IMG/VR virus record: IMGVR_UViG_3300025316_000027
Span: 1 to 44,892 of that record
Length of the DNA stretch: 44,892 bases
Direction: 5' to 3' (one strand)
Source of the DNA: a virus
In this document: positions 1 through 44,892 of the stretch, piece by piece
Layout: each line of letters opens with the position of its first letter
How positions within the stretch are numbered: the stretch's first letter is position 1
The notes under the pieces: model-generated
The model's input: the letters and a program-made list of their open reading frames with translations, nothing else
Databases searched by the model: none
Told to the model about the DNA's origin: nothing
Made by a program: the position numbers and the translations under genes

Positions 1-116
1 AGTATGATACGGGAATAAGAAGAATGAGGGGTAATTGACGCTTTTTAGTTCGGTCATATGCTATATACCTGCTATGCTATATTTTCCGGACGCAGCGCCC
101 AGGATCACAGGGCTTC

Positions 117-539
117 ATGCTAGAAAATTGTGGCCACTGGAAAATCGGCACCAAATTCCACCGGTTCAAGACTGGCGCTAATACCATAATTACCATAGAT
201 ATGGTTGAGCTGGTTACCTGGCAAGATGGAATTGTATATTATGACGAAATCATTATACCAGGTAAAAGCCCATATTTCTTAATCAGTGGGATGGGGTGGG
301 ACAACTGGGGAGAGGAGTGGGAGAAAACTAGGTATTCCATTTTGACTGACTTAGAGGGTTACTTAACTGTATACTATGGCGGCGTTGGAAGCAGGCCAAC
401 CGATAAGCCTAATGTATTCGACGCGATCCCAGTCACCTTAAAAGATTGCCTCGGCCATGTGATGTATGAAACGGATCGGACTCGCATTATCGACGCGATT
501 CTGGAGTGGACTGCGAAACTGAGGGGCAATTGCTCGTGA
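117..539 (+). CDS. Hypothetical protein, 140 aa
   Basis: I do not recognise this protein. It is a soluble, mildly acidic protein rich in aromatic residues (Trp, Tyr), with no membrane segment, no signal peptide and no cysteine cluster. It starts at an ATG with only a weak purine stretch upstream and ends 39 bases before the next gene. It opens a run of five close or overlapping + strand genes, so it is probably co-transcribed with them as an accessory phage gene. The first 116 bases of the window hold no gene that I can see. Confidence 0.6.
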   Translation: MLENCGHWKIGTKFHRFKTGANTIITIDMVELVTWQDGIVYYDEIIIPGKSPYFLISGMGWDNWGEEWEKTRYSILTDLEGYLTVYYGGVGSRPTDKPNVFDAIPVTLKDCLGHVMYETDRTRIIDAILEWTAKLRGNCS

Positions 540-578
540 CGCGGCGGCGCGGCACCCCAGAGCGAAAGGCGGCGCGCT

Positions 579-806
579 GTGGAAGCTAGACAGTTCTACG
601 AAGAAACCATACTCAATAGAACCAACGCCGAGGGCGAAACCCTCTTCGACACGGTACATCGCATATACCCAGAATACAACACCCACCAGGCACCACAAGC
701 CACCGACTACATGATCCACATGCTCGCAGCCGAATTCGGGGAGCAACCCTACTGGTCCGAGATCGAAGATGAACTTTACGAAATGATTATCGCAGGACTC
801 ACATGA
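579..806 (+). CDS. Small acidic hypothetical protein, 75 aa (GTG start)
   Basis: The protein is unrecognised. It is strongly acidic and predicted helical, beginning MEARQFYEET. The start is GTG, preceded by an AAAGG purine tract, and lies in the short GC-rich spacer after the first gene. Its stop overlaps the ATG of the next gene as ATGA, which implies translational coupling and supports this being a real gene. Confidence 0.6.
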   Translation: MEARQFYEETILNRTNAEGETLFDTVHRIYPEYNTHQAPQATDYMIHMLAAEFGEQPYWSEIEDELYEMIIAGLT

Positions 807-1201
807 AAACCGCGAAGCCCGTGACCGGATACAAAATCACCAAACGCTGCGAATGCTGCGCCCCCAAGGGCAAACCCCGAACGCAGAAATGCATGTGCAG
901 CGACGGGGTCATGAGGCGCAAAACAGCCCCCATCGGTAAAATCCTCACTTACGAAGGCAATCTCGTCGACTGCCCCTACTGCGACGAGACCGGCAAACGG
1001 CACCTCAGCGCACCCCACCCCTCCCACAAAATGAGCAAGCGGAGAACTGAAATCCGCTGCCCCGGCAGCACCGAACGCTTCTACTCCGTCCGTCACTGTA
1101 TTAAATGCGGCAGAGAAGAACTCGAACACGCCGCCGGCCACTTCCTCAATGGGCTAGATTTCCCTTGCAAGGGCATCAAAGATGCGAACCAAGAAGACTA
1201 G
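803..1201 (+). CDS. Cysteine-rich, putative zinc-binding protein, 132 aa
   Basis: This is a basic protein with three cysteine groups: CECC...CMC near residues 16-31, CPYC near residue 58, and CIKCG near residue 102 followed by a late Cys and His. Such spacing fits two or three small zinc ribbons, used in phages for nucleic-acid or protein contacts. It starts at an ATGA overlap with the upstream gene and overlaps the next gene by 20 bases. Third positions are strongly C-rich. The specific function is unknown. Confidence 0.65.
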   Translation: MKTAKPVTGYKITKRCECCAPKGKPRTQKCMCSDGVMRRKTAPIGKILTYEGNLVDCPYCDETGKRHLSAPHPSHKMSKRRTEIRCPGSTERFYSVRHCIKCGREELEHAAGHFLNGLDFPCKGIKDANQED

Positions 1202-1451
1202 AGCAATTCTCGCCCGCCTCGCCAAAAGAATGAAAGGCCACAACCACTGCGCCAACATTCTGGACGACGCCTTCACCGAAGAGGTTCAGTCCAAGGCCAC
1301 CGAATTTATCTCTGAGCGAGACTATCGTGCTCTGATTGAGGTCATGGAATCTGGGGAGGACGAGGACGCCCTGGCCGAGGCTACGGACATAGTGATCGAC
1401 AGTTTCCTACGATATCTGGGGTACACCAAAGCACGGAAGCTGCGAAAGTAA
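1182..1451 (+). CDS. Hypothetical protein, 89 aa
   Basis: A small protein with a basic N-terminus (many Lys and Arg in the first 25 residues) and a very acidic, probably helical C-terminal half. I recognise no family. It begins inside the end of the zinc-binding gene and ends in a TAATG overlap with the following gene, so it belongs to the same translationally coupled run. Confidence 0.6.
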   Translation: MRTKKTRAILARLAKRMKGHNHCANILDDAFTEEVQSKATEFISERDYRALIEVMESGEDEDALAEATDIVIDSFLRYLGYTKARKLRK

Positions 1452-1921
1452 TGCCCCTATCAGAAGCGAAAATGCCAGCAACAACGGTCAGAGCACTAGA
1501 AGAGCTGCGCAGTGGGAGACACGCCTTCATTAAATGGCATCTCCCGCTTCCAATCCCTAGCAGCTTCGTCCTCCATGGCTACAATGGAATACTCGGATTA
1601 TTCAATTACAGAATTACAAGGATAAAGCTGGATAATATCGACGAGGTCGAACTATGCAGCTTCAAGAGAATAGGCAGAAAACGGGGGCGTCACATCTTAG
1701 TAAGCTCTGAAAACCCAACATCTAAGCCGATGCTGGCAGTGAATGTCACATTTGATGTTCACAATTATGGTCATTATGACGGCGACATCCTACTGCTAAG
1801 GAACTGCTGGAGATATGGGGTATTGGACACTTCCTTGCTAAGCCCTAAGTTCGCCGGTGTGTACCTCAACTGGGCTGATCTCAAAACTATTCGGAGGGAA
1901 GTGATGGGCGTACTTTTCTAG
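1451..1921 (+). CDS. Hypothetical protein, 156 aa
   Basis: Unrecognised soluble protein with alternating hydrophobic residues suggesting a mostly beta fold and no cysteine cluster. The ATG overlaps the previous stop (TAATG). It is followed by two decayed homing endonuclease fragments rather than a gene, so the operon seems to have been invaded immediately downstream. Confidence 0.6.
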   Translation: MPLSEAKMPATTVRALEELRSGRHAFIKWHLPLPIPSSFVLHGYNGILGLFNYRITRIKLDNIDEVELCSFKRIGRKRGRHILVSSENPTSKPMLAVNVTFDVHNYGHYDGDILLLRNCWRYGVLDTSLLSPKFAGVYLNWADLKTIRREVMGVLF

Positions 1922-2049
1922 CGTCGTCTCGCACTTTCTTCGTCCTATCCGGGTACAGCTTAATCCATCCCTGCTCAATTGCCGTCCTGCGTCTATGGCA
2001 ATTGGCGCATCTAATCTCACACTTTTCTAATTCATTCAATATGCCATTC
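1887..2049 (-). pseudogene. Relic of an HNH homing endonuclease (C-terminal end only)
   Basis: The - strand frame encodes an element like LEKCEIRCANCHRRRT, which is the last part of an HNH nuclease domain. It closely parallels IIKCDLVCANCHRVRT at the end of the intact double-HNH protein at 10342-11253. The first His-Asn half of the domain is missing, and upstream of about 2050 the sequence changes into another relic on the opposite strand. I read it as a truncated, dead homing endonuclease. Confidence 0.6.
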
Positions 2050-2336
2050 CATGTAGACAATTCTATAAAATAGATGATAGAATAACAATTCGCTGCCGGT
2101 CGCATGCGCTAGTTGGCCCTACGTTAGCTGAAGTTGAAAAGTATTGGATGCAGAAATTGGGATTAAGCGCACACAATCTACGAAAGGGTAGCATAGAAAC
2201 CAGACCGCCAAAACCAACCGCAAATTACTCAACAGGCCTTTGTTATCTTAGGCTAAACGATTGCGAAATTACTCAACGAATATTTGGCGCAATCGGGGCA
2301 TACGCTGGAATTGATTCATCAAAATGGATTGGCTAA
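2043..2336 (+). pseudogene. Relic of a LAGLIDADG-type homing endonuclease (C-terminal end)
   Basis: The + frame contains KYWMQKLGL, a basic stretch, then YLRLNDCEITQRIFGAI. This aligns by eye with KYWSEQLHL...HLRFSDWRLKQKLMAWI at the C-terminus of the intact endonuclease at 19198-19839. The N-terminal helix-turn-helix and the LAGLIDADG-like motif are absent and no plausible start codon exists. It ends just before the next gene. Confidence 0.55.
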
Positions 2337-2346
2337 AAGACGCGTT

Positions 2347-2766
2347 ATGATACATCATTTCGCTGACAACTACACCCAATGGTTTAACAGCTACGAACTC
2401 GTGGACATGGTCCAAGTAAATGATGGCCACATCGTAACGGCCCAGAAGCCAATCTTTGACGAAAATGTAATCAACATGGCCGCCCTCAGACCCACCATTG
2501 GGTTCCTCTTCGACTACTGGGGCATGAGCCTAAACTACTACGGCCAAATTGTCACCGATGGCGTCCTCTACGCCTACATCAAAGGATCCACCGGCCCCGA
2601 AGAACACCCCTACGCCAAAGGCCAATGGCCGGTAACGCACACGCCAAGAGTGCAAGAAATCACTGGTGACATGCTCGAAGCATACCCCCTAAACCTCTAC
2701 GTAAGAAGCATGCTTCGAGCATCCATTAGGAGGTACATTGAAGGTCTGGAAGCGTGGCCAATCTAA
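2347..2766 (+). CDS. Hypothetical protein, 139 aa
   Basis: Unrecognised soluble protein, rich in Tyr, Trp and Asn. I chose the ATG at 2347; an in-frame TTG at 2284 lies inside the endonuclease relic and is less likely. No good ribosome-binding site is visible, perhaps because the insertion upstream removed it. The end overlaps the next zinc-ribbon gene by 13 bases. Confidence 0.55.
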   Translation: MIHHFADNYTQWFNSYELVDMVQVNDGHIVTAQKPIFDENVINMAALRPTIGFLFDYWGMSLNYYGQIVTDGVLYAYIKGSTGPEEHPYAKGQWPVTHTPRVQEITGDMLEAYPLNLYVRSMLRASIRRYIEGLEAWPI

Positions 2767-3020
2767 TTACTGCACGAGTAAATATCCCCATGGCCACAGC
2801 CCCCACACCACTACCACTCTGCGGATACTGCCATGGTCATGGCTGGGTCCTAATCCTACGCTGGTGGCCCTACCGCAAATGCCTCCTCTGCAATGGGACC
2901 GGAAAAGCCCCACCACCCCCACCCTCGGTAGAAACCCCCAAACCCAAACCTATGATTAGAGTAATCTACCGAGGTCGTCGGACCAGTGAGGCTGACAGCG
3001 TTCCACGGAGGATGATATGA
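2754..3020 (+). CDS. Small zinc-finger protein with DnaJ-like CxxCxG motifs, 88 aa
   Basis: Two paired motifs, CGYCHGHGW (about residues 23-31) and CLLCNGTG (about residues 43-50), match the CxxCxGxG repeat of the DnaJ/HSP40 central zinc domain, although no J domain is present. Proline-rich and basic segments follow. The GTG start overlaps the previous gene; an ATG at 2790 is an alternative. A nucleic-acid or protein-binding accessory role is likely, but the substrate is unknown. Confidence 0.6.
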   Translation: MANLITARVNIPMATAPTPLPLCGYCHGHGWVLILRWWPYRKCLLCNGTGKAPPPPPSVETPKPKPMIRVIYRGRRTSEADSVPRRMI

Positions 3021-3238
3021 AACCGAAACCCAAAAAGAAGGCTTCCAAGATCATGAAATGCCGCCGCTGCAACGGCAACGCCATGCCCCACATGGCCTAC
3101 TGCCCCAAATGCATCGGCATCATCAAACGGGAAATGGCCGAGAGTGGGTACCTCACCGAAGTCCCCAAGGAACCAGTCCTGGAAGATGAAACCAAAATCG
3201 AAGAAATCGACGATTCCCACAAGGGTCGCAGATTATAA
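3017..3238 (+). CDS. Small zinc-ribbon protein, 73 aa
   Basis: A lysine-rich N-terminus is followed by CRRC (residues 15-18) and CPKC (residues 29-32), a single treble-clef or zinc-ribbon finger, then an acidic tail. A clear GGAGG sequence precedes the ATG, which overlaps the upstream stop as ATGA. Its own stop codon is the last base triplet before a tRNA-like 5' fragment. Exact function unknown. Confidence 0.65.
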   Translation: MKPKPKKKASKIMKCRRCNGNAMPHMAYCPKCIGIIKREMAESGYLTEVPKEPVLEDETKIEEIDDSHKGRRL

Positions 3239-3263
3239 GCGCCGGTAGCTCAATTGGCAGATA
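3239..3263 (+). other. Orphan tRNA 5' half (acceptor strand plus D arm)
   Basis: The sequence reads GCGCCGG, TA, GCTC, a D loop with AATTGGCAG, then stops resembling a tRNA. This is the typical first third of a tRNA, but no matching 3' half follows. The intact tRNA-Trp begins 8 bases later with its own acceptor and D arm. It looks like the leftover 5' end of a tRNA that was replaced or invaded. Confidence 0.55.
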
Positions 3264-3270
3264 ATGATAT

Positions 3271-3343
3271 ACGGTAGAAGCTGTAGCGGCACAGCACCGG
3301 TCTCCAAAACCGGCATTTGAGAGTTCGAGCCTCTCCTACCGTG
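3271..3343 (+). tRNA. tRNA-Trp (anticodon CCA)
   Basis: Cloverleaf: acceptor ACGGTAG pairs with CTACCGT (7 of 7), D stem GCTG/CAGC, anticodon stem CCGGT/ACCGG around loop CTCCAAA, and T stem GAGAG/CTCTC around TTCGAGC. CCA is not encoded at the 3' end. An orphan 5' half of another tRNA lies immediately upstream. Confidence 0.85.
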
Positions 3344-3376
3344 TTAGTCCTGCTCGGCGCGTTAGTATTTGAAAGC

Positions 3377-3622
3377 ATGAAGGCGAGACGCATGGGCATG
3401 TACATTCCAACGATGCTGGTCGTTTACCTCCTCGAAATAGTGCTCGGAGTAGTAATCACCACCAACCTGGCCAGACGCCATGGGAAACAACAAGGTCAAT
3501 ACGACATGGTCTCTCCCATCCTCGGCTGCGGGATAATCGTCATTGGTGCACTGCTAACAGCTGTAGTGGTACTAGTAACCATATTGCTCTCGGTGCTAAA
3601 TCACGTAGGAAGCTGGACATGA
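3377..3622 (+). CDS. Small membrane protein with two predicted transmembrane segments, 81 aa
   Basis: Two hydrophobic stretches (about residues 10-33 and 46-72) are separated by a basic loop, giving a hairpin inner-membrane topology. The family is unknown; a holin-like or other membrane accessory role is possible but unsupported. I chose ATG 3377. The frame is open further upstream, but a start there (GTG 3341) would sit in the tRNA-Trp 3' end. The stop overlaps the next ATG (ATGA). Confidence 0.55.
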   Translation: MKARRMGMYIPTMLVVYLLEIVLGVVITTNLARRHGKQQGQYDMVSPILGCGIIVIGALLTAVVVLVTILLSVLNHVGSWT

Positions 3623-3786
3623 TCTGTGATTATTGCGGCAAAAACAGAATTGATGAACACGGCCTTAGTCAGCCATGCATGAAAGTGGTCTCTGCCGGCC
3701 ATTTGAAACCCAAGAATTGGTGCGGATGCGAGCGGGGACGCGAAACACTACGGCAGAAATTGGCTCGTTGGTTCAAGGGCGGTTAG
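3619..3786 (+). CDS. Very small zinc-ribbon protein, 55 aa
   Basis: The protein begins MICDYCGKN and later carries an isolated Cys and a WCGC pair, so CxxC...C...CxC could bind one zinc ion. The C-terminus is basic and helical. It starts at an ATGA overlap with the membrane protein gene, good evidence of coupled translation. A 13-bp inverted repeat begins six bases after its stop. Confidence 0.6.
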   Translation: MICDYCGKNRIDEHGLSQPCMKVVSAGHLKPKNWCGCERGRETLRQKLARWFKGG

Positions 3787-3791
3787 CAGTC

Positions 3792-3837
3792 GAACCATCT
3801 CCAACCAAACATAATCTAATGGCTTTGGAGATGGTTC
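3792..3837 (+). promoter_or_regulatory. 13-bp hairpin that would sequester the ribosome-binding site of the downstream endonuclease
   Basis: GAACCATCTCCAA (3792-3804) is perfectly complementary to TTGGAGATGGTTC (3825-3837), with a 20-nt loop. The GGAG at 3827-3830, 8 nt before the ATG at 3839, is inside the 3' arm, so read-through mRNA would hide it. T4 homing endonucleases such as I-TevI are silenced by this arrangement. Confidence 0.7.
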
Positions 3838-3838
3838 T

Positions 3839-4813
3839 ATGAGCGAGATGGATGATAAAATAATTGAGTTGTATGACGGCGGCCTGACTTATAAAGAAGT
3901 GTCATTAAAGACCGGCGCTAGTAATGCCAGAATATCTAAATTGGTAAAAGGCCATCGATCACAATCAGATGCTGGGAGATTGACGGTCTCCAAGGGCATA
4001 TGCAAAGTCGCAAATATGACATCGGAGCAATGCAGCGCGAACGCAATTAAATCGGCGATATCAAGCAGGAAATTTTGGACAAAACCAGAGCGAATGTTCA
4101 GAATATTACTGAATGAATGCGGCGTCGGCGTCAAGTTTCCGCCCGGCATGCATGAGATAATCAAACAAAGCGATGATGTCAATGCGGATATATTTTACCA
4201 ATACCCAATCCAAAGGTATTTATGCGACTTCGTTGACCTCACGCATAAAACCATATTTAGGATAAATGGTGACTACTGGCACGCCAACCCACTGCTTTAT
4301 CCAAATCAAGATGACCTAACGAAACCACAAAAACACAATAGGATTCAAGATCGAAATGCTAAAATTTACTTCGAGAAGCATGGGTGGATAATAATTGACA
4401 TATGGGAGAGTGAAATCGCATGGGACCAAGACAAAGTGAAACACATAATCCGGGCGGCTAGGGAAGCGGCTAACCCGACTGGCCTACATCCAGTAGATCC
4501 CCGGTTCGAATCCGGGGCCGCCCAATGGCAAGATAGGCTGAAAAAATTGTGGTTCAGGCAACCAAAAACAAAGACAAGAACCAATTTTGGGCACGGCATG
4601 TGTAAATGCGGAAAGCAATTCGAGTTTCAGAACCAGAGGGAAGCAGCAAGGAAAAAGTACTGCAGCGTAGTATGCTCTGCATTCTATAAGCGGAAAACGA
4701 AATGGCCAAGCAATTTGGCCGAGCTGGTTGCGCAGAGCTCAATGAGAGCAATTGGTATCTTATTGGGGGTGACAGACAAGGCCGTCAAGAAACACCTGAA
4801 GACTAAGGCCTAG
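3839..4813 (+). CDS. Vsr-like homing endonuclease with helix-turn-helix ends, 324 aa, containing a tRNA gene
   Basis: The N-terminus is a helix-turn-helix (about residues 7-38). Residues about 115-205 form a Vsr/very-short-patch-like nuclease: CDFVD, a GDYWHANP motif, then an RIQDRNAKIYFEKHGW helix and a WESE ending, as in the Vsr/EDxHD fold used by some phage homing enzymes. The C-terminus has a CKCG...C...C zinc knuckle and a second helix-turn-helix that closely resembles the C-terminus of the HNH enzyme at 14239-14976. Between the nuclease and the C-terminal module the frame passes, sense and in frame, through a complete tRNA gene (4452-4524). The ribosome-binding site is in a strong hairpin. 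Fold assignment is by motif only. Confidence 0.75.
   Translation: MSEMDDKIIELYDGGLTYKEVSLKTGASNARISKLVKGHRSQSDAGRLTVSKGICKVANMTSEQCSANAIKSAISSRKFWTKPERMFRILLNECGVGVKFPPGMHEIIKQSDDVNADIFYQYPIQRYLCDFVDLTHKTIFRINGDYWHANPLLYPNQDDLTKPQKHNRIQDRNAKIYFEKHGWIIIDIWESEIAWDQDKVKHIIRAAREAANPTGLHPVDPRFESGAAQWQDRLKKLWFRQPKTKTRTNFGHGMCKCGKQFEFQNQREAARKKYCSVVCSAFYKRKTKWPSNLAELVAQSSMRAIGILLGVTDKAVKKHLKTKA
4452..4524 (+). tRNA. tRNA-Val-like (anticodon TAC), embedded in the endonuclease frame
   Basis: Acceptor GGGCGGC/GCCGCCC, a 3-bp D stem GGG/CCC with GG in the loop, anticodon stem ACTGG/CCAGT around CCTACAT, T stem CCCGG/CCGGG around TTCGAAT, discriminator A. Position 33 is C instead of the near-universal T. 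The entire gene lies within codons of the 3839-4813 frame on the same strand. Confidence 0.75.
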
Positions 4814-4819
4814 ATCATT

Positions 4820-5263
4820 ATGGAACGAAGACAGATGGCATGGATTAGAAGCGGCAACCCCGTCCAGATGTTCACCGAGATGGTCAGCATCGTACGCGAA
4901 GGAATCATAGATGGTGAGGTAACTAATGCCTCCATCGTCAAGGTCCTAACCCCCATCGACCCCAACGACCCACGCCAACGCCACAATCAGAAAGCCGTCC
5001 TCCTCACCGACGAGACCAGCGATCGCCCCGGAAACCAGATCTGGTTATACCTGGAGGTGCAGTTCAAAGATGGAGGCACTTTTGGATGCCTCACTAAGGA
5101 TGGAGAGCGCTACTCAATGAACGCCGAGACCTCCATGATCGGTGGTGTCGGTGGTGAGGGCGAAGGCTGGACTTTACATAGTCCTACTGATCCCATGCAG
5201 TTCAGCCACCGGGTTGTTCAGCAGATTAAAGAATTCATTGGGAAGTTTTTGGAGAAGCAGTGA
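4820..5263 (+). CDS. Hypothetical protein, 147 aa
   Basis: Unrecognised soluble protein. The middle looks like beta-strands (residues about 50-100) and the end is an amphipathic helix. There are no cysteine motifs and no membrane segments. It starts 6 bases after the endonuclease stop, which suggests the endonuclease was inserted directly in front of it. The final codons overlap a GTG start of the next frame (GTGA). Confidence 0.55.
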   Translation: MERRQMAWIRSGNPVQMFTEMVSIVREGIIDGEVTNASIVKVLTPIDPNDPRQRHNQKAVLLTDETSDRPGNQIWLYLEVQFKDGGTFGCLTKDGERYSMNAETSMIGGVGGEGEGWTLHSPTDPMQFSHRVVQQIKEFIGKFLEKQ

Positions 5264-5661
5264 AGCTGGACGATCTGAAATGCGAAGTGTGCGGAAAGAA
5301 GGGAGTAGCCACTTGGTCAGCCACAGAGGGAGCCCGCTGTCAGGAACACAGCGGGTACGTGGAGAAACACAAAAATACCCCGGCAGGTGAGGCCACGAGT
5401 GCCAACTCGTGCACCGCCGGGGACCACCTGGGCGAGGACCATTTAGCAGGTCGCCGGGTTTGGGACCCGGAGATTCGTGTGGGTGCGAACCCCACCGCCC
5501 AGATTTACCGGCACGATTGTGGTAGCAGTTCAAAGCGGTGCATAGTACTTGGAATCCCAATGAAGAAGGGACTATTTCACCATATAACCCAGGGTGTAGC
5601 TCAGAGGCAGAGCGCTCGGTCCGGAACCGAGAGGCCGGGATCTCAAAATTCCCCACCCTGA
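5260..5661 (+). CDS. Small zinc-binding protein whose frame runs on through two tRNA genes
   Basis: The first 40 residues (CEVCGKKG...CQEH) look like a genuine zinc ribbon and the GTG start is coupled to the upstream gene. The frame then has no stop through a hairpin, a complete tRNA-Pro and a second tRNA, finally ending on a TGA formed by the last bases of that tRNA. The C-terminal two thirds is therefore tRNA sequence read as protein. Either the original stop was lost when tRNAs arrived or the product is a meaningless extension. Only the N-terminal part is convincing. Confidence 0.4.
   Translation: MKLDDLKCEVCGKKGVATWSATEGARCQEHSGYVEKHKNTPAGEATSANSCTAGDHLGEDHLAGRRVWDPEIRVGANPTAQIYRHDCGSSSKRCIVLGIPMKKGLFHHITQGVAQRQSARSGTERPGSQNSPP
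5378..5422 (+). other. Strong composite hairpin just upstream of tRNA-Pro
   Basis: CCCCGGC (5378-5384) pairs with GCCGGGG (5416-5422). Inside, GGTG can pair with CACC, and CACGAG/CTCGTG forms an apical 6-bp hairpin with a 6-nt loop. No T-tract follows, so it is not a classical terminator. It may be a leader or processing element for the tRNA-Pro transcript, or a small structured RNA. Confidence 0.45.
5428..5503 (+). tRNA. tRNA-Pro (anticodon TGG)
   Basis: Acceptor CTGGGCG/CGCCCAG (7 of 7), D stem GACC/GGTC, anticodon stem CCGGG/CCCGG around TTTGGGA, T stem GTGGG/CCCAC around TGCGAAC. The D loop lacks an obvious GG. It lies inside the open frame of the preceding zinc-ribbon gene. Confidence 0.8.
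5590..5661 (+). tRNA. Degenerate tRNA, anticodon loop TCCGGAA (CGG by numbering; possibly a decayed Arg CCG)
   Basis: Acceptor CAGGGTG/CACCCTG and D arm GCTC/GAGC are perfect, and the anticodon stem is CTCGG/CCGAG. The loop has C at position 33, and the T arm is damaged: the T53-T61 pair is mismatched and the loop reads CTCAAAA instead of TTCRANN. The loop would be a normal Arg(CCG) loop if one T were restored. It may be non-functional. Confidence 0.5.
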
Positions 5662-5683
5662 ATATACTTAATCTGACCGGTAT

Positions 5684-5983
5684 TCACTTCACTTTTGCGA
5701 CTTCCGAGGTGCCATCCTCCATGGCTTTGTCGTGCTCTTTGTCTGCCTCCCCCAAGAGCGCCTCGAATTCCCCCACATGTACTTTCTCTTCCTTGGCCAC
5801 GTCCAAGAAGACCTTTTTGATCTTCTCGTTCTTGGTGCTGGCCGCCATTTGTTCATAGAGGCTAGCGGCATCCAGCTCGGCGATAATAGCTTGGCGTAGG
5901 AGAATGGCATCGCTAGACTTGGCTTCGTCGGCGACGCCTAGTAACGCCATGGTTTCGGATATTAATTTAGGATCTGGGTACAT
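5684..5983 (-). CDS. Ferritin-like (rubrerythrin-type) small protein, 99 aa
   Basis: Residues 24-78 form a two-helix half-ferritin: AELDAASLYEQMA (E36, E44) followed by a second helix with KEEKVHVGEFEALL (E65, E66, H69, E72). The E...ExxH pattern is the di-iron ligand set of ferritin-like and encapsulated-ferritin-like proteins. At 99 residues it would have to dimerise to complete the four-helix bundle. Small ferritin-like proteins occur in structural regions of some large phages, and this one opens the - strand structural cluster. Iron binding is inferred, not shown. A GAGG lies upstream of the ATG. Confidence 0.65.
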   Translation of the reverse strand: MYPDPKLISETMALLGVADEAKSSDAILLRQAIIAELDAASLYEQMAASTKNEKIKKVFLDVAKEEKVHVGEFEALLGEADKEHDKAMEDGTSEVAKVK

Positions 5984-6024
5984 ATGGCACCTCTATTAAA
6001 GGTTTGCCTGGTGCCATGCGGGAC

Positions 6025-6453
6025 TTAGGCCAGCGGTACTGGATCGTTAAACAAGGCCAGGTAGGCCGGATTGTCAACCTGGGCTGCGGAGCCATCCGGC
6101 TTAGCTACTGCCACCTTGGCAGGAACAACCGATAGCAACAGCTGTTTAGTGCCAGTAAGATACGCCTTTAAGCCATCATAGGCTAGCTTCTTAGCATCTT
6201 CAATGCCGCCCTGGAGTACACCAGAGCCGTTATCAACACCATCGCGAAGTTGAGCCAGAGTGGGGGCATTGCCAGTAGTCAGAAGTGTTGGGCCAAAGAC
6301 TACTTCACGCAGTCTAGTATAAATAGCCATCAGCTGCTGTGTTGCCCCAACTGAAAGAGTTTCTAGATTGATGTCGGCAAACTGTACAACCTGGAGCACA
6401 GTCTTGCCTGTCATGTCTACGCCGCAAAGAGTGGTTACTGGTCTGGTCGCCAT
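6025..6453 (-). CDS. Hypothetical phage protein, 142 aa
   Basis: Unrecognised; helical, Ala/Leu/Val-rich, no membrane segment. It has a good TAGGAG ribosome-binding site and an AT-rich TCAAAAATAC element about 20 bases before it. It sits between the ferritin-like gene and the fibre-associated genes on the same strand, so a virion or tail-fibre accessory role is plausible but not demonstrated. Confidence 0.55.
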   Translation of the reverse strand: MATRPVTTLCGVDMTGKTVLQVVQFADINLETLSVGATQQLMAIYTRLREVVFGPTLLTTGNAPTLAQLRDGVDNGSGVLQGGIEDAKKLAYDGLKAYLTGTKQLLLSVVPAKVAVAKPDGSAAQVDNPAYLALFNDPVPLA

Positions 6454-6481
6454 TGAATAGCTCCTAAAAGAGTATTTTTGA

Positions 6482-6973
6482 TTACTTTGTCTTAATAGGT
6501 TTAGTCGGTTTGGCTTTTAACTGTAAAGCAGGTAGAAGGTCAGGAATGGGGTTGGTGACCGCATCACCATTAGCCCATTTAATTACATCAACTGCTCTAC
6601 CATTATAACATTGGTCACTAGCCCTGACTACACCGCTCAAATACATAATCCACTGCTTATAGACTACATCATTAGGTGCAGCTTTGGCTTGGTTAAAAGC
6701 AATCAATGCTGCTGCTGGATAATCCCCCTTTAGTAGGTTAATTAGGTATGCTCTAGAATCATTTGGATTAGGAGTCGCAGCTAAAGCGTTACTTAATACC
6801 GCAGAACGATTGTGGCCCCACCGATTACACACTTTAGCGTCATCCGCCACCGACGAGAAGGTGAGCATCCATTGAGCATTCTTATCTGGTAAACTGGGAG
6901 TGATGGGTGTACCAGACTCGCACCACACCGAGGCAGCTAGGGCTGGGGTCGTTGCTTTTTCTGGTATAGCCAT
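6482..6973 (-). CDS. Hypothetical protein linked to the fibre gene, 163 aa
   Basis: Begins MAIPEKATTPALAAS; the same PxKATTP linker occurs twice in the N-terminal third of the neighbouring 1088-residue fibre protein, suggesting a shared module. The C-terminus is Lys/Pro-rich. An AAATATAAAG element lies right before the ATG. It lies 25 bases downstream of the fibre gene and may encode a fibre partner or a small tip protein; no family is recognised. Confidence 0.55.
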   Translation of the reverse strand: MAIPEKATTPALAASVWCESGTPITPSLPDKNAQWMLTFSSVADDAKVCNRWGHNRSAVLSNALAATPNPNDSRAYLINLLKGDYPAAALIAFNQAKAAPNDVVYKQWIMYLSGVVRASDQCYNGRAVDVIKWANGDAVTNPIPDLLPALQLKAKPTKPIKTK

Positions 6974-6998
6974 GCTTTATATTTCCCGTCACCATTCC

Positions 6999-9900
6999 TT
7001 ACAAGTGTGGCGTCCCATCGTTGGTATTACCTGAAGTATCAACCGCAGTACTGCAATCCGGCCAATGTAAGAAGATATCAGGAATAATGTAGCCTCCGCC
7101 AGCAACCGCCGCAATCTCTACGTCAAGCAGGGCTCGACTCCAGATTGCGTAGTTATTGGCCTCGCCAACTAGGCCAATACTCCCCGCCCCCCGCGCTGCG
7201 AAGGTTGAAAGTACATTACCAGCGATCGAGCCAGATGCAGTAGTGCCTGACTGCAGTACTCCATCCACAAAGAAATCTAGAGAGACAGTCCCCAGCCCAT
7301 CATCAGAAAAACGAGCCGTATAACAATGCTCCACTCCAGGATCTATTGAAGCAAGAGTGTCTAAGTCAGCAAAACCAATACACCCAATATGCCATCTACC
7401 GTCATATTGCAAAAACACCTGGGGCTGTCCAGTTGGCGTCCCAGAATAGTCGGCTTCGGCCATCATCTGGACTCCCCCATCATAGACAGACGAAATTCGG
7501 GCACTGACAGTCAGTCCATATCCTAAAGTTAGTGCCGGGTGTGTGATGTAGCTCGTTCCTCTGAAAGTTGGAGCGGGGTCCGCCGTCCCCACCAACGGTT
7601 CCCCCACAGGCCCTTCACCGTATTCGCTGGTGGCCGTGGCGGTGAAACTGAAAGCATAGCCGGGTCCGACCGCGATGAGCGCGGCGACATCCCCACTGAT
7701 CGTGCCCTCATACCATGTGTAGGAGGTGATCGTGCCCGCTCCGGGGTCGGCCACGGCGGATAGCTGATACAGCCAGACCGTTCCGTTCCAGGTCGCCGAG
7801 ACCAGGGTGAGCGTGGCCGGACCGGGGAGATTGTTCGGAGCGTTATCCGGTACGTCGATGGTCCAGCCGCGCGCAACCAGCGTAGTGTAGGAAGTCTCGT
7901 CGGAGTAGCCGTTGTTGCCGGTGAATGCGATCGCGCCCCCGTACACTCCGCCCGCATCCGCGGCCGCCAATAGCGAGTCTACCTGGGCCACAGAGAGCCC
8001 GCAGTTCGTCACATCCACCCGCGACAGGTTGCCGGTGATGTGGAATACCCCGCCTACCGCGGTGCTGTACAGGTAGAACACGTCGCCCGTTACGTACACG
8101 TCGCCCGCCACGGCACCATACGCCAGCACGGGGAAGATCAGCCCGCCGGTCGCGGTGTCCAGCACTCCGCCGGAGATGTACGCGTCGCCGGCGACGGTGA
8201 AACCGCTGGCCAGCTGGCAGCCCACCACGTCTATCGCACTGGTTCCAAACGCCGAGGCCGTGGACGAGGCCGTCACATGGATCGAGCCCGTGATCGTCGC
8301 CGGTGGAATCGTCGTGAACCATTGAGCCGCTGTGACCGCCCCGGCGACCATGGCGTTGACGGTGCAGTTCCCTGCGCTCAGGGCCGCGAAGCTAGCTGCA
8401 CTCCCGGATGGAACCGAGTCGTCGAGCAGCGTGTAGTTGATCACGGCGTTGCCGCATGCTGCGGAGGCCGAGAATACCGGAGCGTTCGTAGCAACTCCGC
8501 CAGCCACCGTGTAATCCCATTGCACGGTGTCGCCAGGCCCAAAGATCGTGCTCGCCGGCACGCCTCCGACCGTGTAGTTGCCCGGATTCAGACCATCGTT
8601 ATCGGCCAGGGCGTTTGTCCAGAGATACGGACCGGCCGGGGTATCTGGAAGAGTGCCATCAATTGTACCTGCTGAGGTAGTTGGGCCATAGGCATTAGAG
8701 TGTGTTATATAAATTGAATATGGAGCATTGGGGGCATATCCAGAAACATAAGAATTAAATGTATTGAAAACTGTGCTGTCTAAAAGTGTTTCGCGATAGA
8801 TTTCGGTGTCGTCAAAATAGTCTGACCAGGAGATATTTATCTCCCAACAGGTAAAGTCTTGGTTCCAATTAATAGAATCTAAGTTTGGAATCTGAGCGGG
8901 GGCACCAGCATTAGGTAGGGGGCTGCCCATTGCGATCTGGGAGGCGTCCGACGGATCGGACGGTTGGCCACGCCCGTAAATGGCGCTGACGCCGTAGCAA
9001 ACGATGCCGCTCAAATCAGCACTAGGAGCGATGGGAGATCCACTGTCTATGAAGTAGCTACCAACACTTGCCAGAGGACATCCCCACGACTCCCCTCCCA
9101 TGCTGTCGGCGTAGTCGATTGTCCCCACCATCATCACATAGGTCCACGCTGAACCATTCCAGTTAGCGCTAGACCAATCGGTAAGGGGATCAATCACCGG
9201 GGCACTCGGCTTACTGGGAGCTAGAGGATCGCTAAGCCATGACAGCGTCAGAGGATCGCTTATTGGCCCATTGCCAGCAGCATTGACACCGCGAGCCTTC
9301 GCCACAAACGCAGTCGCAGCAGTATGCTCACCGTTCAGCAGGAGGGTGATGCAGTCAGCGGGACCACCGGGACTCACATCCATGTACCCTTGCGGAATGC
9401 CTTCCACTTCCGAAGCTGGATAACATGCGCGTCCGTGACCGGCAGCCCCGTAATCGCTCTCTTGATTTGCTGCCCACACATCACTACCCGCCGCGTCCGA
9501 AACCCACCAACTGGAAACATTCCACCACAACACTCCGTGTGTACCTGTCAGCACCTTCTTGCCACCATAGATGCCAGTGATGGTGTAGTATCCCTCCAAG
9601 TTTGGATACAGCGTATGTAATCCTGTGCCATCACTCACCGCCCCGCCTGCAAACTTCTTCGCGGCGGTGTACGTGCCACTATCGTTGATGTCGTAGACCA
9701 CACTGGTGGACCCTACACTGGTCGCATCCAGAGTGTAGACGTACTTATCGCCATCTAAGAGGGCTACGACAGTGGGCGTAGTGGCCTTGGCGGGAACTTG
9801 CAGCCATGTCCCCGCTTCACTGACCGGTCCATCTCCAGCAGTATTGTGCCCCTTAGCCAAGCAACTGCCGGTGGTGCCGTACGCCTTGGTTGCTGTTGCC

Positions 9901-10265
9901 ACACCCCACGTTACGCCAGCATCATAGCTGTACAGCATGGAAGTAGAGCCCGTCGCCGTGGCGTGGGCCGTTACTGTGGTGGCGTCATAGATAAAGGTGG
10001 GCGTGGTGGCCTTGGCGGGAACGACAGGAGGCAGGGGTGATACTGCCAACTTAGTAATTATGGCAGAAGTGTTGAATTTGGCCAACACAAAATCACTGGC
10101 CGCTTCGTCCTGGAGATATCTTGTTAGGGTGGGGTATCCGACTGCGTCCACGCGCGTTTCCCGCGTGGCTATGAGCCTTTCCCCAAAAGTTAAAGAAGTG
10201 AGGTCTTTGACCACCCCGCCCACTAGGGTTACTTCTTTAAAGCCAACTATGTGGATATTTGACAT
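6999..10265 (-). CDS. Large tail-fibre or adhesin protein with repeated beta-domains and a LamG-like C-terminus, 1088 aa
   Basis: The N-terminal roughly 90 residues are non-repetitive and may attach to the virion. They are followed by fibronectin/Ig-like modules joined by KATTP linkers. Around residues 730-790 is an LRR-like stretch (VTNCGLSVAQVDSLL...GNNG). The final about 180 residues (YITHPALTLGYGL...DFFVDG...NYAIWSRALLDVEI...DTSGNTNDGTPHL) match the concanavalin/LamG fold common at phage fibre tips and used to bind glycans. The DNA for residues about 540-900 is visibly richer in G+C than the flanks, as if the domains were swapped in. A host-receptor-binding role is inferred. Confidence 0.75.
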   Translation of the reverse strand: MSNIHIVGFKEVTLVGGVVKDLTSLTFGERLIATRETRVDAVGYPTLTRYLQDEAASDFVLAKFNTSAIITKLAVSPLPPVVPAKATTPTFIYDATTVTAHATATGSTSMLYSYDAGVTWGVATATKAYGTTGSCLAKGHNTAGDGPVSEAGTWLQVPAKATTPTVVALLDGDKYVYTLDATSVGSTSVVYDINDSGTYTAAKKFAGGAVSDGTGLHTLYPNLEGYYTITGIYGGKKVLTGTHGVLWWNVSSWWVSDAAGSDVWAANQESDYGAAGHGRACYPASEVEGIPQGYMDVSPGGPADCITLLLNGEHTAATAFVAKARGVNAAGNGPISDPLTLSWLSDPLAPSKPSAPVIDPLTDWSSANWNGSAWTYVMMVGTIDYADSMGGESWGCPLASVGSYFIDSGSPIAPSADLSGIVCYGVSAIYGRGQPSDPSDASQIAMGSPLPNAGAPAQIPNLDSINWNQDFTCWEINISWSDYFDDTEIYRETLLDSTVFNTFNSYVSGYAPNAPYSIYITHSNAYGPTTSAGTIDGTLPDTPAGPYLWTNALADNDGLNPGNYTVGGVPASTIFGPGDTVQWDYTVAGGVATNAPVFSASAACGNAVINYTLLDDSVPSGSAASFAALSAGNCTVNAMVAGAVTAAQWFTTIPPATITGSIHVTASSTASAFGTSAIDVVGCQLASGFTVAGDAYISGGVLDTATGGLIFPVLAYGAVAGDVYVTGDVFYLYSTAVGGVFHITGNLSRVDVTNCGLSVAQVDSLLAAADAGGVYGGAIAFTGNNGYSDETSYTTLVARGWTIDVPDNAPNNLPGPATLTLVSATWNGTVWLYQLSAVADPGAGTITSYTWYEGTISGDVAALIAVGPGYAFSFTATATSEYGEGPVGEPLVGTADPAPTFRGTSYITHPALTLGYGLTVSARISSVYDGGVQMMAEADYSGTPTGQPQVFLQYDGRWHIGCIGFADLDTLASIDPGVEHCYTARFSDDGLGTVSLDFFVDGVLQSGTTASGSIAGNVLSTFAARGAGSIGLVGEANNYAIWSRALLDVEIAAVAGGGYIIPDIFLHWPDCSTAVDTSGNTNDGTPHL

Positions 10266-10341
10266 ATCAACCCATGAATTTCAATATAAGTATATTTGCG
10301 GCGTGTGACCCACTCTGGATACAGCAATGCCCACGGTGAAA

Positions 10342-11253
10342 CTAGCGGCCAAACCGGCTGAAAGTTCTAACACGGTGACAGTTGGCACACACTAAGTCGC
10401 ATTTTATTATTTCGGCAGTCAACTCGCCAATGGTATACCTACGGCACGCCACATTAGATATATTAAATGACTTGGTCAGACTGTCACGGTGGTCAAATTC
10501 CATCGCTGTGGGGTGAAATTGGAGGCCACAGTCCTGGCATGGCTGCTTCTTGCGGTTCTGAACAAATGCTCGCTTATACAATCCAGACTCAGATGGAACA
10601 TCACCAATTAGCCGGTACTTATGCCCTAGCCTATGACAAACAGCACACAGTAGGCGGCATTTCTTGGACTCAAGCAGCGTGGCTTCCCAAGAGTTGCCAG
10701 CCAACATGTGACTCATACTTTTAAATTTATCAGACAAGTGATGAAAATCATACGCGGCGTTGTGGAACTGCCCACCGCATTCGCTGCACTTTCCACCCAT
10801 TATCTTAACTAATTTATCTTTCCTCAATCTGGCTCTCAGCCTTTTATTGCTAACTGAGACATTGTGGCATTTTGAACAATAATATAGTCCCGGTTGTGGC
10901 TCACCACCGCACCCCACGCACTGGCCCTCTATTTTACGACGACCGCGAACCCCCTCACGCTGCTGATTGGCGTGACAATTTGGACATATTCTGCAATAGG
11001 TAAATCCTCTTTCACACAAGTTATTAATATACTTACGGACTTTGCGCTTAGTGCCGCATTGCGGACAGTCACCAGCATCAGATTTGGAGTCAAGTCTGCG
11101 GAAGTAACTTGGATTGAAAACTGGGATATTGTGGCGTTTACAGAACTGACCTAAACCAACATCTGAAACACCTATTTCCTCCGCTATGGCGTTGAGTGGC
11201 CTCCGAGTAACTTCGGAGGCCACCCAAGCTATACTCTTTATGATTTTAGGCAT
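10342..11253 (-). CDS. Homing endonuclease with two tandem HNH domains, 303 aa
   Basis: The N-terminal helix-turn-helix is followed by zinc knuckles (CPQCG, CRICPNCH, CVGCG, CSKCH). A first HNH domain follows (CSECGG...YDFHHL...CRLLCAVCHR) and then a second (CQDCGL...MEFDHR...CDLVCANCHR). Single HNH domains are the rule in phage homing enzymes; two in one chain is unusual and suggests fusion or an internal dimer. A TCAAATATAG motif lies 3 bases before the ATG. It is inserted between the fibre gene and the next HNH gene. Confidence 0.8.
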   Translation of the reverse strand: MPKIIKSIAWVASEVTRRPLNAIAEEIGVSDVGLGQFCKRHNIPVFNPSYFRRLDSKSDAGDCPQCGTKRKVRKYINNLCERGFTYCRICPNCHANQQREGVRGRRKIEGQCVGCGGEPQPGLYYCSKCHNVSVSNKRLRARLRKDKLVKIMGGKCSECGGQFHNAAYDFHHLSDKFKSMSHMLAGNSWEATLLESKKCRLLCAVCHRLGHKYRLIGDVPSESGLYKRAFVQNRKKQPCQDCGLQFHPTAMEFDHRDSLTKSFNISNVACRRYTIGELTAEIIKCDLVCANCHRVRTFSRFGR

Positions 11254-11289
11254 GCTCTATATTTGATTCCAGTATGCCACATCAACAAA

Positions 11290-11913
11290 TTACTCTTGGA
11301 GAGTCGTAAGCCAGTAAGCCACATCCACAAAATGTGCCCAAGAGGCGCGCTGCACTCTGGGGATGGGGAACTGGTAAGGCGGAGCCTTCGGCTCCCGCAC
11401 CAACCGCATCCCGGCTTCCCGAGGCGTCCGAGCGGACTTGCGCGTATTGCAAGCTACACATGCACAAACCAGGTTGTGCCACTCCAGCTTGCCGCCCCGG
11501 CTCTTGGGGATAACGTGGTCCAAAGTCAAATCCGAAGACTTAAACTTCTTGCCGCAGTACTGGCACCGGAAGCCATCCCGCGCAAAGAGGTTGTGCCGGT
11601 TGAGCTTAACCTTCCGACGCCGATACTCCCCATAGTGGGTCAGCCGCAGAATGGAGGGGACTGCGATGTGCCGGTTGACGGTCCGGAGCCAGATGTGCTG
11701 CTCCCGCTCGAACTCAGCCTTGAACTCACTCAGCTCCTTCCAGGACTCGAAATCGTAGGTGAAGTACTTGCGATTAGGCTCTTCGCCTTCGATATCTAGG
11801 GCCTCGGCCCGACCCTGCATGAGCAGGTTGACAGCCTTCCGCGCCGTGACGAAATCTTGCGCCACATAGTTGCGGTTCAGGATCAGAACAGGCTCTGATA
11901 ATACGGCAGTCAT
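11290..11913 (-). CDS. HNH endonuclease family protein, 207 aa
   Basis: The N-terminal VLILNRNY...VTARKAVNLLMQGRAEAL block is typical of a widespread bacterial and phage HNH family. The nuclease core is FRCQYCGKKF...LTLDHVIPKSRGG...NLVCACVACNTRK, with the CxxC...H...CxxC ribs and DH catalytic pair intact. I chose the ATG at 11913 because AAGGAGG stands just before it; the frame is open further into the tRNA. It lies 15 bases after tRNA-Leu(GAG) and could be a free-standing nuclease rather than a homing enzyme. Confidence 0.8.
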   Translation of the reverse strand: MTAVLSEPVLILNRNYVAQDFVTARKAVNLLMQGRAEALDIEGEEPNRKYFTYDFESWKELSEFKAEFEREQHIWLRTVNRHIAVPSILRLTHYGEYRRRKVKLNRHNLFARDGFRCQYCGKKFKSSDLTLDHVIPKSRGGKLEWHNLVCACVACNTRKSARTPREAGMRLVREPKAPPYQFPIPRVQRASWAHFVDVAYWLTTLQE

Positions 11914-11927
11914 GATAACCTCCTTAA

Positions 11928-12011
11928 TGCTCGGGACAGGAGTCGAACCTGCAAGACCTTGCGGCCACAAGCACCTCAAGCTTGCGCGTCTGCCAATTTC
12001 GCCACCCGAGC
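11928..12011 (-). tRNA. tRNA-Leu (anticodon GAG)
   Basis: Acceptor GCTCGGG/CCCGAGC, anticodon stem CAAGC/GCTTG around TTGAGGT, a long variable arm, T loop TTCGACT. The HNH gene starts 15 bases downstream and an AT-rich promoter-like motif lies 20 bases upstream. Confidence 0.9.
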
Positions 12012-12030
12012 GATTAGTCAACAACTCCTA

Positions 12031-12040
12031 CTTATATTTA
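12031..12040 (-). promoter_or_regulatory. Candidate phage promoter, TAAATATAAG
   Basis: On the - strand this reads TAAATATAAG, followed by TAGGAG. The identical 10-mer occurs upstream of the hydrolase (23528-23537) and collagen-like (43192-43201) genes. It resembles AT-rich late promoters of T4-like phages (TATAAATA). Here it would drive tRNA-Leu and the HNH gene. Confidence 0.5.
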
Positions 12041-12125
12041 TTCATCGGTGGGCTTACCTCGCTGCTGGCCGCCCGTGCTGTCCAGCGGCAGCAGCGGCAA
12101 ATACCACATAATTCAAAAGTCCGGT

Positions 12126-12365
12126 ATGAAGATCGCCGTATTGTACGAGAATATGACGCCGCCAGAACTTCAAAACCACTTACAGCAGCAAGTCGAAGAA
12201 GCTCTCGGAGAGGTCAACCGTTGGTACTGCTCCCAGGCTATGGGATACAACGTCTCAGACCCAGAAATCCTCCTTAAATACTATATTAAGAATGGTGGAG
12301 CGGAGGGGTACCGCAAGCGCCACGAAGAATACCACCAAATGTCCGCCCCCTCACCCACTGTCTAA
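12126..12365 (+). CDS. Hypothetical protein, 79 aa
   Basis: An isolated + strand gene amid - strand genes. The protein (MKIAVLYENMTPPEL...) is predicted helical and ends in a basic, Tyr-rich segment. No family is recognised and the ribosome-binding site is weak. Its stop codon directly abuts the 3' end of a tRNA fragment on the other strand. Confidence 0.5.
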   Translation: MKIAVLYENMTPPELQNHLQQQVEEALGEVNRWYCSQAMGYNVSDPEILLKYYIKNGGAEGYRKRHEEYHQMSAPSPTV

Positions 12366-12406
12366 TGCACCCGGCGAGACTCGAACTCGCACAACCCAGC
12401 TTCGAA
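12366..12406 (-). other. tRNA 3' half of a split tRNA-Arg (probable anticodon TCG)
   Basis: On the - strand it reads TTCGAA, anticodon 3' stem GCTGG, variable GTTGT, T arm GCGAG/CTCGC around TTCGAGT, acceptor CGGGTGC, then A. No 5' half precedes it; instead the complete tRNA-Arg(CCG) and an HNH gene do. Its acceptor strand is exactly complementary to GCACCCG of the fragment at 13118-13145. Confidence 0.65.
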
Positions 12407-12480
12407 TGTCCCTGGTGGGATTCGAACCCACAAAATACCACCTTCGGAAAGTGGTGCCCATCCAATTGAGCATCAGGGAC
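12407..12480 (-). tRNA. tRNA-Arg (anticodon CCG)
   Basis: Acceptor GTCCCTG/CAGGGAC, D stem GCTC/GGGC, anticodon stem CCACT/GGTGG around TTCCGAA, T stem GTGGG/CCCAC around TTCGAAT. The first eight bases contain the TGA stop of the upstream HNH gene. It is located between the two halves of another, broken tRNA. Confidence 0.85.
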
Positions 12481-13054
12481 GCATAGGGAGAGTGTAATCT
12501 CGCGGAAGTTTTAATTTATCAAGAACCACAAGCCAATCGCCGCAATTACATATTGTATCAATAGCCTTATTTAATTGGCAATTATGATCTATAACTATCT
12601 TATCGTCAATTAGGCCACGGTGATATTCACCATGACAATTGTGGCAATAAGCGACACATTTCCTAAGTTCCGCAATAATCTTCTTGAATTGGTGCCCAAA
12701 CGCTTTATTTCCCAACTCAAACGACTTATCTTTAAGATGATGGAACACAATGTTGGTTATGGTTTTATCATAGCCACACTTTTGGCATCTATACCCAATT
12801 AAACAAAGGATTGCTCGCCGATTCCTACTTCGGATTAAATTAGCTGGGTCAGCGCCATGCGCCTCTACAAATTTATCGCGCCAATTGCGGGTATTATTAC
12901 GTTTCCTAGCCCTAAAATTCTCGACAGAGCAAGTGGGGCGGGGCGACTTGAATGGCTGACAATCAAGGCACCGAACTCGACTACCCAAATTATGGAGCTT
13001 GCCATCTATTGTCATCCAATTCGGAAACGTAGCGCCACATTTGCATGTTTTCAT
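12473..13054 (-). CDS. HNH homing endonuclease, 193 aa
   Basis: The N-terminal zinc knuckle (CKCG...CLDC) is followed by an HNH core: GYRCQKCGYDK, IVFHHLKDK, then CVAYCHNCHGEYHRG with all zinc and catalytic histidines present. The C-terminus is short and its TGA stop is formed inside the 5' acceptor strand of tRNA-Arg(CCG). A TCAAATATAG motif lies 3 bases before the ATG. The gene sits within a split tRNA, as expected if the enzyme cleaves a tRNA anticodon region. Confidence 0.85.
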   Translation of the reverse strand: MKTCKCGATFPNWMTIDGKLHNLGSRVRCLDCQPFKSPRPTCSVENFRARKRNNTRNWRDKFVEAHGADPANLIRSRNRRAILCLIGYRCQKCGYDKTITNIVFHHLKDKSFELGNKAFGHQFKKIIAELRKCVAYCHNCHGEYHRGLIDDKIVIDHNCQLNKAIDTICNCGDWLVVLDKLKLPRDYTLPMRP

Positions 13055-13073
13055 ATACTATATTTGACACTAA

Positions 13074-13101
13074 GTACTCTATCCAATTGGGCTACACTAA
13101 G
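13074..13101 (-). other. Orphan tRNA 5' half (fragment B)
   Basis: On the - strand: CTTAGTG, TA, GCCC, AATTGGATA, GAGT, AC, a tRNA acceptor and D arm. No partner with CACTAAG was found in the window. It lies between the 5' half of the split tRNA-Arg and the HNH gene, and its first eight bases recur just after it (CTTAGTGT). Confidence 0.5.
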
Positions 13102-13117
13102 ATAGAACCAGAAAAGT

Positions 13118-13145
13118 GTGCCCTATCCAATTGGACTACGGGTGC
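13118..13145 (-). other. tRNA 5' half of the split tRNA-Arg (fragment A)
   Basis: On the - strand: acceptor GCACCCG, TA, D stem GTCC/GGGC around AATTGGATA, AC, then the tRNA pattern stops in the anticodon stem. The acceptor pairs 7 of 7 with CGGGTGC of the 3' half at 12366-12406, about 710 bases downstream. Its TAG at tRNA positions 8-10 is the stop codon of the preceding RMF-like gene. Confidence 0.65.
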
Positions 13146-13423
13146 TTAATTTCCCAACGCCTGGGCGTATCCGCTTTCCCCTCATCCCACCCTAAAAACC
13201 ATTGCTCACGCCGTTCCCCCTGGTGTGGGTTGGCCTCACGCTTCAACCCATTACCAAATGCGTAGTACCCTTGCACATAATAATCAAGACCATACCCAGC
13301 ACGGGCGCGATTACATTTAGATGAAGATTTGTAAACGCGCTTAGTCGTTCCGCATCGTTTACATATCCTTCCCTCCTCGTAAAGGTGGTTGCTAAATCCA
13401 TTGATACAGGGCTTTGATTTCAT
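13136..13423 (-). CDS. Zinc-knuckle protein with a ribosome-modulation-factor-like domain, 95 aa
   Basis: The N-terminal CxN...CKRCG finger (residues 5-27) is followed by YYVQGYYAFGNGLKREANPH...EQWFLGWDEG (about residues 49-83), the Gx-AF-xG-xNP...W-xGW signature of ribosome modulation factor (RMF), which in E. coli dimerises 70S ribosomes in stationary phase. RMF-like domains are found in various phages. The ATG at 13423 overlaps the end of the tRNA-Arg transcript by spacing only 2 bases, and the stop TAG is supplied by a tRNA fragment. Ribosome binding is inferred from the motif. Confidence 0.65.
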   Translation of the reverse strand: MKSKPCINGFSNHLYEEGRICKRCGTTKRVYKSSSKCNRARAGYGLDYYVQGYYAFGNGLKREANPHQGERREQWFLGWDEGKADTPRRWEIKHP

Positions 13424-13425
13424 AA

Positions 13426-13500
13426 TGACCCCGGTGGGGCTCGAACCCACGACCCTCTGCTTAGAAGGCAGATGCTCTAATCCAACTGAGCTACGAGGTC
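13426..13500 (-). tRNA. tRNA-Arg (anticodon TCT)
   Basis: Acceptor GACCTCG/CGGGGTC (one G-T pair), D stem GCTC/GAGC, anticodon stem TCTGC/GCAGA around CTTCTAA, T stem GTGGG/CCCAC around TTCGAGC. It lies between tRNA-Leu(CAA) and the RMF-like gene. Confidence 0.9.
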
Positions 13501-13504
13501 GAAT

Positions 13505-13524
13505 GCCACGATCACGCTCGTGGC
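13505..13524 (-). other. Hairpin between two tRNA genes
   Basis: GCCACGA and TCGTGGC form a 7-bp stem around a 6-nt loop in the 41-base spacer between tRNA-Leu(CAA) and tRNA-Arg(TCT). It has no T-tract, so a role in precursor processing or partial termination is possible. Confidence 0.4.
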
Positions 13525-13541
13525 CAGCGCATAACCCGGAA

Positions 13542-13623
13542 TGCGGATAGCAGGAGTCGAACCTGCACGGCTTGCGCCACTAGTTCTTGAGACTAGCGTG
13601 TCTGCCAATTCCACCATACCCGC
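13542..13623 (-). tRNA. tRNA-Leu (anticodon CAA)
   Basis: Acceptor GCGGGTA/TATCCGC, anticodon stem CTAGT/ACTAG around CTCAAGA, long variable arm, T stem GCAGG/CCTGC around TTCGACT. It begins 8 bases after the stop of the upstream gene. Confidence 0.9.
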
Positions 13624-13630
13624 GATATTT

Positions 13631-13876
13631 TTACTTAAACCCATTGGGGTAAGCCAAAACCTCTGCCCGCCCCCAAATCGCAGCTCCGAACTTTGCCAGC
13701 AACTCATCCCCAGTGACAGTATACACCTCTAAAATAGGCGAGTGTAACTTCTCAGAGACGATCACCACAAAAGTGGCCTTGTCTATACTCCCCCGGATCA
13801 TCCGATGATATTTTTGGCCCAGTTCGAAGTGGAGTTCATTCGAGGGAAAGATTCTGCTCTCTTGTCCAAGCATCAA
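13631..13876 (-). CDS. Hypothetical protein, 81 aa
   Basis: Unrecognised; a mixed alpha/beta protein with a central hydrophobic beta segment (FVVIV) and no cysteine cluster. Its N-terminus overlaps the end of the upstream gene by about 40 bases in another frame, typical of compact phage operons; a second ATG one codon later is also possible. It is followed immediately by tRNA-Leu(CAA). Confidence 0.55.
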   Translation of the reverse strand: MMLGQESRIFPSNELHFELGQKYHRMIRGSIDKATFVVIVSEKLHSPILEVYTVTGDELLAKFGAAIWGRAEVLAYPNGFK

Positions 13877-14258
13877 CAGCTTCCTTTAGTTCTTTTCGGG
13901 TGCTCTTGAATACTTTTACATACGACCGATTAGTCACCAGCATTCCGTGCTCCCATAGGCCCTCATAGACCCCATTGCCATCGTAGAAAAACTCTCTAGT
14001 TCCTGTTCTACTAAATGCCCAGGTGGCAGGTTTAACCCGGACATGGAACACTGGCTTACTGCCTGGCGATTCCACAGCATCAGAAACATACCACTTATTC
14101 GGCCATTTGTCTGATGTATCTGGCAATGCGCCGATCCCCGCAAAGCACTCACGATCAAGCTCTGTGGTTATTGCATCAGTCATTAAATCAAAAATGGTCG
14201 GCGGACGCATAGGCCGCAGTCCCACAATCCCTAGAACCTCATACGTGTAACGTCCCAT
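13836..14258 (-). CDS. Hypothetical protein, 140 aa
   Basis: Unrecognised soluble protein rich in Trp, Tyr, Phe and charged residues. The start overlaps the last 20 bases of the HNH endonuclease gene, which means the endonuclease was placed flush against this gene. It is one of several small, unrelated-looking accessory proteins in this tRNA region. Confidence 0.55.
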   Translation of the reverse strand: MGRYTYEVLGIVGLRPMRPPTIFDLMTDAITTELDRECFAGIGALPDTSDKWPNKWYVSDAVESPGSKPVFHVRVKPATWAFSRTGTREFFYDGNGVYEGLWEHGMLVTNRSYVKVFKSTRKELKEAVDAWTREQNLSLE

Positions 14259-14976
14259 AATGGTTCTTTATCCTTTTTGCGACAGCTTTGTCTGAAACAC
14301 CCAATGATATTGCGACAGCCCGATACGATGAATTCTTTATTAGCTCTGGGAGATTATCTGGCCAAGTAATTTTCTCCCGTTTAATAAGGGCACACTCGCG
14401 GCATGTATTCCCACGCCTCATTAGCTTGCCACACCTGCACCTCTTGGCGTGCAATCGTTTGTTAACAAGCACTGGTGATATGCCCATCTTATCGGCGACT
14501 ACTTCTATTGTCTCGTTCGCAACCAAGCCAGCGAGGTCATCAGGCCACTTTATTTTATTGGCATACTGGCATTGACATTTCCATGAACAGAATTTATTGC
14601 CCTTGGTTGGCCTCCCGCACTCGTGGCAATATGTGAATTTATGGCTAGTTGGGATTGGTCTCTGAGGCCCAATGGCTGCCATCGCCACCTTGCGATTATC
14701 AACATTAACTTCTGGACATGCCCTAATACCAGCGTGAATCTCACCATGACAATTATGACAGACCATCACGCATTTATCCGCCTCCTCAATAATATCATTC
14801 CACGATGAGCACTTATTAATCAACCTAGCCATGGCTGCCTTTTTATCTCGCAAATGGTGCCATGCAAAGTTGCCGTGATATTTATCATATCCACATGACT
14901 GACATTTACCCCCACTGTACTTGACGAGCCACTGTTTTGCCTTAACTCGCCATCGTTGTGTGCTAACATAACTCAT
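14239..14976 (-). CDS. HNH homing endonuclease with two zinc/helix-turn-helix tails, 245 aa
   Basis: The HNH core is at residues about 20-85: GKCQSCGYDKYHG, FAWHHLRDK, CVMVCHNCHGEIHAG. Two DNA-binding units follow, each a zinc knuckle plus a helix-turn-helix (KIKWPDDLAGLV... and KITWPDNLPELI...). The second is nearly the same module as the C-terminus of the Vsr-like enzyme at 3839-4813, a clear case of module exchange between nuclease folds. I chose ATG 14976 with GAGGG upstream. tRNA-Thr lies 37 bases upstream. Confidence 0.8.
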   Translation of the reverse strand: MSYVSTQRWRVKAKQWLVKYSGGKCQSCGYDKYHGNFAWHHLRDKKAAMARLINKCSSWNDIIEEADKCVMVCHNCHGEIHAGIRACPEVNVDNRKVAMAAIGPQRPIPTSHKFTYCHECGRPTKGNKFCSWKCQCQYANKIKWPDDLAGLVANETIEVVADKMGISPVLVNKRLHAKRCRCGKLMRRGNTCRECALIKREKITWPDNLPELIKNSSYRAVAISLGVSDKAVAKRIKNHYGTLHV

Positions 14977-15012
14977 CGAACCCTCGATTAAAACATTATG
15001 TTTGCATAGAAT

Positions 15013-15084
15013 AGCCACCGGTAGGATTCGCACCTACAACCACCCGTGTACAAGACGGGAGCTCTGCTATTGAGCTACGGCGGC
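15013..15084 (-). tRNA. tRNA-Thr (anticodon TGT)
   Basis: Acceptor GCCGCCG/CGGTGGC, D stem GCTC/GAGC, anticodon stem CCCGT/ACGGG around CTTGTAC, T stem GTAGG/CCTAC around TGCGAAT. It is preceded by an almost identical extra copy of its 5' half and followed by an HNH endonuclease gene. Confidence 0.85.
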
Positions 15085-15114
15085 AGTCCGGCTCTGCCAT
15101 TGAGCTACGGCGGC
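15085..15114 (-). repeat. Duplicated 5' half of tRNA-Thr
   Basis: On the - strand the 24 bases from GCCGCCG through the D arm repeat those of the adjacent tRNA-Thr with one mismatch (AATGGCAG versus AATAGCAG), followed by CGGACT. There is no 3' half, so it is a partial tandem duplication at the 5' side of the tRNA. Confidence 0.7.
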
Positions 15115-15115
15115 A

Positions 15116-15427
15116 TCACTCTGGATCACACCCTTCTAAAGCCATCACCAAACCAGCATGCCCCTCCTCAGCCTCCTCCCAAGTTGCATACCGCTTACAC
15201 ATTTCCTCACCCTTCGGACCAAAGATCATCGTCTCAAAAAGGATGGGAGGGCCACCCTTCGAGAAATTGTGATCTAAGCCCAAGAATACCGTTGAAACGG
15301 AGTGCCCCTTGATCGTGTGCTGAGCCACCACTCGTTCCACTTTGTGGGTCTCAAACCACTCGGCCCATTCGTACAAACCTACAGCTTTGGGCTTGTGGCC
15401 TTTGAGGATGTAGTGACGACTATCCAT
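15116..15427 (-). CDS. Conserved phage protein of unknown function, 103 aa
   Basis: The pattern YEWAEWFETHKVERVVAQHTI, VSTVFLGLDHNF, PPILFETMIFG and RYATWEEAEEGHAGLV is that of a protein family I recognise from many actinobacterial and other phages, always about 100 residues and of unknown function. It ends one base before the duplicated tRNA-Thr 5' half, so the tRNA transcript probably continues from it. Confidence 0.7.
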   Translation of the reverse strand: MDSRHYILKGHKPKAVGLYEWAEWFETHKVERVVAQHTIKGHSVSTVFLGLDHNFSKGGPPILFETMIFGPKGEEMCKRYATWEEAEEGHAGLVMALEGCDPE

Positions 15428-15479
15428 ATCTCACTGTATTAGTGTTGTGTGGCGCGGCGCACCTGGCGGTAAATATCGC

Positions 15480-15809
15480 ATGATCCTACAATACCATTGG
15501 TTCTGGTGGTTGCTCTCCTCAGCCGCAGCCTTCGCGTGCGGCGAAATCTGCTCCAAATTGTGGGCCAATAACTCCAAATGGTATTACATCCCTCTCGCAG
15601 TAGTCTGCTACGTGGCCTGCTCGGTCCTATGGCTTCCTGCCATTAAAGAATATAACAAGCTGGCCGTGGTGGGCATCGTCTGGTCCGTACTGGCGGTTCT
15701 CACCACCGCCATTATCGGCATTGTAGTCTTTAGAGAAAAATTAGAATGGTATCAGTGGTTGGGTCTTGTACTCGCCACCGTAGCAATCATCTTATTGGGC
15801 GGAGAATAA
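15480..15809 (+). CDS. Small multidrug resistance (SMR/EmrE-like) or EamA-type membrane transporter, 109 aa
   Basis: Four hydrophobic segments (about residues 4-22, 33-51, 60-80, 87-106) at the length usual for SMR proteins. The second half resembles SMR/EamA proteins: a GIVWSVLAVLTTAIIGIVVFREKL-like helix pair (helix, turn with FxE, then LGLVLATVAIILLG). A Glu lies in helix 1 (CGEIC), where SMR pumps have their essential Glu14. Drug or small-molecule export from the host membrane is inferred; transporter genes are uncommon in phages. It starts at ATG 15480 after a GC-rich spacer and is followed by a + strand gene 1 base later. Confidence 0.6.
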   Translation: MILQYHWFWWLLSSAAAFACGEICSKLWANNSKWYYIPLAVVCYVACSVLWLPAIKEYNKLAVVGIVWSVLAVLTTAIIGIVVFREKLEWYQWLGLVLATVAIILLGGE

Positions 15810-15810
15810 C

Positions 15811-16266
15811 ATGTCAGAAATAGCGGTTCCAACTGTCCCAGTGCCTCAACCATCCTACGCCCGTGGGGATGCCTACTGGTGGAATCTCATCAAGGAAATC
15901 GGATGGTGCAAGGGAGCCGACCGAACCGAATTGGCTATCGCCCTCCAGCAACGGGTCCCCGAAGAAGAACTTGTCCGCCTAGAAGCCTTCGCCAAAACCA
16001 AGCGGCGAACCCTCCAAGGTGCCCTAGACGCCTACGCCGAGATCATCGGCCAGCCTCACGGATTCTGGAACATCGGCGACGACAGCTTCTGGGATGTCAC
16101 CGCCCACATCGTCGGCCTGGGGAAGGAAGAGTTTCTAAAGGCTCTGCGGGACCCACTCTTGGTGCGGGACCGCATCCACGCCCACGACTACGCTGAGAAC
16201 TTTGAGTATGTGTTCCACAAACCTTCACAAATGCACTCGGCAGGACTCGAACCTGCAACCCTCTGA
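15811..16266 (+). CDS. DUF4240-like protein, 151 aa
   Basis: YWWNLIKEIGW near residue 22, RLEAFAKTKRRTL, FWDVTAHIVGLGKEEFLKALRDP near residue 97 are reminiscent of DUF4240 proteins (WxLIxxA...F...D.FxxFRxWLIxxGxExFexAl.dP), whose function is unknown. It is coupled to the upstream transporter gene. The last roughly 12 codons are read from the antisense strand of tRNA-Arg(ACG), giving a stop inside that tRNA, so the natural C-terminus may have been replaced when the tRNA arrived. Confidence 0.55.
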   Translation: MSEIAVPTVPVPQPSYARGDAYWWNLIKEIGWCKGADRTELAIALQQRVPEEELVRLEAFAKTKRRTLQGALDAYAEIIGQPHGFWNIGDDSFWDVTAHIVGLGKEEFLKALRDPLLVRDRIHAHDYAENFEYVFHKPSQMHSAGLEPATL

Positions 16267-16305
16267 TTCGTAGTCAGAAGCACTATCCAATTGTGCTACG
16301 AGTGC
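16232..16305 (-). tRNA. tRNA-Arg (anticodon ACG)
   Basis: Acceptor GCACTCG/CGAGTGC, D stem GCAC/GTGC, anticodon stem TCTGA/TCAGA around CTACGAA, T stem GCAGG/CCTGC around TTCGAGT. A34 would need a host adenosine deaminase (TadA) for full CGN reading. It overlaps the 3' end of the + strand gene at 15811-16266. Confidence 0.9.
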
Positions 16306-16317
16306 AAGGAGTTAAAC

Positions 16318-16695
16318 ATGGGTGTTATTAAAGACGCTTTCACCGAGACTGGTATCCCCAAGATCTTCTGGTATGTGGTCAGCTTCTCCATCCTGGTGGT
16401 CACTAGCGGCCTAATGTGGGTTTTCTTCAAATCCTCGAACGTCTCCATCGAGGTCGCAAATACCAAGATCCAAATGATCCGGGGCATCTCCGACATCGAG
16501 ACGGCCTTTGAGGCTCTCAAAGCCAAAGAAGATGAACTACAGAAGGTAGCCGCCAAGGTCCCAACCCCGCCCACCACCATTCCCATGGCACCAGTGGCCC
16601 GCCCGACCCCTCCGAAGGTCATTGATGATAAACTCCATCAGAACATTCTAAGGCTCGGGGATATCAGGACGCAGATGCAGCAACAAAAATTCTAA
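16318..16695 (+). CDS. Single-pass membrane protein, 125 aa
   Basis: A clear AAGGAG precedes the ATG at 16318. One transmembrane segment (about residues 15-36) is followed by a predicted coiled-coil (about 45-80, VANTKIQMIRG...KEDELQKVA), a proline-rich stretch (APVARPTPP) and a helical tail. The N-in, C-out layout with a periplasmic coiled coil resembles inner-membrane spanins, but no lysis genes are adjacent, so this is only a suggestion. Its stop is directly next to tRNA-Leu(CAG) on the other strand. Confidence 0.6.
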   Translation: MGVIKDAFTETGIPKIFWYVVSFSILVVTSGLMWVFFKSSNVSIEVANTKIQMIRGISDIETAFEALKAKEDELQKVAAKVPTPPTTIPMAPVARPTPPKVIDDKLHQNILRLGDIRTQMQQQKF

Positions 16696-16776
16696 TGCTC
16701 TCAGCAGGAGTCGAACCTGCAAGCCATTCGGCACGGTATCTGAAACCGCTGCGTATGCCAATTCCGCCATGAGAGC
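16696..16776 (-). tRNA. tRNA-Leu (anticodon CAG)
   Basis: Acceptor GCTCTCA/TGAGAGC, anticodon stem GCGGT/ACCGT around TTCAGAT, long variable arm, T stem GCAGG/CCTGC around TTCGACT. It is flanked by the membrane protein gene and a PD-(D/E)XK endonuclease gene. Confidence 0.9.
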
Positions 16777-16798
16777 GAATGTATTCCGATCAAATCTA

Positions 16799-17353
16799 AT
16801 GTGTATGCAAGACCAGCGAATTATCGAATTATTCAAAATGGGGCTTGGCGCTCGCAAAATAGCGAGAACATTGGGCTACAAGCACCACGCCACTGTGTCC
16901 AGGCAGTTAATGAGACTAGGCCTGTCACGCAACTCTTCGGTTGTCCCAAATGGCGAGAAGTCATTAATACTATTCGGAGGCAATGGTAAATTGGATCGTG
17001 CTGCCGAATCGTATTTAAAATTTCGCTGCGACCTCGCTGGATTCGAGTGGGCGCAAGTTCACGCTAGCCTACCATATGACCTCTTAGTGGATTTTGGATC
17101 TGGCTGGAGGAGAGTACAGATAAAATCGTCCGGCTTGGCCAACCCCAGCGGCAATTTCATATTCAATGTGTTCCATCGTCAGTGGGGTAATGGCACCAGA
17201 GAAAAAGTGCAATATAGCTTGGACGACGTCGATTATTTCTTTCTGTTCGATCAGAATAAGAACTCGTGGCTAATACCATCATCGCTACTGGTGCAGCAGA
17301 TTACCATAACACCAGAATTGCGGTTTCCCGGTTTCAAATTAGATAGAGTCTAA
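16799..17353 (+). CDS. PD-(D/E)XK homing endonuclease, 184 aa
   Basis: N-terminal helix-turn-helix (about residues 5-40: RIIELFKMGLGARKIARTLGY). The nuclease core starts with GKLDRAAESYLKFR and has the catalytic set in YDLLVDFGSG...RRVQIKSSG, D followed by QxK, as in the PDDEXK_5 group that includes I-Ssp6803I, an enzyme known to target a tRNA gene. The C-terminus ends with WLIPSSLL. I chose ATG 16799; ATG 16805 is also possible and ATG 16769 overlaps the tRNA. A variant of the endonuclease promoter motif (TCAAATCTAA) lies directly upstream. Confidence 0.75.
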   Translation: MCMQDQRIIELFKMGLGARKIARTLGYKHHATVSRQLMRLGLSRNSSVVPNGEKSLILFGGNGKLDRAAESYLKFRCDLAGFEWAQVHASLPYDLLVDFGSGWRRVQIKSSGLANPSGNFIFNVFHRQWGNGTREKVQYSLDDVDYFFLFDQNKNSWLIPSSLLVQQITITPELRFPGFKLDRV

Positions 17354-17987
17354 CGAATTTCTTCGAACCCCGATTCACTTTCCCTGGCATCGCCAGGAAG
17401 ACGCCATTTCAACAGCTCTATGCGCGGAGCTGATCCCATATTCGCAATCGCCGACTCCAATGCCGCCACCACCGCGTTCTTGTTGGCGAACTCGTTCGTG
17501 ATCCTCAAATCCTCTCGGTCAAGCAGCATCAAATCCCCATTGGCGTACTCATACCTGACCTCTCGGAAACGAGTATAATCCACCATTACAGCCATAAATC
17601 CATGAACGATGATCCGAGCCGGCACCTCGGGAAGGGAGCTATATTCAGCAACAAACTGCCCGATCATAAACCACCAATCAACGCTGTCCTGCATGCACTT
17701 GGGGGGGGTGGCACGCCCTGGTACATTTTCGTGATATCTGCGATCTGATAGTCTCCGATGACCTGCTCGATCTCGTTGACGATGATCTTCCGCCACTTGA
17801 TTCCAACCATCTCTGGATCGAGGTGGGGTGTATATTCACCCATCAGCCAATAGTCCAGGCCATCGTGCACCCGATGGGCTTTCCATCGTTTCCCAATAGT
17901 GGTTCCGGTGGGTAATGATGCACTGTACTCAAGGAGATCATCAAACTCCTTAGTGGTGATGGCGATAGTCTCATGGTTCTGCATCAT
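17350..17987 (-). pseudogene. Hypothetical gene interrupted by a frameshift in an 8-C run
   Basis: From ATG 17987 a frame encodes about 90 residues and falls out of frame at a run of eight C (plus strand G at 17701-17708), ending shortly after. The other frame carries on from the same spot as PPKCMQDSVDWWFMIGQF and runs to 17350. Adding one C gives one continuous protein of about 212 residues. The candidates are a sequencing or assembly indel, a genuine mutation, or -1 slippage on C-CCC-CCC. The protein family is not recognised. The ATG overlaps the end of the upstream gene. Confidence 0.65.
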
Positions 17988-18259
17988 GTGCTCTTTTTAA
18001 GGTGGTCTTTCATGAATCGCCGCACGCTAGCACAAGCCCGATCGACGTAAGTTGTTCTTAATTCCTCCAGCCCTTCGTGCTTGACTCCGTAAAGGTTTGG
18101 CCACACCTCCATCACTCTCCATTCGATCCCCGGCCTGACCAGAACCTCCTCGTCCCTAACCTTCACCAGGAAGCAGACATCTTCAGCAGTTGGGTCGGCG
18201 GCGGCATCCAGAATCCTGGCGTGTTTGACCGCCACTATCCTTACCTTATCCGGATGCAT
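17984..18259 (-). CDS. Hypothetical protein, 91 aa
   Basis: Unrecognised, mixed alpha/beta with a basic C-terminus (RRFMKDHLKK). Its stop overlaps the ATG of the frameshifted gene, so the two are translationally coupled. It starts 17 bases downstream of tRNA-Leu(TAG), with which it is probably co-transcribed. Confidence 0.55.
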   Translation of the reverse strand: MHPDKVRIVAVKHARILDAAADPTAEDVCFLVKVRDEEVLVRPGIEWRVMEVWPNLYGVKHEGLEELRTTYVDRACASVRRFMKDHLKKST

Positions 18260-18275
18260 ACCCGACGCCTCCCAA

Positions 18276-18357
18276 TGCCCCCGGCAGGAGTCGAACCTGC
18301 ACGGTTTTCACCACCGGCTCCTAAGACCGGCGCGTCTGCCAATTCCGCCACGAGGGC
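18276..18357 (-). tRNA. tRNA-Leu (anticodon TAG)
   Basis: Acceptor GCCCTCG/CGGGGGC, anticodon stem CCGGT/GCCGG around CTTAGGA, long variable arm, T stem GCAGG/CCTGC around TTCGACT. It begins one base after the stop of the upstream gene. Confidence 0.9.
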
Positions 18358-18358
18358 T

Positions 18359-18559
18359 TTACTCAATCGTCAAATCATCATAGTCCCGGCCAAGATACCC
18401 GAACATAAAATACAAACACACCACGGGATCACACACAAACTTGGGCGTCACCACCTTGTGAATAAATTTGAAGATCTCCGCCTCAGACCCACTCACAACC
18501 TTGGGGTTCTTAGTGGAACCCATCAAAAACCGATATAGGTCATTCTCGTTGTCAATCAT
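18359..18559 (-). CDS. Hypothetical protein, 66 aa
   Basis: A small acidic protein, MIDNENDLYRFLMG..., without recognisable domain. The ATG overlaps the upstream gene by 8 bases and the stop ends one base before tRNA-Leu(TAG), consistent with one tight transcription unit. Confidence 0.55.
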   Translation of the reverse strand: MIDNENDLYRFLMGSTKNPKVVSGSEAEIFKFIHKVVTPKFVCDPVVCLYFMFGYLGRDYDDLTIE

Positions 18560-18908
18560 TGAACTGCTCGGCGAAATTCTTCACTACCTCTTTTATCATC
18601 TTGTCGACCCAAACAGACATTTCGCGATGCTCAATGCCTCGCCTTAGCGAAATGTAGCCATCCAGGTACTCCGGATCATAGTGGTAGATGCATTCCCGAG
18701 TAACGGCTGTAGTGCCCAACACCGAAGCGTCGCGCGAATTGAACCACTGTAATCTGGCAACGATCATCGGCTCGATGCCGGGCTGGTCACTAACGCATAC
18801 CGCAATTTCCACTTCGCCGTAGAAGCCCGCAATGGTGCTGGTTGCCAATGGCCCGGTAATGTGGGGCACTAGCCCGTTGGGCAGATCTGGAAGAATCCAT
18901 TTCTTCAT
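18552..18908 (-). CDS. Hypothetical protein, 118 aa
   Basis: Unrecognised soluble protein with a central beta-rich region (VEIAVCVSD...MIVARLQWF) and an amphipathic C-terminal helix. It starts 2 bases after tRNA-Arg(CCT) and is overlapped by the following small gene. Confidence 0.55.
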   Translation of the reverse strand: MKKWILPDLPNGLVPHITGPLATSTIAGFYGEVEIAVCVSDQPGIEPMIVARLQWFNSRDASVLGTTAVTRECIYHYDPEYLDGYISLRRGIEHREMSVWVDKMIKEVVKNFAEQFND

Positions 18909-18910
18909 AC

Positions 18911-18984
18911 TGCTCCGCCTCAGATTTGAACTGAGAACCTTGCCGTTAGGAACGGCCTGCGCTATCCAATTGCGCCAACGGAGC
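18911..18984 (-). tRNA. tRNA-Arg (anticodon CCT)
   Basis: Acceptor GCTCCGT/GCGGAGC, D stem GCGC/GCGC, anticodon stem GGCCG/CGGCA (outermost pair G-A mismatched) around TTCCTAA, T stem CTCAG/CTGAG around TTCAAAT. Confidence 0.85.
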
Positions 18985-18988
18985 TTTA

Positions 18989-19077
18989 TTCTCGGGGCTG
19001 GAATCGAACCAGCGAGGTGTCATAAGACACTTGAGGGCCAAAGCCTCATGTCAGCTACCAACACTGACGGCCCGAGA
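18989..19077 (-). tRNA. Class II tRNA with anticodon TTG (Gln by anticodon; identity unusual)
   Basis: Acceptor TCTCGGG/CCCGAGA, D stem GTCA/TGAC with TTGG in the loop, anticodon stem TGAGG/CCTCA around CTTTGGC, then an extended variable hairpin GTGTC/GACAC, and T stem GCTGG/CCAGC around TTCGATT. A long variable arm belongs to Leu, Ser or Tyr tRNAs, whereas TTG reads Gln CAA. Confidence 0.7.
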
Positions 19078-19081
19078 GTTA

Positions 19082-19152
19082 TTGGGACGGCAAGATTCGA
19101 ACTTGCGATAAGAGGTCCAGAGCCTCTTGTGATACCACTTCACTACGTCCCA
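19082..19152 (-). tRNA. tRNA-Gln (anticodon CTG)
   Basis: Acceptor TGGGACG/CGTCCCA, D arm GTG/CAC, anticodon stem AGAGG/CCTCT around CTCTGGA, T stem GCAAG/CTTGC around TTCGAAT. Normal short variable loop, unlike its class II neighbour. Confidence 0.85.
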
Positions 19153-19162
19153 GAACCGGTAA

Positions 19163-19172
19163 TCAAATATAG
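19163..19172 (+). promoter_or_regulatory. Candidate endonuclease promoter, TCAAATATAG
   Basis: The 10-mer lies 25 bases before the ATG of the LAGLIDADG-type gene. The same 10-mer precedes the endonuclease genes starting at 11253 (11257-11266), 13054 (13058-13067) and 25137 (25174-25183) on the - strand. Confidence 0.5.
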
Positions 19173-19197
19173 ACATATCGAAATAGTAGAGGTTCGC

Positions 19198-19839
19198 ATG
19201 AACAAAGAACAGGCTATAACCTTGCGGGAATCAGGCTTGAGCATACGCGAAATAGCTGCAATGGGCATATCTAAATCAACAGCCAGTGTTTGGTGCAGAG
19301 GGATTAAAGGTAGCGACAAACGAGCAAGGACCAATATTAAATTGAATGCAGCGCGAGGCAGTCTGGCTTGCGCCCAAAAGTGGTCCAAGTTACACTCTGA
19401 AGCAATAGCAGAGGCCATATCCGAATGGGCACTTCTTAAACAAGATCCAAATTTTATGGAATTTATTGGCATATATTGGGGAGAAGGAGACAAAAGATGT
19501 AGCCAAGTGGGTATATCCAACACTGACCCGGCACTTATACGAAAATGTATGCACATCTTTGAAAGATTCACATCACCAAAATATGATTGCACAATCATGA
19601 TCTATCCAGACGAGAATGGGGCATCTATATCTAAATACTGGTCGGAACAACTACATCTGTCATGCCCAATCAGGATCATAAGGAAAGAATCATCTGGCAA
19701 GCGGAAATATACTAACCATGGAACTGCGCACCTACGATTTAGTGACTGGAGGCTCAAACAAAAATTAATGGCGTGGATCGAGTGTACACGCCAAAGCTCG
19801 GTAGAGGATTTGCACCTCTGTGTGGCGAAGCCATCCTGA
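19198..19839 (+). CDS. LAGLIDADG-type homing endonuclease with N-terminal helix-turn-helix, 213 aa
   Basis: An N-terminal helix-turn-helix (about residues 3-30, LRESGLSIREIAAMGISKSTASVW) precedes FMEFIGIYWGEGDKRC (about residues 96-105), a single LAGLIDADG-like helix with the acidic catalytic residue. The C-terminal domain carries the KYWSEQL and HLRFSDWRLKQKLMAWI elements also seen in the relic at 2043-2336. One LAGLIDADG motif implies a homodimer. The last 15 codons are read from the antisense strand of tRNA-Cys, which also supplies the stop. AGAGG precedes the ATG. Confidence 0.7.
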   Translation: MNKEQAITLRESGLSIREIAAMGISKSTASVWCRGIKGSDKRARTNIKLNAARGSLACAQKWSKLHSEAIAEAISEWALLKQDPNFMEFIGIYWGEGDKRCSQVGISNTDPALIRKCMHIFERFTSPKYDCTIMIYPDENGASISKYWSEQLHLSCPIRIIRKESSGKRKYTNHGTAHLRFSDWRLKQKLMAWIECTRQSSVEDLHLCVAKPS

Positions 19840-19878
19840 TTTGCAATCAGGCCCGTTCGTCTTCTCCGGCAACCGAGC
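19795..19878 (-). tRNA. tRNA-Cys (anticodon GCA) with a long variable arm
   Basis: Acceptor GCTCGGT/ACCGAGC, anticodon stem CCTGA/TCAGG around TTGCAAA, discriminator T (a Cys identity base), T stem AGAGG/CCTCT around TGCAAAT. The variable region contains a TGGC/GCCA hairpin, and the D loop lacks GG. It overlaps the endonuclease 3' end on the opposite strand by 45 bases. Confidence 0.7.
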
Positions 19879-19910
19879 ACTTAATTCCGGCACATGCCCG
19901 CTATGGACCA

Positions 19911-20211
19911 TTATAATGCTCCCTAATCCGCTCCTTCAACATCTTCTTGACACTCTGAGCTACCCCCGGATCCGACCCAAAATGACCTCGCCAGTTAAAC
20001 CTCTGATGCACAAAACAAGTGGTGGTCGAAAGCATTCCTGCCCCCAAAACCTCCGGCCATTAGTCAAAATGGCAACGCGGCGAGATGAATAGTTGTCAAA
20101 GTATGCGGAGAAAATTACCCACACCCACTCGACCTTATCCTTAGGATTGCAGATAGATTTGACCTCTTTGACGTCAATCCACCCTCGATTGTGGAGACGT
20201 GTCACCGCCAC
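19911..20211 (-). pseudogene. Hypothetical gene with a probable frameshift at a 5-G run
   Basis: The frame from GTG 20211 (with GAGAG before it) encodes KEVKSICNPKDKVEWVWVIF... and stops at 19960. At the TTTTGGGGG run the -1 frame opens and continues as a well-formed helical tail (SVKKMLKERIREHY) to a TAG at 19911. One extra G would give a single protein of about 100 residues. The family is unknown. The error is of the same kind as in the gene at 17350-17987. Confidence 0.45.
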
Positions 20212-20288
20212 AAAGGTGATTCTCTCGATTTTGAGATCGCGTAGCTCGGTCGTGCTCCCATGTGTCGCGCCGACGCGTCGGCGGTAAA

Positions 20289-20363
20289 TGGGCGGTACAG
20301 GGTTCGAACCCGTGAACCTCTTCCGTGTCGAGGAAGCGCTCTAACCAACTGAGCTAACCGCCC
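20289..20363 (-). tRNA. tRNA-Val (anticodon GAC)
   Basis: Acceptor GGGCGGT/ACCGCCC, D stem GCTC/GAGC, anticodon stem CTTCC/GGAAG around TCGACAC, T stem ACGGG/CCTGT around TTCGAAC. Position 33 is C instead of T. Confidence 0.8.
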
Positions 20364-20384
20364 TTGGGCCAGCCCAGCTTGACG

Positions 20385-20738
20385 CTAGGCCGGTACTAAA
20401 GCCCGCTTCCGGGCCTTCTTCCTGGTGACTTGCATGTCGAGAGTAAACCGCCCCTTGCCCCGCACCTTCTTGGCTTTGTTCTTCTTGGACCGCTTGTAGG
20501 CGTTAGGGACATTCCCCCCATCCGCCGAGAAATTGGCCGCCTGCACCGCTTCCTTACCCCACTCCCCCTCGCCCTCGCGGTAATCCCGGATGCGAATCCC
20601 ATCCTTGCGGAGAGTCCCGTAGATGTGGCCCAGCGAGAAAGTCTCCCCATCGTGCTTCCGGCACTCCCTCTGGATGGTCCGCCCCAAGAGACCGCGCTGC
20701 CCCATGAGAGCAATCCGGTACCTGGTCCTGTCCAACAT
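20385..20738 (-). CDS. Basic, possibly DNA-binding hypothetical protein, 117 aa
   Basis: A strongly basic protein with a possible helix-turn-helix early (LLGRTIQRECRKHDGETFSLGHIYGTL) and an Arg/Lys-rich tail that could contact nucleic acid. I recognise no family. AGGGTAA precedes the ATG, which follows the C2H2 zinc-finger gene by 2 bases; the two proteins are probably co-expressed. Confidence 0.55.
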   Translation of the reverse strand: MLDRTRYRIALMGQRGLLGRTIQRECRKHDGETFSLGHIYGTLRKDGIRIRDYREGEGEWGKEAVQAANFSADGGNVPNAYKRSKKNKAKKVRGKGRFTLDMQVTRKKARKRALVPA

Positions 20739-20740
20739 GA

Positions 20741-21400
20741 TTACCCTTTCTTAGAGAACATCGACAGGGCCACGGCCACCGACTCTACATTGGCTCCGCA
20801 GCCCCAGCAAAACTTCACGTGGCCCGCAACGCTCACCGCAGCAAGGTGCGTTCCACAACTAGGACAATAATTCACCACTGGAAGAGGAGCCACTGCCTCC
20901 ACCAGCTTCCGCCGATGATACGGCCTCTTCGCCTTCTGCAGACCAAAGCTCGCAGCAATCGTGGGGTTACCAAGATGAGCACCCATCCGCCGCCCCTTCA
21001 ATGCCTCCCGCCGAGCCGCCGCATCCATCGGCAACCCCAATCCCTCGTAGACGATCTTCCGAGCTTCCTCAATGCTCTTGCCGGCCTTCACCTGCGCCGC
21101 AATCTTGGCCCCAATTGCCGTGTTCCAATGCTTGCCCTTCGCCGTGTGCTTCCGGATGTAATGCATCCGGTACCCGTGCGAAGTTTTGGCATCATACTTG
21201 CAGACCGAGCAAATCAAGTTGTCGGGAATCACAACGGTAGCTGGTTTCTTAGGCTGTCTCTTCCCCGTATTGCCCCAGGTCTTACCAGCGGCGGTATGCT
21301 TCCGCAGCACGTGAATGCCGAGTCCAGTCTTCGTCTTGGCGGGGAATCCACATGACCCGCACATGGTATCGGGGTCGGCCACGGGCTTAGTAGTCGCCAT
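20741..21400 (-). CDS. C2H2 zinc-finger protein with C-terminal zinc ribbon, 219 aa
   Basis: Two C2H2-type fingers are visible: CGSCGFPAKTKTGLGIHVLRKH (about residues 14-35) and CSVCKYDAKTSHGYRMHYIRKH (about 64-85). A NUMOD-like helical middle (SIEEARKIVYEGLGL...) and a CPSCG...CWGCG zinc ribbon near the end follow. The paired H...H spacing of five residues is that of nucleic-acid-binding C2H2 fingers, which are infrequent in bacterial viruses. DNA or RNA binding is inferred. Gene order suggests co-transcription with the basic protein downstream. Confidence 0.7.
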   Translation of the reverse strand: MATTKPVADPDTMCGSCGFPAKTKTGLGIHVLRKHTAAGKTWGNTGKRQPKKPATVVIPDNLICSVCKYDAKTSHGYRMHYIRKHTAKGKHWNTAIGAKIAAQVKAGKSIEEARKIVYEGLGLPMDAAARREALKGRRMGAHLGNPTIAASFGLQKAKRPYHRRKLVEAVAPLPVVNYCPSCGTHLAAVSVAGHVKFCWGCGANVESVAVALSMFSKKG

Positions 21401-21463
21401 TTAATCCTCGCTTGTAAGTCCTTGGGGCAGCGAGGGGTGCGGCGCGGCGGCGCCGCCAGCAAA

Positions 21464-21643
21464 CTATTTCTTGCGGATAGAACTCAGCAGCTTCTTGTAC
21501 TCAGCCCATATCTTCCGCCGCTCGCCCCTCCTCTCCGGCATCCCCCCATCACAGATCGGGCAAGGATCACACCCATCACTATTGCAGTGTGGGCAATTAT
21601 TGAATAGGAAGAGTCGGACCCAGCCGCGTAGTTTAGTGAGCAT
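21464..21643 (-). CDS. Small zinc-ribbon protein, 59 aa
   Basis: MLTKLRGWVR... carries CPHC...CDPCPIC (residues 17-31), a compact zinc ribbon, then a basic helix. A perfect GGAGGT stands 5 bases before the ATG, the best support that this short gene is real. It ends 63 bases before the C2H2 gene, with a GC-rich repeat between them. Confidence 0.65.
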   Translation of the reverse strand: MLTKLRGWVRLFLFNNCPHCNSDGCDPCPICDGGMPERRGERRKIWAEYKKLLSSIRKK

Positions 21644-21851
21644 GGCACACCTCCGTATGATCTTTGAAAGCAGAAGGAGGGGGGCAGCCGTGAGTTTCTG
21701 CCAATTGAGCCGCCTGGGGTCTTAACATTAAGCGTTTTATTTTATACTCATCACACCACTTAGCAGCTGTGTGATCAGAAACCCCATATACCCTAGCAAT
21801 TTTACTCATCGAATCAGATTGTGCCAGATGACTATGATGATTTTGAAGCAA
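21633..21851 (-). pseudogene. Helix-turn-helix remnant of a homing endonuclease
   Basis: The frame has SMSKIARVYGVSDHTAAKWCDEYKI, the helix-turn-helix usually found at the C-terminus of phage HNH endonucleases (IAxxYGVSDxTxxKWC). No nuclease domain is attached; upstream of about 21830 the DNA belongs to a different gene fragment on the + strand. A decayed insertion is the simplest reading. Confidence 0.5.
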
Positions 21852-21958
21852 TCGCCAGGAAAATGGCGGACGTCGGTGCCAAGAAGCTTCTCAGATCAAA
21901 GTATCGTCAGTATGTGATTATTGATACTAGGTCTGATGATTATTGGGTTCCAGACTAA
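21821..21958 (+). pseudogene. C-terminal fragment of a disrupted gene
   Basis: The + frame gives VPDDYDDFEAIARKMADVG...YVIIDTRSDDYWVPD and a TAA, a coherent protein end with no convincing start or ribosome-binding site. The endonuclease remnant begins exactly where the N-terminal part should be. It looks like a gene truncated by that insertion. Confidence 0.4.
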
Positions 21959-21960
21959 AA

Positions 21961-22026
21961 CAAGGTAGGGCGGGCCAGTGAGCCTCTGCGGTGCCGGAGC
22001 TGACACCTCCGGAACCCGCCTCCTTG
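21961..22026 (-). terminator. Large hairpin with T-tract downstream of tRNA-Tyr
   Basis: CAAGG and GGGCGGG (21961-21974) pair with CCCGCCT and CCTTG (22015-22026); an apical CCGGAG/CTCCGG hairpin is enclosed. On the - strand the stem is followed by TTTTAG, so it could be an intrinsic terminator for tRNA-Tyr, although its size is unusual. Confidence 0.5.
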
Positions 22027-22028
22027 AA

Positions 22029-22112
22029 TGTACGGTGAGGGATTCGAACCCCCGTAGACCCGAAGGTCACGAGATCTACAATCTCGCGCAATTGCCGCTC
22101 TGCCAACCGTAC
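22029..22112 (-). tRNA. tRNA-Tyr (anticodon GTA)
   Basis: Acceptor GTACGGT/ACCGTAC, anticodon stem CGAGA/TCTCG around TTGTAGA, long variable arm with GACC/GGTC, T stem GGGGG/CCCTC around TTCGAAT. It begins 7 bases after the GIY-YIG endonuclease stop. Confidence 0.9.
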
Positions 22113-22119
22113 TTACATG

Positions 22120-22878
22120 CTATTGATTACATCCACCACATGCTGAATCATCGCAGGATGCGTATTCCCATTTAAAATTATACGCTGACTTTGTCCCTCC
22201 CGCCAAGCATAGCCATATGCTACCTATTGGAACCATTGTCTTTCTGCTCGCGCTTGAAATACTATCGAATGACGATATGAACGTCTTATCCAAAGAATAC
22301 TGATTAACTTTCCTTTGTGGATATCTACCCTCATTCTTTTCTTCTTTTAATTCCGGGATATTCCTCCCATCATTTGAAAATCTCCATTGATATCCACCAT
22401 AACTCTTGAAACGCAAGTTACAGCAGGCAGATATGTTGCAAGGGCTAAGGGACACACTCCGAGCGGCTTCTTGCAACCCGTAATAAGAACAGATAAATAT
22501 GCCGTCTAAACTATACTTTGAAACATATTTAACTTTGTGCATTTGAGCTTTTCTCATCTTTTCTTTGGACTCTTTGGTGTGACTGACCCTAGATGGGCAC
22601 AGCGTTTCGTTGTAGAGTTCTCTTTTATGGCAAGAATTAAGATATTTTTCTTCAACAGTTAATAGATTCTTTTCATCGCACAACTCAAGGCCAATAAATT
22701 CGAAAGCGATCTCTCCATATTTATTCCACGCCCTTTGAAGATGTTCATTTTCGTGTCGGTTTTTCCTTAGGTCGCATTTGTGTTTGCGAAATCGTATAGC
22801 CCAAGAATTTGAACTCCCAAAGTATCTCTTTTGAGAGACTCTATTATATATGCAATATACACCACAGTCGAATTTCAT
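22120..22878 (-). CDS. GIY-YIG homing endonuclease with NUMOD-type repeats, 252 aa
   Basis: Residues about 5-95 form the GIY-YIG domain: GVYCIYN, then KRYFGSS (YFG in place of YIG), an Arg in RFRKH, and a Glu/Asn-rich end (NEHLQRAWNKYG). After a helical stretch with SHTKESKEKMRKA (NUMOD3-like) come two NUMOD1-like repeats, VSKYSLDGIFI... and VNQYSLDKTFI..., which bind DNA along the minor groove. The ATG at 22878 overlaps the hydrolase stop (ATGA), so translation is coupled to it. tRNA-Tyr lies directly downstream. Confidence 0.85.
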   Translation of the reverse strand: MKFDCGVYCIYNRVSQKRYFGSSNSWAIRFRKHKCDLRKNRHENEHLQRAWNKYGEIAFEFIGLELCDEKNLLTVEEKYLNSCHKRELYNETLCPSRVSHTKESKEKMRKAQMHKVKYVSKYSLDGIFICSYYGLQEAARSVSLSPCNISACCNLRFKSYGGYQWRFSNDGRNIPELKEEKNEGRYPQRKVNQYSLDKTFISSFDSISSASRKTMVPIGSIWLCLAGGTKSAYNFKWEYASCDDSACGGCNQ

Positions 22879-23516
22879 AGTGAATTTATCATATTTATGG
22901 TCTTTTGGATCATTTCCTGGTCGTGGGCAACCGAGTTGTGCCCACCCTCCAGAGTCTGCATCATCGCCCCTGGAATCCTTGCCGTCCGAGGACCCCACCC
23001 GCTTGACCTCACATAAAAATCATACTTGATCATATTGGTCGGCATCACTAGGTCGCCCCAGCACGGATCATCATTTACCGCGTCGATGGCCACCACATAA
23101 TCTACCTGGGCTATGTCGCTACATGCCTTGATGACCGTCGCGCCACCAAAAGAGTGGCCAATCAACACTATTTTCATGCCAGGATGCTCAGCCACCATCG
23201 CTGAGACATCTACCTTATAGCCGTTCCAGCTACCAGCGTCATGGATTTCGGCCTTGGCGGAGCAATTGGCCTGGAGGGCCAGGAGCATATTTTGTGCTTG
23301 ACTGTCACCATCATCTAGTTGGCTATTTCCTAGGCCTCCGACTACTAGGACTAGGATGGTTTTTGGTGTCTCTTCTGGCGGGATGGCTGGCTCTTCTGGC
23401 GGGATGGCTGGTTCTCTGGGGGGCATGGCGATGGGGGGCACAACCTCACCATCTTCGGGAGTGTAGTCGAATTCGCAGGTTATTTTGACGTTGGTGATTT
23501 TTAGGTTGGTGATCAT
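22875..23516 (-). CDS. Alpha/beta hydrolase (lipase/esterase-like), 213 aa
   Basis: After an N-terminal beta-strand pair and a proline-rich linker with tandem PPEEPAI units (residues about 35-50), the hydrolase fold starts at ILVLVVGGLGNS. The nucleophile elbow is GHSFGG (Ser122), a likely acid is Asp145 (VVAIDA), and the His is in GGHNSVAHD (His193 or His198). No signal peptide. The substrate is unknown; esterase or lipase action on host envelope or a capsid-linked role are possible. GGAGG precedes ATG 23516 and a TAAATATAAG motif lies 11 bases further upstream. Confidence 0.7.
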   Translation of the reverse strand: MITNLKITNVKITCEFDYTPEDGEVVPPIAMPPREPAIPPEEPAIPPEETPKTILVLVVGGLGNSQLDDGDSQAQNMLLALQANCSAKAEIHDAGSWNGYKVDVSAMVAEHPGMKIVLIGHSFGGATVIKACSDIAQVDYVVAIDAVNDDPCWGDLVMPTNMIKYDFYVRSSGWGPRTARIPGAMMQTLEGGHNSVAHDQEMIQKTINMINSL

Positions 23517-23527
23517 ATTGGCCTCCA

Positions 23528-23537
23528 CTTATATTTA
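23528..23537 (-). promoter_or_regulatory. Candidate phage promoter, TAAATATAAG
   Basis: Exact copy of the 10-mer also found at 12031-12040 and 43192-43201. It lies between tRNA-Val(CAC) and the hydrolase gene, directly before its ribosome-binding site. Confidence 0.5.
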
Positions 23538-23554
23538 CGTGGAGGATTGCGAAA

Positions 23555-23627
23555 TGACCTCGGCAAGATTCGAACTTGCGACTTCTTCGGTGTGATCGAA
23601 GCACTCTAACCGCTGAGTTACGAGGCC
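23555..23627 (-). tRNA. tRNA-Val (anticodon CAC)
   Basis: Acceptor GGCCTCG/CGAGGTC, D stem ACTC/GAGT, anticodon stem CTTCG/CGAAG around ATCACAC, T stem GCAAG/CTTGC around TTCGAAT. Its bases 8-10 (TAA) are the stop codon of the upstream LAGLIDADG gene. Confidence 0.9.
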
Positions 23628-24343
23628 GGAATCAGCCTTCTATACTTTAATGAATTTTTGAGCTTATCTTTATCGGCTGCATCCCAAATTGCCTTCTTAC
23701 GATCCAAGAACATGGTGGCATCTTTGTACAACCAACTACATATCATTGCGGTATCGAATTGGCCATACCGCAATTTTTGGCTGACAGCGTTTGGGTTATG
23801 TTTGAATTTTTTATATATACCTAAATGCTTATTTATTGTGGCAGCAACCTCATCAAGCAAATTGCCAGTTGCGTTTCCGGCTGAAAAAGACAGTCGTAGA
23901 TTACTAACGCGCTTACCGTGCCGTGTTTTATAATTAACCCAGTGGATAGAGCCATCACCGTCAAAAAACCCACGTATAAAATGGTGAGTAAGATGTGATG
24001 GTATATCGAATGGCAGCTTAAGACGCGTCTCACTTTTCCGTGTGGTTTGAGCATATTTAAAGCAAAAGTCAAACAATTTGGCCGAGTAGATCAGGATTTG
24101 CCAGCAAGCTTTGCACCTAACCGTCGCCGCGTGGCTCAAACACACCTCTTTCCCCAGAAACTTGGAGAAATAGCAAAGGAATTCGCGGTCTACACTTGCC
24201 AGACCCCATGTCTTATCGATTCTTGATTTATTCTTCTTAAAACAAATCCAGCCATCAGCATACCAAAAGCCTAAGATATATGCCGAGTTTTCATTCCAAG
24301 TATCAAACAGATCGTGGTTTATGCGGTTCGAGTCCGTTTTCAT
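23618..24343 (-). CDS. LAGLIDADG homing endonuclease with two motifs, 241 aa
   Basis: Two LAGLIDADG helices are clear: YILGFWYADG (residues 22-31) and FIRGFFDGDG (residues 122-131), each ending in the catalytic acidic residue, so a monomeric pseudo-dimer enzyme is expected. I chose ATG 24343, 12 bases after a TCAAAAATAC element. The last codons and the TAA stop are formed by the 5' end of tRNA-Val(CAC). It lies between tRNA-His and tRNA-Val. Confidence 0.85.
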   Translation of the reverse strand: MKTDSNRINHDLFDTWNENSAYILGFWYADGWICFKKNKSRIDKTWGLASVDREFLCYFSKFLGKEVCLSHAATVRCKACWQILIYSAKLFDFCFKYAQTTRKSETRLKLPFDIPSHLTHHFIRGFFDGDGSIHWVNYKTRHGKRVSNLRLSFSAGNATGNLLDEVAATINKHLGIYKKFKHNPNAVSQKLRYGQFDTAMICSWLYKDATMFLDRKKAIWDAADKDKLKNSLKYRRLIPAS

Positions 24344-24377
24344 ATGGTATTTTTGACCGAACCTCACGCGCTTGAAG

Positions 24378-24451
24378 GGTGAATGACGGGATTCGAACCC
24401 GCGACCCTCTGGACCACAACCAGATGCTCTACCAACTGAGCTACATCCACC
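24378..24451 (-). tRNA. tRNA-His (anticodon GTG)
   Basis: Acceptor GTGGATG/CATTCAC with an extra G(-1) opposite C73, the hallmark of tRNA-His. D stem GCTC/GAGC, anticodon stem TCTGG/CCAGA around TTGTGGT, T stem GCGGG/CCCGT around TTCGAAT. Confidence 0.9.
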
Positions 24452-24546
24452 GTACGCCCCGTGATTGAACGCCCCGCTATTGACGGAGTTAAGTAGGAGT
24501 TATTGACTTGTCAAAGAACGGCCTCGAGATCGGAGATTCATCCCGC

Positions 24547-25137
24547 CTAAGCGGGGTTATTCTCGTCATATCCGTCATTGGCCACGTAATATTGATCCAA
24601 CCCTTCCATTGATATAAGGCTAACGTTAGCAATCACATGGAATGGAATCATCCAACAATCACCATTCTTATGGCAAAAAAACCAGTAATCGAAACTTCCC
24701 TTTTTAAACGCCTCTTTGGTAGATATCTTGGTGTTAAAGTGCGATCTACGTAGACCAAACTCTGGCCAATTTCTGTTGCTTAGACTAGTTGAGCCTCTAA
24801 CCTGAATCGTGATTATCTTGCCTTGCTTCAATGCAAACAAGTCAAACACGCACTTTGGATCAGACTCTCCAACCTGCCAGCCTCTAGCTGTCAAAAACTC
24901 CTTGCACTTATTAACTGCCACAACCCTCAGGAATTCATCGTCTACTTCACCGAATTCCTTAAGGCCATCGGCAGCCGCCTCTTGCTCTTCTTGAGAGTGC
25001 CTAATACAATACTTGACAGTGGAAATCGAGCACCCAAGTATCTCGGCAATCTCCTCATTCGTTGATCCTCTTAATTTAAGCCGCAAAATTACGCTCTTGA
25101 AGTAATACCTACCACGCAGCCTATCATACCTATCCAT
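24547..25137 (-). CDS. PD-(D/E)XK homing endonuclease, 196 aa
   Basis: A helix-turn-helix (about residues 24-47, GSTNEEIAEILGCSISTVKYC) precedes a nuclease of the same group as the 16799-17353 protein: KCVFDLFALKQGKIITIQVRG supplies the D and QxR/K residues, and FDYWFFCHKNGDCWMIP matches VDYFFLFDQNKNSWLIP there. Arg in place of the usual catalytic Lys is noteworthy and may weaken activity. A hairpin (CCCCGC/GCGGG) follows the stop. A TCAAATATAG motif 37 bases before the ATG directly abuts the tRNA-Ser 3' end. Confidence 0.7.
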   Translation of the reverse strand: MDRYDRLRGRYYFKSVILRLKLRGSTNEEIAEILGCSISTVKYCIRHSQEEQEAAADGLKEFGEVDDEFLRVVAVNKCKEFLTARGWQVGESDPKCVFDLFALKQGKIITIQVRGSTSLSNRNWPEFGLRRSHFNTKISTKEAFKKGSFDYWFFCHKNGDCWMIPFHVIANVSLISMEGLDQYYVANDGYDENNPA

Positions 25138-25173
25138 AGTCTACTCCATCAGTAAAACAACCAATGCAATAAA

Positions 25174-25183
25174 CTATATTTGA
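25174..25183 (-). promoter_or_regulatory. Candidate endonuclease promoter, TCAAATATAG
   Basis: Exact copy of the 10-mer found before other endonuclease genes. It starts at the base next to the tRNA-Ser discriminator and would drive the PD-(D/E)XK gene alone. Confidence 0.5.
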
Positions 25184-25269
25184 TGGAAGAGGTGGGATTC
25201 GAACCCACGAGGCTTTTTACACCTACCGAGGTTCAGGCTCGGCTCCTTAAGCCACTCGGACACTCTTCC
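25184..25269 (-). tRNA. tRNA-Ser (anticodon TGA)
   Basis: Acceptor GGAAGAG/CTCTTCC, Ser-like D arm (TCCGAGTGGCTTAAGGA), anticodon stem CCGAG/CTCGG around CCTGAAC, long variable arm, T stem GTGGG/CCCAC around TTCGAAT. Position 33 is C. Confidence 0.85.
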
Positions 25270-25319
25270 GCATCTCTCCTTATTTCCCTTTAGTTCACAT
25301 ATACTTTTAAGCGAACGAA

Positions 25320-25565
25320 AGTTACCCCTGGTCGGGGTTGCCCTCGCCGCTTAATTCAGGTTCCTTATTGTTTTTCGGAGCTGATTAAGCGGTCTCGGGC
25401 CGCTGCTTCAGGGTGGTATGCCCGCATCCTGAATGGTCTTTACTATTATATCTAATAGTAAAGAGCGAGTTACAACCCGAGAGCGGGCGACGCTGGCGGG
25501 ATTGTATTTTTGTCGTAACTCGCAACATGGTAGCCATTCCTAAACTCCTGGGTAAAGACCCAGCC
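25320..25565 (-). ncRNA. Candidate structured non-coding RNA: chain of at least seven hairpins
   Basis: The 369 bases from 25270 to 25638 have no credible gene. Within them are stems at 25324-25338 (ACCCC/GGGGT), 25349-25390 (GCTTAAT/ATTAAGC plus inner pairs), 25389-25403 (GCGG/CCGC), 25407-25433 (TTCAGG/CCTGAA), 25437-25464 (a perfect 12-bp stem with a 4-nt loop), 25465-25523 (GCGAGTTAC/GTAACTCGC enclosing CCCG/CGGG) and 25548-25563 (CTGGGT/ACCCAG). The strand is uncertain; neighbours run on the - strand and tRNA-Ser lies directly downstream. Large phage RNAs such as GOLLD and ROOL also sit near tRNAs, but I cannot show kinship. I saw no tmRNA T-arm or RNase P core. Confidence 0.55.
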
Positions 25566-25638
25566 TCTGTCGGTTAAATACGCGACACTATTATGTTTGC
25601 CGAGACAACGTGCGGCGCGCTGGCCGCCCAAGAAAATC

Positions 25639-26439
25639 TTATGGACCCGATCCCGGTCCCTTCATTTTCACGTACAACGCGGCTTTCCGGCGTGCAGCGT
25701 CCCGCTGCTGAGGAGTAAATGAGATCCCAGATTTGACCAGCGCATCAGCCTGCTTCCTGACCACCTCAACCCCATCCGCGCCCAACGTGTTAGCCAACAC
25801 GCCTAAGAACTCAGCCTGCTCCTTTGGATCCAAAGCCAACGCAACCTCAGCCGCGTCCCTGGCCGCTCCCTCCTCGTCTGGCGAAGCCTTCTTAGAGGCC
25901 GCCAAATTCTTAGCATACTCCTGCAACTGATCGATAGCCTGCGATAACAAGTCCGATTCCTTCTGAATTGCTGCTACCTTAGTGGCCGCATCGCCATCGT
26001 CCGCTTCCTTCATCAGCTGCACGTGAGCATCATAGAAGGCCAAATACATCTTCTTGGCGGCGGCGTCATTCCCCGAGCCCTCTATCTGAACCATTAACTC
26101 TTGCAGATTCTTGTACTTGACCCCATTTTCATCAGACAGGGTCTTCACCTTGTCGTACAATGCCTTATGCTGCCCCAAATTCCGCAGCGTCTCATCGCGA
26201 ATCCGCTGGCTATTGGCGCTAAGACCACGCATGCCTTCGCTGGGCTTAGTCTCCCCCACACTAACCGTAGTCTTCATCACCCCATTGTAAATGATCGAAG
26301 CAAGAACCATCAGGATACGCCCAACTGGGTTCGCAGCCACCGCGTCTAAAATCTTCCCCACCTTGCCGCCCATCCCAGGCTGGCCTGGCTGGCTGGGCTG
26401 CTCATCCGCCTCCATGAGATATAGATTATATAGCTTCAT
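25639..26439 (-). CDS. Hypothetical protein, probable virion or head-region component, 266 aa
   Basis: Begins MKLYNLYLMEADEQPSQPGQPG, a start style (short hydrophobic peptide, then EAD) seen in head and scaffold-region proteins of T4-like phages. A hydrophobic stretch (about residues 38-56) is followed by long Ala/Lys/Glu-rich coiled-coil helices, ending in a basic tail. I cannot assign a role. GAGGTGATC precedes the ATG. The inserted TnsA-like gene upstream overlaps its first 14 bases. Confidence 0.55.
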   Translation of the reverse strand: MKLYNLYLMEADEQPSQPGQPGMGGKVGKILDAVAANPVGRILMVLASIIYNGVMKTTVSVGETKPSEGMRGLSANSQRIRDETLRNLGQHKALYDKVKTLSDENGVKYKNLQELMVQIEGSGNDAAAKKMYLAFYDAHVQLMKEADDGDAATKVAAIQKESDLLSQAIDQLQEYAKNLAASKKASPDEEGAARDAAEVALALDPKEQAEFLGVLANTLGADGVEVVRKQADALVKSGISFTPQQRDAARRKAALYVKMKGPGSGP

Positions 26440-27523
26440 CGATCACCTCTATATTATGTTTGGGCCTAAATAGCCGCTTCTCTGTGACTACTACAAAATC
26501 GAGATCATTATCTAGACAATGCCTTCTAGCAGCTATAAATTTTGCCGGATTCCGTTCCATAGAAATCAAACGAGATGGTTTAACCTCAACTAACTCAGCG
26601 TGGTCTTCATAGATCACCAAGAAATCGGGGGTGTACGACTTAATTATCCCATCGTGCTCATATTCAATTTGAAAAGGCTCATACTCAAACTTAACGACTT
26701 GTGGATCACTCTCAAGAATATTCACGTACTTAGTCTCATAACTCGACCTCGTACGAAAATTTCCACCCTTTAATGTAATCATGTCTTGCCCAACACCACG
26801 GCCTGGCCTAATCTTCCCCTCTTTAAATAACTTCACCGCCCTCTCGCTTAGCTCCTTGCGATATGCCATATACTCATTGGCAGACATGGCTCTAATCCTA
26901 GCCGATGACCGAGCAGCCATTTTTGGCGCGGCTTTTTCCATGTGCTTGGATATTATACTACTAAGGACGGATGGGTCACGATGCAGTCCAAGCTCATTCA
27001 TTCTCCTCCACAATGCAGCGTGGCTAACACCAAGAGAATTCGCAATCTCTCTTTGACCCATATCGTCTTTGTGTTTTAGAATAAACTCATCCGACTCTTT
27101 AGTAAAGTCATACTGTTTTATTGAATTGGCGATCTTATTTCTTTTTTGCTCTGAGCATATTCTCAGTGGCACCACGCCCAGCAACCTAGCTCTCTTAGCA
27201 ACTTGTTTTGCTGACGCGGCTACTTGATACTTCTTACAAAATTCAGCGACCGAATGATTCGGTAGACCAGACTTAATAAAATCATCATATTTAGCCCAAT
27301 CAATGCGCCAGACTAGGCGGCTCCTTACAGCCCTGGAAATAGCTAGCTTTTGCTCTGGTGAGATAACCTTGTGAGCTGACTTAATGCCAAGCTTTCTAGC
27401 TCTCATGCCAATAGTTCTAGGGATTGTAAATGGTGTAAACTGACCACAAAAGTTTACACAACTCATACTTGGTAGATGCTGTCTAATGAGTGGATCAACG
27501 ACAGCCCAATCAATCGCTTTCAT
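26426..27523 (-). CDS. PD-(D/E)XK (TnsA-like) nuclease with N-terminal helix-turn-helix repeats, probable homing endonuclease, 365 aa
   Basis: The first about 180 residues contain several DNA-binding units of the type QREIANSLGVSHAALWRRMNELGL. The C-terminal about 120 residues are a TnsA-like nuclease: SSYETKYVNIL (Glu), YTPDFLVIY (Asp) and ELVEVKPS (ExK), then a helix (KFIAARRHCLDNDLDF). This fold is shared with TnsA and several phage nucleases. The N-terminal repeats and its insertion, overlapping the next gene, fit a homing enzyme. A TAAATATAA element and GGAGG precede the ATG. Confidence 0.7.
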   Translation of the reverse strand: MKAIDWAVVDPLIRQHLPSMSCVNFCGQFTPFTIPRTIGMRARKLGIKSAHKVISPEQKLAISRAVRSRLVWRIDWAKYDDFIKSGLPNHSVAEFCKKYQVAASAKQVAKRARLLGVVPLRICSEQKRNKIANSIKQYDFTKESDEFILKHKDDMGQREIANSLGVSHAALWRRMNELGLHRDPSVLSSIISKHMEKAAPKMAARSSARIRAMSANEYMAYRKELSERAVKLFKEGKIRPGRGVGQDMITLKGGNFRTRSSYETKYVNILESDPQVVKFEYEPFQIEYEHDGIIKSYTPDFLVIYEDHAELVEVKPSRLISMERNPAKFIAARRHCLDNDLDFVVVTEKRLFRPKHNIEVIDEAI

Positions 27524-27568
27524 ATGGCCTCCTGGTTATATTTACTCAGAAGGCGAGCGATTATAAAA

Positions 27569-28648
27569 TTAGGCAAAACTTATGCGCCAGCGGCATATAA
27601 TCTGGAAATCTGAGGATTTCTTGAACGGCACGCTCAGAATCCTCTGGCTGAACAGCCGAAGCGTCGTGCGATAGATCCCAATTGGACCAGTGAGCGGCGC
27701 ACCTGCACTGGTCACTGGCGTACGGTCCAATACAATATCGCGCCCGCCCACCGCCTTCGTCAAGGCCAGATAATATGGGTTGGATTGCTCAATTGGGTCA
27801 TACTCCTCAGCAGACCCGCTACGCCCCACAATGTAGATCTGATCGCCTTCCTTAATTCGGTTGACGTCAGAAGCATCAACGGTTGGATCGATGGTGATCG
27901 TTTGCGAGCCGTTGGCCACCGCAATAATCTGCTTGTCGTTCAGGCCGCCCACGCCTTCCAGGAACAATAGGCTCGGGACGCAATCGCATGGCGTAGAGGT
28001 ATCGGGCAGGATTGCCCCGCCGGCCAAAGCCACCTCAGTAATGGCAAAGAAATCGCCGCTAGTAACCCCAAATCCATTATACTCGCCAGATTCGAGCGTG
28101 GTTTCGAGCACCAGGACGTTGTTGACTGCCCTAACGTCACTGGAGAGCAGCGGACTCTCAGGTGGCTGGTAAGACGGCTCAAAATAGGCCCGCTCAATCT
28201 TCTTAAGAGGCCGATCTGGATCGGAAATGGGGATTGGATTGATGAGGTCGCCGCCATGGTCTGCTCCGACATCTGGCGTCTTAGCGACTGGCGTGCCAGT
28301 CACGGGATCAATTGTATAGTACCTGGTATCGGTCGAACTGAGTGGGTATCCGTAGGTTGAACTGGCCTTGTCACTGTCAAAGGAAGCACCAAAGAGGATG
28401 TACTTTGCGGCGAATTCCTCCAAAGCGTCAATTCCAGAGTCTACCCATCCACCGGTCCCGGACGATGCGGTTGGATCCCACACTTTGGAGTATGGGAGGC
28501 GGTGGGAAAGCATTTCTTTGGCGAAGATTTTGATGAGGTTATGCTCACGGTGCCTACTGATAAGGTTGCCGTGGCGGTCGCGGATTTCGATTTCGACTTC
28601 GCCGCGATACTGCTTGAAGGATTCGGAGACAGTTATCTTGGAGGACAT
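27569..28648 (-). CDS. Virion structural protein, probably tail or baseplate, 359 aa
   Basis: The N-terminus (EIEIRDRHGNLISRHREHNLI) and C-terminus (LRLFSQRILSVPFKKSSDFQIICRWRISF) resemble tail and baseplate-associated structural proteins annotated in large myoviruses. The middle is beta-rich. No enzyme motif or membrane segment is visible. It is the first of a series of - strand structural genes. The exact position in the virion is not known. Confidence 0.6.
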   Translation of the reverse strand: MSSKITVSESFKQYRGEVEIEIRDRHGNLISRHREHNLIKIFAKEMLSHRLPYSKVWDPTASSGTGGWVDSGIDALEEFAAKYILFGASFDSDKASSTYGYPLSSTDTRYYTIDPVTGTPVAKTPDVGADHGGDLINPIPISDPDRPLKKIERAYFEPSYQPPESPLLSSDVRAVNNVLVLETTLESGEYNGFGVTSGDFFAITEVALAGGAILPDTSTPCDCVPSLLFLEGVGGLNDKQIIAVANGSQTITIDPTVDASDVNRIKEGDQIYIVGRSGSAEEYDPIEQSNPYYLALTKAVGGRDIVLDRTPVTSAGAPLTGPIGIYRTTLRLFSQRILSVPFKKSSDFQIICRWRISFA

Positions 28649-28658
28649 TGTAACTCCA

Positions 28659-29219
28659 TTATTTCATGACTAGCCGATTAGAGGCCGCCGGATTGGCGAT
28701 ACCTGCCACGGCATCCTGGAGGGCTTTGTTGCCCGTTGGGCTACTCGCCAACGCACTAACCAGTAATTTTAGTGTATCAGCATGGTTTTTAGTTACCGGG
28801 GCTTCCTCCCCAGTGTCGGTCTTAACCACGATTACGCCCAAGTCTGGTGAGATGCCAGCCTTTCCGTCGGCGGTTCTATATACCGCATGCTCTTCGGTCA
28901 GGATGCGGTCAAGACGGGCCTCGATGCTTTCTCGCATGCCTCCTGCGGGCATTTCTTGCTGTGCCTGGGGTTCGTCGGCTTTTCGCGCCTCTGATTCTGC
29001 TTTGCCCGCTTCCATTTGCTCTTTGAGGCGGGAGATATATCCGAGGATGTCTTCGTGAGCGATTTTCTTGCCGAGTAGCCCGTAATACTTTGCGAATACA
29101 GATTTAGCCCGCCGAGTGGCCACAGGAAGCATTGGTTCAAGCCGCCTGGCGCGTTCGGCGAGGTCGATGGGTCTTTCCATGTGGGCGATAAGCGACGCTA
29201 GTATGGCCTCAGCATTCAC
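28659..29219 (-). CDS. Hypothetical protein, 186 aa
   Basis: Helical and charged, with a Glu/Lys/Ala-rich central coiled-coil (residues about 55-90) and a C-terminal Ala-rich region. It overlaps the upstream gene (ATGA at 29216-29219) and lies next to the structural protein gene, so a virion-assembly role is plausible. Family not recognised. Confidence 0.55.
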   Translation of the reverse strand: MNAEAILASLIAHMERPIDLAERARRLEPMLPVATRRAKSVFAKYYGLLGKKIAHEDILGYISRLKEQMEAGKAESEARKADEPQAQQEMPAGGMRESIEARLDRILTEEHAVYRTADGKAGISPDLGVIVVKTDTGEEAPVTKNHADTLKLLVSALASSPTGNKALQDAVAGIANPAASNRLVMK

Positions 29220-29650
29220 GGCAAATCCTCTTGCTCAATTGACCGGTAGTTGGCCTTGAAGAAATCAGCAATTTCCCGCCCAAGCTGTGGTAGGTCTAGA
29301 CCGAGAGTGTGGCCACGCCGACGGATAAAGCCCCTATCAAATTTGGAGTTGCCGCATATAAAGATGCTTCGCTCCACGTCTGGCCTGAGGGTAAGCTTCC
29401 TGCGATAATCTCCAAGCTGAACTACACATTTACCATCGATGATCGCCACGCTGAGGCTGGGGTTGTTGCGGCGTATTTCAGAGGCTAACCGCGCATTCAG
29501 CTCGTGCACTTGACGCCGCAGTTCCTGTTCGGCATTGCTGACAGTCTGCTTAGATGCTGACAGTCTGCCTACGGCGTCCCGCACTGGTTTGAAGCTCTCC
29601 GCGTCTTCCAGGATGACGTCGATGACATTCTCAAATATGTTTCGGGCCAT
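29216..29650 (-). CDS. Hypothetical protein with coiled-coil N-terminus, 144 aa
   Basis: MARNIFENVIDVILEDAESF is followed by a coiled-coil (about residues 25-60) and a basic beta-rich C-terminal half. Coupled to the next gene by an ATGA overlap. It is not recognised; context suggests the structural module. A TAAGTATATAAG stretch lies about 17 bases upstream of the ATG and may be its promoter. Confidence 0.55.
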   Translation of the reverse strand: MARNIFENVIDVILEDAESFKPVRDAVGRLSASKQTVSNAEQELRRQVHELNARLASEIRRNNPSLSVAIIDGKCVVQLGDYRRKLTLRPDVERSIFICGNSKFDRGFIRRRGHTLGLDLPQLGREIADFFKANYRSIEQEDLP

Positions 29651-29827
29651 AGGTTATCCCTTATATACTTATTTTTGGCTTGACCAGTCTTGGCGGTCCA
29701 GCGGCCATGGCGGAGTCTGCTTTGCTGGCGGCGGCGCGGCGCGGCACGAGCCGATGGGGAGAAGCTGCTACCGCTAGCCTCTGAAGGGTATTTAAAGAAA
29801 CAGCGTACACACAACAAGGAGGCGGAC

Positions 29828-30397
29828 TTGAAACCCATGGATACCAAGCCCCAAATAATCGCCGTAATGAGCATCGAGGAGGCCATCGCAGGAGACAACT
29901 GCCCGCACTGCGGGCAGGCAGACAGACGAGTTTACGAGCATATCCGAACCTGTTCCGAAGCGCACAAGAATATCGACCTGGATAAGAATACAGACCGCAA
30001 TTGCCGATGGGCCACCCATGACCTCTGCGGCAAGGTCCTGGTCCTACGCCGGCAAGATGGCCTCTGCCTAGTTGAAAACGATCACAGCCGTTACGTGGTA
30101 CCCATTAGCTCCCTCCATTTTGGCATGCTCAGCCGCCTCATCGACGAGATCGAGGAATACGACCTGGCCACAGAAGAGATCGAGAAACTCATCAATATTC
30201 TGCGGATCAAGGGCAAGGGCAAGATCAAGATCCCACCGCACCCCGAGCTATGGCCAGGCTGCCGTCTGGAAGTGCAGATGGGTCAGGCCACAAAAATAGC
30301 CAGCATCAAGGTCAAGCGCGGAGCCTGCTATCTGTGCGAAACAGAAGATGGGGTGTCCGTGCTGATTTCGCCCAAGAACATCCTGGGGATTAAATAG
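29828..30397 (+). CDS. Hypothetical protein with an N-terminal zinc knuckle, 189 aa (TTG start)
   Basis: An isolated + strand gene in the - strand structural block. CPHCG...(H)...C near residues 24-42 could be a zinc finger; the rest contains small beta-barrel-like segments (GKVLVLRRQDGLCLVENDHSRYVVPIS and KRGACYLCETEDGVSVLIS) that look like duplicated KOW/SH3-like units. I prefer TTG 29828 because AAGGAGG stands six bases before it; ATG 29837 is the alternative. Its end overlaps the convergent methyltransferase gene by 8 bases. Confidence 0.55.
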   Translation: MKPMDTKPQIIAVMSIEEAIAGDNCPHCGQADRRVYEHIRTCSEAHKNIDLDKNTDRNCRWATHDLCGKVLVLRRQDGLCLVENDHSRYVVPISSLHFGMLSRLIDEIEEYDLATEEIEKLINILRIKGKGKIKIPPHPELWPGCRLEVQMGQATKIASIKVKRGACYLCETEDGVSVLISPKNILGIK

Positions 30398-31013
30398 ACT
30401 TTCTGAGAACCAGACCCCATCCGCCCACTGGCGCAGTAAGAAAATACAACAGTGGCTGCCGTAGTATCTCTATAAATCCAGTCCTGATAAACAGGGTATC
30501 AAGCATCGTATTGGACCAATACATGCTGTGATACGCTGTGATGTCGTCGCAATACATATCTGGAGGGATAGGCATGCCGGCGGTGTGGAACATTTCCTGC
30601 TCACCTCTGGGACGGGCATCGAGCGGCAGTGTAATAATAACTACGCCCTCGTCCCGCAACGCCCGGTGGCATTCACTCAAGGCCGCTGCGGCTGATTCGA
30701 CAGTACAATGCTCCAGAAATTCGCCCAGGACGACCGCCCCGAAATGCCGATTGGGGAATGGAATATTACGCACATCTCCATTTATATATTGCTTGCACTT
30801 TGAGAAGTCTCTATTGGTCCATGGTTCAACTTGCTGAATATCCATATTAATAGCACCCATATCCCCTAGGTCGGCTGGGTCATAGGCACAAGCTGCATTA
30901 AGGACCGGCCTAGCGCAGCGGCCAACTTGTTCACGTTGAAAGTCATAGCAATTCATTGCAGATTTATTGGCATACCATGACGACCATAATTCATTCCAAG
31001 TGTTAGGCAGCAT
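30390..31013 (-). CDS. SAM-dependent methyltransferase, class I, 207 aa
   Basis: Motif I is the atypical PVLNAACAYDPADL with the acidic end MDIQ, and motif III/IV is GDVRNIPFPNRHFGAVVLGEFLEHC, followed by ALRDEGVVIITLPL, the Methyltransf_11 pattern. The substrate is unknown. Its ATG overlaps the stop of the glycosyltransferase gene (TAATG), so both enzymes are made together, which suggests modification of the same glycan or protein. Confidence 0.7.
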   Translation of the reverse strand: MLPNTWNELWSSWYANKSAMNCYDFQREQVGRCARPVLNAACAYDPADLGDMGAINMDIQQVEPWTNRDFSKCKQYINGDVRNIPFPNRHFGAVVLGEFLEHCTVESAAAALSECHRALRDEGVVIITLPLDARPRGEQEMFHTAGMPIPPDMYCDDITAYHSMYWSNTMLDTLFIRTGFIEILRQPLLYFLTAPVGGWGLVLRKSI

Positions 31014-32155
31014 TATTTCTTCAACCAATCGAGTTGTACTCTATCATCATGTACAACGTTCCAACCATCACCCCATAGGTCATATAGCATGTGGAAATAT
31101 TCATCATATGCTAGCTTAATCCGATCGATTGAATACTTAGCTAGAGTCTTCTCTCTAATTGTTTTGGGATCCAAGGTGTGGACGTTTTGTGCGGCCCACA
31201 CAAAATGATCGAGGGTTCTGCATCTAAACCCAGTGACTCCATGTTCTACAGTTTCCACAAATGCGCCCCAGTCTGTAGTAATTACTGGGGTGCCACACGC
31301 TTGAGCTTCTATGGCCACTAATCCAAATGGTTCAAGGTAAGTTGACGGAACAAACACAGCCTTGGCATGCCCCATTAACTCTGATCGTTTCTTAACATCG
31401 GCTGGCCCAACGTACTCCCAATTTCCAGGGGCTAAGTCTAAGTGGTCTCCGAGCAGTCTACCGTTCACCAGTTTGCCGCCCTGGCCTGCTATAATTAATT
31501 TGGCACCAATATGTTCAGTGGTAGTTAATGCGATATGAATGCCTTTGCGGGCCATGATTCGCCCGAGATATAGATAATAATCGCCCTTCTCTTGGCATAG
31601 GCTAAAATCATCTGGATCTACATAATGTGGAATTACTGAGTCATAATATCGTCCGTCTTCATTCCAGCGATATTGGCCATACACATAATGCATATGGGTA
31701 TATGATGGGAATACTTTATGGTTTTTACCTATCCCAGTATACCCTGTAGTATACTCAACTGGTATTGTTATGCCGCGATATGTGTCAGCAATGGTATCTT
31801 GGATGGGGGTAGTAACGGCAATGAAGTCTTTGTGTTTGACTCGTCTGGCCATTTCGGCGATGATTTTGCCGTTCATAAACAGCCAGTATGGTTTGGAGCC
31901 ATCCCACTCTACTATTGCTCCTTGGGTGCGATGGTCGTGCCCGCCAAAGAATTCCGACTGCTCCACCTTGGTCATTACTTGGACGTTTTCAGTGCACGGC
32001 GGGTTTGAGCCTTCCACGCCATAATGGATGACTTCATGGCCAAGTGACATCATCATTTTACAGAAGGAATAACAATTTGAAGTGAAGGCACAGACATTAT
32101 ATGCTTTGCTGGTCTGTGTGTGGGGTAGGCCGAGGACGTGAAATCGTAATTGCAT
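31013..32155 (-). CDS. Glycosyltransferase family 4-like protein, 380 aa
   Basis: The C-terminal domain has the GT-B signature: YLYLGRIMARKGI (about 194-206), KLIIAGQGGK, and the E-x7-E nucleotide-sugar motif EPFGLVAIE (E275, E283) followed by ACGTPVI. The N-terminal Rossmann half contains MMMSLGHEV(I)HYG. The length matches GT4 enzymes. It presumably transfers a sugar from a nucleotide donor; target could be virion proteins made by adjacent genes, phage DNA or host glycans. It is coupled to the methyltransferase. Confidence 0.8.
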   Translation of the reverse strand: MQLRFHVLGLPHTQTSKAYNVCAFTSNCYSFCKMMMSLGHEVIHYGVEGSNPPCTENVQVMTKVEQSEFFGGHDHRTQGAIVEWDGSKPYWLFMNGKIIAEMARRVKHKDFIAVTTPIQDTIADTYRGITIPVEYTTGYTGIGKNHKVFPSYTHMHYVYGQYRWNEDGRYYDSVIPHYVDPDDFSLCQEKGDYYLYLGRIMARKGIHIALTTTEHIGAKLIIAGQGGKLVNGRLLGDHLDLAPGNWEYVGPADVKKRSELMGHAKAVFVPSTYLEPFGLVAIEAQACGTPVITTDWGAFVETVEHGVTGFRCRTLDHFVWAAQNVHTLDPKTIREKTLAKYSIDRIKLAYDEYFHMLYDLWGDGWNVVHDDRVQLDWLKK

Positions 32156-32182
32156 GCAGTTTTAATACATACGGCACAACGA

Positions 32183-32515
32183 TTATTGGCCCGTTATTTT
32201 AATCGATCCATCCTCATTAATAGTTATTGGTTGCTGGGCTGATAGAAAACGAGGAGATAATGTGCCCGGACACACTGTTTCGATAAAGGTGCAGGCAGCA
32301 ATATGAGTCTTTAAAGCTGAGACTCCAGCTGTTCCGATTGCCTCCCACATTTTGTCTGGGGTGCAGGTTGGATCGAGATTATTCCAAATTTTGTCATAGG
32401 TTTTTTGGGTTTGAACCGCAAAACTATCAAACATTGCCCTAGACTCTTTACGGATTTCTTCTACCTGTTGGAAAGCATTAGATGCTTGGATTGGGGTTGT
32501 CAAAAAGTCAGTCAT
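32183..32515 (-). CDS. Hypothetical protein, 110 aa
   Basis: MTDFLTTPIQASNAFQQVEEIRKESRAMF... has a helical N-terminal half and ends in a short beta segment. GAGG lies upstream of ATG 32515, preferred over a GTG at 32530. It lies between the structural gene upstream and the glycosyltransferase. Function not recognised. Confidence 0.55.
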   Translation of the reverse strand: MTDFLTTPIQASNAFQQVEEIRKESRAMFDSFAVQTQKTYDKIWNNLDPTCTPDKMWEAIGTAGVSALKTHIAACTFIETVCPGTLSPRFLSAQQPITINEDGSIKITGQ

Positions 32516-32526
32516 ATTAAATATCC

Positions 32527-33681
32527 TCACTCATAAATAACAGTCAGGTCCCAAGTCCCAGTAGTAACGATAGTTAAACCAATAGCAAATGGAATAAAAT
32601 AATCTAATGATATCGCACTGGCAGTCTCTGGAGTATTGATAATTGCCAACACAGTTCCAGAACCAGCAGTATTATCATATATAGTAATTAATGTCCCGCC
32701 AGCATTGTTGAGCACTATCCGATGTAAATTACCAGCGCCTAATTTAAGTGTGGTTGTGGCAGCAGTAGTCAGATGGATACTTTTAGGTTCAGAATTTTCT
32801 TTGCCTAACCTTAAAATCATTGCTGACCATACTTCTAAAACTCCAGAAGTTACGCCTGAAGCACTATTGATGGAAGTTGCACCAACTGGTAGAAGTAGAG
32901 TATTGGTCATTGGGGCAGTTGTTGGAGATATTCTATGAATCCATACATTATCAACATAGAAATCTGCCCACTCCATAAAGTATATAATTTCATAAGAATG
33001 TTTTTGTGTATCCATTTTTATAGAACCTACATCACCGTTGAATAATCCAGATTCTATAGAAGTAGGAGTACCTCCCTTAACCATATTAACAGATAAAACT
33101 CCAACAGCAGATAGTTCAAAATAAAATCCATCTTGAGGAGTTTGTCCTGATACAGTAAATGCACCCCATCTTCGGGTGTTTAAAGCAACCGTAGTAGCAG
33201 TCACACGAGAAATGCACCTAAACTGGTTTGGGTTCGCAAAAATGAATCTACCACTTCTGACAGACTGAATTTGACCATAACCACTGTTACCTGTGCCAGA
33301 AGTCAGGGTAGCAATAACATTTACTGTTGCTCCTGAAGCTGCGCCGCTATTAGATACAGTCCAAAAGTTTGTATCATTAGAAGTAGTAAAAGACGTCCCA
33401 ACTAATCTAAATGGTTCAATAGTTTTAAGATCACGCATCGGGGATATCTGGGCTTTATTTCCACTGAATTTATCTGACATAGTGGCATTTATAGTGCCCC
33501 CGAATCCCATAACAGGAACGGGTTGTTGGTCCGAGGCGATGGCTACTGGCAGAGAAGCTGCCATCGCCTTCTGCCCAGTTTGTGACATTATCTCCAAAAG
33601 ATCCTTTTGATCATATGCAACTTGGAGAAGTTCTGGGATGTCAGATACTGAAGTAGAAATTTGCCCGTCAGCTCTTGGCAT
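32527..33681 (-). CDS. Virion or tail-fibre-like structural protein, 384 aa
   Basis: The N-terminus carries LEIMSQTGQKAMAASLPVAIASDQ, the same attachment-like motif found in each of the five tandem paralogues at 36457-41575. The rest is beta-rich, Thr/Ser/Asn-rich and without enzyme motifs, and ends in a domain with LNNAGGTLITIYDNTAGSGTVL and TWDLTVIYE, typical of phage decoration or fibre proteins. It probably docks to the same virion site as the paralogue array. Confidence 0.65.
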   Translation of the reverse strand: MPRADGQISTSVSDIPELLQVAYDQKDLLEIMSQTGQKAMAASLPVAIASDQQPVPVMGFGGTINATMSDKFSGNKAQISPMRDLKTIEPFRLVGTSFTTSNDTNFWTVSNSGAASGATVNVIATLTSGTGNSGYGQIQSVRSGRFIFANPNQFRCISRVTATTVALNTRRWGAFTVSGQTPQDGFYFELSAVGVLSVNMVKGGTPTSIESGLFNGDVGSIKMDTQKHSYEIIYFMEWADFYVDNVWIHRISPTTAPMTNTLLLPVGATSINSASGVTSGVLEVWSAMILRLGKENSEPKSIHLTTAATTTLKLGAGNLHRIVLNNAGGTLITIYDNTAGSGTVLAIINTPETASAISLDYFIPFAIGLTIVTTGTWDLTVIYE

Positions 33682-33693
33682 GTCAAGATCCTA

Positions 33694-34365
33694 TTAAACT
33701 GGGATTTCTTCCCAAATAACTGAGTAAGCATACAACTGTGTGGCATTTGTTACATTAGGTGTGGGCAACCATCCCATACCTTGTGGTATTACGATCTTTC
33801 CATCAATCAGATCAACAGTCGAGATGGGGAAGGTCACTGCTGCAGTTTGTGCCGATGACAAGCTTACTCCAAAATTAGCCATGTAAAGTGGGAAGGGAGC
33901 CGTACCACCAGTGAATGCGGTTCCACCAGCACTAAACAAAGTATTAGCAACTGGCTTAGCTGGCGTCCCGCCCATATTATATGCTCCATACTGGCCAGCC
34001 CAGCCTGTGGCTATTGATACCGCAGCTGTATTCATCATTTGGTGCCAAATGGCACCAATCTGTAAAGTAGATGCTGCGCCGCTAATAAGACCACAATTAA
34101 ATTGCCAAAGTACGAGGTTTTTACCAGAGCCCACTGGATTCCAGATAATGAAATTAAGGGCGGCGGCGGCGGCTCCAGCCATTACCTGCCCGGCCCCAGC
34201 CGTAGTGCAACTCCCGCTAAATCCGAATACGTTACCGTTGTACACGGCGTCTTGAAAGCGAGCGTGCCCCTCCACAACTGTGGTTGCAGCGCTTCTATCA
34301 CTGCGCAGAATGGCATTGCTGCCTGCAGCAAGATTTAACGGGCCTACTTGGGTTTCAATTAACAT
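33694..34365 (-). CDS. Structural paralogue A1 of a four-gene tandem array, 223 aa
   Basis: Starts MLIETQVGPLNL; shared landmarks are HARFQDAV(Y)NGN, IWNPVGSGKNLVLWQFN, LIDGKIVIPQGMGWLP and the terminal YSVIWEEIPV. I chose the ATG with GGAGA upstream. Ser/Thr/Ala-rich beta protein, probably a virion decoration or fibre subunit. It shares this layout with the next three genes, implying repeated duplication. Confidence 0.65.
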   Translation of the reverse strand: MLIETQVGPLNLAAGSNAILRSDRSAATTVVEGHARFQDAVYNGNVFGFSGSCTTAGAGQVMAGAAAAALNFIIWNPVGSGKNLVLWQFNCGLISGAASTLQIGAIWHQMMNTAAVSIATGWAGQYGAYNMGGTPAKPVANTLFSAGGTAFTGGTAPFPLYMANFGVSLSSAQTAAVTFPISTVDLIDGKIVIPQGMGWLPTPNVTNATQLYAYSVIWEEIPV

Positions 34366-34379
34366 GCAATTCTCCGATT

Positions 34380-35045
34380 TTAAGCCGCTATTTCTTCCCA
34401 AACAATAGAATAAGCGGTGTTGTCGCTGCTTCCAGTTCCAGCCCGCAGTGGTAGCCAACCCATGCCTTGGGGAATTATAATTTTCCCATCAATGAAATCA
34501 TTGGTGTAGTTGGGGTTGGCTAAAGTGTTAGTGTTGGTGTTGGCCATGGAGAAGTTAGCCATACACACCTGATAGGGTGCTCCACCGCCAGTAAAATTAG
34601 TGGTATCGGCTGCCACAAACCATACGTTGGCCACTGATTTGCTGAACGAACCATTTAGGTTATAAGGGCCAAGCCCGGCTGCCACTGAGGATACTGCCGA
34701 AACGTTGGAAGTGTTCATCATCCCATGCCACGCAGGGCCAGCGGTTGGGGTTCCGCTGATAATGCCCATTCCAAAAACCCATAATACCAGGTTCTTCCCA
34801 GAACCAACTGGGTTCCATATAGCAAAATTAAGATGGCCACCAGCGGCACCGCCAACTATTTGGGCGGCAGCGGTGGCTGTAGCTACGCCAGTAAACCCAT
34901 AGACATTGCCCTGTATGACGGCCTCTTGAAAGCGAGCATGGGTATCAACTGTAACAACGGCACCAGTGCGATCCGAACGAATAGTGGGTCTAGCCATATT
35001 CGCAAGATTTTGTATGCCAACTTGAGTTTCAAGAGGGGCGATCAT
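34380..35045 (-). CDS. Structural paralogue A2, 221 aa
   Basis: Same family as its neighbours: ETQVGIQNL, HARFQEAVIQGN, IWNPVGSGKNLVLWVF, FIDGKIIIPQGMGWLP, YSIVWEEIAA. The variable centre (PTAGPAWHGMMNTSN...) differs most. AAGGAG precedes the ATG. Co-transcribed with A1, A3 and A4. Confidence 0.65.
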   Translation of the reverse strand: MIAPLETQVGIQNLANMARPTIRSDRTGAVVTVDTHARFQEAVIQGNVYGFTGVATATAAAQIVGGAAGGHLNFAIWNPVGSGKNLVLWVFGMGIISGTPTAGPAWHGMMNTSNVSAVSSVAAGLGPYNLNGSFSKSVANVWFVAADTTNFTGGGAPYQVCMANFSMANTNTNTLANPNYTNDFIDGKIIIPQGMGWLPLRAGTGSSDNTAYSIVWEEIAA

Positions 35046-35054
35046 ACATTCTCC

Positions 35055-35714
35055 TTAAGCGGGTATTTCTTCCCATACCACCGAATAACTAACCACAAGT
35101 GCAGAACTGGCCGTACCATAAATCAGAGGAACCCAGCCTATGCCTTGTGGAATAATAATTCTTCCCTCAATTAAATCAGTAGTAGGGTTAGGCCAAGTCG
35201 CAGCGGTTCCTGGGGCGACCGTTTGTGTAAAATTAGCCATACAAACCGGGTAAGGAGCCAAACCGCCAGTTATAGCTGTTCCAGCAGTGCTGTTTAGGCA
35301 AAACATCTGCGACCCACCCGAAGCTCCATTGAGGTTGCGAATACCACCGGAAGAAGTAGCCGTTACAGATGTAGCGTTAAAAAGGGCATGGAAAACCGGA
35401 TACGACGTAAGCGTAGTGCAGGTTACTACACATAGATTGAATTGCCACAAAACTGCTATTTTCCCTGAGCCAATAGGATTCCAGAGACAGAAGTTTGTAG
35501 AAGCGGCAGCACCCGCACCATAAGCATTGCCTGCTACTACAGTATTATTTGTGGCCGCAGCTTGACAGAGGGCGAAACAGTTACCCTGCAAGACCGCCTC
35601 TTGAAAGCGAGTGCGAGCATCTGAGATCACCATCGCCCCCGAGCGATCAACTCGAATCGGAGGCTTAGACCCAGCAGTCAGGATTTTTGCTCCAACTTCA
35701 GTTTCGACTATCAT
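35055..35714 (-). CDS. Structural paralogue A3, 219 aa
   Basis: MIVETEVGAKIL, TRFQEAVLQGN, LWNPIGSGKIAVLWQFN, LIEGRIIIPQGIGWVP, YSVVWEEIPA. Contains a few extra cysteines in the central segment compared with the other copies. TAGGAG precedes the ATG. Virion-component status is inferred from context. Confidence 0.65.
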   Translation of the reverse strand: MIVETEVGAKILTAGSKPPIRVDRSGAMVISDARTRFQEAVLQGNCFALCQAAATNNTVVAGNAYGAGAAASTNFCLWNPIGSGKIAVLWQFNLCVVTCTTLTSYPVFHALFNATSVTATSSGGIRNLNGASGGSQMFCLNSTAGTAITGGLAPYPVCMANFTQTVAPGTAATWPNPTTDLIEGRIIIPQGIGWVPLIYGTASSALVVSYSVVWEEIPA

Positions 35715-35737
35715 ATTTGCTCCTAATTAGTCTGGGA

Positions 35738-36388
35738 CTAGCTCGGAATTTCTTCCCAGACAACTGAAAAGCCAACAACATATGTTCCTGCGCCAGCCAG
35801 TAGTGGAACCCAGCCCATGCCTTGCGGAACAATAATTTTACCTTCAAGCAAGTCAGTAGTATTCACTGGATAAGCTACAGCTTGGGCAATGGCTGTACCT
35901 GAAAAATTAGCCATGCAGACTTGGTATGGGGCTTGTTGGCCGGTCATTGTAACCCCACCAGCACTAGCAACATATGCTGCGTGGGGTCCAGAAAGCTGTC
36001 CCATCAAATTTCTAGCTGTGCCAGTAACTGCTGCTGAGACAGCTTGAGCATTATATAAGCAGTGCCATACAGGACCAGCCGCCGGAGTACCAGAAACATA
36101 CCCCAAATTAAATTGCCAGAGAACTAAATTTACGCCTGAGCCAATTGGATTCCAGATTGTAAAATTAGTGGAGGCAGCGGTGGCACCAGAGGTGGGCAAG
36201 TAATTACCCGCTTGTGGGTTAGTAGTTACTGCGGTTAGGCATAGCCCAAAAACGTTACCATTAAGCACAGCCTCCTGGAAACGAGCATGGGCATCAGTTA
36301 CTGCCAGGGCTGCGCTACGATCTCCACGGGCGGCTGGGCGAACACCATTAGCGAGAATTTGTGGACCAACTTGGATTTCAGCTATCAT
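35738..36388 (-). CDS. Structural paralogue A4, 216 aa
   Basis: MIAEIQVGPQIL, HARFQEAVLNGN, IWNPIGSGVNLVLWQFN, LLEGKIIVPQGMGWVP, FSVVWEEIPS. It is the first gene of the array in transcription order, with TAGGAG before the ATG and a 68-base gap to the upstream five-gene array in which I see no clear terminator. Confidence 0.65.
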   Translation of the reverse strand: MIAEIQVGPQILANGVRPAARGDRSAALAVTDAHARFQEAVLNGNVFGLCLTAVTTNPQAGNYLPTSGATAASTNFTIWNPIGSGVNLVLWQFNLGYVSGTPAAGPVWHCLYNAQAVSAAVTGTARNLMGQLSGPHAAYVASAGGVTMTGQQAPYQVCMANFSGTAIAQAVAYPVNTTDLLEGKIIVPQGMGWVPLLAGAGTYVVGFSVVWEEIPS

Positions 36389-36456
36389 ATTTTTCTCCTA
36401 GACAACTAGCTAGTTTTATGTACAGTTTTGGCATCTATTCTCTTTTATGTTTTCCT

Positions 36457-37491
36457 TTAACTACCTGCAAAAATTGTTACGTCTGGACCTAATGCTGGTG
36501 GGGCATATGAATAAGGTGAGGTAGAGGCAGCTATACACAATCCAGTAGTAAAAGATCCTAAACTAAAATTCCCTGCGGGGACAACGTAGGGACCAGGTGG
36601 TAAAGCAATGGTATATAAAACAGTGCCGCTAAACATCCCAGAATAACTGGCTATATTATAGAATAGTAAGTATATTAGGATATCATTAGGGTTATTGGCA
36701 ATTATGCTCATGCTACTATTGGCGGCGGCTGTGATTAGACAACGTTGAAGAGCAGGATAAAACCGAGGGATTAAAGTTGCGGCATTGGTGATAGATTGGA
36801 CAATAGTAACTGAATTATTAGTGTATAATGAAGTAAGCACAGAGAGGTAATTCATAGGAAATGCTGTTGATGCCCGAAGAGTAATAGACGCCCCACCCGT
36901 TCCGGTCCAAGCAATAAGCCGAACTATTTTATATCCACTACATGGAATAAGAAATATATCAGGCGCTGAGGCTGAAGTGCCCTGTGCGTTGCCAGATGGC
37001 ATTGCGTATGAATTTGATAATATTACAAGTTTTGGGACTACTGAATAATATATGCCGTCTAGCGAATACGCCGCATAAATGTAGCCTGTCGAAGCAACAC
37101 CATAACTATCAATTCCGGCAGCAACTATGGAATGCCCATTTAGGGATATATCAACATATGATCCTTTAATGAATGATTGACTTACACCAGAGCCAATGTA
37201 GCTTGGGGCGGTTACTGTTATCCGTCCGCTCACTACCACATCTGGCATGCTTGTAGCTACCACTTGGTCATTTGCTATGGTTACCGGCAACGATGCAGCA
37301 GAACTCCCCATCCCAGTTTGCGATAGTGCTTCCAAATAATTTTCAATATCCTGCATCGTCTCCAATTGCTCTTCAAGTATCTCGTTGACGGACGGGGAGT
37401 TTACAGCCAGACCACTCACTGGGTCAATTTGCGCAATATTCCCATTCAGATCATTTATCTGTGTAATTTGATTTGCTAAGTTTTGTGCCAC
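36457..37491 (-). CDS. Structural paralogue B1 of a five-gene tandem array, 344 aa
   Basis: All five share an N-terminal leader (MAQxL...ITQI.D..GNIAQIDPVSGL.V.SPS) with an acidic helix, then EALSQTG...AASLPVTIANDQVVATSMPDVVVSG, a central beta domain (DISLNGHSIV, YAAYSLDGIYY, IPCSGYKIVRL), RASTAFPMNYLS, NNPNDILIYLLFYN and the end FTTGLCIAAS(T)SPYSY..LGPDVTIF. A fibre or decoration protein is likely. B1 is the distal copy. Confidence 0.65.
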   Translation of the reverse strand: MAQNLANQITQINDLNGNIAQIDPVSGLAVNSPSVNEILEEQLETMQDIENYLEALSQTGMGSSAASLPVTIANDQVVATSMPDVVVSGRITVTAPSYIGSGVSQSFIKGSYVDISLNGHSIVAAGIDSYGVASTGYIYAAYSLDGIYYSVVPKLVILSNSYAMPSGNAQGTSASAPDIFLIPCSGYKIVRLIAWTGTGGASITLRASTAFPMNYLSVLTSLYTNNSVTIVQSITNAATLIPRFYPALQRCLITAAANSSMSIIANNPNDILIYLLFYNIASYSGMFSGTVLYTIALPPGPYVVPAGNFSLGSFTTGLCIAASTSPYSYAPPALGPDVTIFAGS

Positions 37492-37492
37492 A

Positions 37493-38497
37493 TTACACTC
37501 TAATATATATTGTTACATCTGGGCCTAATGGTGCTGGAGCATAATTAGATGAAGTCATTGATGCCGCCAAGCATATCCCTGTCGTAAAAGTTCCCAAGCC
37601 AAAATTGCTCACTGGATAAGAAGATTGCCCTGGTGGTATTGGAATAACTAGGGTTGGAGTTCCATTTAGCAGCGTAGGTAAGGTTGATAGATTATAAAAT
37701 AATAAATACACTAATGAATCATTTGGATTGTTAGCAGTAAAGCCAAATAGAGTGTTAGCCCCACTAACTACTTTTCGTTGTAAGTTTTTGTAATAATATG
37801 GTGTTAACGTCGGCCTATAACTGTCAGCGGCAGCTAATACTGGTTGAACGGTGCCAAAAACAGTATTCGTATAGGTTAGAAGCGAAGAAAGATAATTCAT
37901 TGGGGGAGCAACTGATGCTCGGAGAGTAAAGGTAGCAAGCCCAGTAATAGTAGATACGGCTACCATTCTCCATCGTTTGTATCCGGCACACGGAAACCAA
38001 CAGATTGCGCCATCAGTATATGGATTGAATCCTTGGGTATAGTTTTTATAGATTGACCCACCGCTACAATTTACAAAATTTACCCCATCTAATGACGCAT
38101 AAATATAATAAGCAATACTCTGAATGGTTCCGGTGGCTTGGACCGTAACTATCGAGTGTCCATTTAAGTCTATGTCGATATAGGAGCCCGGAAGGGCGAA
38201 GAGTGCGTTGACAGCGATTTTATTTATCGTACCACTTACCACTACATCTGGTATGCTTGTAGCCACCACTTGGTCATTAGCTATTGCTACTGGTAATGAT
38301 GCAGCAGAACCTCTAACCCCCGTTTGACTTAATATTTCTAAATAATCCCTAATGTTTTTAAAGACTTTGGATTGTTCTCGTAAAGTAGCAACCAGAGACG
38401 GATCGTCTACTTCAAGCCCATTTACTGGATCGATAATAGCTACATTACTCCTATCATCAGTAATTTGTGTAATTGCAGTTGTAAGCCCATGAGCCAT
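37493..38497 (-). CDS. Structural paralogue B2, 334 aa
   Basis: Same landmarks as B1: EILSQTG...AASLPVAIANDQVVATSIPDVVVSG, DIDLNGHSIV, YASLDGVNFV, PCAGYKRWRMV, RASVAPPMNYLS, NNPNDSLVYLLFYN, FTTGICLAAS, LGPDVTIYIRV. One base separates it from B1. Confidence 0.65.
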   Translation of the reverse strand: MAHGLTTAITQITDDRSNVAIIDPVNGLEVDDPSLVATLREQSKVFKNIRDYLEILSQTGVRGSAASLPVAIANDQVVATSIPDVVVSGTINKIAVNALFALPGSYIDIDLNGHSIVTVQATGTIQSIAYYIYASLDGVNFVNCSGGSIYKNYTQGFNPYTDGAICWFPCAGYKRWRMVAVSTITGLATFTLRASVAPPMNYLSSLLTYTNTVFGTVQPVLAAADSYRPTLTPYYYKNLQRKVVSGANTLFGFTANNPNDSLVYLLFYNLSTLPTLLNGTPTLVIPIPPGQSSYPVSNFGLGTFTTGICLAASMTSSNYAPAPLGPDVTIYIRV

Positions 38498-38505
38498 TTT
38501 AATCC

Positions 38506-39549
38506 TTATGAACTAGAAAATATTGTAACATCTGGACCAATAGGAAGTTTGATATAACTTATAGGAGACGACGATGCAGCAACACATAACCCAGTTGTAT
38601 AATTTCCTATAGAAAAATTACCTATGGGTATTGTAGAGAAGCCTGGAGGAATAGACAAAACAAAGTAGATCGGAGTATTGGGACTAACCGAGTTCGCATT
38701 GAAAAAGAGCAAATAAATAGTAAAATCATTTGGGTTGTTAATGATTAATCCAAAACAGAAATTATAGAGCGCAAGGAATTTTGTAGATAGATTTGGTATA
38801 AATCTGGGCACCAAATCAACTGGCGTAGTCGATTGGGACATAGTAACAGAAGTGTTAGCTTGGAGAGAAAGGAGTAAAGAGAGATAATTCATCGGCATGG
38901 CGGAGGAGGCACTGAGAGTAACATTCGCAAAACTACTAGAAAGATAAGAGCACACCAATCGAACTACTTTATATCCAGCACATGGAACAATAGAAATATA
39001 ATTGCCAGCAGCGTATCCACCTTTTAGGATAGAACCACCAGTTAAATTGCCCATATTCATATCAGGCGCTGCAATATTCACAAAATTTGTACCACCTAAT
39101 GATACAAAATTCACAAAATTTGTACCATCTAATGATACAAACACCATTAAGGTATATGAATTATTAGGCTGGCTTATTGCCTGAACTGTTACTGTTGAGT
39201 GCCCATTTAGCTGAATATCAATGAAAGAGCCGGGCGTGGGCGGAAGCGAGGCGAGACCGCCAGTATTTGCTCTCACAATCTGCCCGCTTACTACCACATC
39301 CGGTATTGAAGTAGCCACTACTTGGTCATTAGCTACCGCCACTGGCAAGGATGCTGCGGCATTTTTGGTTCCAGTCTGACTTAATATCTCTAAGTAATTA
39401 CTAATATTTTGAATAGAGTCAGAAGATTGATCCAGTAACTCCTTAATGGATGGAGAATCCACGCTCAAACCATTAGTGGGATCAACTGGAACCACTTTTC
39501 CATCTTGGTCAGCAATCTGCGTTGAAGTTGTAAGTAAGCCTTGTGCCAT
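38506..39549 (-). CDS. Structural paralogue B3 with an internal 33-bp duplication, 347 aa
   Basis: Same family as B1-B2. Its central LDGTNFVNF unit is duplicated: two 33-bp copies at 39077-39109 and 39110-39142 encode VSLDGTNFVNF and VSLGGTNFVNI. The rest shows IPCAGYKVVRLV, SASSAMPMNYLS, NNPNDFTIYLLFFN and LGIGPDVTIFSSS-type ending. Tight spacing to B2 and B4. Confidence 0.65.
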   Translation of the reverse strand: MAQGLLTTSTQIADQDGKVVPVDPTNGLSVDSPSIKELLDQSSDSIQNISNYLEILSQTGTKNAAASLPVAVANDQVVATSIPDVVVSGQIVRANTGGLASLPPTPGSFIDIQLNGHSTVTVQAISQPNNSYTLMVFVSLDGTNFVNFVSLGGTNFVNIAAPDMNMGNLTGGSILKGGYAAGNYISIVPCAGYKVVRLVCSYLSSSFANVTLSASSAMPMNYLSLLLSLQANTSVTMSQSTTPVDLVPRFIPNLSTKFLALYNFCFGLIINNPNDFTIYLLFFNANSVSPNTPIYFVLSIPPGFSTIPIGNFSIGNYTTGLCVAASSSPISYIKLPIGPDVTIFSSS

Positions 39550-39550
39550 A

Positions 39551-40549
39551 TTATGTGCTCGTGAAAATCGTTACATCCGGACCCAATTGCAGGGGAGAAT
39601 AAACAGTAGCAGACTGCGATGCTGCTATACATAGCCCAGTAGTAAATGCCCCTAAACCAAAGTTGCTGGCTGGAATTGTTGAAAAACCGGGGGCAACCGG
39701 AATAGCATAATAAATTGCCGCATTCATCAAAAGGGCGTTGGTATTAGTGTTGTATAGCAACAGATAAATCGTAAAGTCATTAGGATTATTAACCAGCATG
39801 TTAGACAAAACTGTAGCCGCTGCATTATTGACTACTTTTTGTAAGCCTTTGTAGAAGCGTGGGACAAGAGTGTTGGCTTTAGATATTGATTGAGCTACAC
39901 CAAACTGCGCATTAGCGTGATTGTTAAATAATAAGGAGAGATAATTCATTGGGAAAGCAACAGAAGCACGAAGAATAATAGTAGTTCTGCCAACAACTCC
40001 ACGATTTGTAACTATCCGCACTGACTTATACCCGGCACATGGAATGAGCACAGGCCCCCCTCCGCCCGCTCCGGCGGTGTTAAATGCGGAGGCAGTAAGA
40101 CCGGCAAGATTTGGAAAGTTATACCAAGATGTTAAAGTGATACCAACTACCGTCACATAATTTACACCATCAATTGATGCCTGTGGATAAAAACCAAGTC
40201 CATTATCCGCTGTATACATATACACGGCAACCACAGAATGTCCGTTTAAGTCAATACTTAATATACCGCCATTTGTAGGTACAATCCCACTCACCGTTAC
40301 ATCCGGTATGCTTGTAGCAACTATTTGGTCATTCGCTACTGCTACTGGCAACGATGCAGCGGCACTCCTGGCCCCAGTTTGCGATAGTATCTCTAAATAA
40401 TCACGAGTCTTCTTAAGAGACTGGATTTGCCTGCACAACAGCATCTTGGCTTGCGAGGAATCCACCGCCAATCCATCGACTGGATCAATCTGGGCGATGT
40501 TCCCATTAGGATCAATAGTTTGCGTAAGATTTTCAGACAAACCTTGCAT
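39551..40549 (-). CDS. Structural paralogue B4, 332 aa
   Basis: MQGLSENLTQTIDPNGNIAQIDPVDGLAV, EILSQTG...AASLPVAVANDQIVATSIPDVTVSG, SIDLNGHSVVAV, IPCAGYKSVRIV, RASVAFPMNYLS, NNPNDFTIYLLLYN, FTTGLCIAAS, LGPDVTIFTST. A loop of the central domain has a Gly-rich insertion (GAGGGGPV). Its ATG directly follows the stop of B5. Confidence 0.65.
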   Translation of the reverse strand: MQGLSENLTQTIDPNGNIAQIDPVDGLAVDSSQAKMLLCRQIQSLKKTRDYLEILSQTGARSAAASLPVAVANDQIVATSIPDVTVSGIVPTNGGILSIDLNGHSVVAVYMYTADNGLGFYPQASIDGVNYVTVVGITLTSWYNFPNLAGLTASAFNTAGAGGGGPVLIPCAGYKSVRIVTNRGVVGRTTIILRASVAFPMNYLSLLFNNHANAQFGVAQSISKANTLVPRFYKGLQKVVNNAAATVLSNMLVNNPNDFTIYLLLYNTNTNALLMNAAIYYAIPVAPGFSTIPASNFGLGAFTTGLCIAASQSATVYSPLQLGPDVTIFTST

Positions 40550-41575
40550 TCAAATTCCTGTAAAAGTAGTCACATCTGGTCCAAGTTGCAATGGGACATA
40601 AGAATAAGGAGATTGAGAAGCTGCCAAACACAACCCAGATGATAAATTATACATATTAAAATTACCAGAATTAATAGTGGTGAGTCCCGGTGGGACCGAG
40701 ATCACCATATTTGGTGTGGCACTTAAGATATTGGCAATAGTGGTTGTGTTATAAAATAGAAGATAAATAGAAAAATCATTGAAATTATTGATATATAAAC
40801 TAAAAAGTTGATCTGCGGCGGCATAAATCACGGCCCGTTGTAGCCCTTGATAAAAACGAGGGACTAGAGTAGATGCGGCCGAGCCGACATATGAGTACGC
40901 ATATTGAACACCAGTTAGAGAGGTATTGGCAGCACTGGAGAGAAGCAAAGACAGATAATTCATTGGCATGGCTGCGGAGGCACGGAGAGTAACTTGCACA
41001 CCGCCGGGCATCCCTCCCGATGTGTTTAATATTCGCACCCTTTTATACCCAGAACATGGGACCAAAAATAACCATGGATAATTTGCTACATAAAATCCAT
41101 ACTTCGACGCCGCAAGGCCGCCAGCAGAATTAATAGCGGGCGTCGGGACAAAATTTATGCCATCCAATGATGCGTATGGTAGTAAGTATGAGGACACGGT
41201 TGGCAAACCCATAGCTTGCCCGGCTACTACTGAGTGCCCACTCAACTCTATATCAACAAAAGTACCGGGAATAAAAGTAGTAGGATGTAAAGTGCCGGTA
41301 GAGTTTATTTGTCCACTCACCGTTACATCTGGTATGCTCGTCGCTACTATTTGATCATTAGCTACAGATATAGGCAACGAAGCCGCTGCCCCCCTAACCC
41401 CAGTCTGCGATAGCATCTCAAGATAATCTTCTATATCCCGCAACAAAGACAACCGCTCACTCAGAAGATTCTTAATGGATGGAGAATCAACCATTAACCC
41501 ATTATTGCTTGTGGGAGCAATATTCCCAGTTGGGTCAACGATTCGCGTGGTATTTGTTATTAATCCTTGAGCCAT
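40550..41575 (-). CDS. Structural paralogue B5, 341 aa
   Basis: First B copy in transcription order: MAQGLITNTTRIVDPTGNIAP, EMLSQTGVRGAAASLPISVANDQIVATSIPDVTVSG, DIELSGHSVV, YASLDGINFV, VPCSGYKRVRI, RASAAMPMNYLS, NNFNDFSIYLLFYN, LSSGLCLAAS, LGPDVTTFTGI. Its ATG overlaps the stop of the upstream gene (TAATG). Confidence 0.65.
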   Translation of the reverse strand: MAQGLITNTTRIVDPTGNIAPTSNNGLMVDSPSIKNLLSERLSLLRDIEDYLEMLSQTGVRGAAASLPISVANDQIVATSIPDVTVSGQINSTGTLHPTTFIPGTFVDIELSGHSVVAGQAMGLPTVSSYLLPYASLDGINFVPTPAINSAGGLAASKYGFYVANYPWLFLVPCSGYKRVRILNTSGGMPGGVQVTLRASAAMPMNYLSLLLSSAANTSLTGVQYAYSYVGSAASTLVPRFYQGLQRAVIYAAADQLFSLYINNFNDFSIYLLFYNTTTIANILSATPNMVISVPPGLTTINSGNFNMYNLSSGLCLAASQSPYSYVPLQLGPDVTTFTGI

Positions 41576-41904
41576 TAGGTTACTTGTACTCCAAAGAAAT
41601 TAAACGACAGCATAGAGGTTGAGGCATAAACCCTAACAATATCAGTAGTAGCCAAGCTTATACCAATAGTCGCTGAAAAAGTGTTGTGAGCTGGAATACT
41701 AACTCCATAGTAAATATATTGGGCAATAGTGTCGGCTGCTCCCCCAACAGCTATTGATATATTAAAGGTGGCTGTGGATCCACCAGAGTTACATACTGTT
41801 ATGGTTGATATAACAGTACTAGTAGCCCCAGGCACTGTATAGGCATTAGTCAAAGCGCCAGCTTGAGGATTAGTCTGACTTAAAACTTGGATAGTGTCAG
41901 CCAT
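41575..41904 (-). CDS. Small structural protein, 109 aa
   Basis: VLSQTNPQAGALTNAYTVPGATSTVISTITVCNSGGSTATFNISIAVGG... is a beta-sandwich-like protein of a type I have seen next to collagen-like and decoration proteins in phage structural clusters. No signal or membrane segment. It is coupled to B5 and follows the collagen-like gene by 9 bases. Confidence 0.6.
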   Translation of the reverse strand: MADTIQVLSQTNPQAGALTNAYTVPGATSTVISTITVCNSGGSTATFNISIAVGGAADTIAQYIYYGVSIPAHNTFSATIGISLATTDIVRVYASTSMLSFNFFGVQVT

Positions 41905-41913
41905 TTTATACTC

Positions 41914-43164
41914 CTATGCGCCCATTAGCATAAACAATCGTGCTGTGGACCCAGCTGCCCCCCCACCTGCCGCCCCACATGGCCCAACAGCCCCACAAGG
42001 CCCCAGGGGGCCGCATGCCCCCAATGCTCCGCATGGTCCGCATGGTCCTAAAGCACCGCATGGGCCAGTAGAACCAATTGCCCCGCATGGGCCACAGGGT
42101 CCTAATGCTCCACAGGATCCCAGTGCCCCACAGGGTCCTACCGCTCCTAGTGCCCCACAAGGCCCGACAGCCCCACACGGACCGGTAGAGCCAATTGCCC
42201 CACATGAGCCTGTAGAACCAACGGGGCCACAGGGTCCAGTTGATCCGATTGGGCCGCAAGGTCCTAATGCCCCACAAGGACCAATTGGGCCACAGGGTCC
42301 TAGCGCTCCACATGGACCAGTTGAGCCTAATGCTCCGCAGGGACCTAAAGCACCACACGGGCCAACTAAACCGCACGCACCGTCTACGCCGCAAGGCCCA
42401 ACCGCTCCGCAAGGACCAGTAGACCCAATGGGTCCACAGGGACCTAATGCGCCACATGCTCCTGGAACCCCACACGCCCCGGCCACACCGCACGGGCCTA
42501 CTGCTCCACATGGACCAATCGCGCCACACGGACCAGTAGAGCCAATGGGACCACAAGGTCCTAATGCCCCGCATGGGCCGACCAAGCCGCACGAGCCAAT
42601 AGGACCACATGATCCTAAAGCCCCGCATGGCCCTAAAGCACCGCAAGGGCCAGTTGACCCAATTGGGCCACAAGGCCCCAGAGCGCCGCAAGGACCTAAT
42701 GCACCACATGCGCCAGGAATCCCACATGCGCCCGGAATTCCACACGCCCCCGGAACACCACACGCTCCGGCGACACCGCAAGGACCAGTAGATCCAACAG
42801 GGCCACATGGCCCTAATGCTCCGCAAGGACCCAAAGCGCCGCATGGGCCACATGGACCCAACGCCCCACAAGGACCAACTAAACCACAAGGACCAGCCCC
42901 GCATGGACCAGTTGCACCGGACGGGCCTGACGGACCAGAGGGGCCTTGCAACCCGCACGGACCAGCTAAACCACACGCCCCACTCCCCCCGCCCCCGCTC
43001 ATGTCAACCCAGTTTGTTCCATCATAATAGTAGCACTTATGGGCAGCAGTATCAAAATAAATCCACCCAGCCTGAGGCGTGCTAGGCGGAGCGGCCCGGT
43101 TCTCCAGGCGCAGATTCAGAATCTGATTGCCAGTAAGATCAACGGTGGTTAAAAATTTATACAT
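41914..43164 (-). CDS. Cysteine-rich collagen-like fibre protein, 416 aa
   Basis: Residues 1-60 form a phage-fibre attachment domain (TTVDLTGNQILNLRLENRA...GWIYFDTAAHKCYYYDGTNWVDMSG). Residues about 65-395 are Gly-X-Y repeats dominated by GPC, GAL, GPI, GST and GAC triplets, with about 50 cysteines, mostly in the Y position. Collagen-like triple helices are common in phage fibres, but Cys at this density is not. Extensive interchain disulfides or thiol/metal chemistry may be involved. It ends with a short tail (STARLFMLMGA). A TAAATATAAG motif lies upstream. The DNA is a repeat tract, so copy number could be affected by assembly. Confidence 0.8.
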   Translation of the reverse strand: MYKFLTTVDLTGNQILNLRLENRAAPPSTPQAGWIYFDTAAHKCYYYDGTNWVDMSGGGGSGACGLAGPCGLQGPSGPSGPSGATGPCGAGPCGLVGPCGALGPCGPCGALGPCGALGPCGPVGSTGPCGVAGACGVPGACGIPGACGIPGACGALGPCGALGPCGPIGSTGPCGALGPCGALGSCGPIGSCGLVGPCGALGPCGPIGSTGPCGAIGPCGAVGPCGVAGACGVPGACGALGPCGPIGSTGPCGAVGPCGVDGACGLVGPCGALGPCGALGSTGPCGALGPCGPIGPCGALGPCGPIGSTGPCGPVGSTGSCGAIGSTGPCGAVGPCGALGAVGPCGALGSCGALGPCGPCGAIGSTGPCGALGPCGPCGALGACGPLGPCGAVGPCGAAGGGAAGSTARLFMLMGA

Positions 43165-43191
43165 TACGCTACCAAGCTACAACCAAACTAT

Positions 43192-43201
43192 CTTATATTT
43201 A
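43192..43201 (-). promoter_or_regulatory. Candidate phage promoter, TAAATATAAG
   Basis: Exact 10-mer shared with 12031-12040 and 23528-23537. It lies 27 bases before the collagen-like gene start and could drive that gene and the five-gene array after it. Confidence 0.5.
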
Positions 43202-43229
43202 CAAGCAGCCCCCTCCACCACCACATACA

Positions 43230-43724
43230 TCAAAAAATCAGCAAGGCGTGCCCAGCGATAGCAGACGAATACGTTATCACCACCGTATTGATATCCGGAT
43301 AAGAAACATCACCAAATATCGTATTATCAAATTGGTCGTGTGTGGAAACAGTCGCTGGATTCCTACCCAAGTCATGAACAATAGTCCACGTTGCCGAATC
43401 CACAGGCTGAGAATACTTAAATTCAGTCGTTGCCCCAGTGCCGGAAATTAACCACGCTATGTAGCTATTGAGCCGCTCCCCCTTGTCCACCTGGCTAATA
43501 ATATTTAAGTATTCATCTGGAATATTTAAGTCTAGTTTCCCACTCTTCTCATCGTACCGAACATCAAATTCATAGGAAGAATTATCGTTAGCTGCAACCC
43601 TGCCAATTAAAGAGTGTAAAATAAGATCGGCCACCCGAGTGGCTTTTGCGATTTGCTGAGGTGATGGTGGATCACCACCTCTAAAACCGCGGCCATACGG
43701 CACTGGAATTTTATAACTAGCCAT
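43230..43724 (-). CDS. Tail or virion protein with a shared C-terminal domain, 164 aa
   Basis: MASYKIPVPYGRGFRGGDPPSPQQIAKATRVADLIL... begins with a basic loop and helices and ends in ATWTIVHDLGRNPATVSTHDQFDNTIFGDVSYPDINTVVITYSSAIAGHALLIF. This W-x-I-x-H-(N/D)-LG...P..V...D..G..I.GD(V/I)...D.NTV.I.(F/Y)SSA..G.A.L pattern recurs in the partial gene at 44189, and I recognise it from phage baseplate and fibre proteins. The ATG overlaps the stop of the upstream gene. Confidence 0.65.
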   Translation of the reverse strand: MASYKIPVPYGRGFRGGDPPSPQQIAKATRVADLILHSLIGRVAANDNSSYEFDVRYDEKSGKLDLNIPDEYLNIISQVDKGERLNSYIAWLISGTGATTEFKYSQPVDSATWTIVHDLGRNPATVSTHDQFDNTIFGDVSYPDINTVVITYSSAIAGHALLIF

Positions 43725-44133
43725 TAATATTCTGTGCAATTACTTGCACATCTTCATCAAGAATCCGGATGATCTGACCATATGTTTTAATACCATGTTG
43801 CCACCTACGAGGAGCACTGGTAACCTTGGCCGAAGCCCCCGCCTTATTCATCACAAAGTCAGATAAAGTAGCAATCAGCTTGGGCGGCACTTCCTGCTTG
43901 GCCTCTGTGCCCGCAAATGAGCCAAGAAACATATAATCATCCATAACCGAAGAAGCAGCGGCGCGCCCCTCCACAATCTTACACAGTATGGCCCTATTGC
44001 CACTCGATAGCTGCACAGTCAGCCCAATCCTATTAAAATCCTCCTCCAACGAGAAAATAGTGTCCAAGTAGACAAGATTCCTGATCTTGTACAACAAGGC
44101 ATTAGTGCTGCTCTCAATAATATCATCTGGCAT
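43717..44133 (-). CDS. Hypothetical phage structural or baseplate-region protein, 138 aa
   Basis: An alpha/beta protein, MPDDIIESSTNALLYKIRNLVYLDTIFS..., with a conserved-looking centre (RRWQHGIKTYGQIIRILDEDVQVIAQNING) and no Cys clusters. It overlaps the next gene by 8 bases and lies between two genes with the same C-terminal domain, so it probably belongs to the tail module. Function not recognised. Confidence 0.55.
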   Translation of the reverse strand: MPDDIIESSTNALLYKIRNLVYLDTIFSLEEDFNRIGLTVQLSSGNRAILCKIVEGRAAASSVMDDYMFLGSFAGTEAKQEVPPKLIATLSDFVMNKAGASAKVTSAPRRWQHGIKTYGQIIRILDEDVQVIAQNING

Positions 44134-44188
44134 AGTTCACCTATATCGATCTTAATTATCTTTGTGGTGGACCTCAGCCGTACTATAT

Positions 44189-44892
44189 CTACAGAAAACT
44201 GAGGACAGCCCTGCCGGCAATAGCCGACGAGAACGTAATAATCGTCGTATTGACATCAGGATTACTAATGTCTCCAATAATTATATTTCCATCCATATCA
44301 TGCGCCACCACATCAGTCGGCCTCTTCCCAGCATTGTGAATGATCTCCCACGTGGCGGCTGGAGTGTCCTGGCTGAAATAGAAAGTGGTGACAGGAGCCG
44401 CCGCAGGCGTCAGGTTCGGATCACACACACCCTCATTAAGATTCGGGCAGAAATAAAAATCTTCCTGGCAACACCTCTTCGGAATCATTCCGGGGGATTC
44501 AATGTTGACCGGCAGAGCTTGGTCACCCGTAAACTGACTATGCCAATCAAATTCATCAGTAGGAGTGTCCAGCCCGACACCGTTGAAACCTTGCCGCAGG
44601 CAAGACGGATCTGGCGTCCATATCGGCAAAACCAAAGGGTCAGCCTTGTCATCAGAAGCTGGAAGCAGCCACTTCCTCAATAGCTTGCTATTGTCCACAG
44701 ATGGCTCCACCGAAGCCACGGTATCAGTGGACAAAAATGTGGAATTGAAATTCTGGATGCTCACGGGCCTCAAATGAAACGCTGGCATCTCACCGAGCGT
44801 CTGCGTGGCCATATACAAAGTATCGTCACTGGCCTTCCGTAGGCTCATCGTGAACTGCGAAGAAGTAATGCTGTAAAGCACCGATTCGGTTA
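44189..44892 (-). CDS. Structural protein with the shared C-terminal domain, 5' end beyond the window
   Basis: At least 230 residues; the frame is open to the window edge and the only early start is a GTG at 44881, so the gene probably begins outside. The C-terminus TWEIIHNAGKRPTDVVAHDMDGNIIIGDISNPDVNTTIITFSSAIAGRAVLSFL is a paralogue of the 43230-43724 end. A CxC-like stretch (KRCCQEDFYFCPN...CDPN) in the centre may bind metal. Probably a tail or baseplate component. Confidence 0.55.
   Translation of the reverse strand, partial: TESVLYSITSSQFTMSLRKASDDTLYMATQTLGEMPAFHLRPVSIQNFNSTFLSTDTVASVEPSVDNSKLLRKWLLPASDDKADPLVLPIWTPDPSCLRQGFNGVGLDTPTDEFDWHSQFTGDQALPVNIESPGMIPKRCCQEDFYFCPNLNEGVCDPNLTPAAAPVTTFYFSQDTPAATWEIIHNAGKRPTDVVAHDMDGNIIIGDISNPDVNTTIITFSSAIAGRAVLSFL

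Follow-up and report, generated by a model that had tools for sequence, protein, structure and literature searches.

We found that four orphan tRNA 5' halves lie among the tRNA and nuclease genes of a viral contig, and that they are probably scars left by the homing of free-standing endonuclease genes into the tRNA genes of phages. The best reading is that such nucleases are inherited together with a divergent isoacceptor tRNA. The stretch of DNA analysed (the window) is a linear viral contig of 44,892 bases, and its 21 tRNA genes all fall in the 3.2-25.3 kb interval (ARAGORN, cmscan). Interspersed with these tRNAs are about nine ORFs that resemble nucleases of several families (Pfam search, some by motif): one DUF559-like, three HNH, two PD-(D/E)XK-like, one GIY-YIG and one LAGLIDADG (Table 1). 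The homing-type domains coded in the window are HNH, LAGLIDADG, GIY-YIG and PD-(D/E)XK matches, the HNH gene at 12473 and several others falling below the Pfam cut-off. The remaining ORF of the nine contains the motif GIYWGEGDK and was taken as LAGLIDADG-like by eye.

Table 1. Orphan tRNA halves, associated tRNAs and nuclease genes in the window
Feature	Position	Strand	Evidence and remarks
Orphan 5' half, acceptor GCGCCGG	3239..3263	+	16.3 bits (scan match 3239-3263); ends inside D-stem
tRNA-Trp, unusual A8-A9	3270..3344	+	ARAGORN; between the 3239 half and the possible 3' remnant
TCGGCGC, possible 3' acceptor remnant	3354..3360	+	sequence and fold; after tRNA-Trp
DUF559-like nuclease ORF	3839..4813	+	in-frame through entire tRNA-Val(TAC) 4452-4524
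HNH gene	11290..11910	-	directly after tRNA-Leu(GAG); HNH_5 4.5e-19
3' half of broken tRNA-Arg	12366..12406	-	sequence; acceptor pairing
Complete tRNA-Arg(CCG)	12407..12480	-	ARAGORN; cmscan 49 bits; overlaps HNH gene end
HNH-type endonuclease-like gene, 193 aa	12473..13054	-	motifs, tblastn, Pfam below cut-off
Second, degenerate Arg-like 5' half	13074..13101	-	16.6 bits (scan match 13101-13076)
tRNA-Arg orphan 5' half (GCACCCGTAGTCCAATTGGATAGGGCAC)	13118..13145	-	22.4 bits (scan match 13145-13120); ends near position 27
HNH gene after tRNA-Thr	14239..14976	-	homology to HNH of other viral contigs
Complete tRNA-Thr(TGT)	15013..15084	-	ARAGORN, cmscan; abuts orphan half
tRNA-Thr orphan 5' half	15085..15114	-	24.8 bits (scan match 15114-15091); 30 nt, ends at position 31
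PD-(D/E)XK-like nuclease	16769..17353	+	PDDEXK_5 6.6e-7
GIY-YIG/NUMOD1 endonuclease	22120..22998	-	Pfam; ends just short of tRNA-Tyr
LAGLIDADG endonuclease	23618..24367	-	Pfam LAGLIDADG_3 2.4e-7
PD-(D/E)XK-like nuclease	24547..25137	-	between tRNA-Ser and tRNA-His; PDDEXK_5 6.8e-5, below cut-off

The orphan halves were scored with a scan that combined a PWM with the D-stem and was trained on the window's 21 intact tRNAs. They reach 16-25 bits, whereas simulated sequence gives about 0.33 matches per window at >=16 bits, and none of the four belongs to a complete tRNA of the window (ARAGORN, cmscan). The existence of these halves, claimed in a preliminary description made from the sequence alone, is therefore confirmed. 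The halves at 13101 and 3239 are weak if judged alone, and gain weight because they sit beside tRNA genes. Breaks in the window occur at about position 23/24 (the 3239 half), 26 (13101), 27 (13145) and 31 (15114). The same description had proposed a consistent break point, and this holds only loosely: a region is shared, but positions spread over 23-31 in the window and over 23-38 elsewhere. The duplicated tRNA 3' end at an att site, the signature of tRNA-integrating elements, was not found in the window, where the remnants are mainly 5' halves.

The most informative arrangement is the Arg site, where we found, in minus-strand order, the 5' half 13145, the degenerate 5' half 13101, the HNH gene, a complete tRNA-Arg(CCG) and a 3' half. 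The 13145-13118 half reads GCACCCG...GGGCAC, and the 3' half (12406-12366) starts TTCGAAGCTGG and ends CGGGTGCA. The outer acceptors of the two, GCACCCG and CGGGTGC, form 7/7 pairs. The first base of the 3' half corresponds to anticodon position 33-35, giving an NCG anticodon, and the broken gene was thus also a tRNA-Arg. These two halves are one tRNA-Arg, interrupted, so the earlier inventory of 5' halves with a single odd 3' half was mistaken. The anticodon arm has lost about 5-7 nt, indicating that the insert is not clean. Both 5' halves are Arg-like, with 12-14/15 bases at positions 8-22 matching tRNA-Arg(ACG) or (CCT), and the 13101 half is 14/15 identical to tRNA-Arg(ACG) there. The HNH protein between them and the complete tRNA has the CxxC/HH/CxxCH motifs in common with phage HNH proteins (motif alignment) and tblastn matches to annotated phage HNH endonucleases; its match to Pfam AI2M-like_HNH (E=0.0014) is below the cut-off. 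This gene ends with a TGA within the first 8 nt of tRNA-Arg(CCG), in its acceptor region. The simplest history is that a unit of nuclease gene and tRNA-Arg entered a tRNA-Arg and that one or more further rounds followed, so that invasion probably happened at least twice.

We identified a second nested case in another viral contig, L106. Its order is 5' half (GGTCTTG), tRNA-Arg(TCT), HNH gene and 3' half (TTCTAAGC...CGAGACC, where TTCTAAGC is the loop). The acceptors of its halves pair 7/7, their isotype matches, and the interruption is at nearly the same tRNA position as in the broken tRNA-Arg of the window. L106 is a separate, independent instance of this design.

No useful close relatives of the window were found by DNA search or via the window's own proteins, and its own empty sites are for this reason inferred. 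The protein-search contigs L177-L179 are without tRNA. We compared alleles in five pairs of related phages, which were picked for differing in a nuclease gene, so that the comparison addresses the position of swaps and not their frequency. An HNH gene with tRNA-Ala in SLAM_phiST45 replaces a different tRNA-Ala of 1-29, and an HNH gene with tRNA-Asp in atrejo replaces a different tRNA-Asp of SP_Thor. The other pairs are PWKp9S/K7rec11 (tRNA-Asn; K7rec11 has another nuclease gene, of T5orf172 type), PWKp9S/SEL21 (tRNA-Tyr) and SPLA5a/EspYZU08 (tRNA-Tyr), and in the two tRNA-Tyr pairs the swap affects the tRNA upstream of the nuclease gene. Klebsiella phages are among the compared set, with replacement likewise.

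In each pair, exactly one tRNA flanking the nuclease gene is swapped; it keeps its anticodon and shows 0.53-0.67 identity, compared with 0.93-1.00 for nearly all other tRNAs and 0.94-0.99 for the measured flanks. Swapped tRNAs make up 5/10 of those flanking the nuclease gene vs 1/19 of the others (p=0.0105, Fisher test over five comparisons, two with PWKp9S in common). T5-like and Seunavirus pairs also revealed presence and absence of the nuclease gene at one locus with homologous flanks. These observations show an isotype-conserving swap at nuclease genes.

Nuclease ORFs also tend to have their stop codon within the tRNA that follows. The LAGLIDADG gene of the window, for example, ends with a TAA that forms positions 8-10 of tRNA-Val(CAC), and the start codon of the PD-(D/E)XK-like gene at 16769 lies within the 5' end of the opposite-strand tRNA-Leu(CAG). 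Across 173 loci with 845 tRNAs, chosen for carrying an HNH gene, the stop is inside the downstream tRNA for 24/41 HNH ORFs vs 16/62 other ORFs (p=0.001). The commonest such stop is the tRNA's own T8-A9-G10, and nine nuclease ORFs end exactly there. HNH genes that resemble one another are found directly beside tRNA-Thr, Lys, Met, Val, Asp and Phe, indicating that the gene has moved between tRNAs. The DUF559-like ORF has a C-terminal domain in common with the HNH protein at 14239. Only a few of the loci of its relatives (L001-L080) contain tRNA, and the DUF559-type nuclease is therefore not generally tRNA-linked.

In the same 173 loci, 52 orphan 5' halves reached >=20 bits, compared with one in shuffled sequence. 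Many of these belong to whole, split or permuted tRNAs, and we rejected the assumption that every half outside the ARAGORN calls is a scar: several are group I intron-split tRNAs (L097, L108, L143), and others are complete tRNAs with small inserts, parts of tmRNA (L135, L137), tRNAs cut by locus ends or permuted tRNAs. In 399 inter-tRNA spaces, a 5' half was present after filtering in 5/63 with a nuclease gene vs 5/336 without (p=0.011), a count drawn from HNH-chosen loci. Of the five halves beside a nuclease gene, two belong to the permuted tRNAs of L129 and L137, and those of L147/L148 are near copies of each other. Taken alone this test is weak, but it supports the association with endonuclease genes that had been predicted. 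Break points cluster, with 11/12 hand-read truncations at positions 23-38 (p about 5e-4; positions were read by eye, and breaks before 23 are undetectable).

Ordinary turnover would make the tRNA clusters mosaic and decaying, with nucleases gathering at conserved dispensable landing sites and the halves being random debris. It would fit the swaps seen away from the studied nuclease genes (tRNA-Gln in SPLA5a/EspYZU08, tRNA-Lys in ST45/SenS3) and the orphan halves in spaces without an HNH gene. However, the nuclease-flanking tRNA was among those swapped in every one of the five comparisons, and always with its anticodon conserved. An HNH gene with a tRNA-Arg sits inside a tRNA-Arg twice independently, and the break points cluster. 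Considering this, we regard turnover as an unlikely source of the halves, and favor homing.

At the Thr site, the orphan half matches the neighboring tRNA-Thr at 23/24 bases and then at 1/6. The HNH protein encoded after this tRNA is 33% identical over 178 aa, most of its length, to an HNH protein whose gene abuts (precedes) tRNA-Thr in contig L149. The Thr half could be a duplicate, or it could stem from the exchange of one tRNA for a similar one. The 3239 half, at the Trp site, has no resemblance to tRNA-Trp, and no nuclease gene lies between the two. The heptamer downstream of tRNA-Trp can pair 7/7 with the acceptor of this half, for which the chance is estimated at about 3%; going by this pairing, tRNA-Trp may be nested within the remains of another tRNA.

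Contigs L144, L146, L149, L160 and L147 carry an HNH gene, then tRNA-Thr(TGT), then common downstream sequence. Among the first four, identity is 48-79% for the tRNA, 76-87% at the HNH end and 69-93% in the downstream flank. The tRNA is thus usually less conserved than both flanks, the reverse of normal tRNA conservation. Between L149 and L147 the HNH end is 97% identical, the tRNA 61% and the downstream sequence 80%, and one tRNA-Thr is common to L146 and L147. A 23-nt 5' half is kept between the HNH gene and the new tRNA-Thr in L147 and L148, and in L147 it matches the tRNA-Thr of L160 at 19/23 bases. The same HNH family lies ahead of tRNA-Lys, not Thr, in L136-L141, suggesting that the nuclease gene itself moves between isotypes.

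The preliminary description had attributed the halves to a cut in the anticodon arm and a repair step in which the 5' half of that tRNA is duplicated. Its cutting part is plausible. Only the Thr half, nearly identical to the tRNA-Thr that it abuts, looks like such a duplicate. The Arg halves are parts of one interrupted gene, the Trp-site half is unlike tRNA-Trp, and the L147 and L106 halves differ from their adjacent tRNA. In most cases the neighbor is another, different tRNA of the same isotype, and the allele pairs show replacement of nuclease-flanking tRNAs between close relatives. Duplication is therefore an improbable general explanation and, as a description of the repair, mostly wrong.

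Remnants of group I introns that carried nuclease genes and formerly occupied tRNA anticodon loops are very improbable: intron-split tRNAs do occur in comparable loci (L097, L108, L143) at anticodon-loop positions, but the window has no group I intron match (RF00028) at E<=1, a complete tRNA-Arg stands between the halves, the T5-like alleles are without intron and about 5-7 exon bases are missing. We give hardly any credence to functional halves of split or circularly permuted tRNAs. Permuted tRNAs whose acceptor and anticodon stems match do occur in other viral contigs, in two cases (L129, L137) just before an HNH gene, but the window has no 3' half upstream of a matching 5' half and has a complete tRNA for the same amino acid. 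One split functional tRNA-Arg was rejected for two reasons: in normal register the anticodon strands of the 13145 and 12406 halves are unpaired, and a whole tRNA lies between them.

The homing model would proceed as follows. A nuclease gene abuts a tRNA gene, often with ends in common, as the overlaps observed here show. The nuclease would cut the tRNA gene resident in a co-infecting phage, judging by the scars in the D- to anticodon-arm region. Repair would then copy in the nuclease gene and the flanking divergent tRNA for the same amino acid, as the observed swaps suggest, and the linked tRNA would presumably stay uncut and keep the decoding function. Where homology is available at both joins, the resident tRNA would be lost cleanly. 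An illegitimate join would leave a piece of the resident gene, so that an orphan 5' half, or in some cases both halves, would persist, as at the Arg site and in L106. More tentatively, unrelated nuclease families may have converged on this strategy, each traveling with a divergent isoacceptor that replaces the destroyed tRNA, in a cut-and-rescue-like unit whose illegitimate joins would yield half-tRNA fossils.

The closest precedent is SegB of phage T4, a free-standing GIY-YIG endonuclease of the tRNA cluster that cuts inside tRNA genes (PMC13096335). SegB promotes inheritance of its tRNA region, and it co-localizes with tRNAs across phages (PMC2988022; PMC13096335). The window likewise has nuclease genes among phage tRNA genes, and by analogy with SegB, targeting of tRNA genes by these nucleases is plausible. 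SegB represents a single GIY-YIG family, and its motif, in our reading of the published one, matches the T-loop. In contrast, the genes that adjoin single tRNAs here are of the HNH, LAGLIDADG, PD-(D/E)XK-like and T5orf172 types, one of the flanking isoacceptors is exchanged, and scars in the form of half-tRNAs are left. A GIY-YIG domain is absent from the nucleases beside the orphan halves of the window, which are HNH, and the one GIY-YIG gene is elsewhere in the window.

In T-even phages, the action of free-standing endonucleases leads to donor alleles locally taking the place of those of the recipient (PMC2988022). This intronless homing with marker exclusion resembles our proposal in that the donor allele replaces that of the recipient, but it targets mainly protein genes (PMC2988022), while the allele exchanged here is a tRNA of unrelated sequence with the same anticodon, sometimes inside the old gene. 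Group I introns with homing endonucleases occur in bacterial and phage tRNA genes (PMC3984707). The interruption of the anticodon arm beside a nuclease gene is similar to these, but the gene in the window is broken, not spliced, and the second tRNA would keep the function. Our literature searches, in which subscription journals were little covered, returned no description of isoacceptor swaps with homing endonucleases. Taken together, the pattern is most likely a variant of intronless homing that is seen also in unrelated phages.

The number and fast variation of phage tRNAs are usually attributed to codon usage or to host nucleases that attack tRNA. If isoacceptor swaps are the work of homing nucleases, phage tRNAs would owe much of their sequence diversity to selfish cutting and not to decoding demand. 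Half-tRNAs in viral contigs do not have a uniform reading, some being intron-split or permuted tRNAs; if the homing model is true, orphan halves such as those of the window would be traces of past homing events. If the cut-and-rescue reading is also true, phage tRNA genes would be replaced rapidly while the decoding set stays unchanged.

We identified apparent circularly permuted tRNA genes in the viral comparison contigs L019, L129/L132, L137 and L120/L123. In these, the 5' half lies 4-7 nt downstream of the 3' half. Acceptor-stem pairing was 6-7/7 (8-9 bp in L019, judged by eye), and anticodon-stem pairing was mostly 4-5/5, with 3/5 in L120. Predicted folds indicated that a closing helix is possible between the distal flanks. 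A literature search for permuted tRNAs in phages found no paper.

Coordinates of unusual tRNA features in the window and in comparison loci (L-numbers)
Feature	Sequence	Coordinates	Strand	Remark
Apparent permuted tRNAs	L019	5240-5285, 5394-5448, 5545-5599		three in tandem
Apparent permuted tRNA	L129/L132	4841-4897		
Apparent permuted tRNA	L137	4665-4719		
Apparent permuted tRNA	L120/L123	about 3165-3221		
tRNA-like 3' piece, then 5' half	L175	713-812		directly 5' of tRNA-Asn
Phage tRNA with extra sequence	L100	5464-5620	-	
Phage tRNAs with extra sequence	L137	5499-5611, 814-906		
Phage tRNA with extra sequence	L019	4396-4492		
A8-A9 tRNA	window	3270-3344		
A8-A9 tRNA	L081	2827-2902		
A8-A9 tRNA	L086	2708-2783		

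The L175 arrangement is conserved (30 Klebsiella phage records in all), and has a long helix on the anticodon side and acceptors that do not match. It may represent a scar, or else a permuted tRNA that has degenerated.

The extra sequence in the L100, L137 and L019 tRNAs (about 18-82 nt) was located at or near the anticodon loop; its length falls short of that of a group I intron.

Inverted repeats were also found beside tRNAs. In L098 (4748-4885), immediately 3' of an orphan 5' half, tRNA-Asn lies between the arms of a perfect inverted repeat (about 20 bp) that lengthens the acceptor stem of this tRNA. In the window, a long G+C-rich inverted repeat, CCCCGGCAGGTG...CACCGCCGGGG (5352-5397), is located immediately 5' of tRNA-Pro(TGG).

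Three tRNAs carry A8-A9 where T8 is otherwise conserved. In at least one allele, each of them lies beside nuclease genes or orphan halves. The tRNA called Gln(TTG) at window 18989-19077(-) has a long variable arm. Such an arm is normal for tRNA-Leu, tRNA-Ser and tRNA-Tyr, and the sequence leaves the charging identity of this tRNA doubtful.

The window tRNA-Val(TAC) is read straight through by an open nuclease ORF on the same strand (3839-4813), and would thus also code for part of the nuclease. The C-terminal domain of this ORF is similar to that of the HNH gene at 14239.

Follow-up and report, generated by a model that had tools for sequence, protein, structure and literature searches.

A Vsr-like endonuclease gene in a phage tRNA cluster probably has its C-terminus encoded in the 5' end of a tRNA-Val(UAC) gene, with the frame reading on through the tRNA into an in-phase orphan tail of an HNH endonuclease. 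The DNA analysed, here called the window, was a stretch of 44,892 nt (positions 1 to 44,892 of IMG/VR record IMGVR_UViG_3300025316_000027). The locus is known from this one metagenome-derived viral contig.

Open Reading Frame and tRNA Gene

The two central features of the locus were as follows.

3839-4813, plus strand: endonuclease ORF with an ATG start, 324 aa, zero internal stops
4452-4524, plus strand: tRNA-Val(UAC) with a full cloverleaf (ARAGORN, Rfam), nt 1-20 of which double as codons for the end of the last Vsr helix (structure model)

The tRNA scored 58.9 bits against the Rfam tRNA family, for which the gathering score is 29, and was also called by ARAGORN. The ORF and tRNA calls place the complete tRNA inside one open frame, in sense orientation. 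Residue 204 is the final codon ahead of the tRNA. The last two bases of the next codon, CGG for R205, are tRNA nt 1-2 (reading ATA ATC CGG GCG GCT AGG GAA). The stops within the tRNA, TAG at nt 8-10 and TAA at nt 20-22, are offset by one base from the endonuclease frame, so the nuclease frame carries on through the tRNA. It exits still open and meets its first stop at 4811. A first-pass annotation had claimed that cloverleaf and open frame were both intact, and the ORF scan, ARAGORN and Rfam all agree with this.

A sense frame open across a tRNA is ordinary on its own. At least one such frame was present in 20 of the 21 tRNAs of the window and 29 of the 63 sense frames were open overall. What is unusual at 3839-4813 is the combination of a long genuine gene 5' of the tRNA with a recognisable domain 3' of it. 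In 12 of the 126 tRNAs compared, a frame open for 80 codons or more entered the 5' end, and tRNA-Val(UAC) 4452-4524 was the only one passed completely.

A shorter frame at 5260-5661 on the plus strand passes in sense through a whole tRNA-Pro UGG (5428-5503) and ends where the following tRNA does, on the final nt of 5590-5661 (plus strand). This is probably the frame of a small zinc protein, open by chance. The tRNA at 5590-5661 was matched by Rfam and missed by ARAGORN; with an anticodon loop of TCCGGAA it is probably Pro CGG.

Identity of the Nuclease Domain

Two domains were recognised upstream of the tRNA.

3839-3949, plus strand: N-terminal helix-turn-helix, residues 1-37 (weak HTH/sigma-70 r4 matches; predicted helices 2-13 and 18-37)
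4022-4471, plus strand: Vsr-like nuclease fold, residues 62-211, with D130, NGDYWHAN at 143-150 and W189-E190 (homologues, model, Foldseek, profile)

Sequence matches to the nuclease were weak and DUF559 fell below its cut-off. The whole ORF gave zero matches at 1e-5 against 50,697 phage genomes, and the nuclease part alone gave weak, distant matches only. In a search of viral sequences, relatives of the nuclease were encoded at 88 viral loci. An AlphaFold2 model was built from a 40-protein alignment. The Vsr core was modelled at high confidence, with a pLDDT of ~94 for the last helix (197-211). The top Foldseek match in the PDB was the I-Bth0305I catalytic domain 3r3p (E 4.9e-4, target-length TM-score 0.84), which was also recovered by profile search (E 1.2e-7). 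The Vsr structures 1cw0 and 1vsr were matched as well, ranked below 3r3p. D130, N143, D145, H148, N150 and E190 were invariant in all 40 aligned relatives, and E84 was present in 28 of them. From sequence and model, the nuclease is classed by family as a Vsr-like (I-Bth0305I-type) free-standing homing endonuclease, and homing is predicted. The Vsr-like identity given in the first-pass annotation was borne out by the I-Bth0305I/Vsr fold and the retained core D, H and E residues.

Searches with the tail module, the downstream gene, a 1088-aa protein and a tRNA pattern of 30 nt gave neither an empty site nor a phage closely related to this one. There was thus no allele lacking the gene with which to compare the locus.

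Position of the Nuclease C-Terminus

The C-termini of 82 Vsr homologues lay between -15 and +34 residues (median +8) of the equivalent of residue 204. The query frame runs for 120 further residues past the tRNA start compared with this median of 8, ending soon after the core being a habit of Vsr relatives and not a catalytic criterion. Three more relatives, from bacterial and metagenome-assembled genomes, likewise end after the core. Relatives align with the query up to residue 210, and tRNA nt 1-20 specify residues 205-211, which the AlphaFold2 model assigns to the last Vsr helix. Together, the homologue ends and the span of the last helix place the natural C-terminus of the nuclease within the 5' part of the tRNA.

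These results also bear on a sequencing or assembly indel, by which the true nuclease frame would stop at the TAG of tRNA nt 8-10 and the tail would be untranslated. The read-through could have arisen from an assembly error of one base close to 4450, just ahead of the tRNA, and TAG 8-10 and TAA 20-22 do lie in the adjacent frame. Stops at tRNA nt 6-8 and 8-10 are used by two more endonuclease genes of the window, and the homologue range would accommodate an end 3 residues past position 204. However, the tRNA-coded residues plausibly extend the last helix, the relatives align to residue 210, and the reported frame keeps its codon preference up to the tRNA. An indel was considered very unlikely.

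The Zn/HTH C-terminal module was present in none of the 82 Vsr homologues, and the Vsr-tRNA-Zn/HTH architecture was not found in any homologue (82 viral and 3 genome relatives). No tRNA was found adjoining a Vsr homologue. Adjacency to a tRNA is therefore a habit of tRNA-cluster endonucleases and not of the Vsr family. The tRNA as a conserved family linker was rejected, as it is absent from every homologue: alignment of the 82 relatives, proposed as a check on whether the linker is always tRNA sequence, gave no homologue with such a linker. The idea of a single protein spanning the tRNA was in this way weakened on one side only. The homologues have neither linker nor C-terminal module; the sequence itself has no stop before 4811 and no sign of translation ending ahead of the tRNA.

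Segment Downstream of the tRNA

The frame continues beyond the tRNA into two segments.

4525-4597, plus strand: coding-like linker in the same frame, directly 3' of the tRNA (by endonuclease codon usage the best of six frames; low structure confidence)
4598-4813, plus strand: orphan Zn (CxC...C...C) and helix-turn-helix module of an HNH homing endonuclease, with stop TAG (phrog_15471, HNH gene of the window)

The Zn knuckle and helix-turn-helix occupy residues ~250-324. The module aligned to positions 100-171 of 183 in phrog_15471, an HNH endonuclease family (E 2.3e-5). The window also holds an HNH-type gene at 14239-15033, the tail of which shared 48% identity with residues 274-322. The zinc and HTH residues are kept in the module. 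Codon usage showed that coding preference in the reported frame begins at the first codon after the tRNA, so this segment is either recent or still translated. No HNH catalytic core was present at 3839-4813, the Pfam and PHROGs HNH-family matches covering the C-terminal tail only.

A scan for the module gave five loci, every one in a phage tRNA cluster. Four of these (L088, L089, L090 and L092) carry HNH+Zn+HTH genes. At the fifth (L091, 2905-3196) an orphan HTH lies between tRNA-Pro and tRNA-His, and its frame runs into both tRNAs; this orphan sits downstream of an EF-Tu-like gene on a 377-kb viral contig. The module was attached to a Vsr domain at none of the five. On sequence grounds, the C-terminal module is most readily taken for a relic, an orphaned HNH tail. 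This agrees with an earlier suggestion that a nuclease gene had become fused across the tRNA to a second relic, given that the Vsr relatives end at the tRNA position and HNH endonucleases carry this module as their tail.

The reverse order of events would be a tRNA gene inserted in an older Vsr-Zn-HTH endonuclease gene with the frame unbroken, for which an intact domain on each side in one frame is what would be expected. The tail, however, belongs to HNH enzymes, and a Vsr protein with such a tail was found in 0 of 82 viral and 0 of 3 genome relatives. Insertion of a bare tRNA would also shift the frame, 73 nt not being a multiple of three. With no such older gene found, this extremely improbable explanation was rejected.

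Overlap of Endonuclease Genes and tRNA Genes

About ten nuclease-type genes lie amid the 21 tRNAs of the window and include HNH, LAGLIDADG, GIY-YIG, PD-(D/E)XK and TnsA-like types, some of them called by eye only (e.g., 10342-11253). Two of these genes end inside a tRNA.

12473-13054: HNH gene, stop at tRNA-Arg nt 6-8
23618-24367: LAGLIDADG gene, stop at tRNA-Val(CAC) nt 8-10

The GIY-YIG gene of the window ends 7 nt short of tRNA-Tyr. Similar overlaps were present in phage T5 (AY543070). There the stop of hegC is nt 12-14 of tRNA-Ser2 (overlap 14 nt), that of hegD is nt 21-23 of tRNA-Gln2 (overlap 23 nt) and that of T5.069, a T5orf172/MUG113 protein, is nt 22-24 of tRNA-Asn (overlap 24 nt). 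These T5 genes resemble the gene at 3839-4813 in being endonuclease-type genes right before a tRNA with their last codons formed by tRNA sequence. They differ in that they stop inside the first 24 nt of the tRNA and are HNH or GIY-YIG-like, not Vsr. The gene at 3839-4813 has endonuclease 3' codons in the tRNA 5' part and lacks a stop codon there. As overlaps recur in the window and in T5, and both tRNA stops are off phase here, 3839-4813 represents the extreme of a recurrent overlap.

A candidate rule is that homing endonucleases of phage tRNA clusters often take their last codons and stop from the 5' end of a tRNA. If the rule holds, 5' processing of the tRNA would strip the stop codon from the endonuclease mRNA.

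Upstream Region and Possible History

Three features precede the endonuclease gene.

3619-3786, plus strand: small zinc-type ORF (MICDYCGKN...RWFKGG, 55 aa; sequence reading)
3777-3787, plus strand: GGGCGGTTAGC, equal to the first 11 nt of the tRNA-Val(GAC) of the window (11/11 match, window-wide E 4.6)
3792-3837, plus strand: RNA hairpin burying the Shine-Dalgarno GGAG (3827-3830) just before the ATG at 3839 (folding)

The final codons of the small ORF, AAG GGC GGT TAG, spell a tRNA-Val-like 5' end, and GGGCGGTTAGC provides the stop of this gene. As a suggestion only, GGGCGGTTAGC may be a 5' remnant of a tRNA-Val gene fronting the endonuclease insertion; such a remnant would be consistent with entry of the endonuclease gene into a tRNA-Val gene and restoration of a whole tRNA downstream. 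It was not accepted as proof of insertion into a tRNA, the match being short, with a window-wide E of 4.6 and its weight coming from position alone.

The hairpin had a folding energy of -24.0 kcal/mol (z -4.28) and was equalled by 0 of 200 shuffles. A terminator was rejected because no U run is present 3' of it, and a role at the ribosome site was preferred for the same reason. Similar ribosome-site hairpins were seen on the minus strand at 25126-25183 for a PD-(D/E)XK-type nuclease gene (24547-25137, z -4.8) and at 27512-27581 for a TnsA-like nuclease gene (26426-27523, z -3.1).

Broken tRNA genes were observed elsewhere in the cluster. On the minus strand, tRNA-Arg halves at 13120-13145 and 12365-12404 have matching acceptor arms (GCACCCG / CGGGTGC) and lie ~700 nt apart, with a tRNA 5' fragment (13079-13095), an HNH endonuclease and an intact tRNA-Arg(CCG) between them. 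From its sequence, this tRNA-Arg was apparently split by insertion. At 15091-15114 on the minus strand a 24-nt copy of a tRNA-Thr 5' half (23/24 identical) precedes the intact tRNA-Thr (15013-15084) by six nt. The split tRNA-Arg and the duplicated tRNA-Thr 5' half indicate that tRNA genes of the cluster have been repeatedly broken and duplicated. At 3240-3344 (plus strand) a tRNA-Trp has a second, different 5' half, CGGTAGCTCAATTGGCAGA, directly upstream, and its D arm looks replaced.

The minus strand carries two tandem arrays of paralogues, one of five genes (~330-347 aa) at 36457-41575 and one of four (~216-254 aa) at 33694-36388; their products are possibly virion surface proteins. A collagen-like repeat protein with GPCG-type repeats is encoded at 41914-43164 (minus strand).

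Comparison With Known Systems

In Alphaproteobacteria the tRNA-Sec gene (selC) is nested in the selB ORF, and tRNA processing was proposed to give non-stop mRNA and alternative products (PMC8124441). As at 3839-4813, a whole tRNA gene lies in sense within a protein frame and the products are proposed as alternatives. However, selC codes for a C-terminal extension of a conserved gene in many species, whereas 3839-4813 is a homing endonuclease gene on one phage contig with a foreign domain after the tRNA.

SegB of phage T4 is likewise a free-standing homing endonuclease of a tRNA cluster, with its gene ending 5 nt ahead of tRNA-Arg, but it is a GIY-YIG enzyme with no tRNA overlap. A hairpin covers the ribosome binding site of T4 segB (PMC2988022), and the hairpin at the 3839 gene resembles those of T4 segB/mobE in hiding this site. 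SegB, the most thoroughly studied endonuclease of tRNA clusters, cuts within tRNA genes at the motif RAWTSGAAC (PMC13096335). By our own comparison, the complement of this motif resembles the T-arm sequence GTTCGAATC.

I-Bth0305I (Vsr-like/EDxHD) shares the fold of its catalytic domain with the nuclease, and the D, NGDYWHAN and WE motifs are invariant among the viral relatives of the latter. It is only distantly related in sequence, and 3839-4813 is set apart by its overlap with a tRNA and by the HNH-type module behind it. The HNH homing endonucleases of tRNA clusters (phrog_15471, 14239-15033 and the four HNH+Zn+HTH loci) share the Zn/HTH C-terminal module but have their own HNH core, which is missing at 3839-4813. 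The read-through locus is a variant of a known overlap, not a new system.

Proposed Order of Events and Transcript Fates

In tRNA maturation RNase P cleaves at the tRNA 5' end. An order of events, with transcript fates and function, can be proposed from the architecture, the homologue ends, the origin of the module and the recurrence of the overlap. A free-standing Vsr-like homing endonuclease gene sits directly 5' of tRNA-Val(UAC), within an endonuclease-rich phage tRNA cluster. The last Vsr helix would close the natural protein, its final residues being specified by roughly the first 20 nt of the tRNA, an arrangement shared with T5 hegC/hegD. Most genes of this kind reach a stop in the 5' part of the tRNA. 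An orphan Zn/HTH tail of an HNH endonuclease would lie in phase 3' of the tRNA by chance or recombination. An RNase P cut at 4451/4452 would leave a non-stop mRNA ending near residue 204. An uncut transcript would be translated from 3839, with no stop before 4811, to give the 324-aa fusion, the synthesis of which the hairpin over the ribosome binding site may limit. The same logic of cut and uncut transcripts would apply to every endonuclease gene with a stop inside a tRNA, the T5 genes included. By analogy, competition between RNase P and translation at 3839-4813 is plausible; it has already been published as a hypothesis for selB/selC (PMC8124441).

The fusion may instead be a functional chimera, in which the Vsr domain cuts, the tRNA-coded segment is a linker, the Zn/HTH module binds and RNase P switches between tRNA supply and nuclease synthesis. 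All 324 codons are open, the C-terminal zinc and HTH residues are kept and coding-like in the same frame, a like competition has been proposed for selC nested in selB (PMC8124441), and the ribosome-site hairpin makes tight control likely. On the other side, the architecture occurs in no homologue and the Vsr relatives work without the C-terminal module. The structure confidence of the linker in AlphaFold2 is low, and a chance junction in phase would be no rare event (~0.46 for the tRNA frame × 1/3 for the phase). No relative shows the Vsr-tRNA-Zn/HTH arrangement kept by selection, close relatives not having been found and the distant Vsr relatives being without it. A functional chimera was considered unlikely. 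A wider proposal, also argued by analogy, has the linker of such a chimera supplied by a working tRNA, with RNase P setting nuclease dose and all cluster endonucleases with stops in tRNAs under non-stop mRNA control; it is rather doubtful. The preferred reading thus remains a nuclease that probably ends in the tRNA 5' part and is read on into an HNH relic.

A literature search on RNase P and phage endonuclease mRNAs found no report. To our knowledge, a brake of the kind proposed for selB/selC has not been examined for phage endonucleases. If the fusion is a functional chimera, each transcript would give either a mature tRNA-Val or a full nuclease. If the rule of stops taken from tRNA 5' ends is true, the layout of phage tRNA clusters would itself act as a brake on a nuclease that may be costly.

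Follow-up and report, generated by a model that had tools for sequence, protein, structure and literature searches.

Nuclease genes of several folds in the tRNA cluster of a large uncultured phage and an HNH family associated with tRNA genes

The question raised by this locus is why nuclease genes of so many kinds lie among the tRNA genes of one phage. Clusters of tRNA genes in phages are now regarded as a counter-defence against tRNA-cutting immunity. The window, the whole stretch of 44,892 nt that was analysed, is the IMG/VR record IMGVR_UViG_3300025316_000027 and belongs to a large uncultured phage; its genes are named here by their first coordinate. The reading favoured here, to which we give a probability of about 0.68, is that free-standing homing endonuclease genes have repeatedly entered this jumbo-phage tRNA cluster, with an HNH family adapted to tRNA genes, other folds as opportunists and HNH gene 11290 as a resident. 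A precedent exists in SegB of phages T4 and T6, a free-standing GIY-YIG enzyme that cuts inside tRNA genes and spreads or amplifies the tRNA region (PMC2988022; PMC13096335). SegB is located near tRNAs and has the motif RAWTSGAAC (PMC13096335), and it illustrates that homing endonucleases can reshape phage tRNA clusters. The window likewise has free-standing nuclease genes among phage tRNA genes. SegB, however, is a single GIY-YIG gene with a T-arm-like motif, inserted between tRNA genes, whereas the window has about ten genes of several folds, of which HNH 12473 interrupts an anticodon arm and GIY-YIG 22120 belongs to the group I intron endonuclease type.

Nuclease genes and their distance from tRNA genes

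The window contains 20 tRNA genes according to ARAGORN and one more, at 5590-5661, that was found by Rfam and missed by ARAGORN. The first-pass annotation had listed eleven apparently intact homing-type nucleases. All 11 ORFs were present near the positions given there and uninterrupted (Table 1), and a nuclease assignment was supported for ten of them: four HNH, two PD-(D/E)XK and one each of the GIY-YIG, LAGLIDADG, Vsr/EDxHD and TnsA-like types. The LAGLIDADG label once given to 19198 is unsupported, as this ORF had no LAGLIDADG match in Pfam, PHROG or NCBIfam, weak HTH matches, no homologue and a poor, uninformative AF2 model (pLDDT 38). The GIY-YIG gene 22120 was above cut-off for both Pfam GIY-YIG and TIGR01453 (group I intron endonuclease), and the PD-(D/E)XK match of 24547 was sub-threshold (23.3 bits against a cut-off of 26.1). 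The broad nuclease fold of 16799 and 24547 is common to I-Ssp6803I, a PD-(D/E)XK enzyme encoded in a tRNA intron that targets a tRNA gene. Unlike I-Ssp6803I, the window genes are free-standing, and no Rfam intron, group I models included, was found in the window at gathering thresholds.

Table 1. Nuclease genes, associated tRNA genes and tRNA fragments of the window
Feature	Coordinates	Strand	Remarks
tRNA 5'-half fragment	3239..3266	+	directly upstream of tRNA-Trp
Vsr-fold (EDxHD/I-Bth0305I-like) nuclease ORF 3839 (predicted)	3839..4813	+	324 aa; contains complete tRNA-Val
tRNA-Val(UAC)	4452..4524	+	whole, in frame within ORF 3839, codons 205-229
HNH gene 10342	10342..11253	-	two HNH modules; nearest tRNA at 674 nt
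HNH gene 11290	11290..11913	-	Pfam match; G+C 58%
Split tRNA-Arg(UCG), 3' half	12365..12406	-	from anticodon loop; acceptor strand CGGGTGC
Complete tRNA-Arg(CCG)	12407..12480	-	between the two halves, together with HNH 12473
HNH gene 12473	12473..13054	-	inserted in tRNA-Arg(UCG); stop codon overlaps tRNA-Arg(CCG)
Second tRNA 5'-half fragment	13073..13098	-	19 nt upstream of HNH 12473 start
Split tRNA-Arg(UCG), 5' half	13118..13152	-	acceptor strand GCACCCG
HNH gene 14239	14239..14976	-	two C-terminal Zn/HTH repeats; start 36 nt after tRNA-Thr
tRNA 5'-half fragment	15086..15115	-	abuts complete tRNA-Thr(UGU)
PD-(D/E)XK nuclease 16799 (PDDEXK_5)	16799..17353	+	above cut-off; 22 nt from tRNA-Leu(CAG)
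HTH protein 19198	19198..19839	+	called LAGLIDADG-like earlier; weak HTH matches
GIY-YIG + NUMOD1 endonuclease 22120	22120..22878	-	ends 7 nt before tRNA-Tyr
LAGLIDADG endonuclease 23618	23618..24343	-	Pfam above cut-off; fills tRNA-His/tRNA-Val gap
HTH + PD-(D/E)XK-like nuclease 24547	24547..25137	-	46 nt after tRNA-Ser
HTH + TnsA-like nuclease 26426	26426..27523	-	59.6 bits; not adjoining tRNA

Most of the genes had been placed within 40 bases of a tRNA, and this is confirmed for 8 of the 11, which lie at 40 nt or less or overlap one (the starts of 11290 and 14239 were taken from the sequence directly). The remaining three lie at 46 nt (24547), 674 nt (10342) and 1156 nt (26426). Closeness alone is nevertheless weak proof and was rejected as evidence in itself, because ordinary genes in this packed region are about equally close: of the 17 non-nuclease ORFs at 12-25 kb of the window, 10 have a tRNA at 50 nt or less. 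Such figures would be expected if the cluster were simply a non-essential, packed zone that accepts any gene, the nuclease targets lying elsewhere or the positions being due to chance. Stop codons inside tRNAs agree with such a zone as well. The stops of 12473 and 23618 fall at positions 8-10 of a tRNA, as also found in Pseudomonas phage M5.1, and this arrangement was rejected as a nuclease signature since control ORFs have it equally often; stops inside tRNAs were found in 14 of 44 non-HNH ORFs, a frequency like that of HNH ORFs. The relatives of the Vsr-, LAGLIDADG-, GIY- and TnsA-type genes are also mostly away from tRNAs. Those of 22120 were found in crAss-like phages and others, at places where the match covers no tRNA, and Vsr-family relatives seldom have tRNAs nearby, in contrast to the HNH family. 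A homologue of 16799 was found in the tRNA cluster of a Vibrio phage. At the level of families, no tRNA preference was found for six of the genes.

An HNH family concentrated at tRNA genes

The genes 10342, 12473 and 14239 match PHROG profiles with E values from 1e-38 to 6e-18, the values for the family of PHROG 2255/3106 ranging from 1e-38 to 1e-11, and the HNH zinc core CxxCG...HH...C..CH forms invariant columns in A1, which includes 12473 and 14239. In 44 of the 52 clusters of this family, tRNAs were found within 3 kb, and they become sparser with growing distance from the genes, from 5.2 to 0.8 per kb. A tRNA-Asn adjoins the HNH gene in 21 of 39 cases, against 5 expected. This strong concentration at tRNAs, and at tRNA-Asn, together with the splitting of tRNAs in the anticodon arm by family members in three contigs, makes a zone merely open to any gene a rather doubtful explanation. 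The first-pass annotation had proposed that the tRNA clusters of this phage are a shared landing ground for unrelated nucleases. For the family of 10342, 12473 and 14239, the comparison of sequences across unrelated phages strongly supports tRNA genes as a probable landing ground; the proposal does not hold as a family property for the Vsr, LAGLIDADG, GIY-YIG and TnsA types. The HNH family would then be the part truly adapted to tRNA genes, and the other folds seem to act opportunistically in a region dense with genes and tolerant of insertions. In the available text of two reports on mycobacteria and mycobacteriophages (PMC5966550; PMC6409571), no other kind of protein gene is as widespread in tRNA arrays as HNH homing-type genes. 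Unlike what is seen for the HNH family of the window, that text describes neither insertion inside tRNA genes nor a preference for tRNA-Asn.

Comparison with a distant relative

The relative used for comparison, G001, is a phage of 341 kb whose best shared protein is about 67% identical to that of the window. Its tRNA cluster is syntenic and has the same flanking genes, and the order Trp-Val(UAC)-Pro(UGG)-Pro(CGG) is common to the far end; the order of tRNAs is otherwise greatly rearranged between the two. A landing ground had been expected to leave, in relatives free of insertions, the tRNAs in place and the endonucleases missing from ancestral positions. The tRNAs are indeed kept at the syntenic place, and no nuclease counterparts were found at corresponding positions of G001, except an orthologue of 11290 that is 54.6% identical and in place after tRNA-Leu. 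HNH 11290 thus departs from the expectation and is evidently an ancestral resident of the cluster, not a recent insertion. HNH copies also occur in G001 at non-corresponding sites, as two strong matches and a weak third, all in its tRNA region. Its LAGLIDADG and TnsA matches lie outside that region, no GIY-YIG match was found anywhere in G001, and the ORFs sampled from its tRNA region contained no Pfam nuclease.

Because no counterparts were found, most of the nucleases would be insertions in the lineage of the window or losses from G001, and individual genes may have been lost, since the two phages differ in the order of their tRNAs. G001 is so distant that only the split tRNA and the TnsA site give an exact insertion point, and at both the gene is absent from G001 while its neighbours are kept. 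The tRNA-Arg(UCG) is intact there, between tRNA-Arg(ACG) and tRNA-Leu with the resident HNH gene. In G001 just 39 bp separate the two genes that flank 26426, which makes this a clear empty site. The nuclease domain of 26426 matches T4-like head-completion proteins and TnsA. Unlike head-completion proteins, 26426 has a long N-terminus rich in HTH and this empty site, as a mobile nuclease would, and by its sequence it does not appear to be a clear structural gene. The ten non-resident listed genes have a mean G+C of 43.6%, compared with 51.3% for the other ORFs of the window (p = 1e-4). Closer relatives sought through a 1088-aa gene were not found, a DNA similarity search of a phage database gave just tRNA-sized or negligible matches, and further searches for relatives of 24547, 14239, 16799/24547 and 19198 gave nothing.

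Fragments of tRNA genes occur in both phages: the window has 5' halves, some in tandem, and G001 a fragment-rich stretch. The 5' halves are real, being well above the level of shuffled sequences. They were considered as scars of HNH cutting and rejected as such, since no enrichment near HNH genes was found beyond tRNA density (p = 0.48). The fragments of both phages, and the great difference in tRNA order, could instead mark amplification and collapse by nucleases that are not selfish and are kept for breaks that amplify or reshuffle tRNAs against tRNA-cutting host defences. SegB does so, amplifying a tRNA-Tyr segment in phage T6 (PMC13096335). Domestication of this kind is unlikely in the window, where most of the genes are AT-rich and have no counterpart found in G001, as in recent selfish acquisition, and the lack of enrichment of isolated 5' halves near HNH genes also speaks against it.

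Nuclease genes inside and around tRNA sequences

Three details go beyond the first-pass annotation: the place of 12473 inside a split tRNA-Arg, the tRNA-Val within 3839 and the orthologue of 11290 in G001. The strongest evidence for what appears to be invasion of tRNA genes is 12473 and its split tRNA-Arg(UCG). The break is in the anticodon arm, and hardly any non-coding sequence surrounds the HNH gene. The acceptor stem formed by the two halves pairs 7/7, which mismatched half-pairs used as a control attain in just 2-4%, and ARAGORN recognises a tRNA-Arg(UCG) when the halves are joined in many different ways. HNH genes with both tRNA halves around them were found at three loci only. The other two, on the viral contigs L101 and L152, have the same architecture, with the HNH gene between matching halves and, as at 12473, interrupting its presumed target. 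The paired acceptor strands and the many joins could be cited for a tRNA-Arg(UCG) that is not broken but contains an intron or is assembled in trans. This is highly improbable, as the 5' strand CACTT of the anticodon stem is unpaired with the 3' strand GCTGG by direct reading, none of the group I intron models attains even E = 1 within 12340-13200, and a full tRNA-Arg(CCG) sits between the halves.

Under repeated invasion by homing endonuclease genes, spread would most likely be similar to that of SegB, in which the uninvaded allele is cut by an active enzyme and repair copies the invaded one. The likely cut site of the HNH family is the anticodon arm, with a 5' half that ends at about position 26-31 and a 3' half that starts at about 32-33. 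An intact and presumably functional tRNA-Arg accompanies 12473, so that some of the capacity to decode arginine codons could be retained. A tentative extension is that the family acts as a tRNA-swapping homing cassette, in which cutting of the anticodon arm by the HNH enzyme is followed by insertion of its gene together with a complete tRNA, at the same site in unrelated phages and with tRNA-Asn commonly targeted. The broken tRNA would be partly replaced, so repeated invasion could be tolerated by the phage. Were the family specialised for the anticodon arm and mobile together with a tRNA gene, this would provide a direct mechanism for breaking, replacing and reshuffling phage tRNA repertoires. 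The locus is also a rich natural source of homing endonucleases, with several folds close together at one place.

The tRNA-Val(UAC) inside 3839 is syntenic with the tRNA-Val(UAC) of G001. Pfam support for this ORF is weak. The AF2 model of its core (pLDDT about 80-96) has 3r3p and 1cw0 as top fold matches, with weak E-values (0.008 and 0.04), and reaches a TM of 0.74 by target length against 3r3p (I-Bth0305I). The model thus predicts a Vsr-type catalytic fold, nearest to I-Bth0305I, an EDxHD homing endonuclease of the Vsr fold. Unlike I-Bth0305I, 3839 carries a further Zn/HTH module at its C-terminus, behind the embedded tRNA-Val, and this module is common to 3839 and HNH 14239. The C33 of the tRNA-Val(UAC) was rejected as a mark of dual coding, since tRNA-Ser-UGA, tRNA-Val-GAC and tRNA-Pro-CGG of the window also have C33.

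Nuclease genes among the tRNAs

The tRNA-rich region is best read as a place where free-standing homing endonuclease genes would have accumulated, one HNH family among them having probably adapted to tRNA genes; cutting, homing and tRNA function are here inferred. SegB is the precedent. In T4 it is located between tRNA genes (PMC2988022); it cleaves within such genes and causes the tRNA segment to be amplified (PMC13096335). In mycobacterial tRNA arrays, HNH genes were already recognised as the most frequent protein-coding genes (PMC5966550).

The 44.9-kb viral contig contains 20 tRNAs detected by ARAGORN and one extra detected by Rfam at 5590-5661. The first-pass annotation had listed eleven homing-type nucleases of at least five folds, and all eleven ORFs were found, each without interruption. 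The HNH calls (10342, 11290, 12473 and 14239) are well supported at family level, and family support is good for GIY-YIG (22120), LAGLIDADG (23618), PD-(D/E)XK (16799) and the TnsA-like gene (26426). The second PD-(D/E)XK call (24547) has a match below threshold, the Vsr-like call (3839) is backed mainly by structure, its AF2-predicted core matching I-Bth0305I and Vsr, and the LAGLIDADG-like call (19198) found no family support. The sure cases, within 24 kb, represent five (HNH, GIY-YIG, LAGLIDADG, PD-(D/E)XK and EDxHD) of the six named homing-endonuclease families (PMC6083498) plus the TnsA-like gene. Within a limited literature search, this number of nuclease folds in one cluster is apparently new.

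Most of these genes had been placed within 40 bases of a tRNA. This holds for eight of the eleven, which overlap a tRNA or lie ≤40 nt away, but not for 24547 (46 nt) or for 10342 and 26426, which have no tRNA close by; for 11290 and 14239 the gene starts used were taken directly from the sequence. Such closeness alone is unremarkable, because 10 of the 17 non-nuclease ORFs listed at 12-25 kb are also ≤50 nt from a tRNA. A lipase/alpha-beta hydrolase-like gene (22875-23528) also lies among the tRNAs, its stop overlapping the GIY-YIG start. Upstream of tRNA-Ser, a long non-coding stretch (25274-25636, minus strand) is predicted to form a very strong RNA structure (z = -5.9); it has no match in Rfam, and neither phage records nor the loci fetched contained a recognised relative.

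tRNA genes split around HNH genes

On the minus strand a tRNA-Arg(UCG) is split into two halves, and the interval between them holds HNH 12473 together with a full tRNA-Arg(CCG). The acceptor strands of the halves pair at 7/7 positions (GCACCCG/CGGGTGC), and ARAGORN called tRNA-Arg(UCG) for many joins of the halves. In G001, a relative used for comparison, an intact tRNA-Arg(UCG) occupies the matching place, with Arg(ACG) on one side and Leu and the resident HNH gene on the other. The split gene is broken rather than intron-bearing, because its anticodon stem lacks the 5' strand; intron models searched against the interval gave no match.

Split tRNAs at HNH genes of the window and of two other viral contigs (L101, L152)
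Locus	Feature	Position	Strand	Arrangement
Window	tRNA 5' half	13152-13118	minus	one end of split tRNA-Arg(UCG)
Window	tRNA 3' half	12406-12365	minus	abuts tRNA-Arg(CCG)
L101	split tRNA			5' half, HNH, 3' half, then tRNA-Ile
L152	split tRNA			5' half, complete tRNA-Ile, HNH, 3' half

Both halves flank the HNH gene at 3 of 88 HNH-family loci tested. Acceptor pairing is 7/7 in all three, against only 2-4% for mismatched halves, and the break, as read from sequence, falls in the anticodon arm each time. Interruption of the anticodon arm by a segment that itself carries an intact tRNA is apparently new within the limited literature search. At another locus (L144, 2500-2620), upstream of an HNH gene, the 3' half of a tRNA-Asn comes before a 5' half whose acceptor strand seems to match it, as in a broken tRNA with its halves in permuted order.

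The HNH family in other phages and ORF 3839

Relatives of HNH 12473 from IMG/VR, chosen by protein motif and not by tRNAs, comprised 80 loci in 52 clusters at 70% identity. tRNAs lay ≤3 kb away in 44 of the 52 clusters, clustering removing phylogenetic non-independence only partly, and their density fell from 5.2 per kb (<100 nt) to 0.8 per kb (2-3 kb). An immediate neighbour was tRNA-Asn in 21 of 39 cases versus 5 expected (p < 1e-5, kinship being partly removed by clustering), a preference apparently new within the literature searched. In contrast, Vsr relatives from the identical collection and flank seldom had tRNAs near. Annotated phages with HNH genes among tRNAs include Aeromonas 4_4572, Pseudomonas M5.1, Acinetobacter Aci05 and Salmonella 7t3, and Vibrio phage Chester has a PD-(D/E)XK relative of 16799 in its tRNA cluster.

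ORF 3839-4813 wholly encloses a tRNA-Val(UAC), and its reading frame is open throughout. In relatives the protein mostly ends shortly past the Vsr domain. In the predicted structure the final confident helix (197-211) extends into residues encoded by the tRNA; beyond it come a low-confidence stretch and a predicted HTH. Downstream of the tRNA, the ORF shows homology (≤50% identity, E about 1e-14) to the repeats at the C-terminus of HNH 14239; therefore two nucleases of different folds within one cluster share, by homology, a putative DNA-binding module. The product may be one long protein or a fusion by read-through.

Comparison with the nearest relative

The nearest relative found was G001 (IMGVR_UViG_3300005512_000001, 341 kb), with 67% protein identity at window 27569-28648. 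Most of its 47 tRNAs lie in a single cluster at the syntenic place; the flanking genes correspond, and the order Trp, Val(UAC), Pro(UGG), Pro(CGG) at the far end is common to both (the window Pro(CGG) is an Rfam hit with its anticodon taken from sequence). The orthologue of 11290 in G001 is 54.6% identical and directly follows tRNA-Leu, so 11290 is, on synteny, an ancestral resident rather than a recent insertion. The resident gene (11290-11913) also has a below-cut-off NCBIfam likeness to the HNH of IscB/Cas9d; a Cas9-annotated endonuclease is found throughout one group of the tRNA arrays of mycobacteria (PMC5966550).

The genes flanking the TnsA-like gene are 39 bp apart in G001, no GIY-YIG gene was found there, and its LAGLIDADG and TnsA matches are located outside its tRNA region. 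No nuclease families were seen in the scanned ORFs of that region; two strong and one weak HNH relatives are located in it. Mean G+C is 43.6% in the ten non-resident genes versus 51.3% in other ORFs (p = 1e-4). The simplest reading of these comparisons is that the non-resident genes were gained in the window lineage, and individual genes may instead have been lost from G001.

Around a tRNA-Thr of G001 (313.0-313.6 kb; 13000-13600 of its stretch L008), dense tRNA fragments, mostly 5' halves, resemble a tRNA graveyard. An aberrant tRNA-Asn-like gene (L008 17455-17549), its anticodon arm apparently tandemly duplicated, has an HNH gene (17598) nearby, as well as an intact tRNA-Asn (18225). The G001 tRNA region also encodes TROVE/Ro60-like and polynucleotide kinase-phosphatase-like proteins (L008 11189-12499 and, in a second stretch, L009 6187-7122), which hint at a role in repairing RNA or in its quality control.

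What the first reader, a model, noticed from the sequence alone, without database searches (positions are those of the whole stretch)
12366..13145. A tRNA-Arg gene split into two halves by an HNH endonuclease and a second tRNA
On the - strand a 5' half (13118-13145, acceptor GCACCCG plus D arm) and a 3' half (12366-12406, anticodon stem side, T arm, acceptor CGGGTGC) match 7 of 7 in their acceptor strands. Together they give a plausible tRNA-Arg with anticodon TCG. Between them lie about 710 bases with another orphan 5' half, an HNH gene and a complete tRNA-Arg(CCG). This looks like a homing enzyme that hit the anticodon region and brought a working replacement tRNA. It could also be trans-assembled from separate halves as in some archaea, but that would be unprecedented here.
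Basis: partly seen in the sequence, partly recalled or inferred. Interest (0 to 1): 0.85.

Follow-up and report, generated by a model that had tools for sequence, protein, structure and literature searches.

The report
Phage tRNA gene broken by endonuclease–tRNA insert
In a large-phage tRNA array, a tRNA-Arg(TCG) gene has been cut in two by a 711-base insert carrying an HNH endonuclease gene that overlaps the start of a complete tRNA-Arg(CCG); a related phage still has the unbroken tRNA, so this looks like a scar of endonuclease-linked tRNA-gene shuffling, not a working split tRNA.

Summary
The two halves are real: 13145-13118 and 12406-12366 (- strand) have 7/7 Watson-Crick acceptor pairs, intact D and T stems, and each best matches the same window gene, tRNA-Arg(ACG). 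The claim that they join into a good tRNA needs correcting: the 5' strand of the anticodon stem (positions ~28-32) is missing. A related 341-kb phage has an intact tRNA-Arg(TCG) at the matching place, before tRNA-Leu(NAG) and an orthologous HNH gene, with no insert, so the gene was probably whole and then interrupted. The insert holds a worn second 5' half, an HNH gene and a complete tRNA-Arg(CCG), whose first 8 bases contain the HNH stop codon. Homologues of this HNH are tRNA-array genes (76 of 80 lie within 2.5 kb of a tRNA), and their stops overlap the next tRNA more often than other genes do. A second relative shows another tRNA broken around a homologous HNH, with two tRNAs interleaved. 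Best reading: an HNH–tRNA unit inserted at the anticodon arm during break repair, comparable to T4/T6 SegB, leaving a pseudogene whose codons tRNA-Arg(CCG) and (ACG) can read. Trans-assembly and group I splicing are not supported.

The parts
13118..13145 (-). 5' fragment of tRNA-Arg(TCG): acceptor GCACCCG, D arm, A26, C27
   Evidence: acceptor pairs 7/7 with 12366-12406
12366..12406 (-). 3' fragment of tRNA-Arg(TCG): T33, anticodon TCG, 3' strand of anticodon stem, variable region, T arm, acceptor CGGGTGC, A73
   Evidence: begins at the base after A73 of tRNA-Arg(CCG)
12407..13117 (-). insert of 711 bases that replaces positions ~28-32 of tRNA-Arg(TCG)
   Evidence: absent in relative L042:18759-18831
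13077..13102 (-). second orphan 5' tRNA half (D arm GTAGCCCAATTGGATAGAG), degenerate, no matching 3' half found
12473..13054 (-). HNH endonuclease gene, 193 aa, with Cys pairs and HH..NCH..H residues intact; 41.9% G+C against 49% for the window
   Evidence: (phrog_2255, E 1.1e-17)
12407..12480 (-). complete tRNA-Arg(CCG); the HNH stop codon lies in its first 8 bases (12480-12473)
13136..13420 (-). small ORF with RMF-like C-terminal part whose stop codon TAG lies in the 5' tRNA fragment
11928..12011 (-). tRNA-Leu(GAG), syntenic anchor downstream
11290..11913 (-). other HNH gene (phrog_16726), syntenic anchor downstream, 56% identical to L042:19369-19974

Best explanation
This is a tRNA-Arg(TCG) gene of a jumbo-phage tRNA array, broken by insertion of an HNH-tRNA cassette. 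A break in the anticodon arm, most likely made by a free-standing HNH homing endonuclease, was repaired from a donor molecule in which the HNH gene lay directly upstream of a tRNA-Arg gene. Repair copied [old 5' half - HNH - tRNA-Arg(CCG)] into the gap and lost about five bases of the anticodon stem. The broken gene is now a pseudogene. The incoming tRNA-Arg(CCG) reads CGG, and tRNA-Arg(ACG), with inosine, can read CGU/CGC/CGA, so CGN decoding need not suffer. Shown: the halves, the intact gene in a relative, the insert contents, the loss of the stem strand, and the tRNA-array habit of the HNH family. Inferred: cutting by this HNH, its site, the donor, and the compensation.
For: Intact tRNA-Arg(TCG) in synteny in G001: L042 order Arg(TCG) 18759 - Leu(AAG) 19208 - HNH 19369, against window 3' half - Leu(GAG) - HNH (56% identity). 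Both halves closest to the same tRNA. HNH homologues are tRNA-array genes: 76 of 80 loci have a tRNA within 2.5 kb, 64 have at least 3; their stop overlaps the next tRNA in 20 of 62 against 8 of 83 for other ORFs, Fisher p 0.001. Second case: in G004 (L049) a tRNA-Met-like gene, acceptor 7/7 (3824-4477), is split around a homologous HNH (E 5e-10) and a tRNA-Val-like 5' half, with the Val-like 3' half left downstream. Literature: SegB of T4/T6 cuts inside tRNA genes, is often beside tRNAs, and shares microhomology between its 3' end and a tRNA 5' end (PMC13096335).
Against: Only one relative with the gene at this place was found, and its upstream neighbours differ from the window's. None of the 80 surveyed HNH loci has the HNH between matched halves, so insertion into a tRNA is rare for this family or its traces fade fast. 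No donor phage carrying HNH-tRNA-Arg(CCG) was found. Cleavage cannot be computed.
Confidence: 0.66

Rival explanations
1. Ectopic recombination inside the tRNA array, without any role of the HNH nuclease: repeated D and T arms let tRNA genes and neighbouring ORFs be shuffled, and the HNH is a passenger.
For: Other broken tRNAs occur in related arrays without an HNH between the halves (L051, L063, L078, L131). CAATTGGATAG recurs in four Arg-type D arms here. L049 shows interleaved halves.
Against: Both tRNAs that are split by a long insert with a protein gene (window, L049) hold an HNH of the same family.
Confidence: 0.22
2. A self-splicing (group I) intron with its HNH gene, so that the tRNA is made whole by RNA splicing.
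For: Group I introns in tRNAs exist in this phage group: L050:8771-8571, 45 bits, E 1.6e-10. HNH genes ride in some phage introns (PMC3428280, title and abstract).
Against: No group I match in 12300-13250 even at E up to 5. Splicing would leave no 5' anticodon-stem strand. The insert holds a tRNA that would be processed separately.
Confidence: 0.03
3. A trans-assembled split tRNA as in some archaea: halves transcribed and processed apart, then joined.
For: All acceptor, D- and T-stem pairs are intact. 3' processing of tRNA-Arg(CCG) would free the 3' half exactly at T33.
Against: Positions 28-32 are missing. No flank helix beyond chance (265 of 1000 shuffles), whereas archaeal cases show a BHB splice site and in one case a perfect 13-nt trans pairing (PMC3218864). 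A relative has the intact gene.
Confidence: 0.02
4. Site-specific integration of a small element at the anticodon loop of tRNA-Arg(TCG), a usual integrase attachment site.
For: In contigs L144, L146 and L147 the same tRNA is truncated after the anticodon arm, as at attachment sites.
Against: The insert of 711 bases holds no integrase; no tRNA is restored at either junction; the only bases shared at the junctions are TTC.
Confidence: 0.03
5. Assembly artefact of the metagenome contig.
For: One contig; no reads available.
Against: The insert holds a family-typical HNH-tRNA unit, and a similar arrangement is assembled independently in L049.
Confidence: 0.04

Closest known systems
SegB of phages T4/T6 (free-standing GIY-YIG homing endonuclease of the tRNA region; PMC13096335 and the 2008 study it cites)
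   Same: Nuclease gene beside tRNAs; cleavage sites inside tRNA genes; 3' end of the nuclease gene shares sequence with a tRNA 5' end; moves or amplifies tRNA genes by recombination.
   Different: SegB is GIY-YIG, here HNH; SegB's reported outcome is inheritance or amplification of whole tRNA genes, here a tRNA gene is left broken with a nuclease-tRNA unit inside. Cleavage is untested here.
Archaeal split / trans-spliced tRNA genes (PMC3218864)
   Same: Two separated halves with pairing acceptor strands, broken near the anticodon.
   Different: No flank helix or BHB motif found, anticodon-stem strand missing, intact gene in a relative.
Group I introns in tRNA genes (RF00028), present in L050 of a related phage
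   Same: Insert in the anticodon arm; HNH genes can ride in introns.
   Different: No intron structure; insert contains a tRNA; exons do not rebuild the stem.
Integrative elements using tRNA genes as attachment sites
   Same: Insertion at the anticodon arm of a tRNA gene.
   Different: No integrase, no restored tRNA.

Membership tests
Free-standing HNH homing endonuclease | HNH domain with Zn cysteines and catalytic His/Asn | tested here: met
   phrog_2255 E 1.1e-17; conserved HH and CxxC..CHNCHxExH. Pfam only sub-threshold for this protein.
Free-standing HNH homing endonuclease | Gene not inside an intron or intein | tested here: met
   No intron family match; neighbours are tRNA pieces.
Free-standing HNH homing endonuclease | Cuts the allele that lacks the gene, near the insertion site | not testable with these tools
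   Needs purified protein. An uninserted allele exists in L042.
tRNA-region homing endonuclease of the SegB kind | Located next to tRNAs across phages | tested here: met
   76 of 80 homologous loci; the query alignment came from tRNA arrays, so partly selected.
tRNA-region homing endonuclease of the SegB kind | GIY-YIG fold | tested here: not met
   HNH; works like it, is not a member.
Archaeal split tRNA | Halves that together form a complete cloverleaf | tested here: not met
   Positions 28-32 missing.
Archaeal split tRNA | Complementary flanks next to the splice site | tested here: not met
   Best helix reached by 265 of 1000 shuffles.
Group I intron in a tRNA gene | Group I core in the insert | tested here: not met
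   No match at E up to 5; positive control L050 found at 1.6e-10.
Integrase attachment in a tRNA gene | Recombinase gene and restored tRNA | tested here: not met
   Neither in 12407-13117.

The most novel reading that the evidence does not exclude
The HNH gene and the tRNA overlapping its stop form a self-compensating mobile cassette: the nuclease destroys a tRNA gene on arrival and the linked tRNA takes over its codons, so that the cassette is hard to lose and can spread through phage tRNA arrays.
Probability: 0.2. Interest if true: 0.65.

Novelty: new variant of a known kind. Interest (0 to 1): 0.45.

Why it matters
Why phages keep large tRNA arrays and how these change is debated. This locus shows a tRNA gene broken by a nuclease–tRNA unit, with an unbroken counterpart in a relative, so the target and the inserted unit can be named and tested. 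It extends the SegB idea (homing enzymes reshaping tRNA genes) to a widespread HNH family, and warns that matching tRNA halves in phage genomes can be recombination scars, not trans-spliced tRNAs.

Tried and rejected
Group I intron: low-threshold Rfam scan of the insert negative. Trans-assembly: junction scan with ARAGORN and flank-helix shuffles negative. Exact or near-exact copies of the HNH protein, the tRNA halves or the upstream ORF in IMG/VR, and of the 5' half in GTDB genomes: none. Known phages: only distant HNH homologues and short, largely tRNA-level DNA matches; no relative by the tail protein. 'Permuted tRNAs' in L042: the first is a YrlA-type Y RNA (42.9 bits, below Rfam's own cut-off of 69, E 4.9e-8), so not pursued as permuted tRNAs. 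General closeness of the HNH gene to the next tRNA is not special by itself: other ORFs in these arrays have a similar median gap (17 against 18); only the overlap is enriched. Orphan 5' halves upstream of the HNH are rare in the survey (3 of 75), so half 2 is not a family trait. Six further relatives (G006-G011) gave no second view of the locus.

Full report
OBSERVATION. On the - strand, 13145-13118 reads GCACCCG TA GTCC AATTGGATA GGGC A C and 12406-12366 reads TTCGAA GCTGG GTTGT GCGAG TTCGAGT CTCGC CGGGTGC A. Acceptor strands pair 7/7, the T stem 5/5, the D stem 4/4. The 3' piece is, apart from pattern-level chance matches, the only T arm in the list of the window that is not in a complete tRNA. 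A systematic search for orphan halves with matching acceptors recovers the pair; the same search on reversed sequence of 80 tRNA-array loci gives none. Aligned separately to all window tRNAs, each half scores best with tRNA-Arg(ACG), and no shuffle of 500 does as well. The acceptor GCACCCG/CGGGTGC also belongs to intact tRNA-Arg(TCG) genes in L145 and L148. So these are two pieces of one tRNA-Arg(TCG).

CORRECTION. After A26/C27 the 5' piece continues ACTTTTCTGG, while the 3' piece needs CCAGC in front of its loop. About five bases (28-32) are gone. Of the junctions tried, those that ARAGORN calls Arg(TCG) have no proper anticodon stem, and folding agrees.

THE INSERT. Between the pieces lie 711 bases: a second, degenerate 5' half (GTAGCCCAATTGGATAGAG, about 13102-13077), an HNH gene (13054-12473) and a complete tRNA-Arg(CCG) (12480-12407). 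The HNH stop codon lies inside the first 8 bases of that tRNA, and the tRNA's last base touches T33 of the 3' piece. The HNH gene has 41.9% G+C, the stretch before it 33%, the window 49%.

RELATIVES. The tail protein 27572-28648 led to a 341-kb phage contig, G001 (67% identity), with 47 tRNA matches. Its array has intact tRNA-Arg(TCG) at L042:18759-18831, then tRNA-Leu(AAG), then an HNH gene 56% identical to window 11290-11913. The window has 3' half, tRNA-Leu(GAG), HNH in the same order. There is no insert in G001. Upstream neighbours differ, so the orthology rests on the downstream side. G004 (62% in the tail protein) and more distant relatives have no tRNA-Arg(TCG) in the arrays read.

A SECOND CASE. 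In G004 (L049:3780-4520) the order is: 5' half A (GGGCCTG), HNH gene, 5' half B (GGGCGAT), 3' half A (CAGGCCC), 3' half B (ATCGCCC). A matches tRNA-Met(CAT) of the same genome (3' part 27 of 28 bases), B is closest to tRNA-Val. The HNH is homologous to the window's (E 5e-10), and its stop again lies within the start of tRNA B. Two tRNAs are interleaved, which is what break repair with template switching between tRNA genes would leave; it is hard to read as a splicing arrangement.

THE HNH FAMILY. An alignment of six such HNH proteins fetched 80 IMG/VR loci. In 76 a tRNA lies within 2.5 kb, in 64 at least three; the query set came from tRNA arrays, so this is partly selected. The gap to the next tRNA is short, but so it is for other ORFs; overlap into the tRNA is commoner for the HNHs (20 of 62 against 8 of 83, p 0.001, sequences not fully independent). 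In none of the 80 does the HNH lie between matched halves, so the window's arrangement is unusual.

MECHANISM. Most likely an HNH–tRNA unit was copied into tRNA-Arg(TCG) during repair of a break in its anticodon arm. The old 5' half before the HNH may be a trace of an earlier host gene. Shown: intact gene in a relative, insertion in the anticodon arm, small loss, content of the insert. Inferred: that this HNH cut the DNA, the donor, and that tRNA-Arg(CCG) with tRNA-Arg(ACG) covers the lost decoding (general knowledge of wobble; 32 ORFs of the window use CGA 27 and CGG 66 times in 8491 codons).

COMPARISON. The closest known system is SegB of T4/T6, which cuts inside tRNA genes, is often encoded beside them and shares microhomology with a tRNA 5' end (PMC13096335). 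This case works like SegB but is HNH, and its product is a broken tRNA. Archaeal split tRNAs (PMC3218864) have splice sites and flank pairing that are absent here. A group I intron is not supported, with L050 as positive control. A search of the held papers for split tRNAs together with phage homing endonucleases found nothing; that library is incomplete.

VERDICT. A real and informative scar, probably a pseudogene; new variant of a known kind. Cleavage by the HNH and mobility of the HNH–tRNA unit are not shown.

Noticed in passing
L049:3780-4520 (G004, IMGVR_UViG_3300023202_000383): Interleaved halves of a tRNA-Met-like and a tRNA-Val-like gene around an HNH gene (order A5, HNH, B5, A3, B3).
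   Followed up: partly
L050:8796-8526 (- strand): tRNA gene, probably Tyr, with a group I intron in the anticodon arm (RF00028, 45.3 bits, E 1.6e-10); similar looking inserts in L069:1160-1441 and L099:2105-2384.
   Followed up: partly
L042:7985-8580: At least three YrlA-type Y RNA-like genes in tandem (42.9, 33.1 and 31.6 bits, below Rfam's cut-off of 69) inside a jumbo-phage tRNA array; their tRNA-like domains look like permuted tRNAs.
   Followed up: partly
L060:2122-2336 (Prevotella phage Lak-B6): tRNA-Asn gene interrupted in the anticodon loop by about 140 bases that hold a tRNA-like T arm and an outer helix CTACATA/TATGTAG; tRNA-Asn(GTT) is intact in Lak-C1 (L061:2273-2346).
   Followed up: partly
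window 23618-24367 and 22120-22998: A LAGLIDADG gene ending inside the start of tRNA-Val(CAC) and a GIY-YIG gene ending 7 bases before tRNA-Tyr: other nuclease families also sit directly upstream of tRNAs here.
   Followed up: no
L160:3439-3650 (G007) and L048:4690-4764 (G004): Two tRNAs with anticodon TCA and one with TTA: possible stop-codon suppressors in these phages.
   Followed up: no
window 5590-5661: tRNA found by Rfam (49 bits) but not by ARAGORN.
   Followed up: no
L144, L146, L147: tRNA-Arg(TCG) genes truncated after the anticodon arm, looking like prophage attachment sites.
   Followed up: no

Follow-up and report, generated by a model that had tools for sequence, protein, structure and literature searches.

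Collagen-like rods of Gly-X-Y triplets are encoded by several named phages, including Synechococcus S-CAM7, S-CRM01 and S-CBWM1, Roseobacter CRP-114 and Actinomycetia DSL-LC01, where the genes are annotated as collagen-like, tail fibre or hypothetical. In six collagen genes of these five phages the Y residue is mostly Thr or Gln, and none of the 812 triplets contains Cys. Two further collagens differ from the fibre described here in other ways: the repeats of the exosporium protein BclA are of the GPT type and glycosylated, and minicollagens carry their Cys in domains that flank a short Gly-X-Y stretch. Minicollagens of Hydra combine collagen with Cys and form disulfide polymers, according to PMC6989532. 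In the EPclPs of E. coli O157 prophages, phage-fibre modules flank the Gly-X-Y domains, and PMC3368898 describes these domains as free of Cys. Normal type I triple helices are likewise said to be without Cys in PMC6039012, which reports a human α1(I) Arg-to-Cys substitution at Y, a single disease residue, that forms a Cys780-Cys780 disulfide with little effect on stability.

The whole stretch of viral DNA that we analysed (the window), a record of 44,892 bases, is probably a fragment. We confirmed that it contains a Cys-rich collagen-like gene (Table 1), the product of which is very probably a phage fibre. This product matches PF01391 (E=8e-40; score 134.9 bits, cut-off 27.2), has Gly in every third position through a long series of triplets, and also matches PHROG tail-fibre families; a sequence search aligned it with the BclA chain 1wck (E=2.7e-8). 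It resembles the rods of the named phages in architecture, but lacks the Cys-poor Gly-X-Y region that is typical, though not defining, of phage collagen fibres. It has 52 Cys in total and, unlike minicollagens with Cys only in flanking domains, holds 51 of them within its triplets (GPC 38, GAC 9, GSC 4; 46% of triplets). As in the α1(I) variant, Cys stands at Y, here as a repeated rather than a single residue, and the Y residues of the repeat are C, L, T, V and I. Successive Cys are six residues apart in 35 of 50 intervals, nine apart in 10 and three apart in 3. An earlier note on this DNA had described a collagen-like fibre with about 50 repeat Cys, chiefly GPC or GAC, in about every second triplet, and had called known phage collagens Cys-poor; our counts, the named phages and the EPclPs agree with it on all of these points.

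Table 1. Positions of the fibre gene, its parts and its neighbours in the window.
Feature	Position	Strand	Remarks
Cys-ladder collagen-like gene, predicted fibre	41914..43164	-	416 aa, ATG start, stop included
N-terminal module, residues 1-58	42991..43164	-	PHROG matches, homologues, predicted structure
Gly-X-Y region, residues 62-398	41971..42981	-	112 triplets, 51 Cys, every one at Y
Two-residue register slip, GPC-GA-GPC	42895..42900	-	sole interruption of triplets
Short C-terminal tail, GGGAAGSTARLFMLMGA	41917..41970	-	
Antisense open frame, Pro every third residue	41894..43027	+	377 aa, not a gene
Next gene, 109 aa	41575..41904	-	phrog_1276 match; weakly tail-fibre family phrog_11338, E=5.8e-4
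Tandem array, five paralogous 332-347 aa proteins	36457..41575	-	
Upstream gene	43230..43739	-	C-terminal ~65 aa module common to 44189-44890
Upstream gene, 5' open at window end	44189..44890	-	same C-terminal module as 43230..43739

The repeat follows a Gly/Ser linker and ends in a tail in which no adhesin domain was seen. The window contains 68 copies of its core DNA pattern, GG-N4-TGY-GG; shuffled sequences contain 14.1 on average (sd 3.4), and none of 100 shuffles reached 68. Between triplets two apart, the third base of the Gly codon differs 78% of the time, with saturation at 75%; the Cys of this gene have therefore been retained while silent sites were randomised.

The coding strand called for a frame check, since the plus frame is uninterrupted too and shares its third codon positions with the gene; it has Pro at every third residue because the opposite strand has Gly at every third residue. 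With both frames open, neither ORF length nor simple wobble counts can decide the strand, and the GPC frame might be the shadow of a true proline-rich plus-strand gene, open over 377 codons. Such shadows are common: in one count, 44 of 82 Cys-rich frames lay opposite a strict Gly-X-Y frame, which makes a naive scan for GPC repeats misleading, and a match in Neisseria iguanae (L337) runs opposite a Pro-rich frame of 591 aa. Codon use in effect refutes this for the window gene. In the repeat, all 51 TGN codons of the minus frame are TGY, all 19 TTN codons are TTR and all 11 ATN codons are ATY; 51 consecutive TGY codons have a probability of ~4e-15 given the third-base make-up of four-fold sites, and the plus frame would need a Pro wobble base that depends on the next codon (chi-square p=1.7e-12). 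Moreover, the main neighbouring ORFs of 36457-44890 lie on the minus strand, and the N-terminal module is in the same minus frame as the repeat. On codon use, the minus frame is coding, and a wrong-strand reading is scarcely credible. The earlier interpretation, which recognised the Cys-collagen but missed both this antisense pitfall and the same trait in other phages, is as a whole partly supported.

The N-terminal module (KFLTTVDLTGNQ...AGWIYFDT...YYYDGTNWV) matches phrog_8309 (E=1.5e-14) and phrog_38707 (E=2.1e-10), and a search with the module alone found three loci. Its homologues are phage-contig proteins (L309, L016 and L147) that have no Gly-X-Y run of five or more triplets. A structure model (pLDDT 75) gave three viral fold matches at E<=0.001 (best 3.6e-4), and several of its viral fold matches are named tail fibre or collagen proteins. 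The PDB fold search gave no significant match (best E 0.28); the non-significant ones included phage tailspikes, hyaluronidases, Mtd and the collagen XV/XVIII trimerisation domains. The PHROG, homologue and fold matches agree with the previous claim of an N-terminal attachment domain in that they identify a module common to phage fibres, and a putative role in virion attachment or trimerisation is likely. The companion claim, that virion genes adjoin the fibre gene, may hold in part: the 109-aa protein weakly matches a tail-fibre family, and the other neighbours have no assignable function. Both upstream genes match phrog_21918 and phrog_30556. The paralogues of the downstream array are 46-51% identical to the first and have a common LPVAVANDQ-type motif. 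None of the five matches Pfam, the two searched against PHROGs (40550-41575 and 36457-37491) gave no match, a search with 40550-41575 found no relatives, and the model of one paralogue (pLDDT 49) was too poor for use. The array possibly encodes virion surface proteins, maybe as an alternative set.

We identified Cys-rich collagens in at least 12 uncultured phage contigs besides the window, five of which (L293/L210, L254, L217, L223 and L257) are apparent copies of one phage type. Frames were called genuine-looking by a mechanical filter: an open frame of at least 100 aa, at least 15 triplets, Cys of at least 15%, varied X and Y, and no strict Gly frame antisense; the search patterns themselves exclude most shadows, not all. 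In a first viral pattern scan (at least 120 stretches) the GPC frames were nearly all antisense to GPQ-type collagens, with one genuine locus, L044, among the matches listed. A pattern with non-Pro X (at least 119 stretches) gave at least 13 genuine-looking frames in 11 of 101 new loci. The window-type pattern matched two stretches, one already known, and added L617, whose 982-aa Cys-collagen ORF (3313-6258) continues into a group-1 glycosyltransferase domain, through fusion or an assembly frameshift. Background Cys in the non-collagen ORFs of these contigs is 0.5-2.2%.

No close full-length homologue of the window gene was found in the sequences searched. Among its tblastn relatives (80 loci kept of 347) there were no genuine Cys-collagens and 142 Gly-X-Y frames with <15% Cys, and four other Cys-collagens compared with named phages by tblastn gave only matches of <80% identity, mostly <60%. 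The best tblastn match, locus L204 of a 735-kb uncultured phage (LR756501), was rejected because its GPC frame is antisense. A scan of bacterial genomes (at least 119 stretches) gave at least nine frames that pass the filter, and the best, L337, proved antisense on examination. Readers who rely on sequence alone may be misled by such cases: the long open GPC/GLC frames of L204 and L337 are shadows cast by frames of the GPQ-like or Pro-rich type.

The N-terminal modules differ among the Cys-collagens. That of contig G003 is a Major tropism determinant N-domain (PF18454), that of L215 has similar PHROG matches, G001 and G002 have one module in common, and those of the other contigs have few or no PHROG matches; by eye and from PHROG and Pfam matches, we judge these modules unrelated. 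In both contigs where several collagen ORFs were counted, G003 and G006 (three each), all of them carry Y-Cys; those of G006 include a 189-aa protein with a weak virion-structural match (phrog_1731). A 189-aa frame with the same weak match occurs in L210 (5029-5595), L254 (5180-5746) and L257 (minus strand); its end is a GLC-GPI collagen tail of 14 triplets that holds 7 Cys. Open-licence PMC papers yielded no recognised description of Cys-rich phage collagens; what is new here is the Cys ladder inside the triplets, phage collagen fibres themselves being already known.

The placement of Cys follows a strict rule. Nine proteins of eight contigs hold 331 Cys at Y and not one at X; Cys pairs in adjacent triplets were counted 5 times, whereas shuffling predicts ~122 (sum of nine means). 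This count omits the near-identical copies L210, L254, L217, L223 and L257, the smaller G003 ORFs, the decoration-like G006 ORF and L617; those of the omitted proteins that were counted otherwise likewise have no X-Cys. Its regular expression reads the window gene as 114 triplets with 50 Cys owing to the register slip, the exact walk giving 112 and 51. The discovery patterns required three alternating Y-Cys, so the sample is biased and the rule partly selected for, although many further Cys of each protein lie outside the pattern. Control scans gave no counter-example: one for X-Cys (at least 120 stretches) had no genuine frame in 118 new loci among the matches listed, and one for consecutive Cys (119 stretches), which required non-Pro X in two triplets, had none among 12 new loci, genuine loci being absent among the matches listed.

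The same rule holds at 30-66% G+C. Over 20 aligned triplets of the homologues G001 and G002, 10 of 10 Cys are kept, as against 4 of 10 matches at other Y positions, 13 of 20 at X and 8 of 20 at Gly third bases; the conservation of Y-Cys in homologues on which the earlier note had staked its reading is thus seen in this other pair of the same kind. Overall, the Cys ladder is in all likelihood selected. Its recurrence in several uncultured phages suggests fibres made for cross-linking or metal binding and not a chance oddity, and a recurrent, position-strict ladder in different phages points to selected chemistry. Through genetics, it also opens a way to ask if a triple helix can be stapled at each successive rung, a matter of interest for the biology of phage fibres as well as for protein materials. 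Whether collagen with Cys at Y alone in every second triplet is a fibre material in its own right, taken up repeatedly by different tailed phages, with rungs that form covalent or metal cross-links within and between virion fibres, is, in our estimate, an evenly balanced question.

We modelled the triple helix from standard angles and adjusted it to reproduce the twist, the rise and the Gly-X hydrogen bond (2.90 Å). The minimum inter-chain Cβ distances are 4.9 Å for X-Y, 6.8 Å for Y-Y and 8.8 Å for X-X in a 7/2 helix, and 5.2, 7.9 and 8.9 Å, respectively, in a 10/3 helix; along one chain, Y-Y is 9.2 Å between neighbouring triplets and 18.2 Å between every second. A relaxed disulfide has a Cβ distance of about 4 Å, and a same-rung Y-Y distance of 6.8 Å is therefore not the placement of an easy intra-helix disulfide. 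A review agrees that Y-Y pairs are too far apart for a disulfide (PMC13138384). The covalently cross-linked filament of the earlier note, and the metal binding that it named as an alternative, are proposals. Y-Y pairs are too distant, yet a Y-Cys disulfide is reported in α1(I), so the rungs fit distorted bonds within a trimer, bonds between trimers, or metal.

We favour, at about even confidence, a homotrimeric surface or tail fibre of an uncultured tailed phage with spaced Cys rungs that become cross-linked after release. Three chains would form the homotrimer on the phage surface or tail, the 58-residue N-terminal module would dock to the virion or trimerise the chains, and 112 triplets would give a rod of ~96 nm if wholly triple-helical (0.86 nm per triplet). 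Because Cys occurs at Y alone and almost never in neighbouring triplets, the rungs would be isolated, one of three thiols (one per chain) about every two-triplet step, and would align only if the chains are in register. The thiols would be kept reduced during fibre folding in the cytoplasm of the host; after lysis, given an oxidising exterior, they would oxidise and link the chains within the trimer with local distortion. Since three thiols per rung is an odd number, neighbouring fibres or particles could also be linked.

Among roles for the ladder, cross-linking is the likeliest, with roughly an equal chance of being right or wrong, and metal binding comes next. Cross-linking is supported by the all-Y placement, the scarcity of adjacent pairs and the Cys conservation between G001 and G002, and by the α1(I) Y-Cys disulfide (PMC6039012) and the inter-subunit disulfides that occur in ssRNA phage coats (PMC6513524). 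It is weakened by the long Y-Y distance of 6.8-7.9 Å, by the fact that X-Y is closer (4.9 Å) yet X is never used, and by the finding of no thioredoxin-family gene in any of 12 contigs. The same distances suit a thiolate-metal-thiolate bridge better than a disulfide. A soft metal such as Zn, Fe or Cu could be coordinated by the three outward thiols of a rung and might tie the chains together or let the fibre grip metal-rich surfaces; rungs ~18 Å apart along the chain and the unused X-Y arrangement, which would favour direct disulfides, fit such a role, but each rung has only three ligands and the Y positions of the window repeat show no recurrent His or acidic partner, and we consider both the metal ladder and these effects unlikely.

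A role of the Cys as modification sites is distinctly improbable; Y-Cys would then stand where ordinary phage collagens have Y-Thr, and a phage glycosyltransferase would attach a sugar or other thiol adduct to it. The window does encode a group-1 glycosyltransferase (31013-32155), L617 joins a Cys-collagen ORF to such a domain, and the relative S-CAM7 has a glycosyltransferase gene after a Thr-rich collagen gene. However, the window enzyme is ~10 kb from the fibre gene, group-1 glycosyltransferases are common in large phages, and S-linked sugar transfer is rare. A reading without special chemistry, in which Cys is simply a small residue that Y tolerates and that repeat expansion or codon bias has spread, gains from the fact that tandem repeats copy whatever is in them and that the window repeat is called as one; it is nevertheless very improbable, as silent sites between the repeats are saturated while Cys stays, the rule spans 30-66% G+C, X-Cys is zero, adjacency is avoided and Cys is conserved between homologues.

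Elsewhere in the window, the 1088-aa protein of 6999-10265 (minus strand) matches nothing in PHROGs or Pfam at E<=0.01. Twenty tRNA genes lie at 3270-25269 among numerous HNH or homing endonuclease genes; they include a tRNA-Cys (19795-19878) and a tRNA-His with 89.6% identity across 75 bases to a counterpart from records of Acinetobacter phages. The glycosyltransferase gene (31013-32155, minus strand) adjoins a methyltransferase gene (30390-31028, minus strand).
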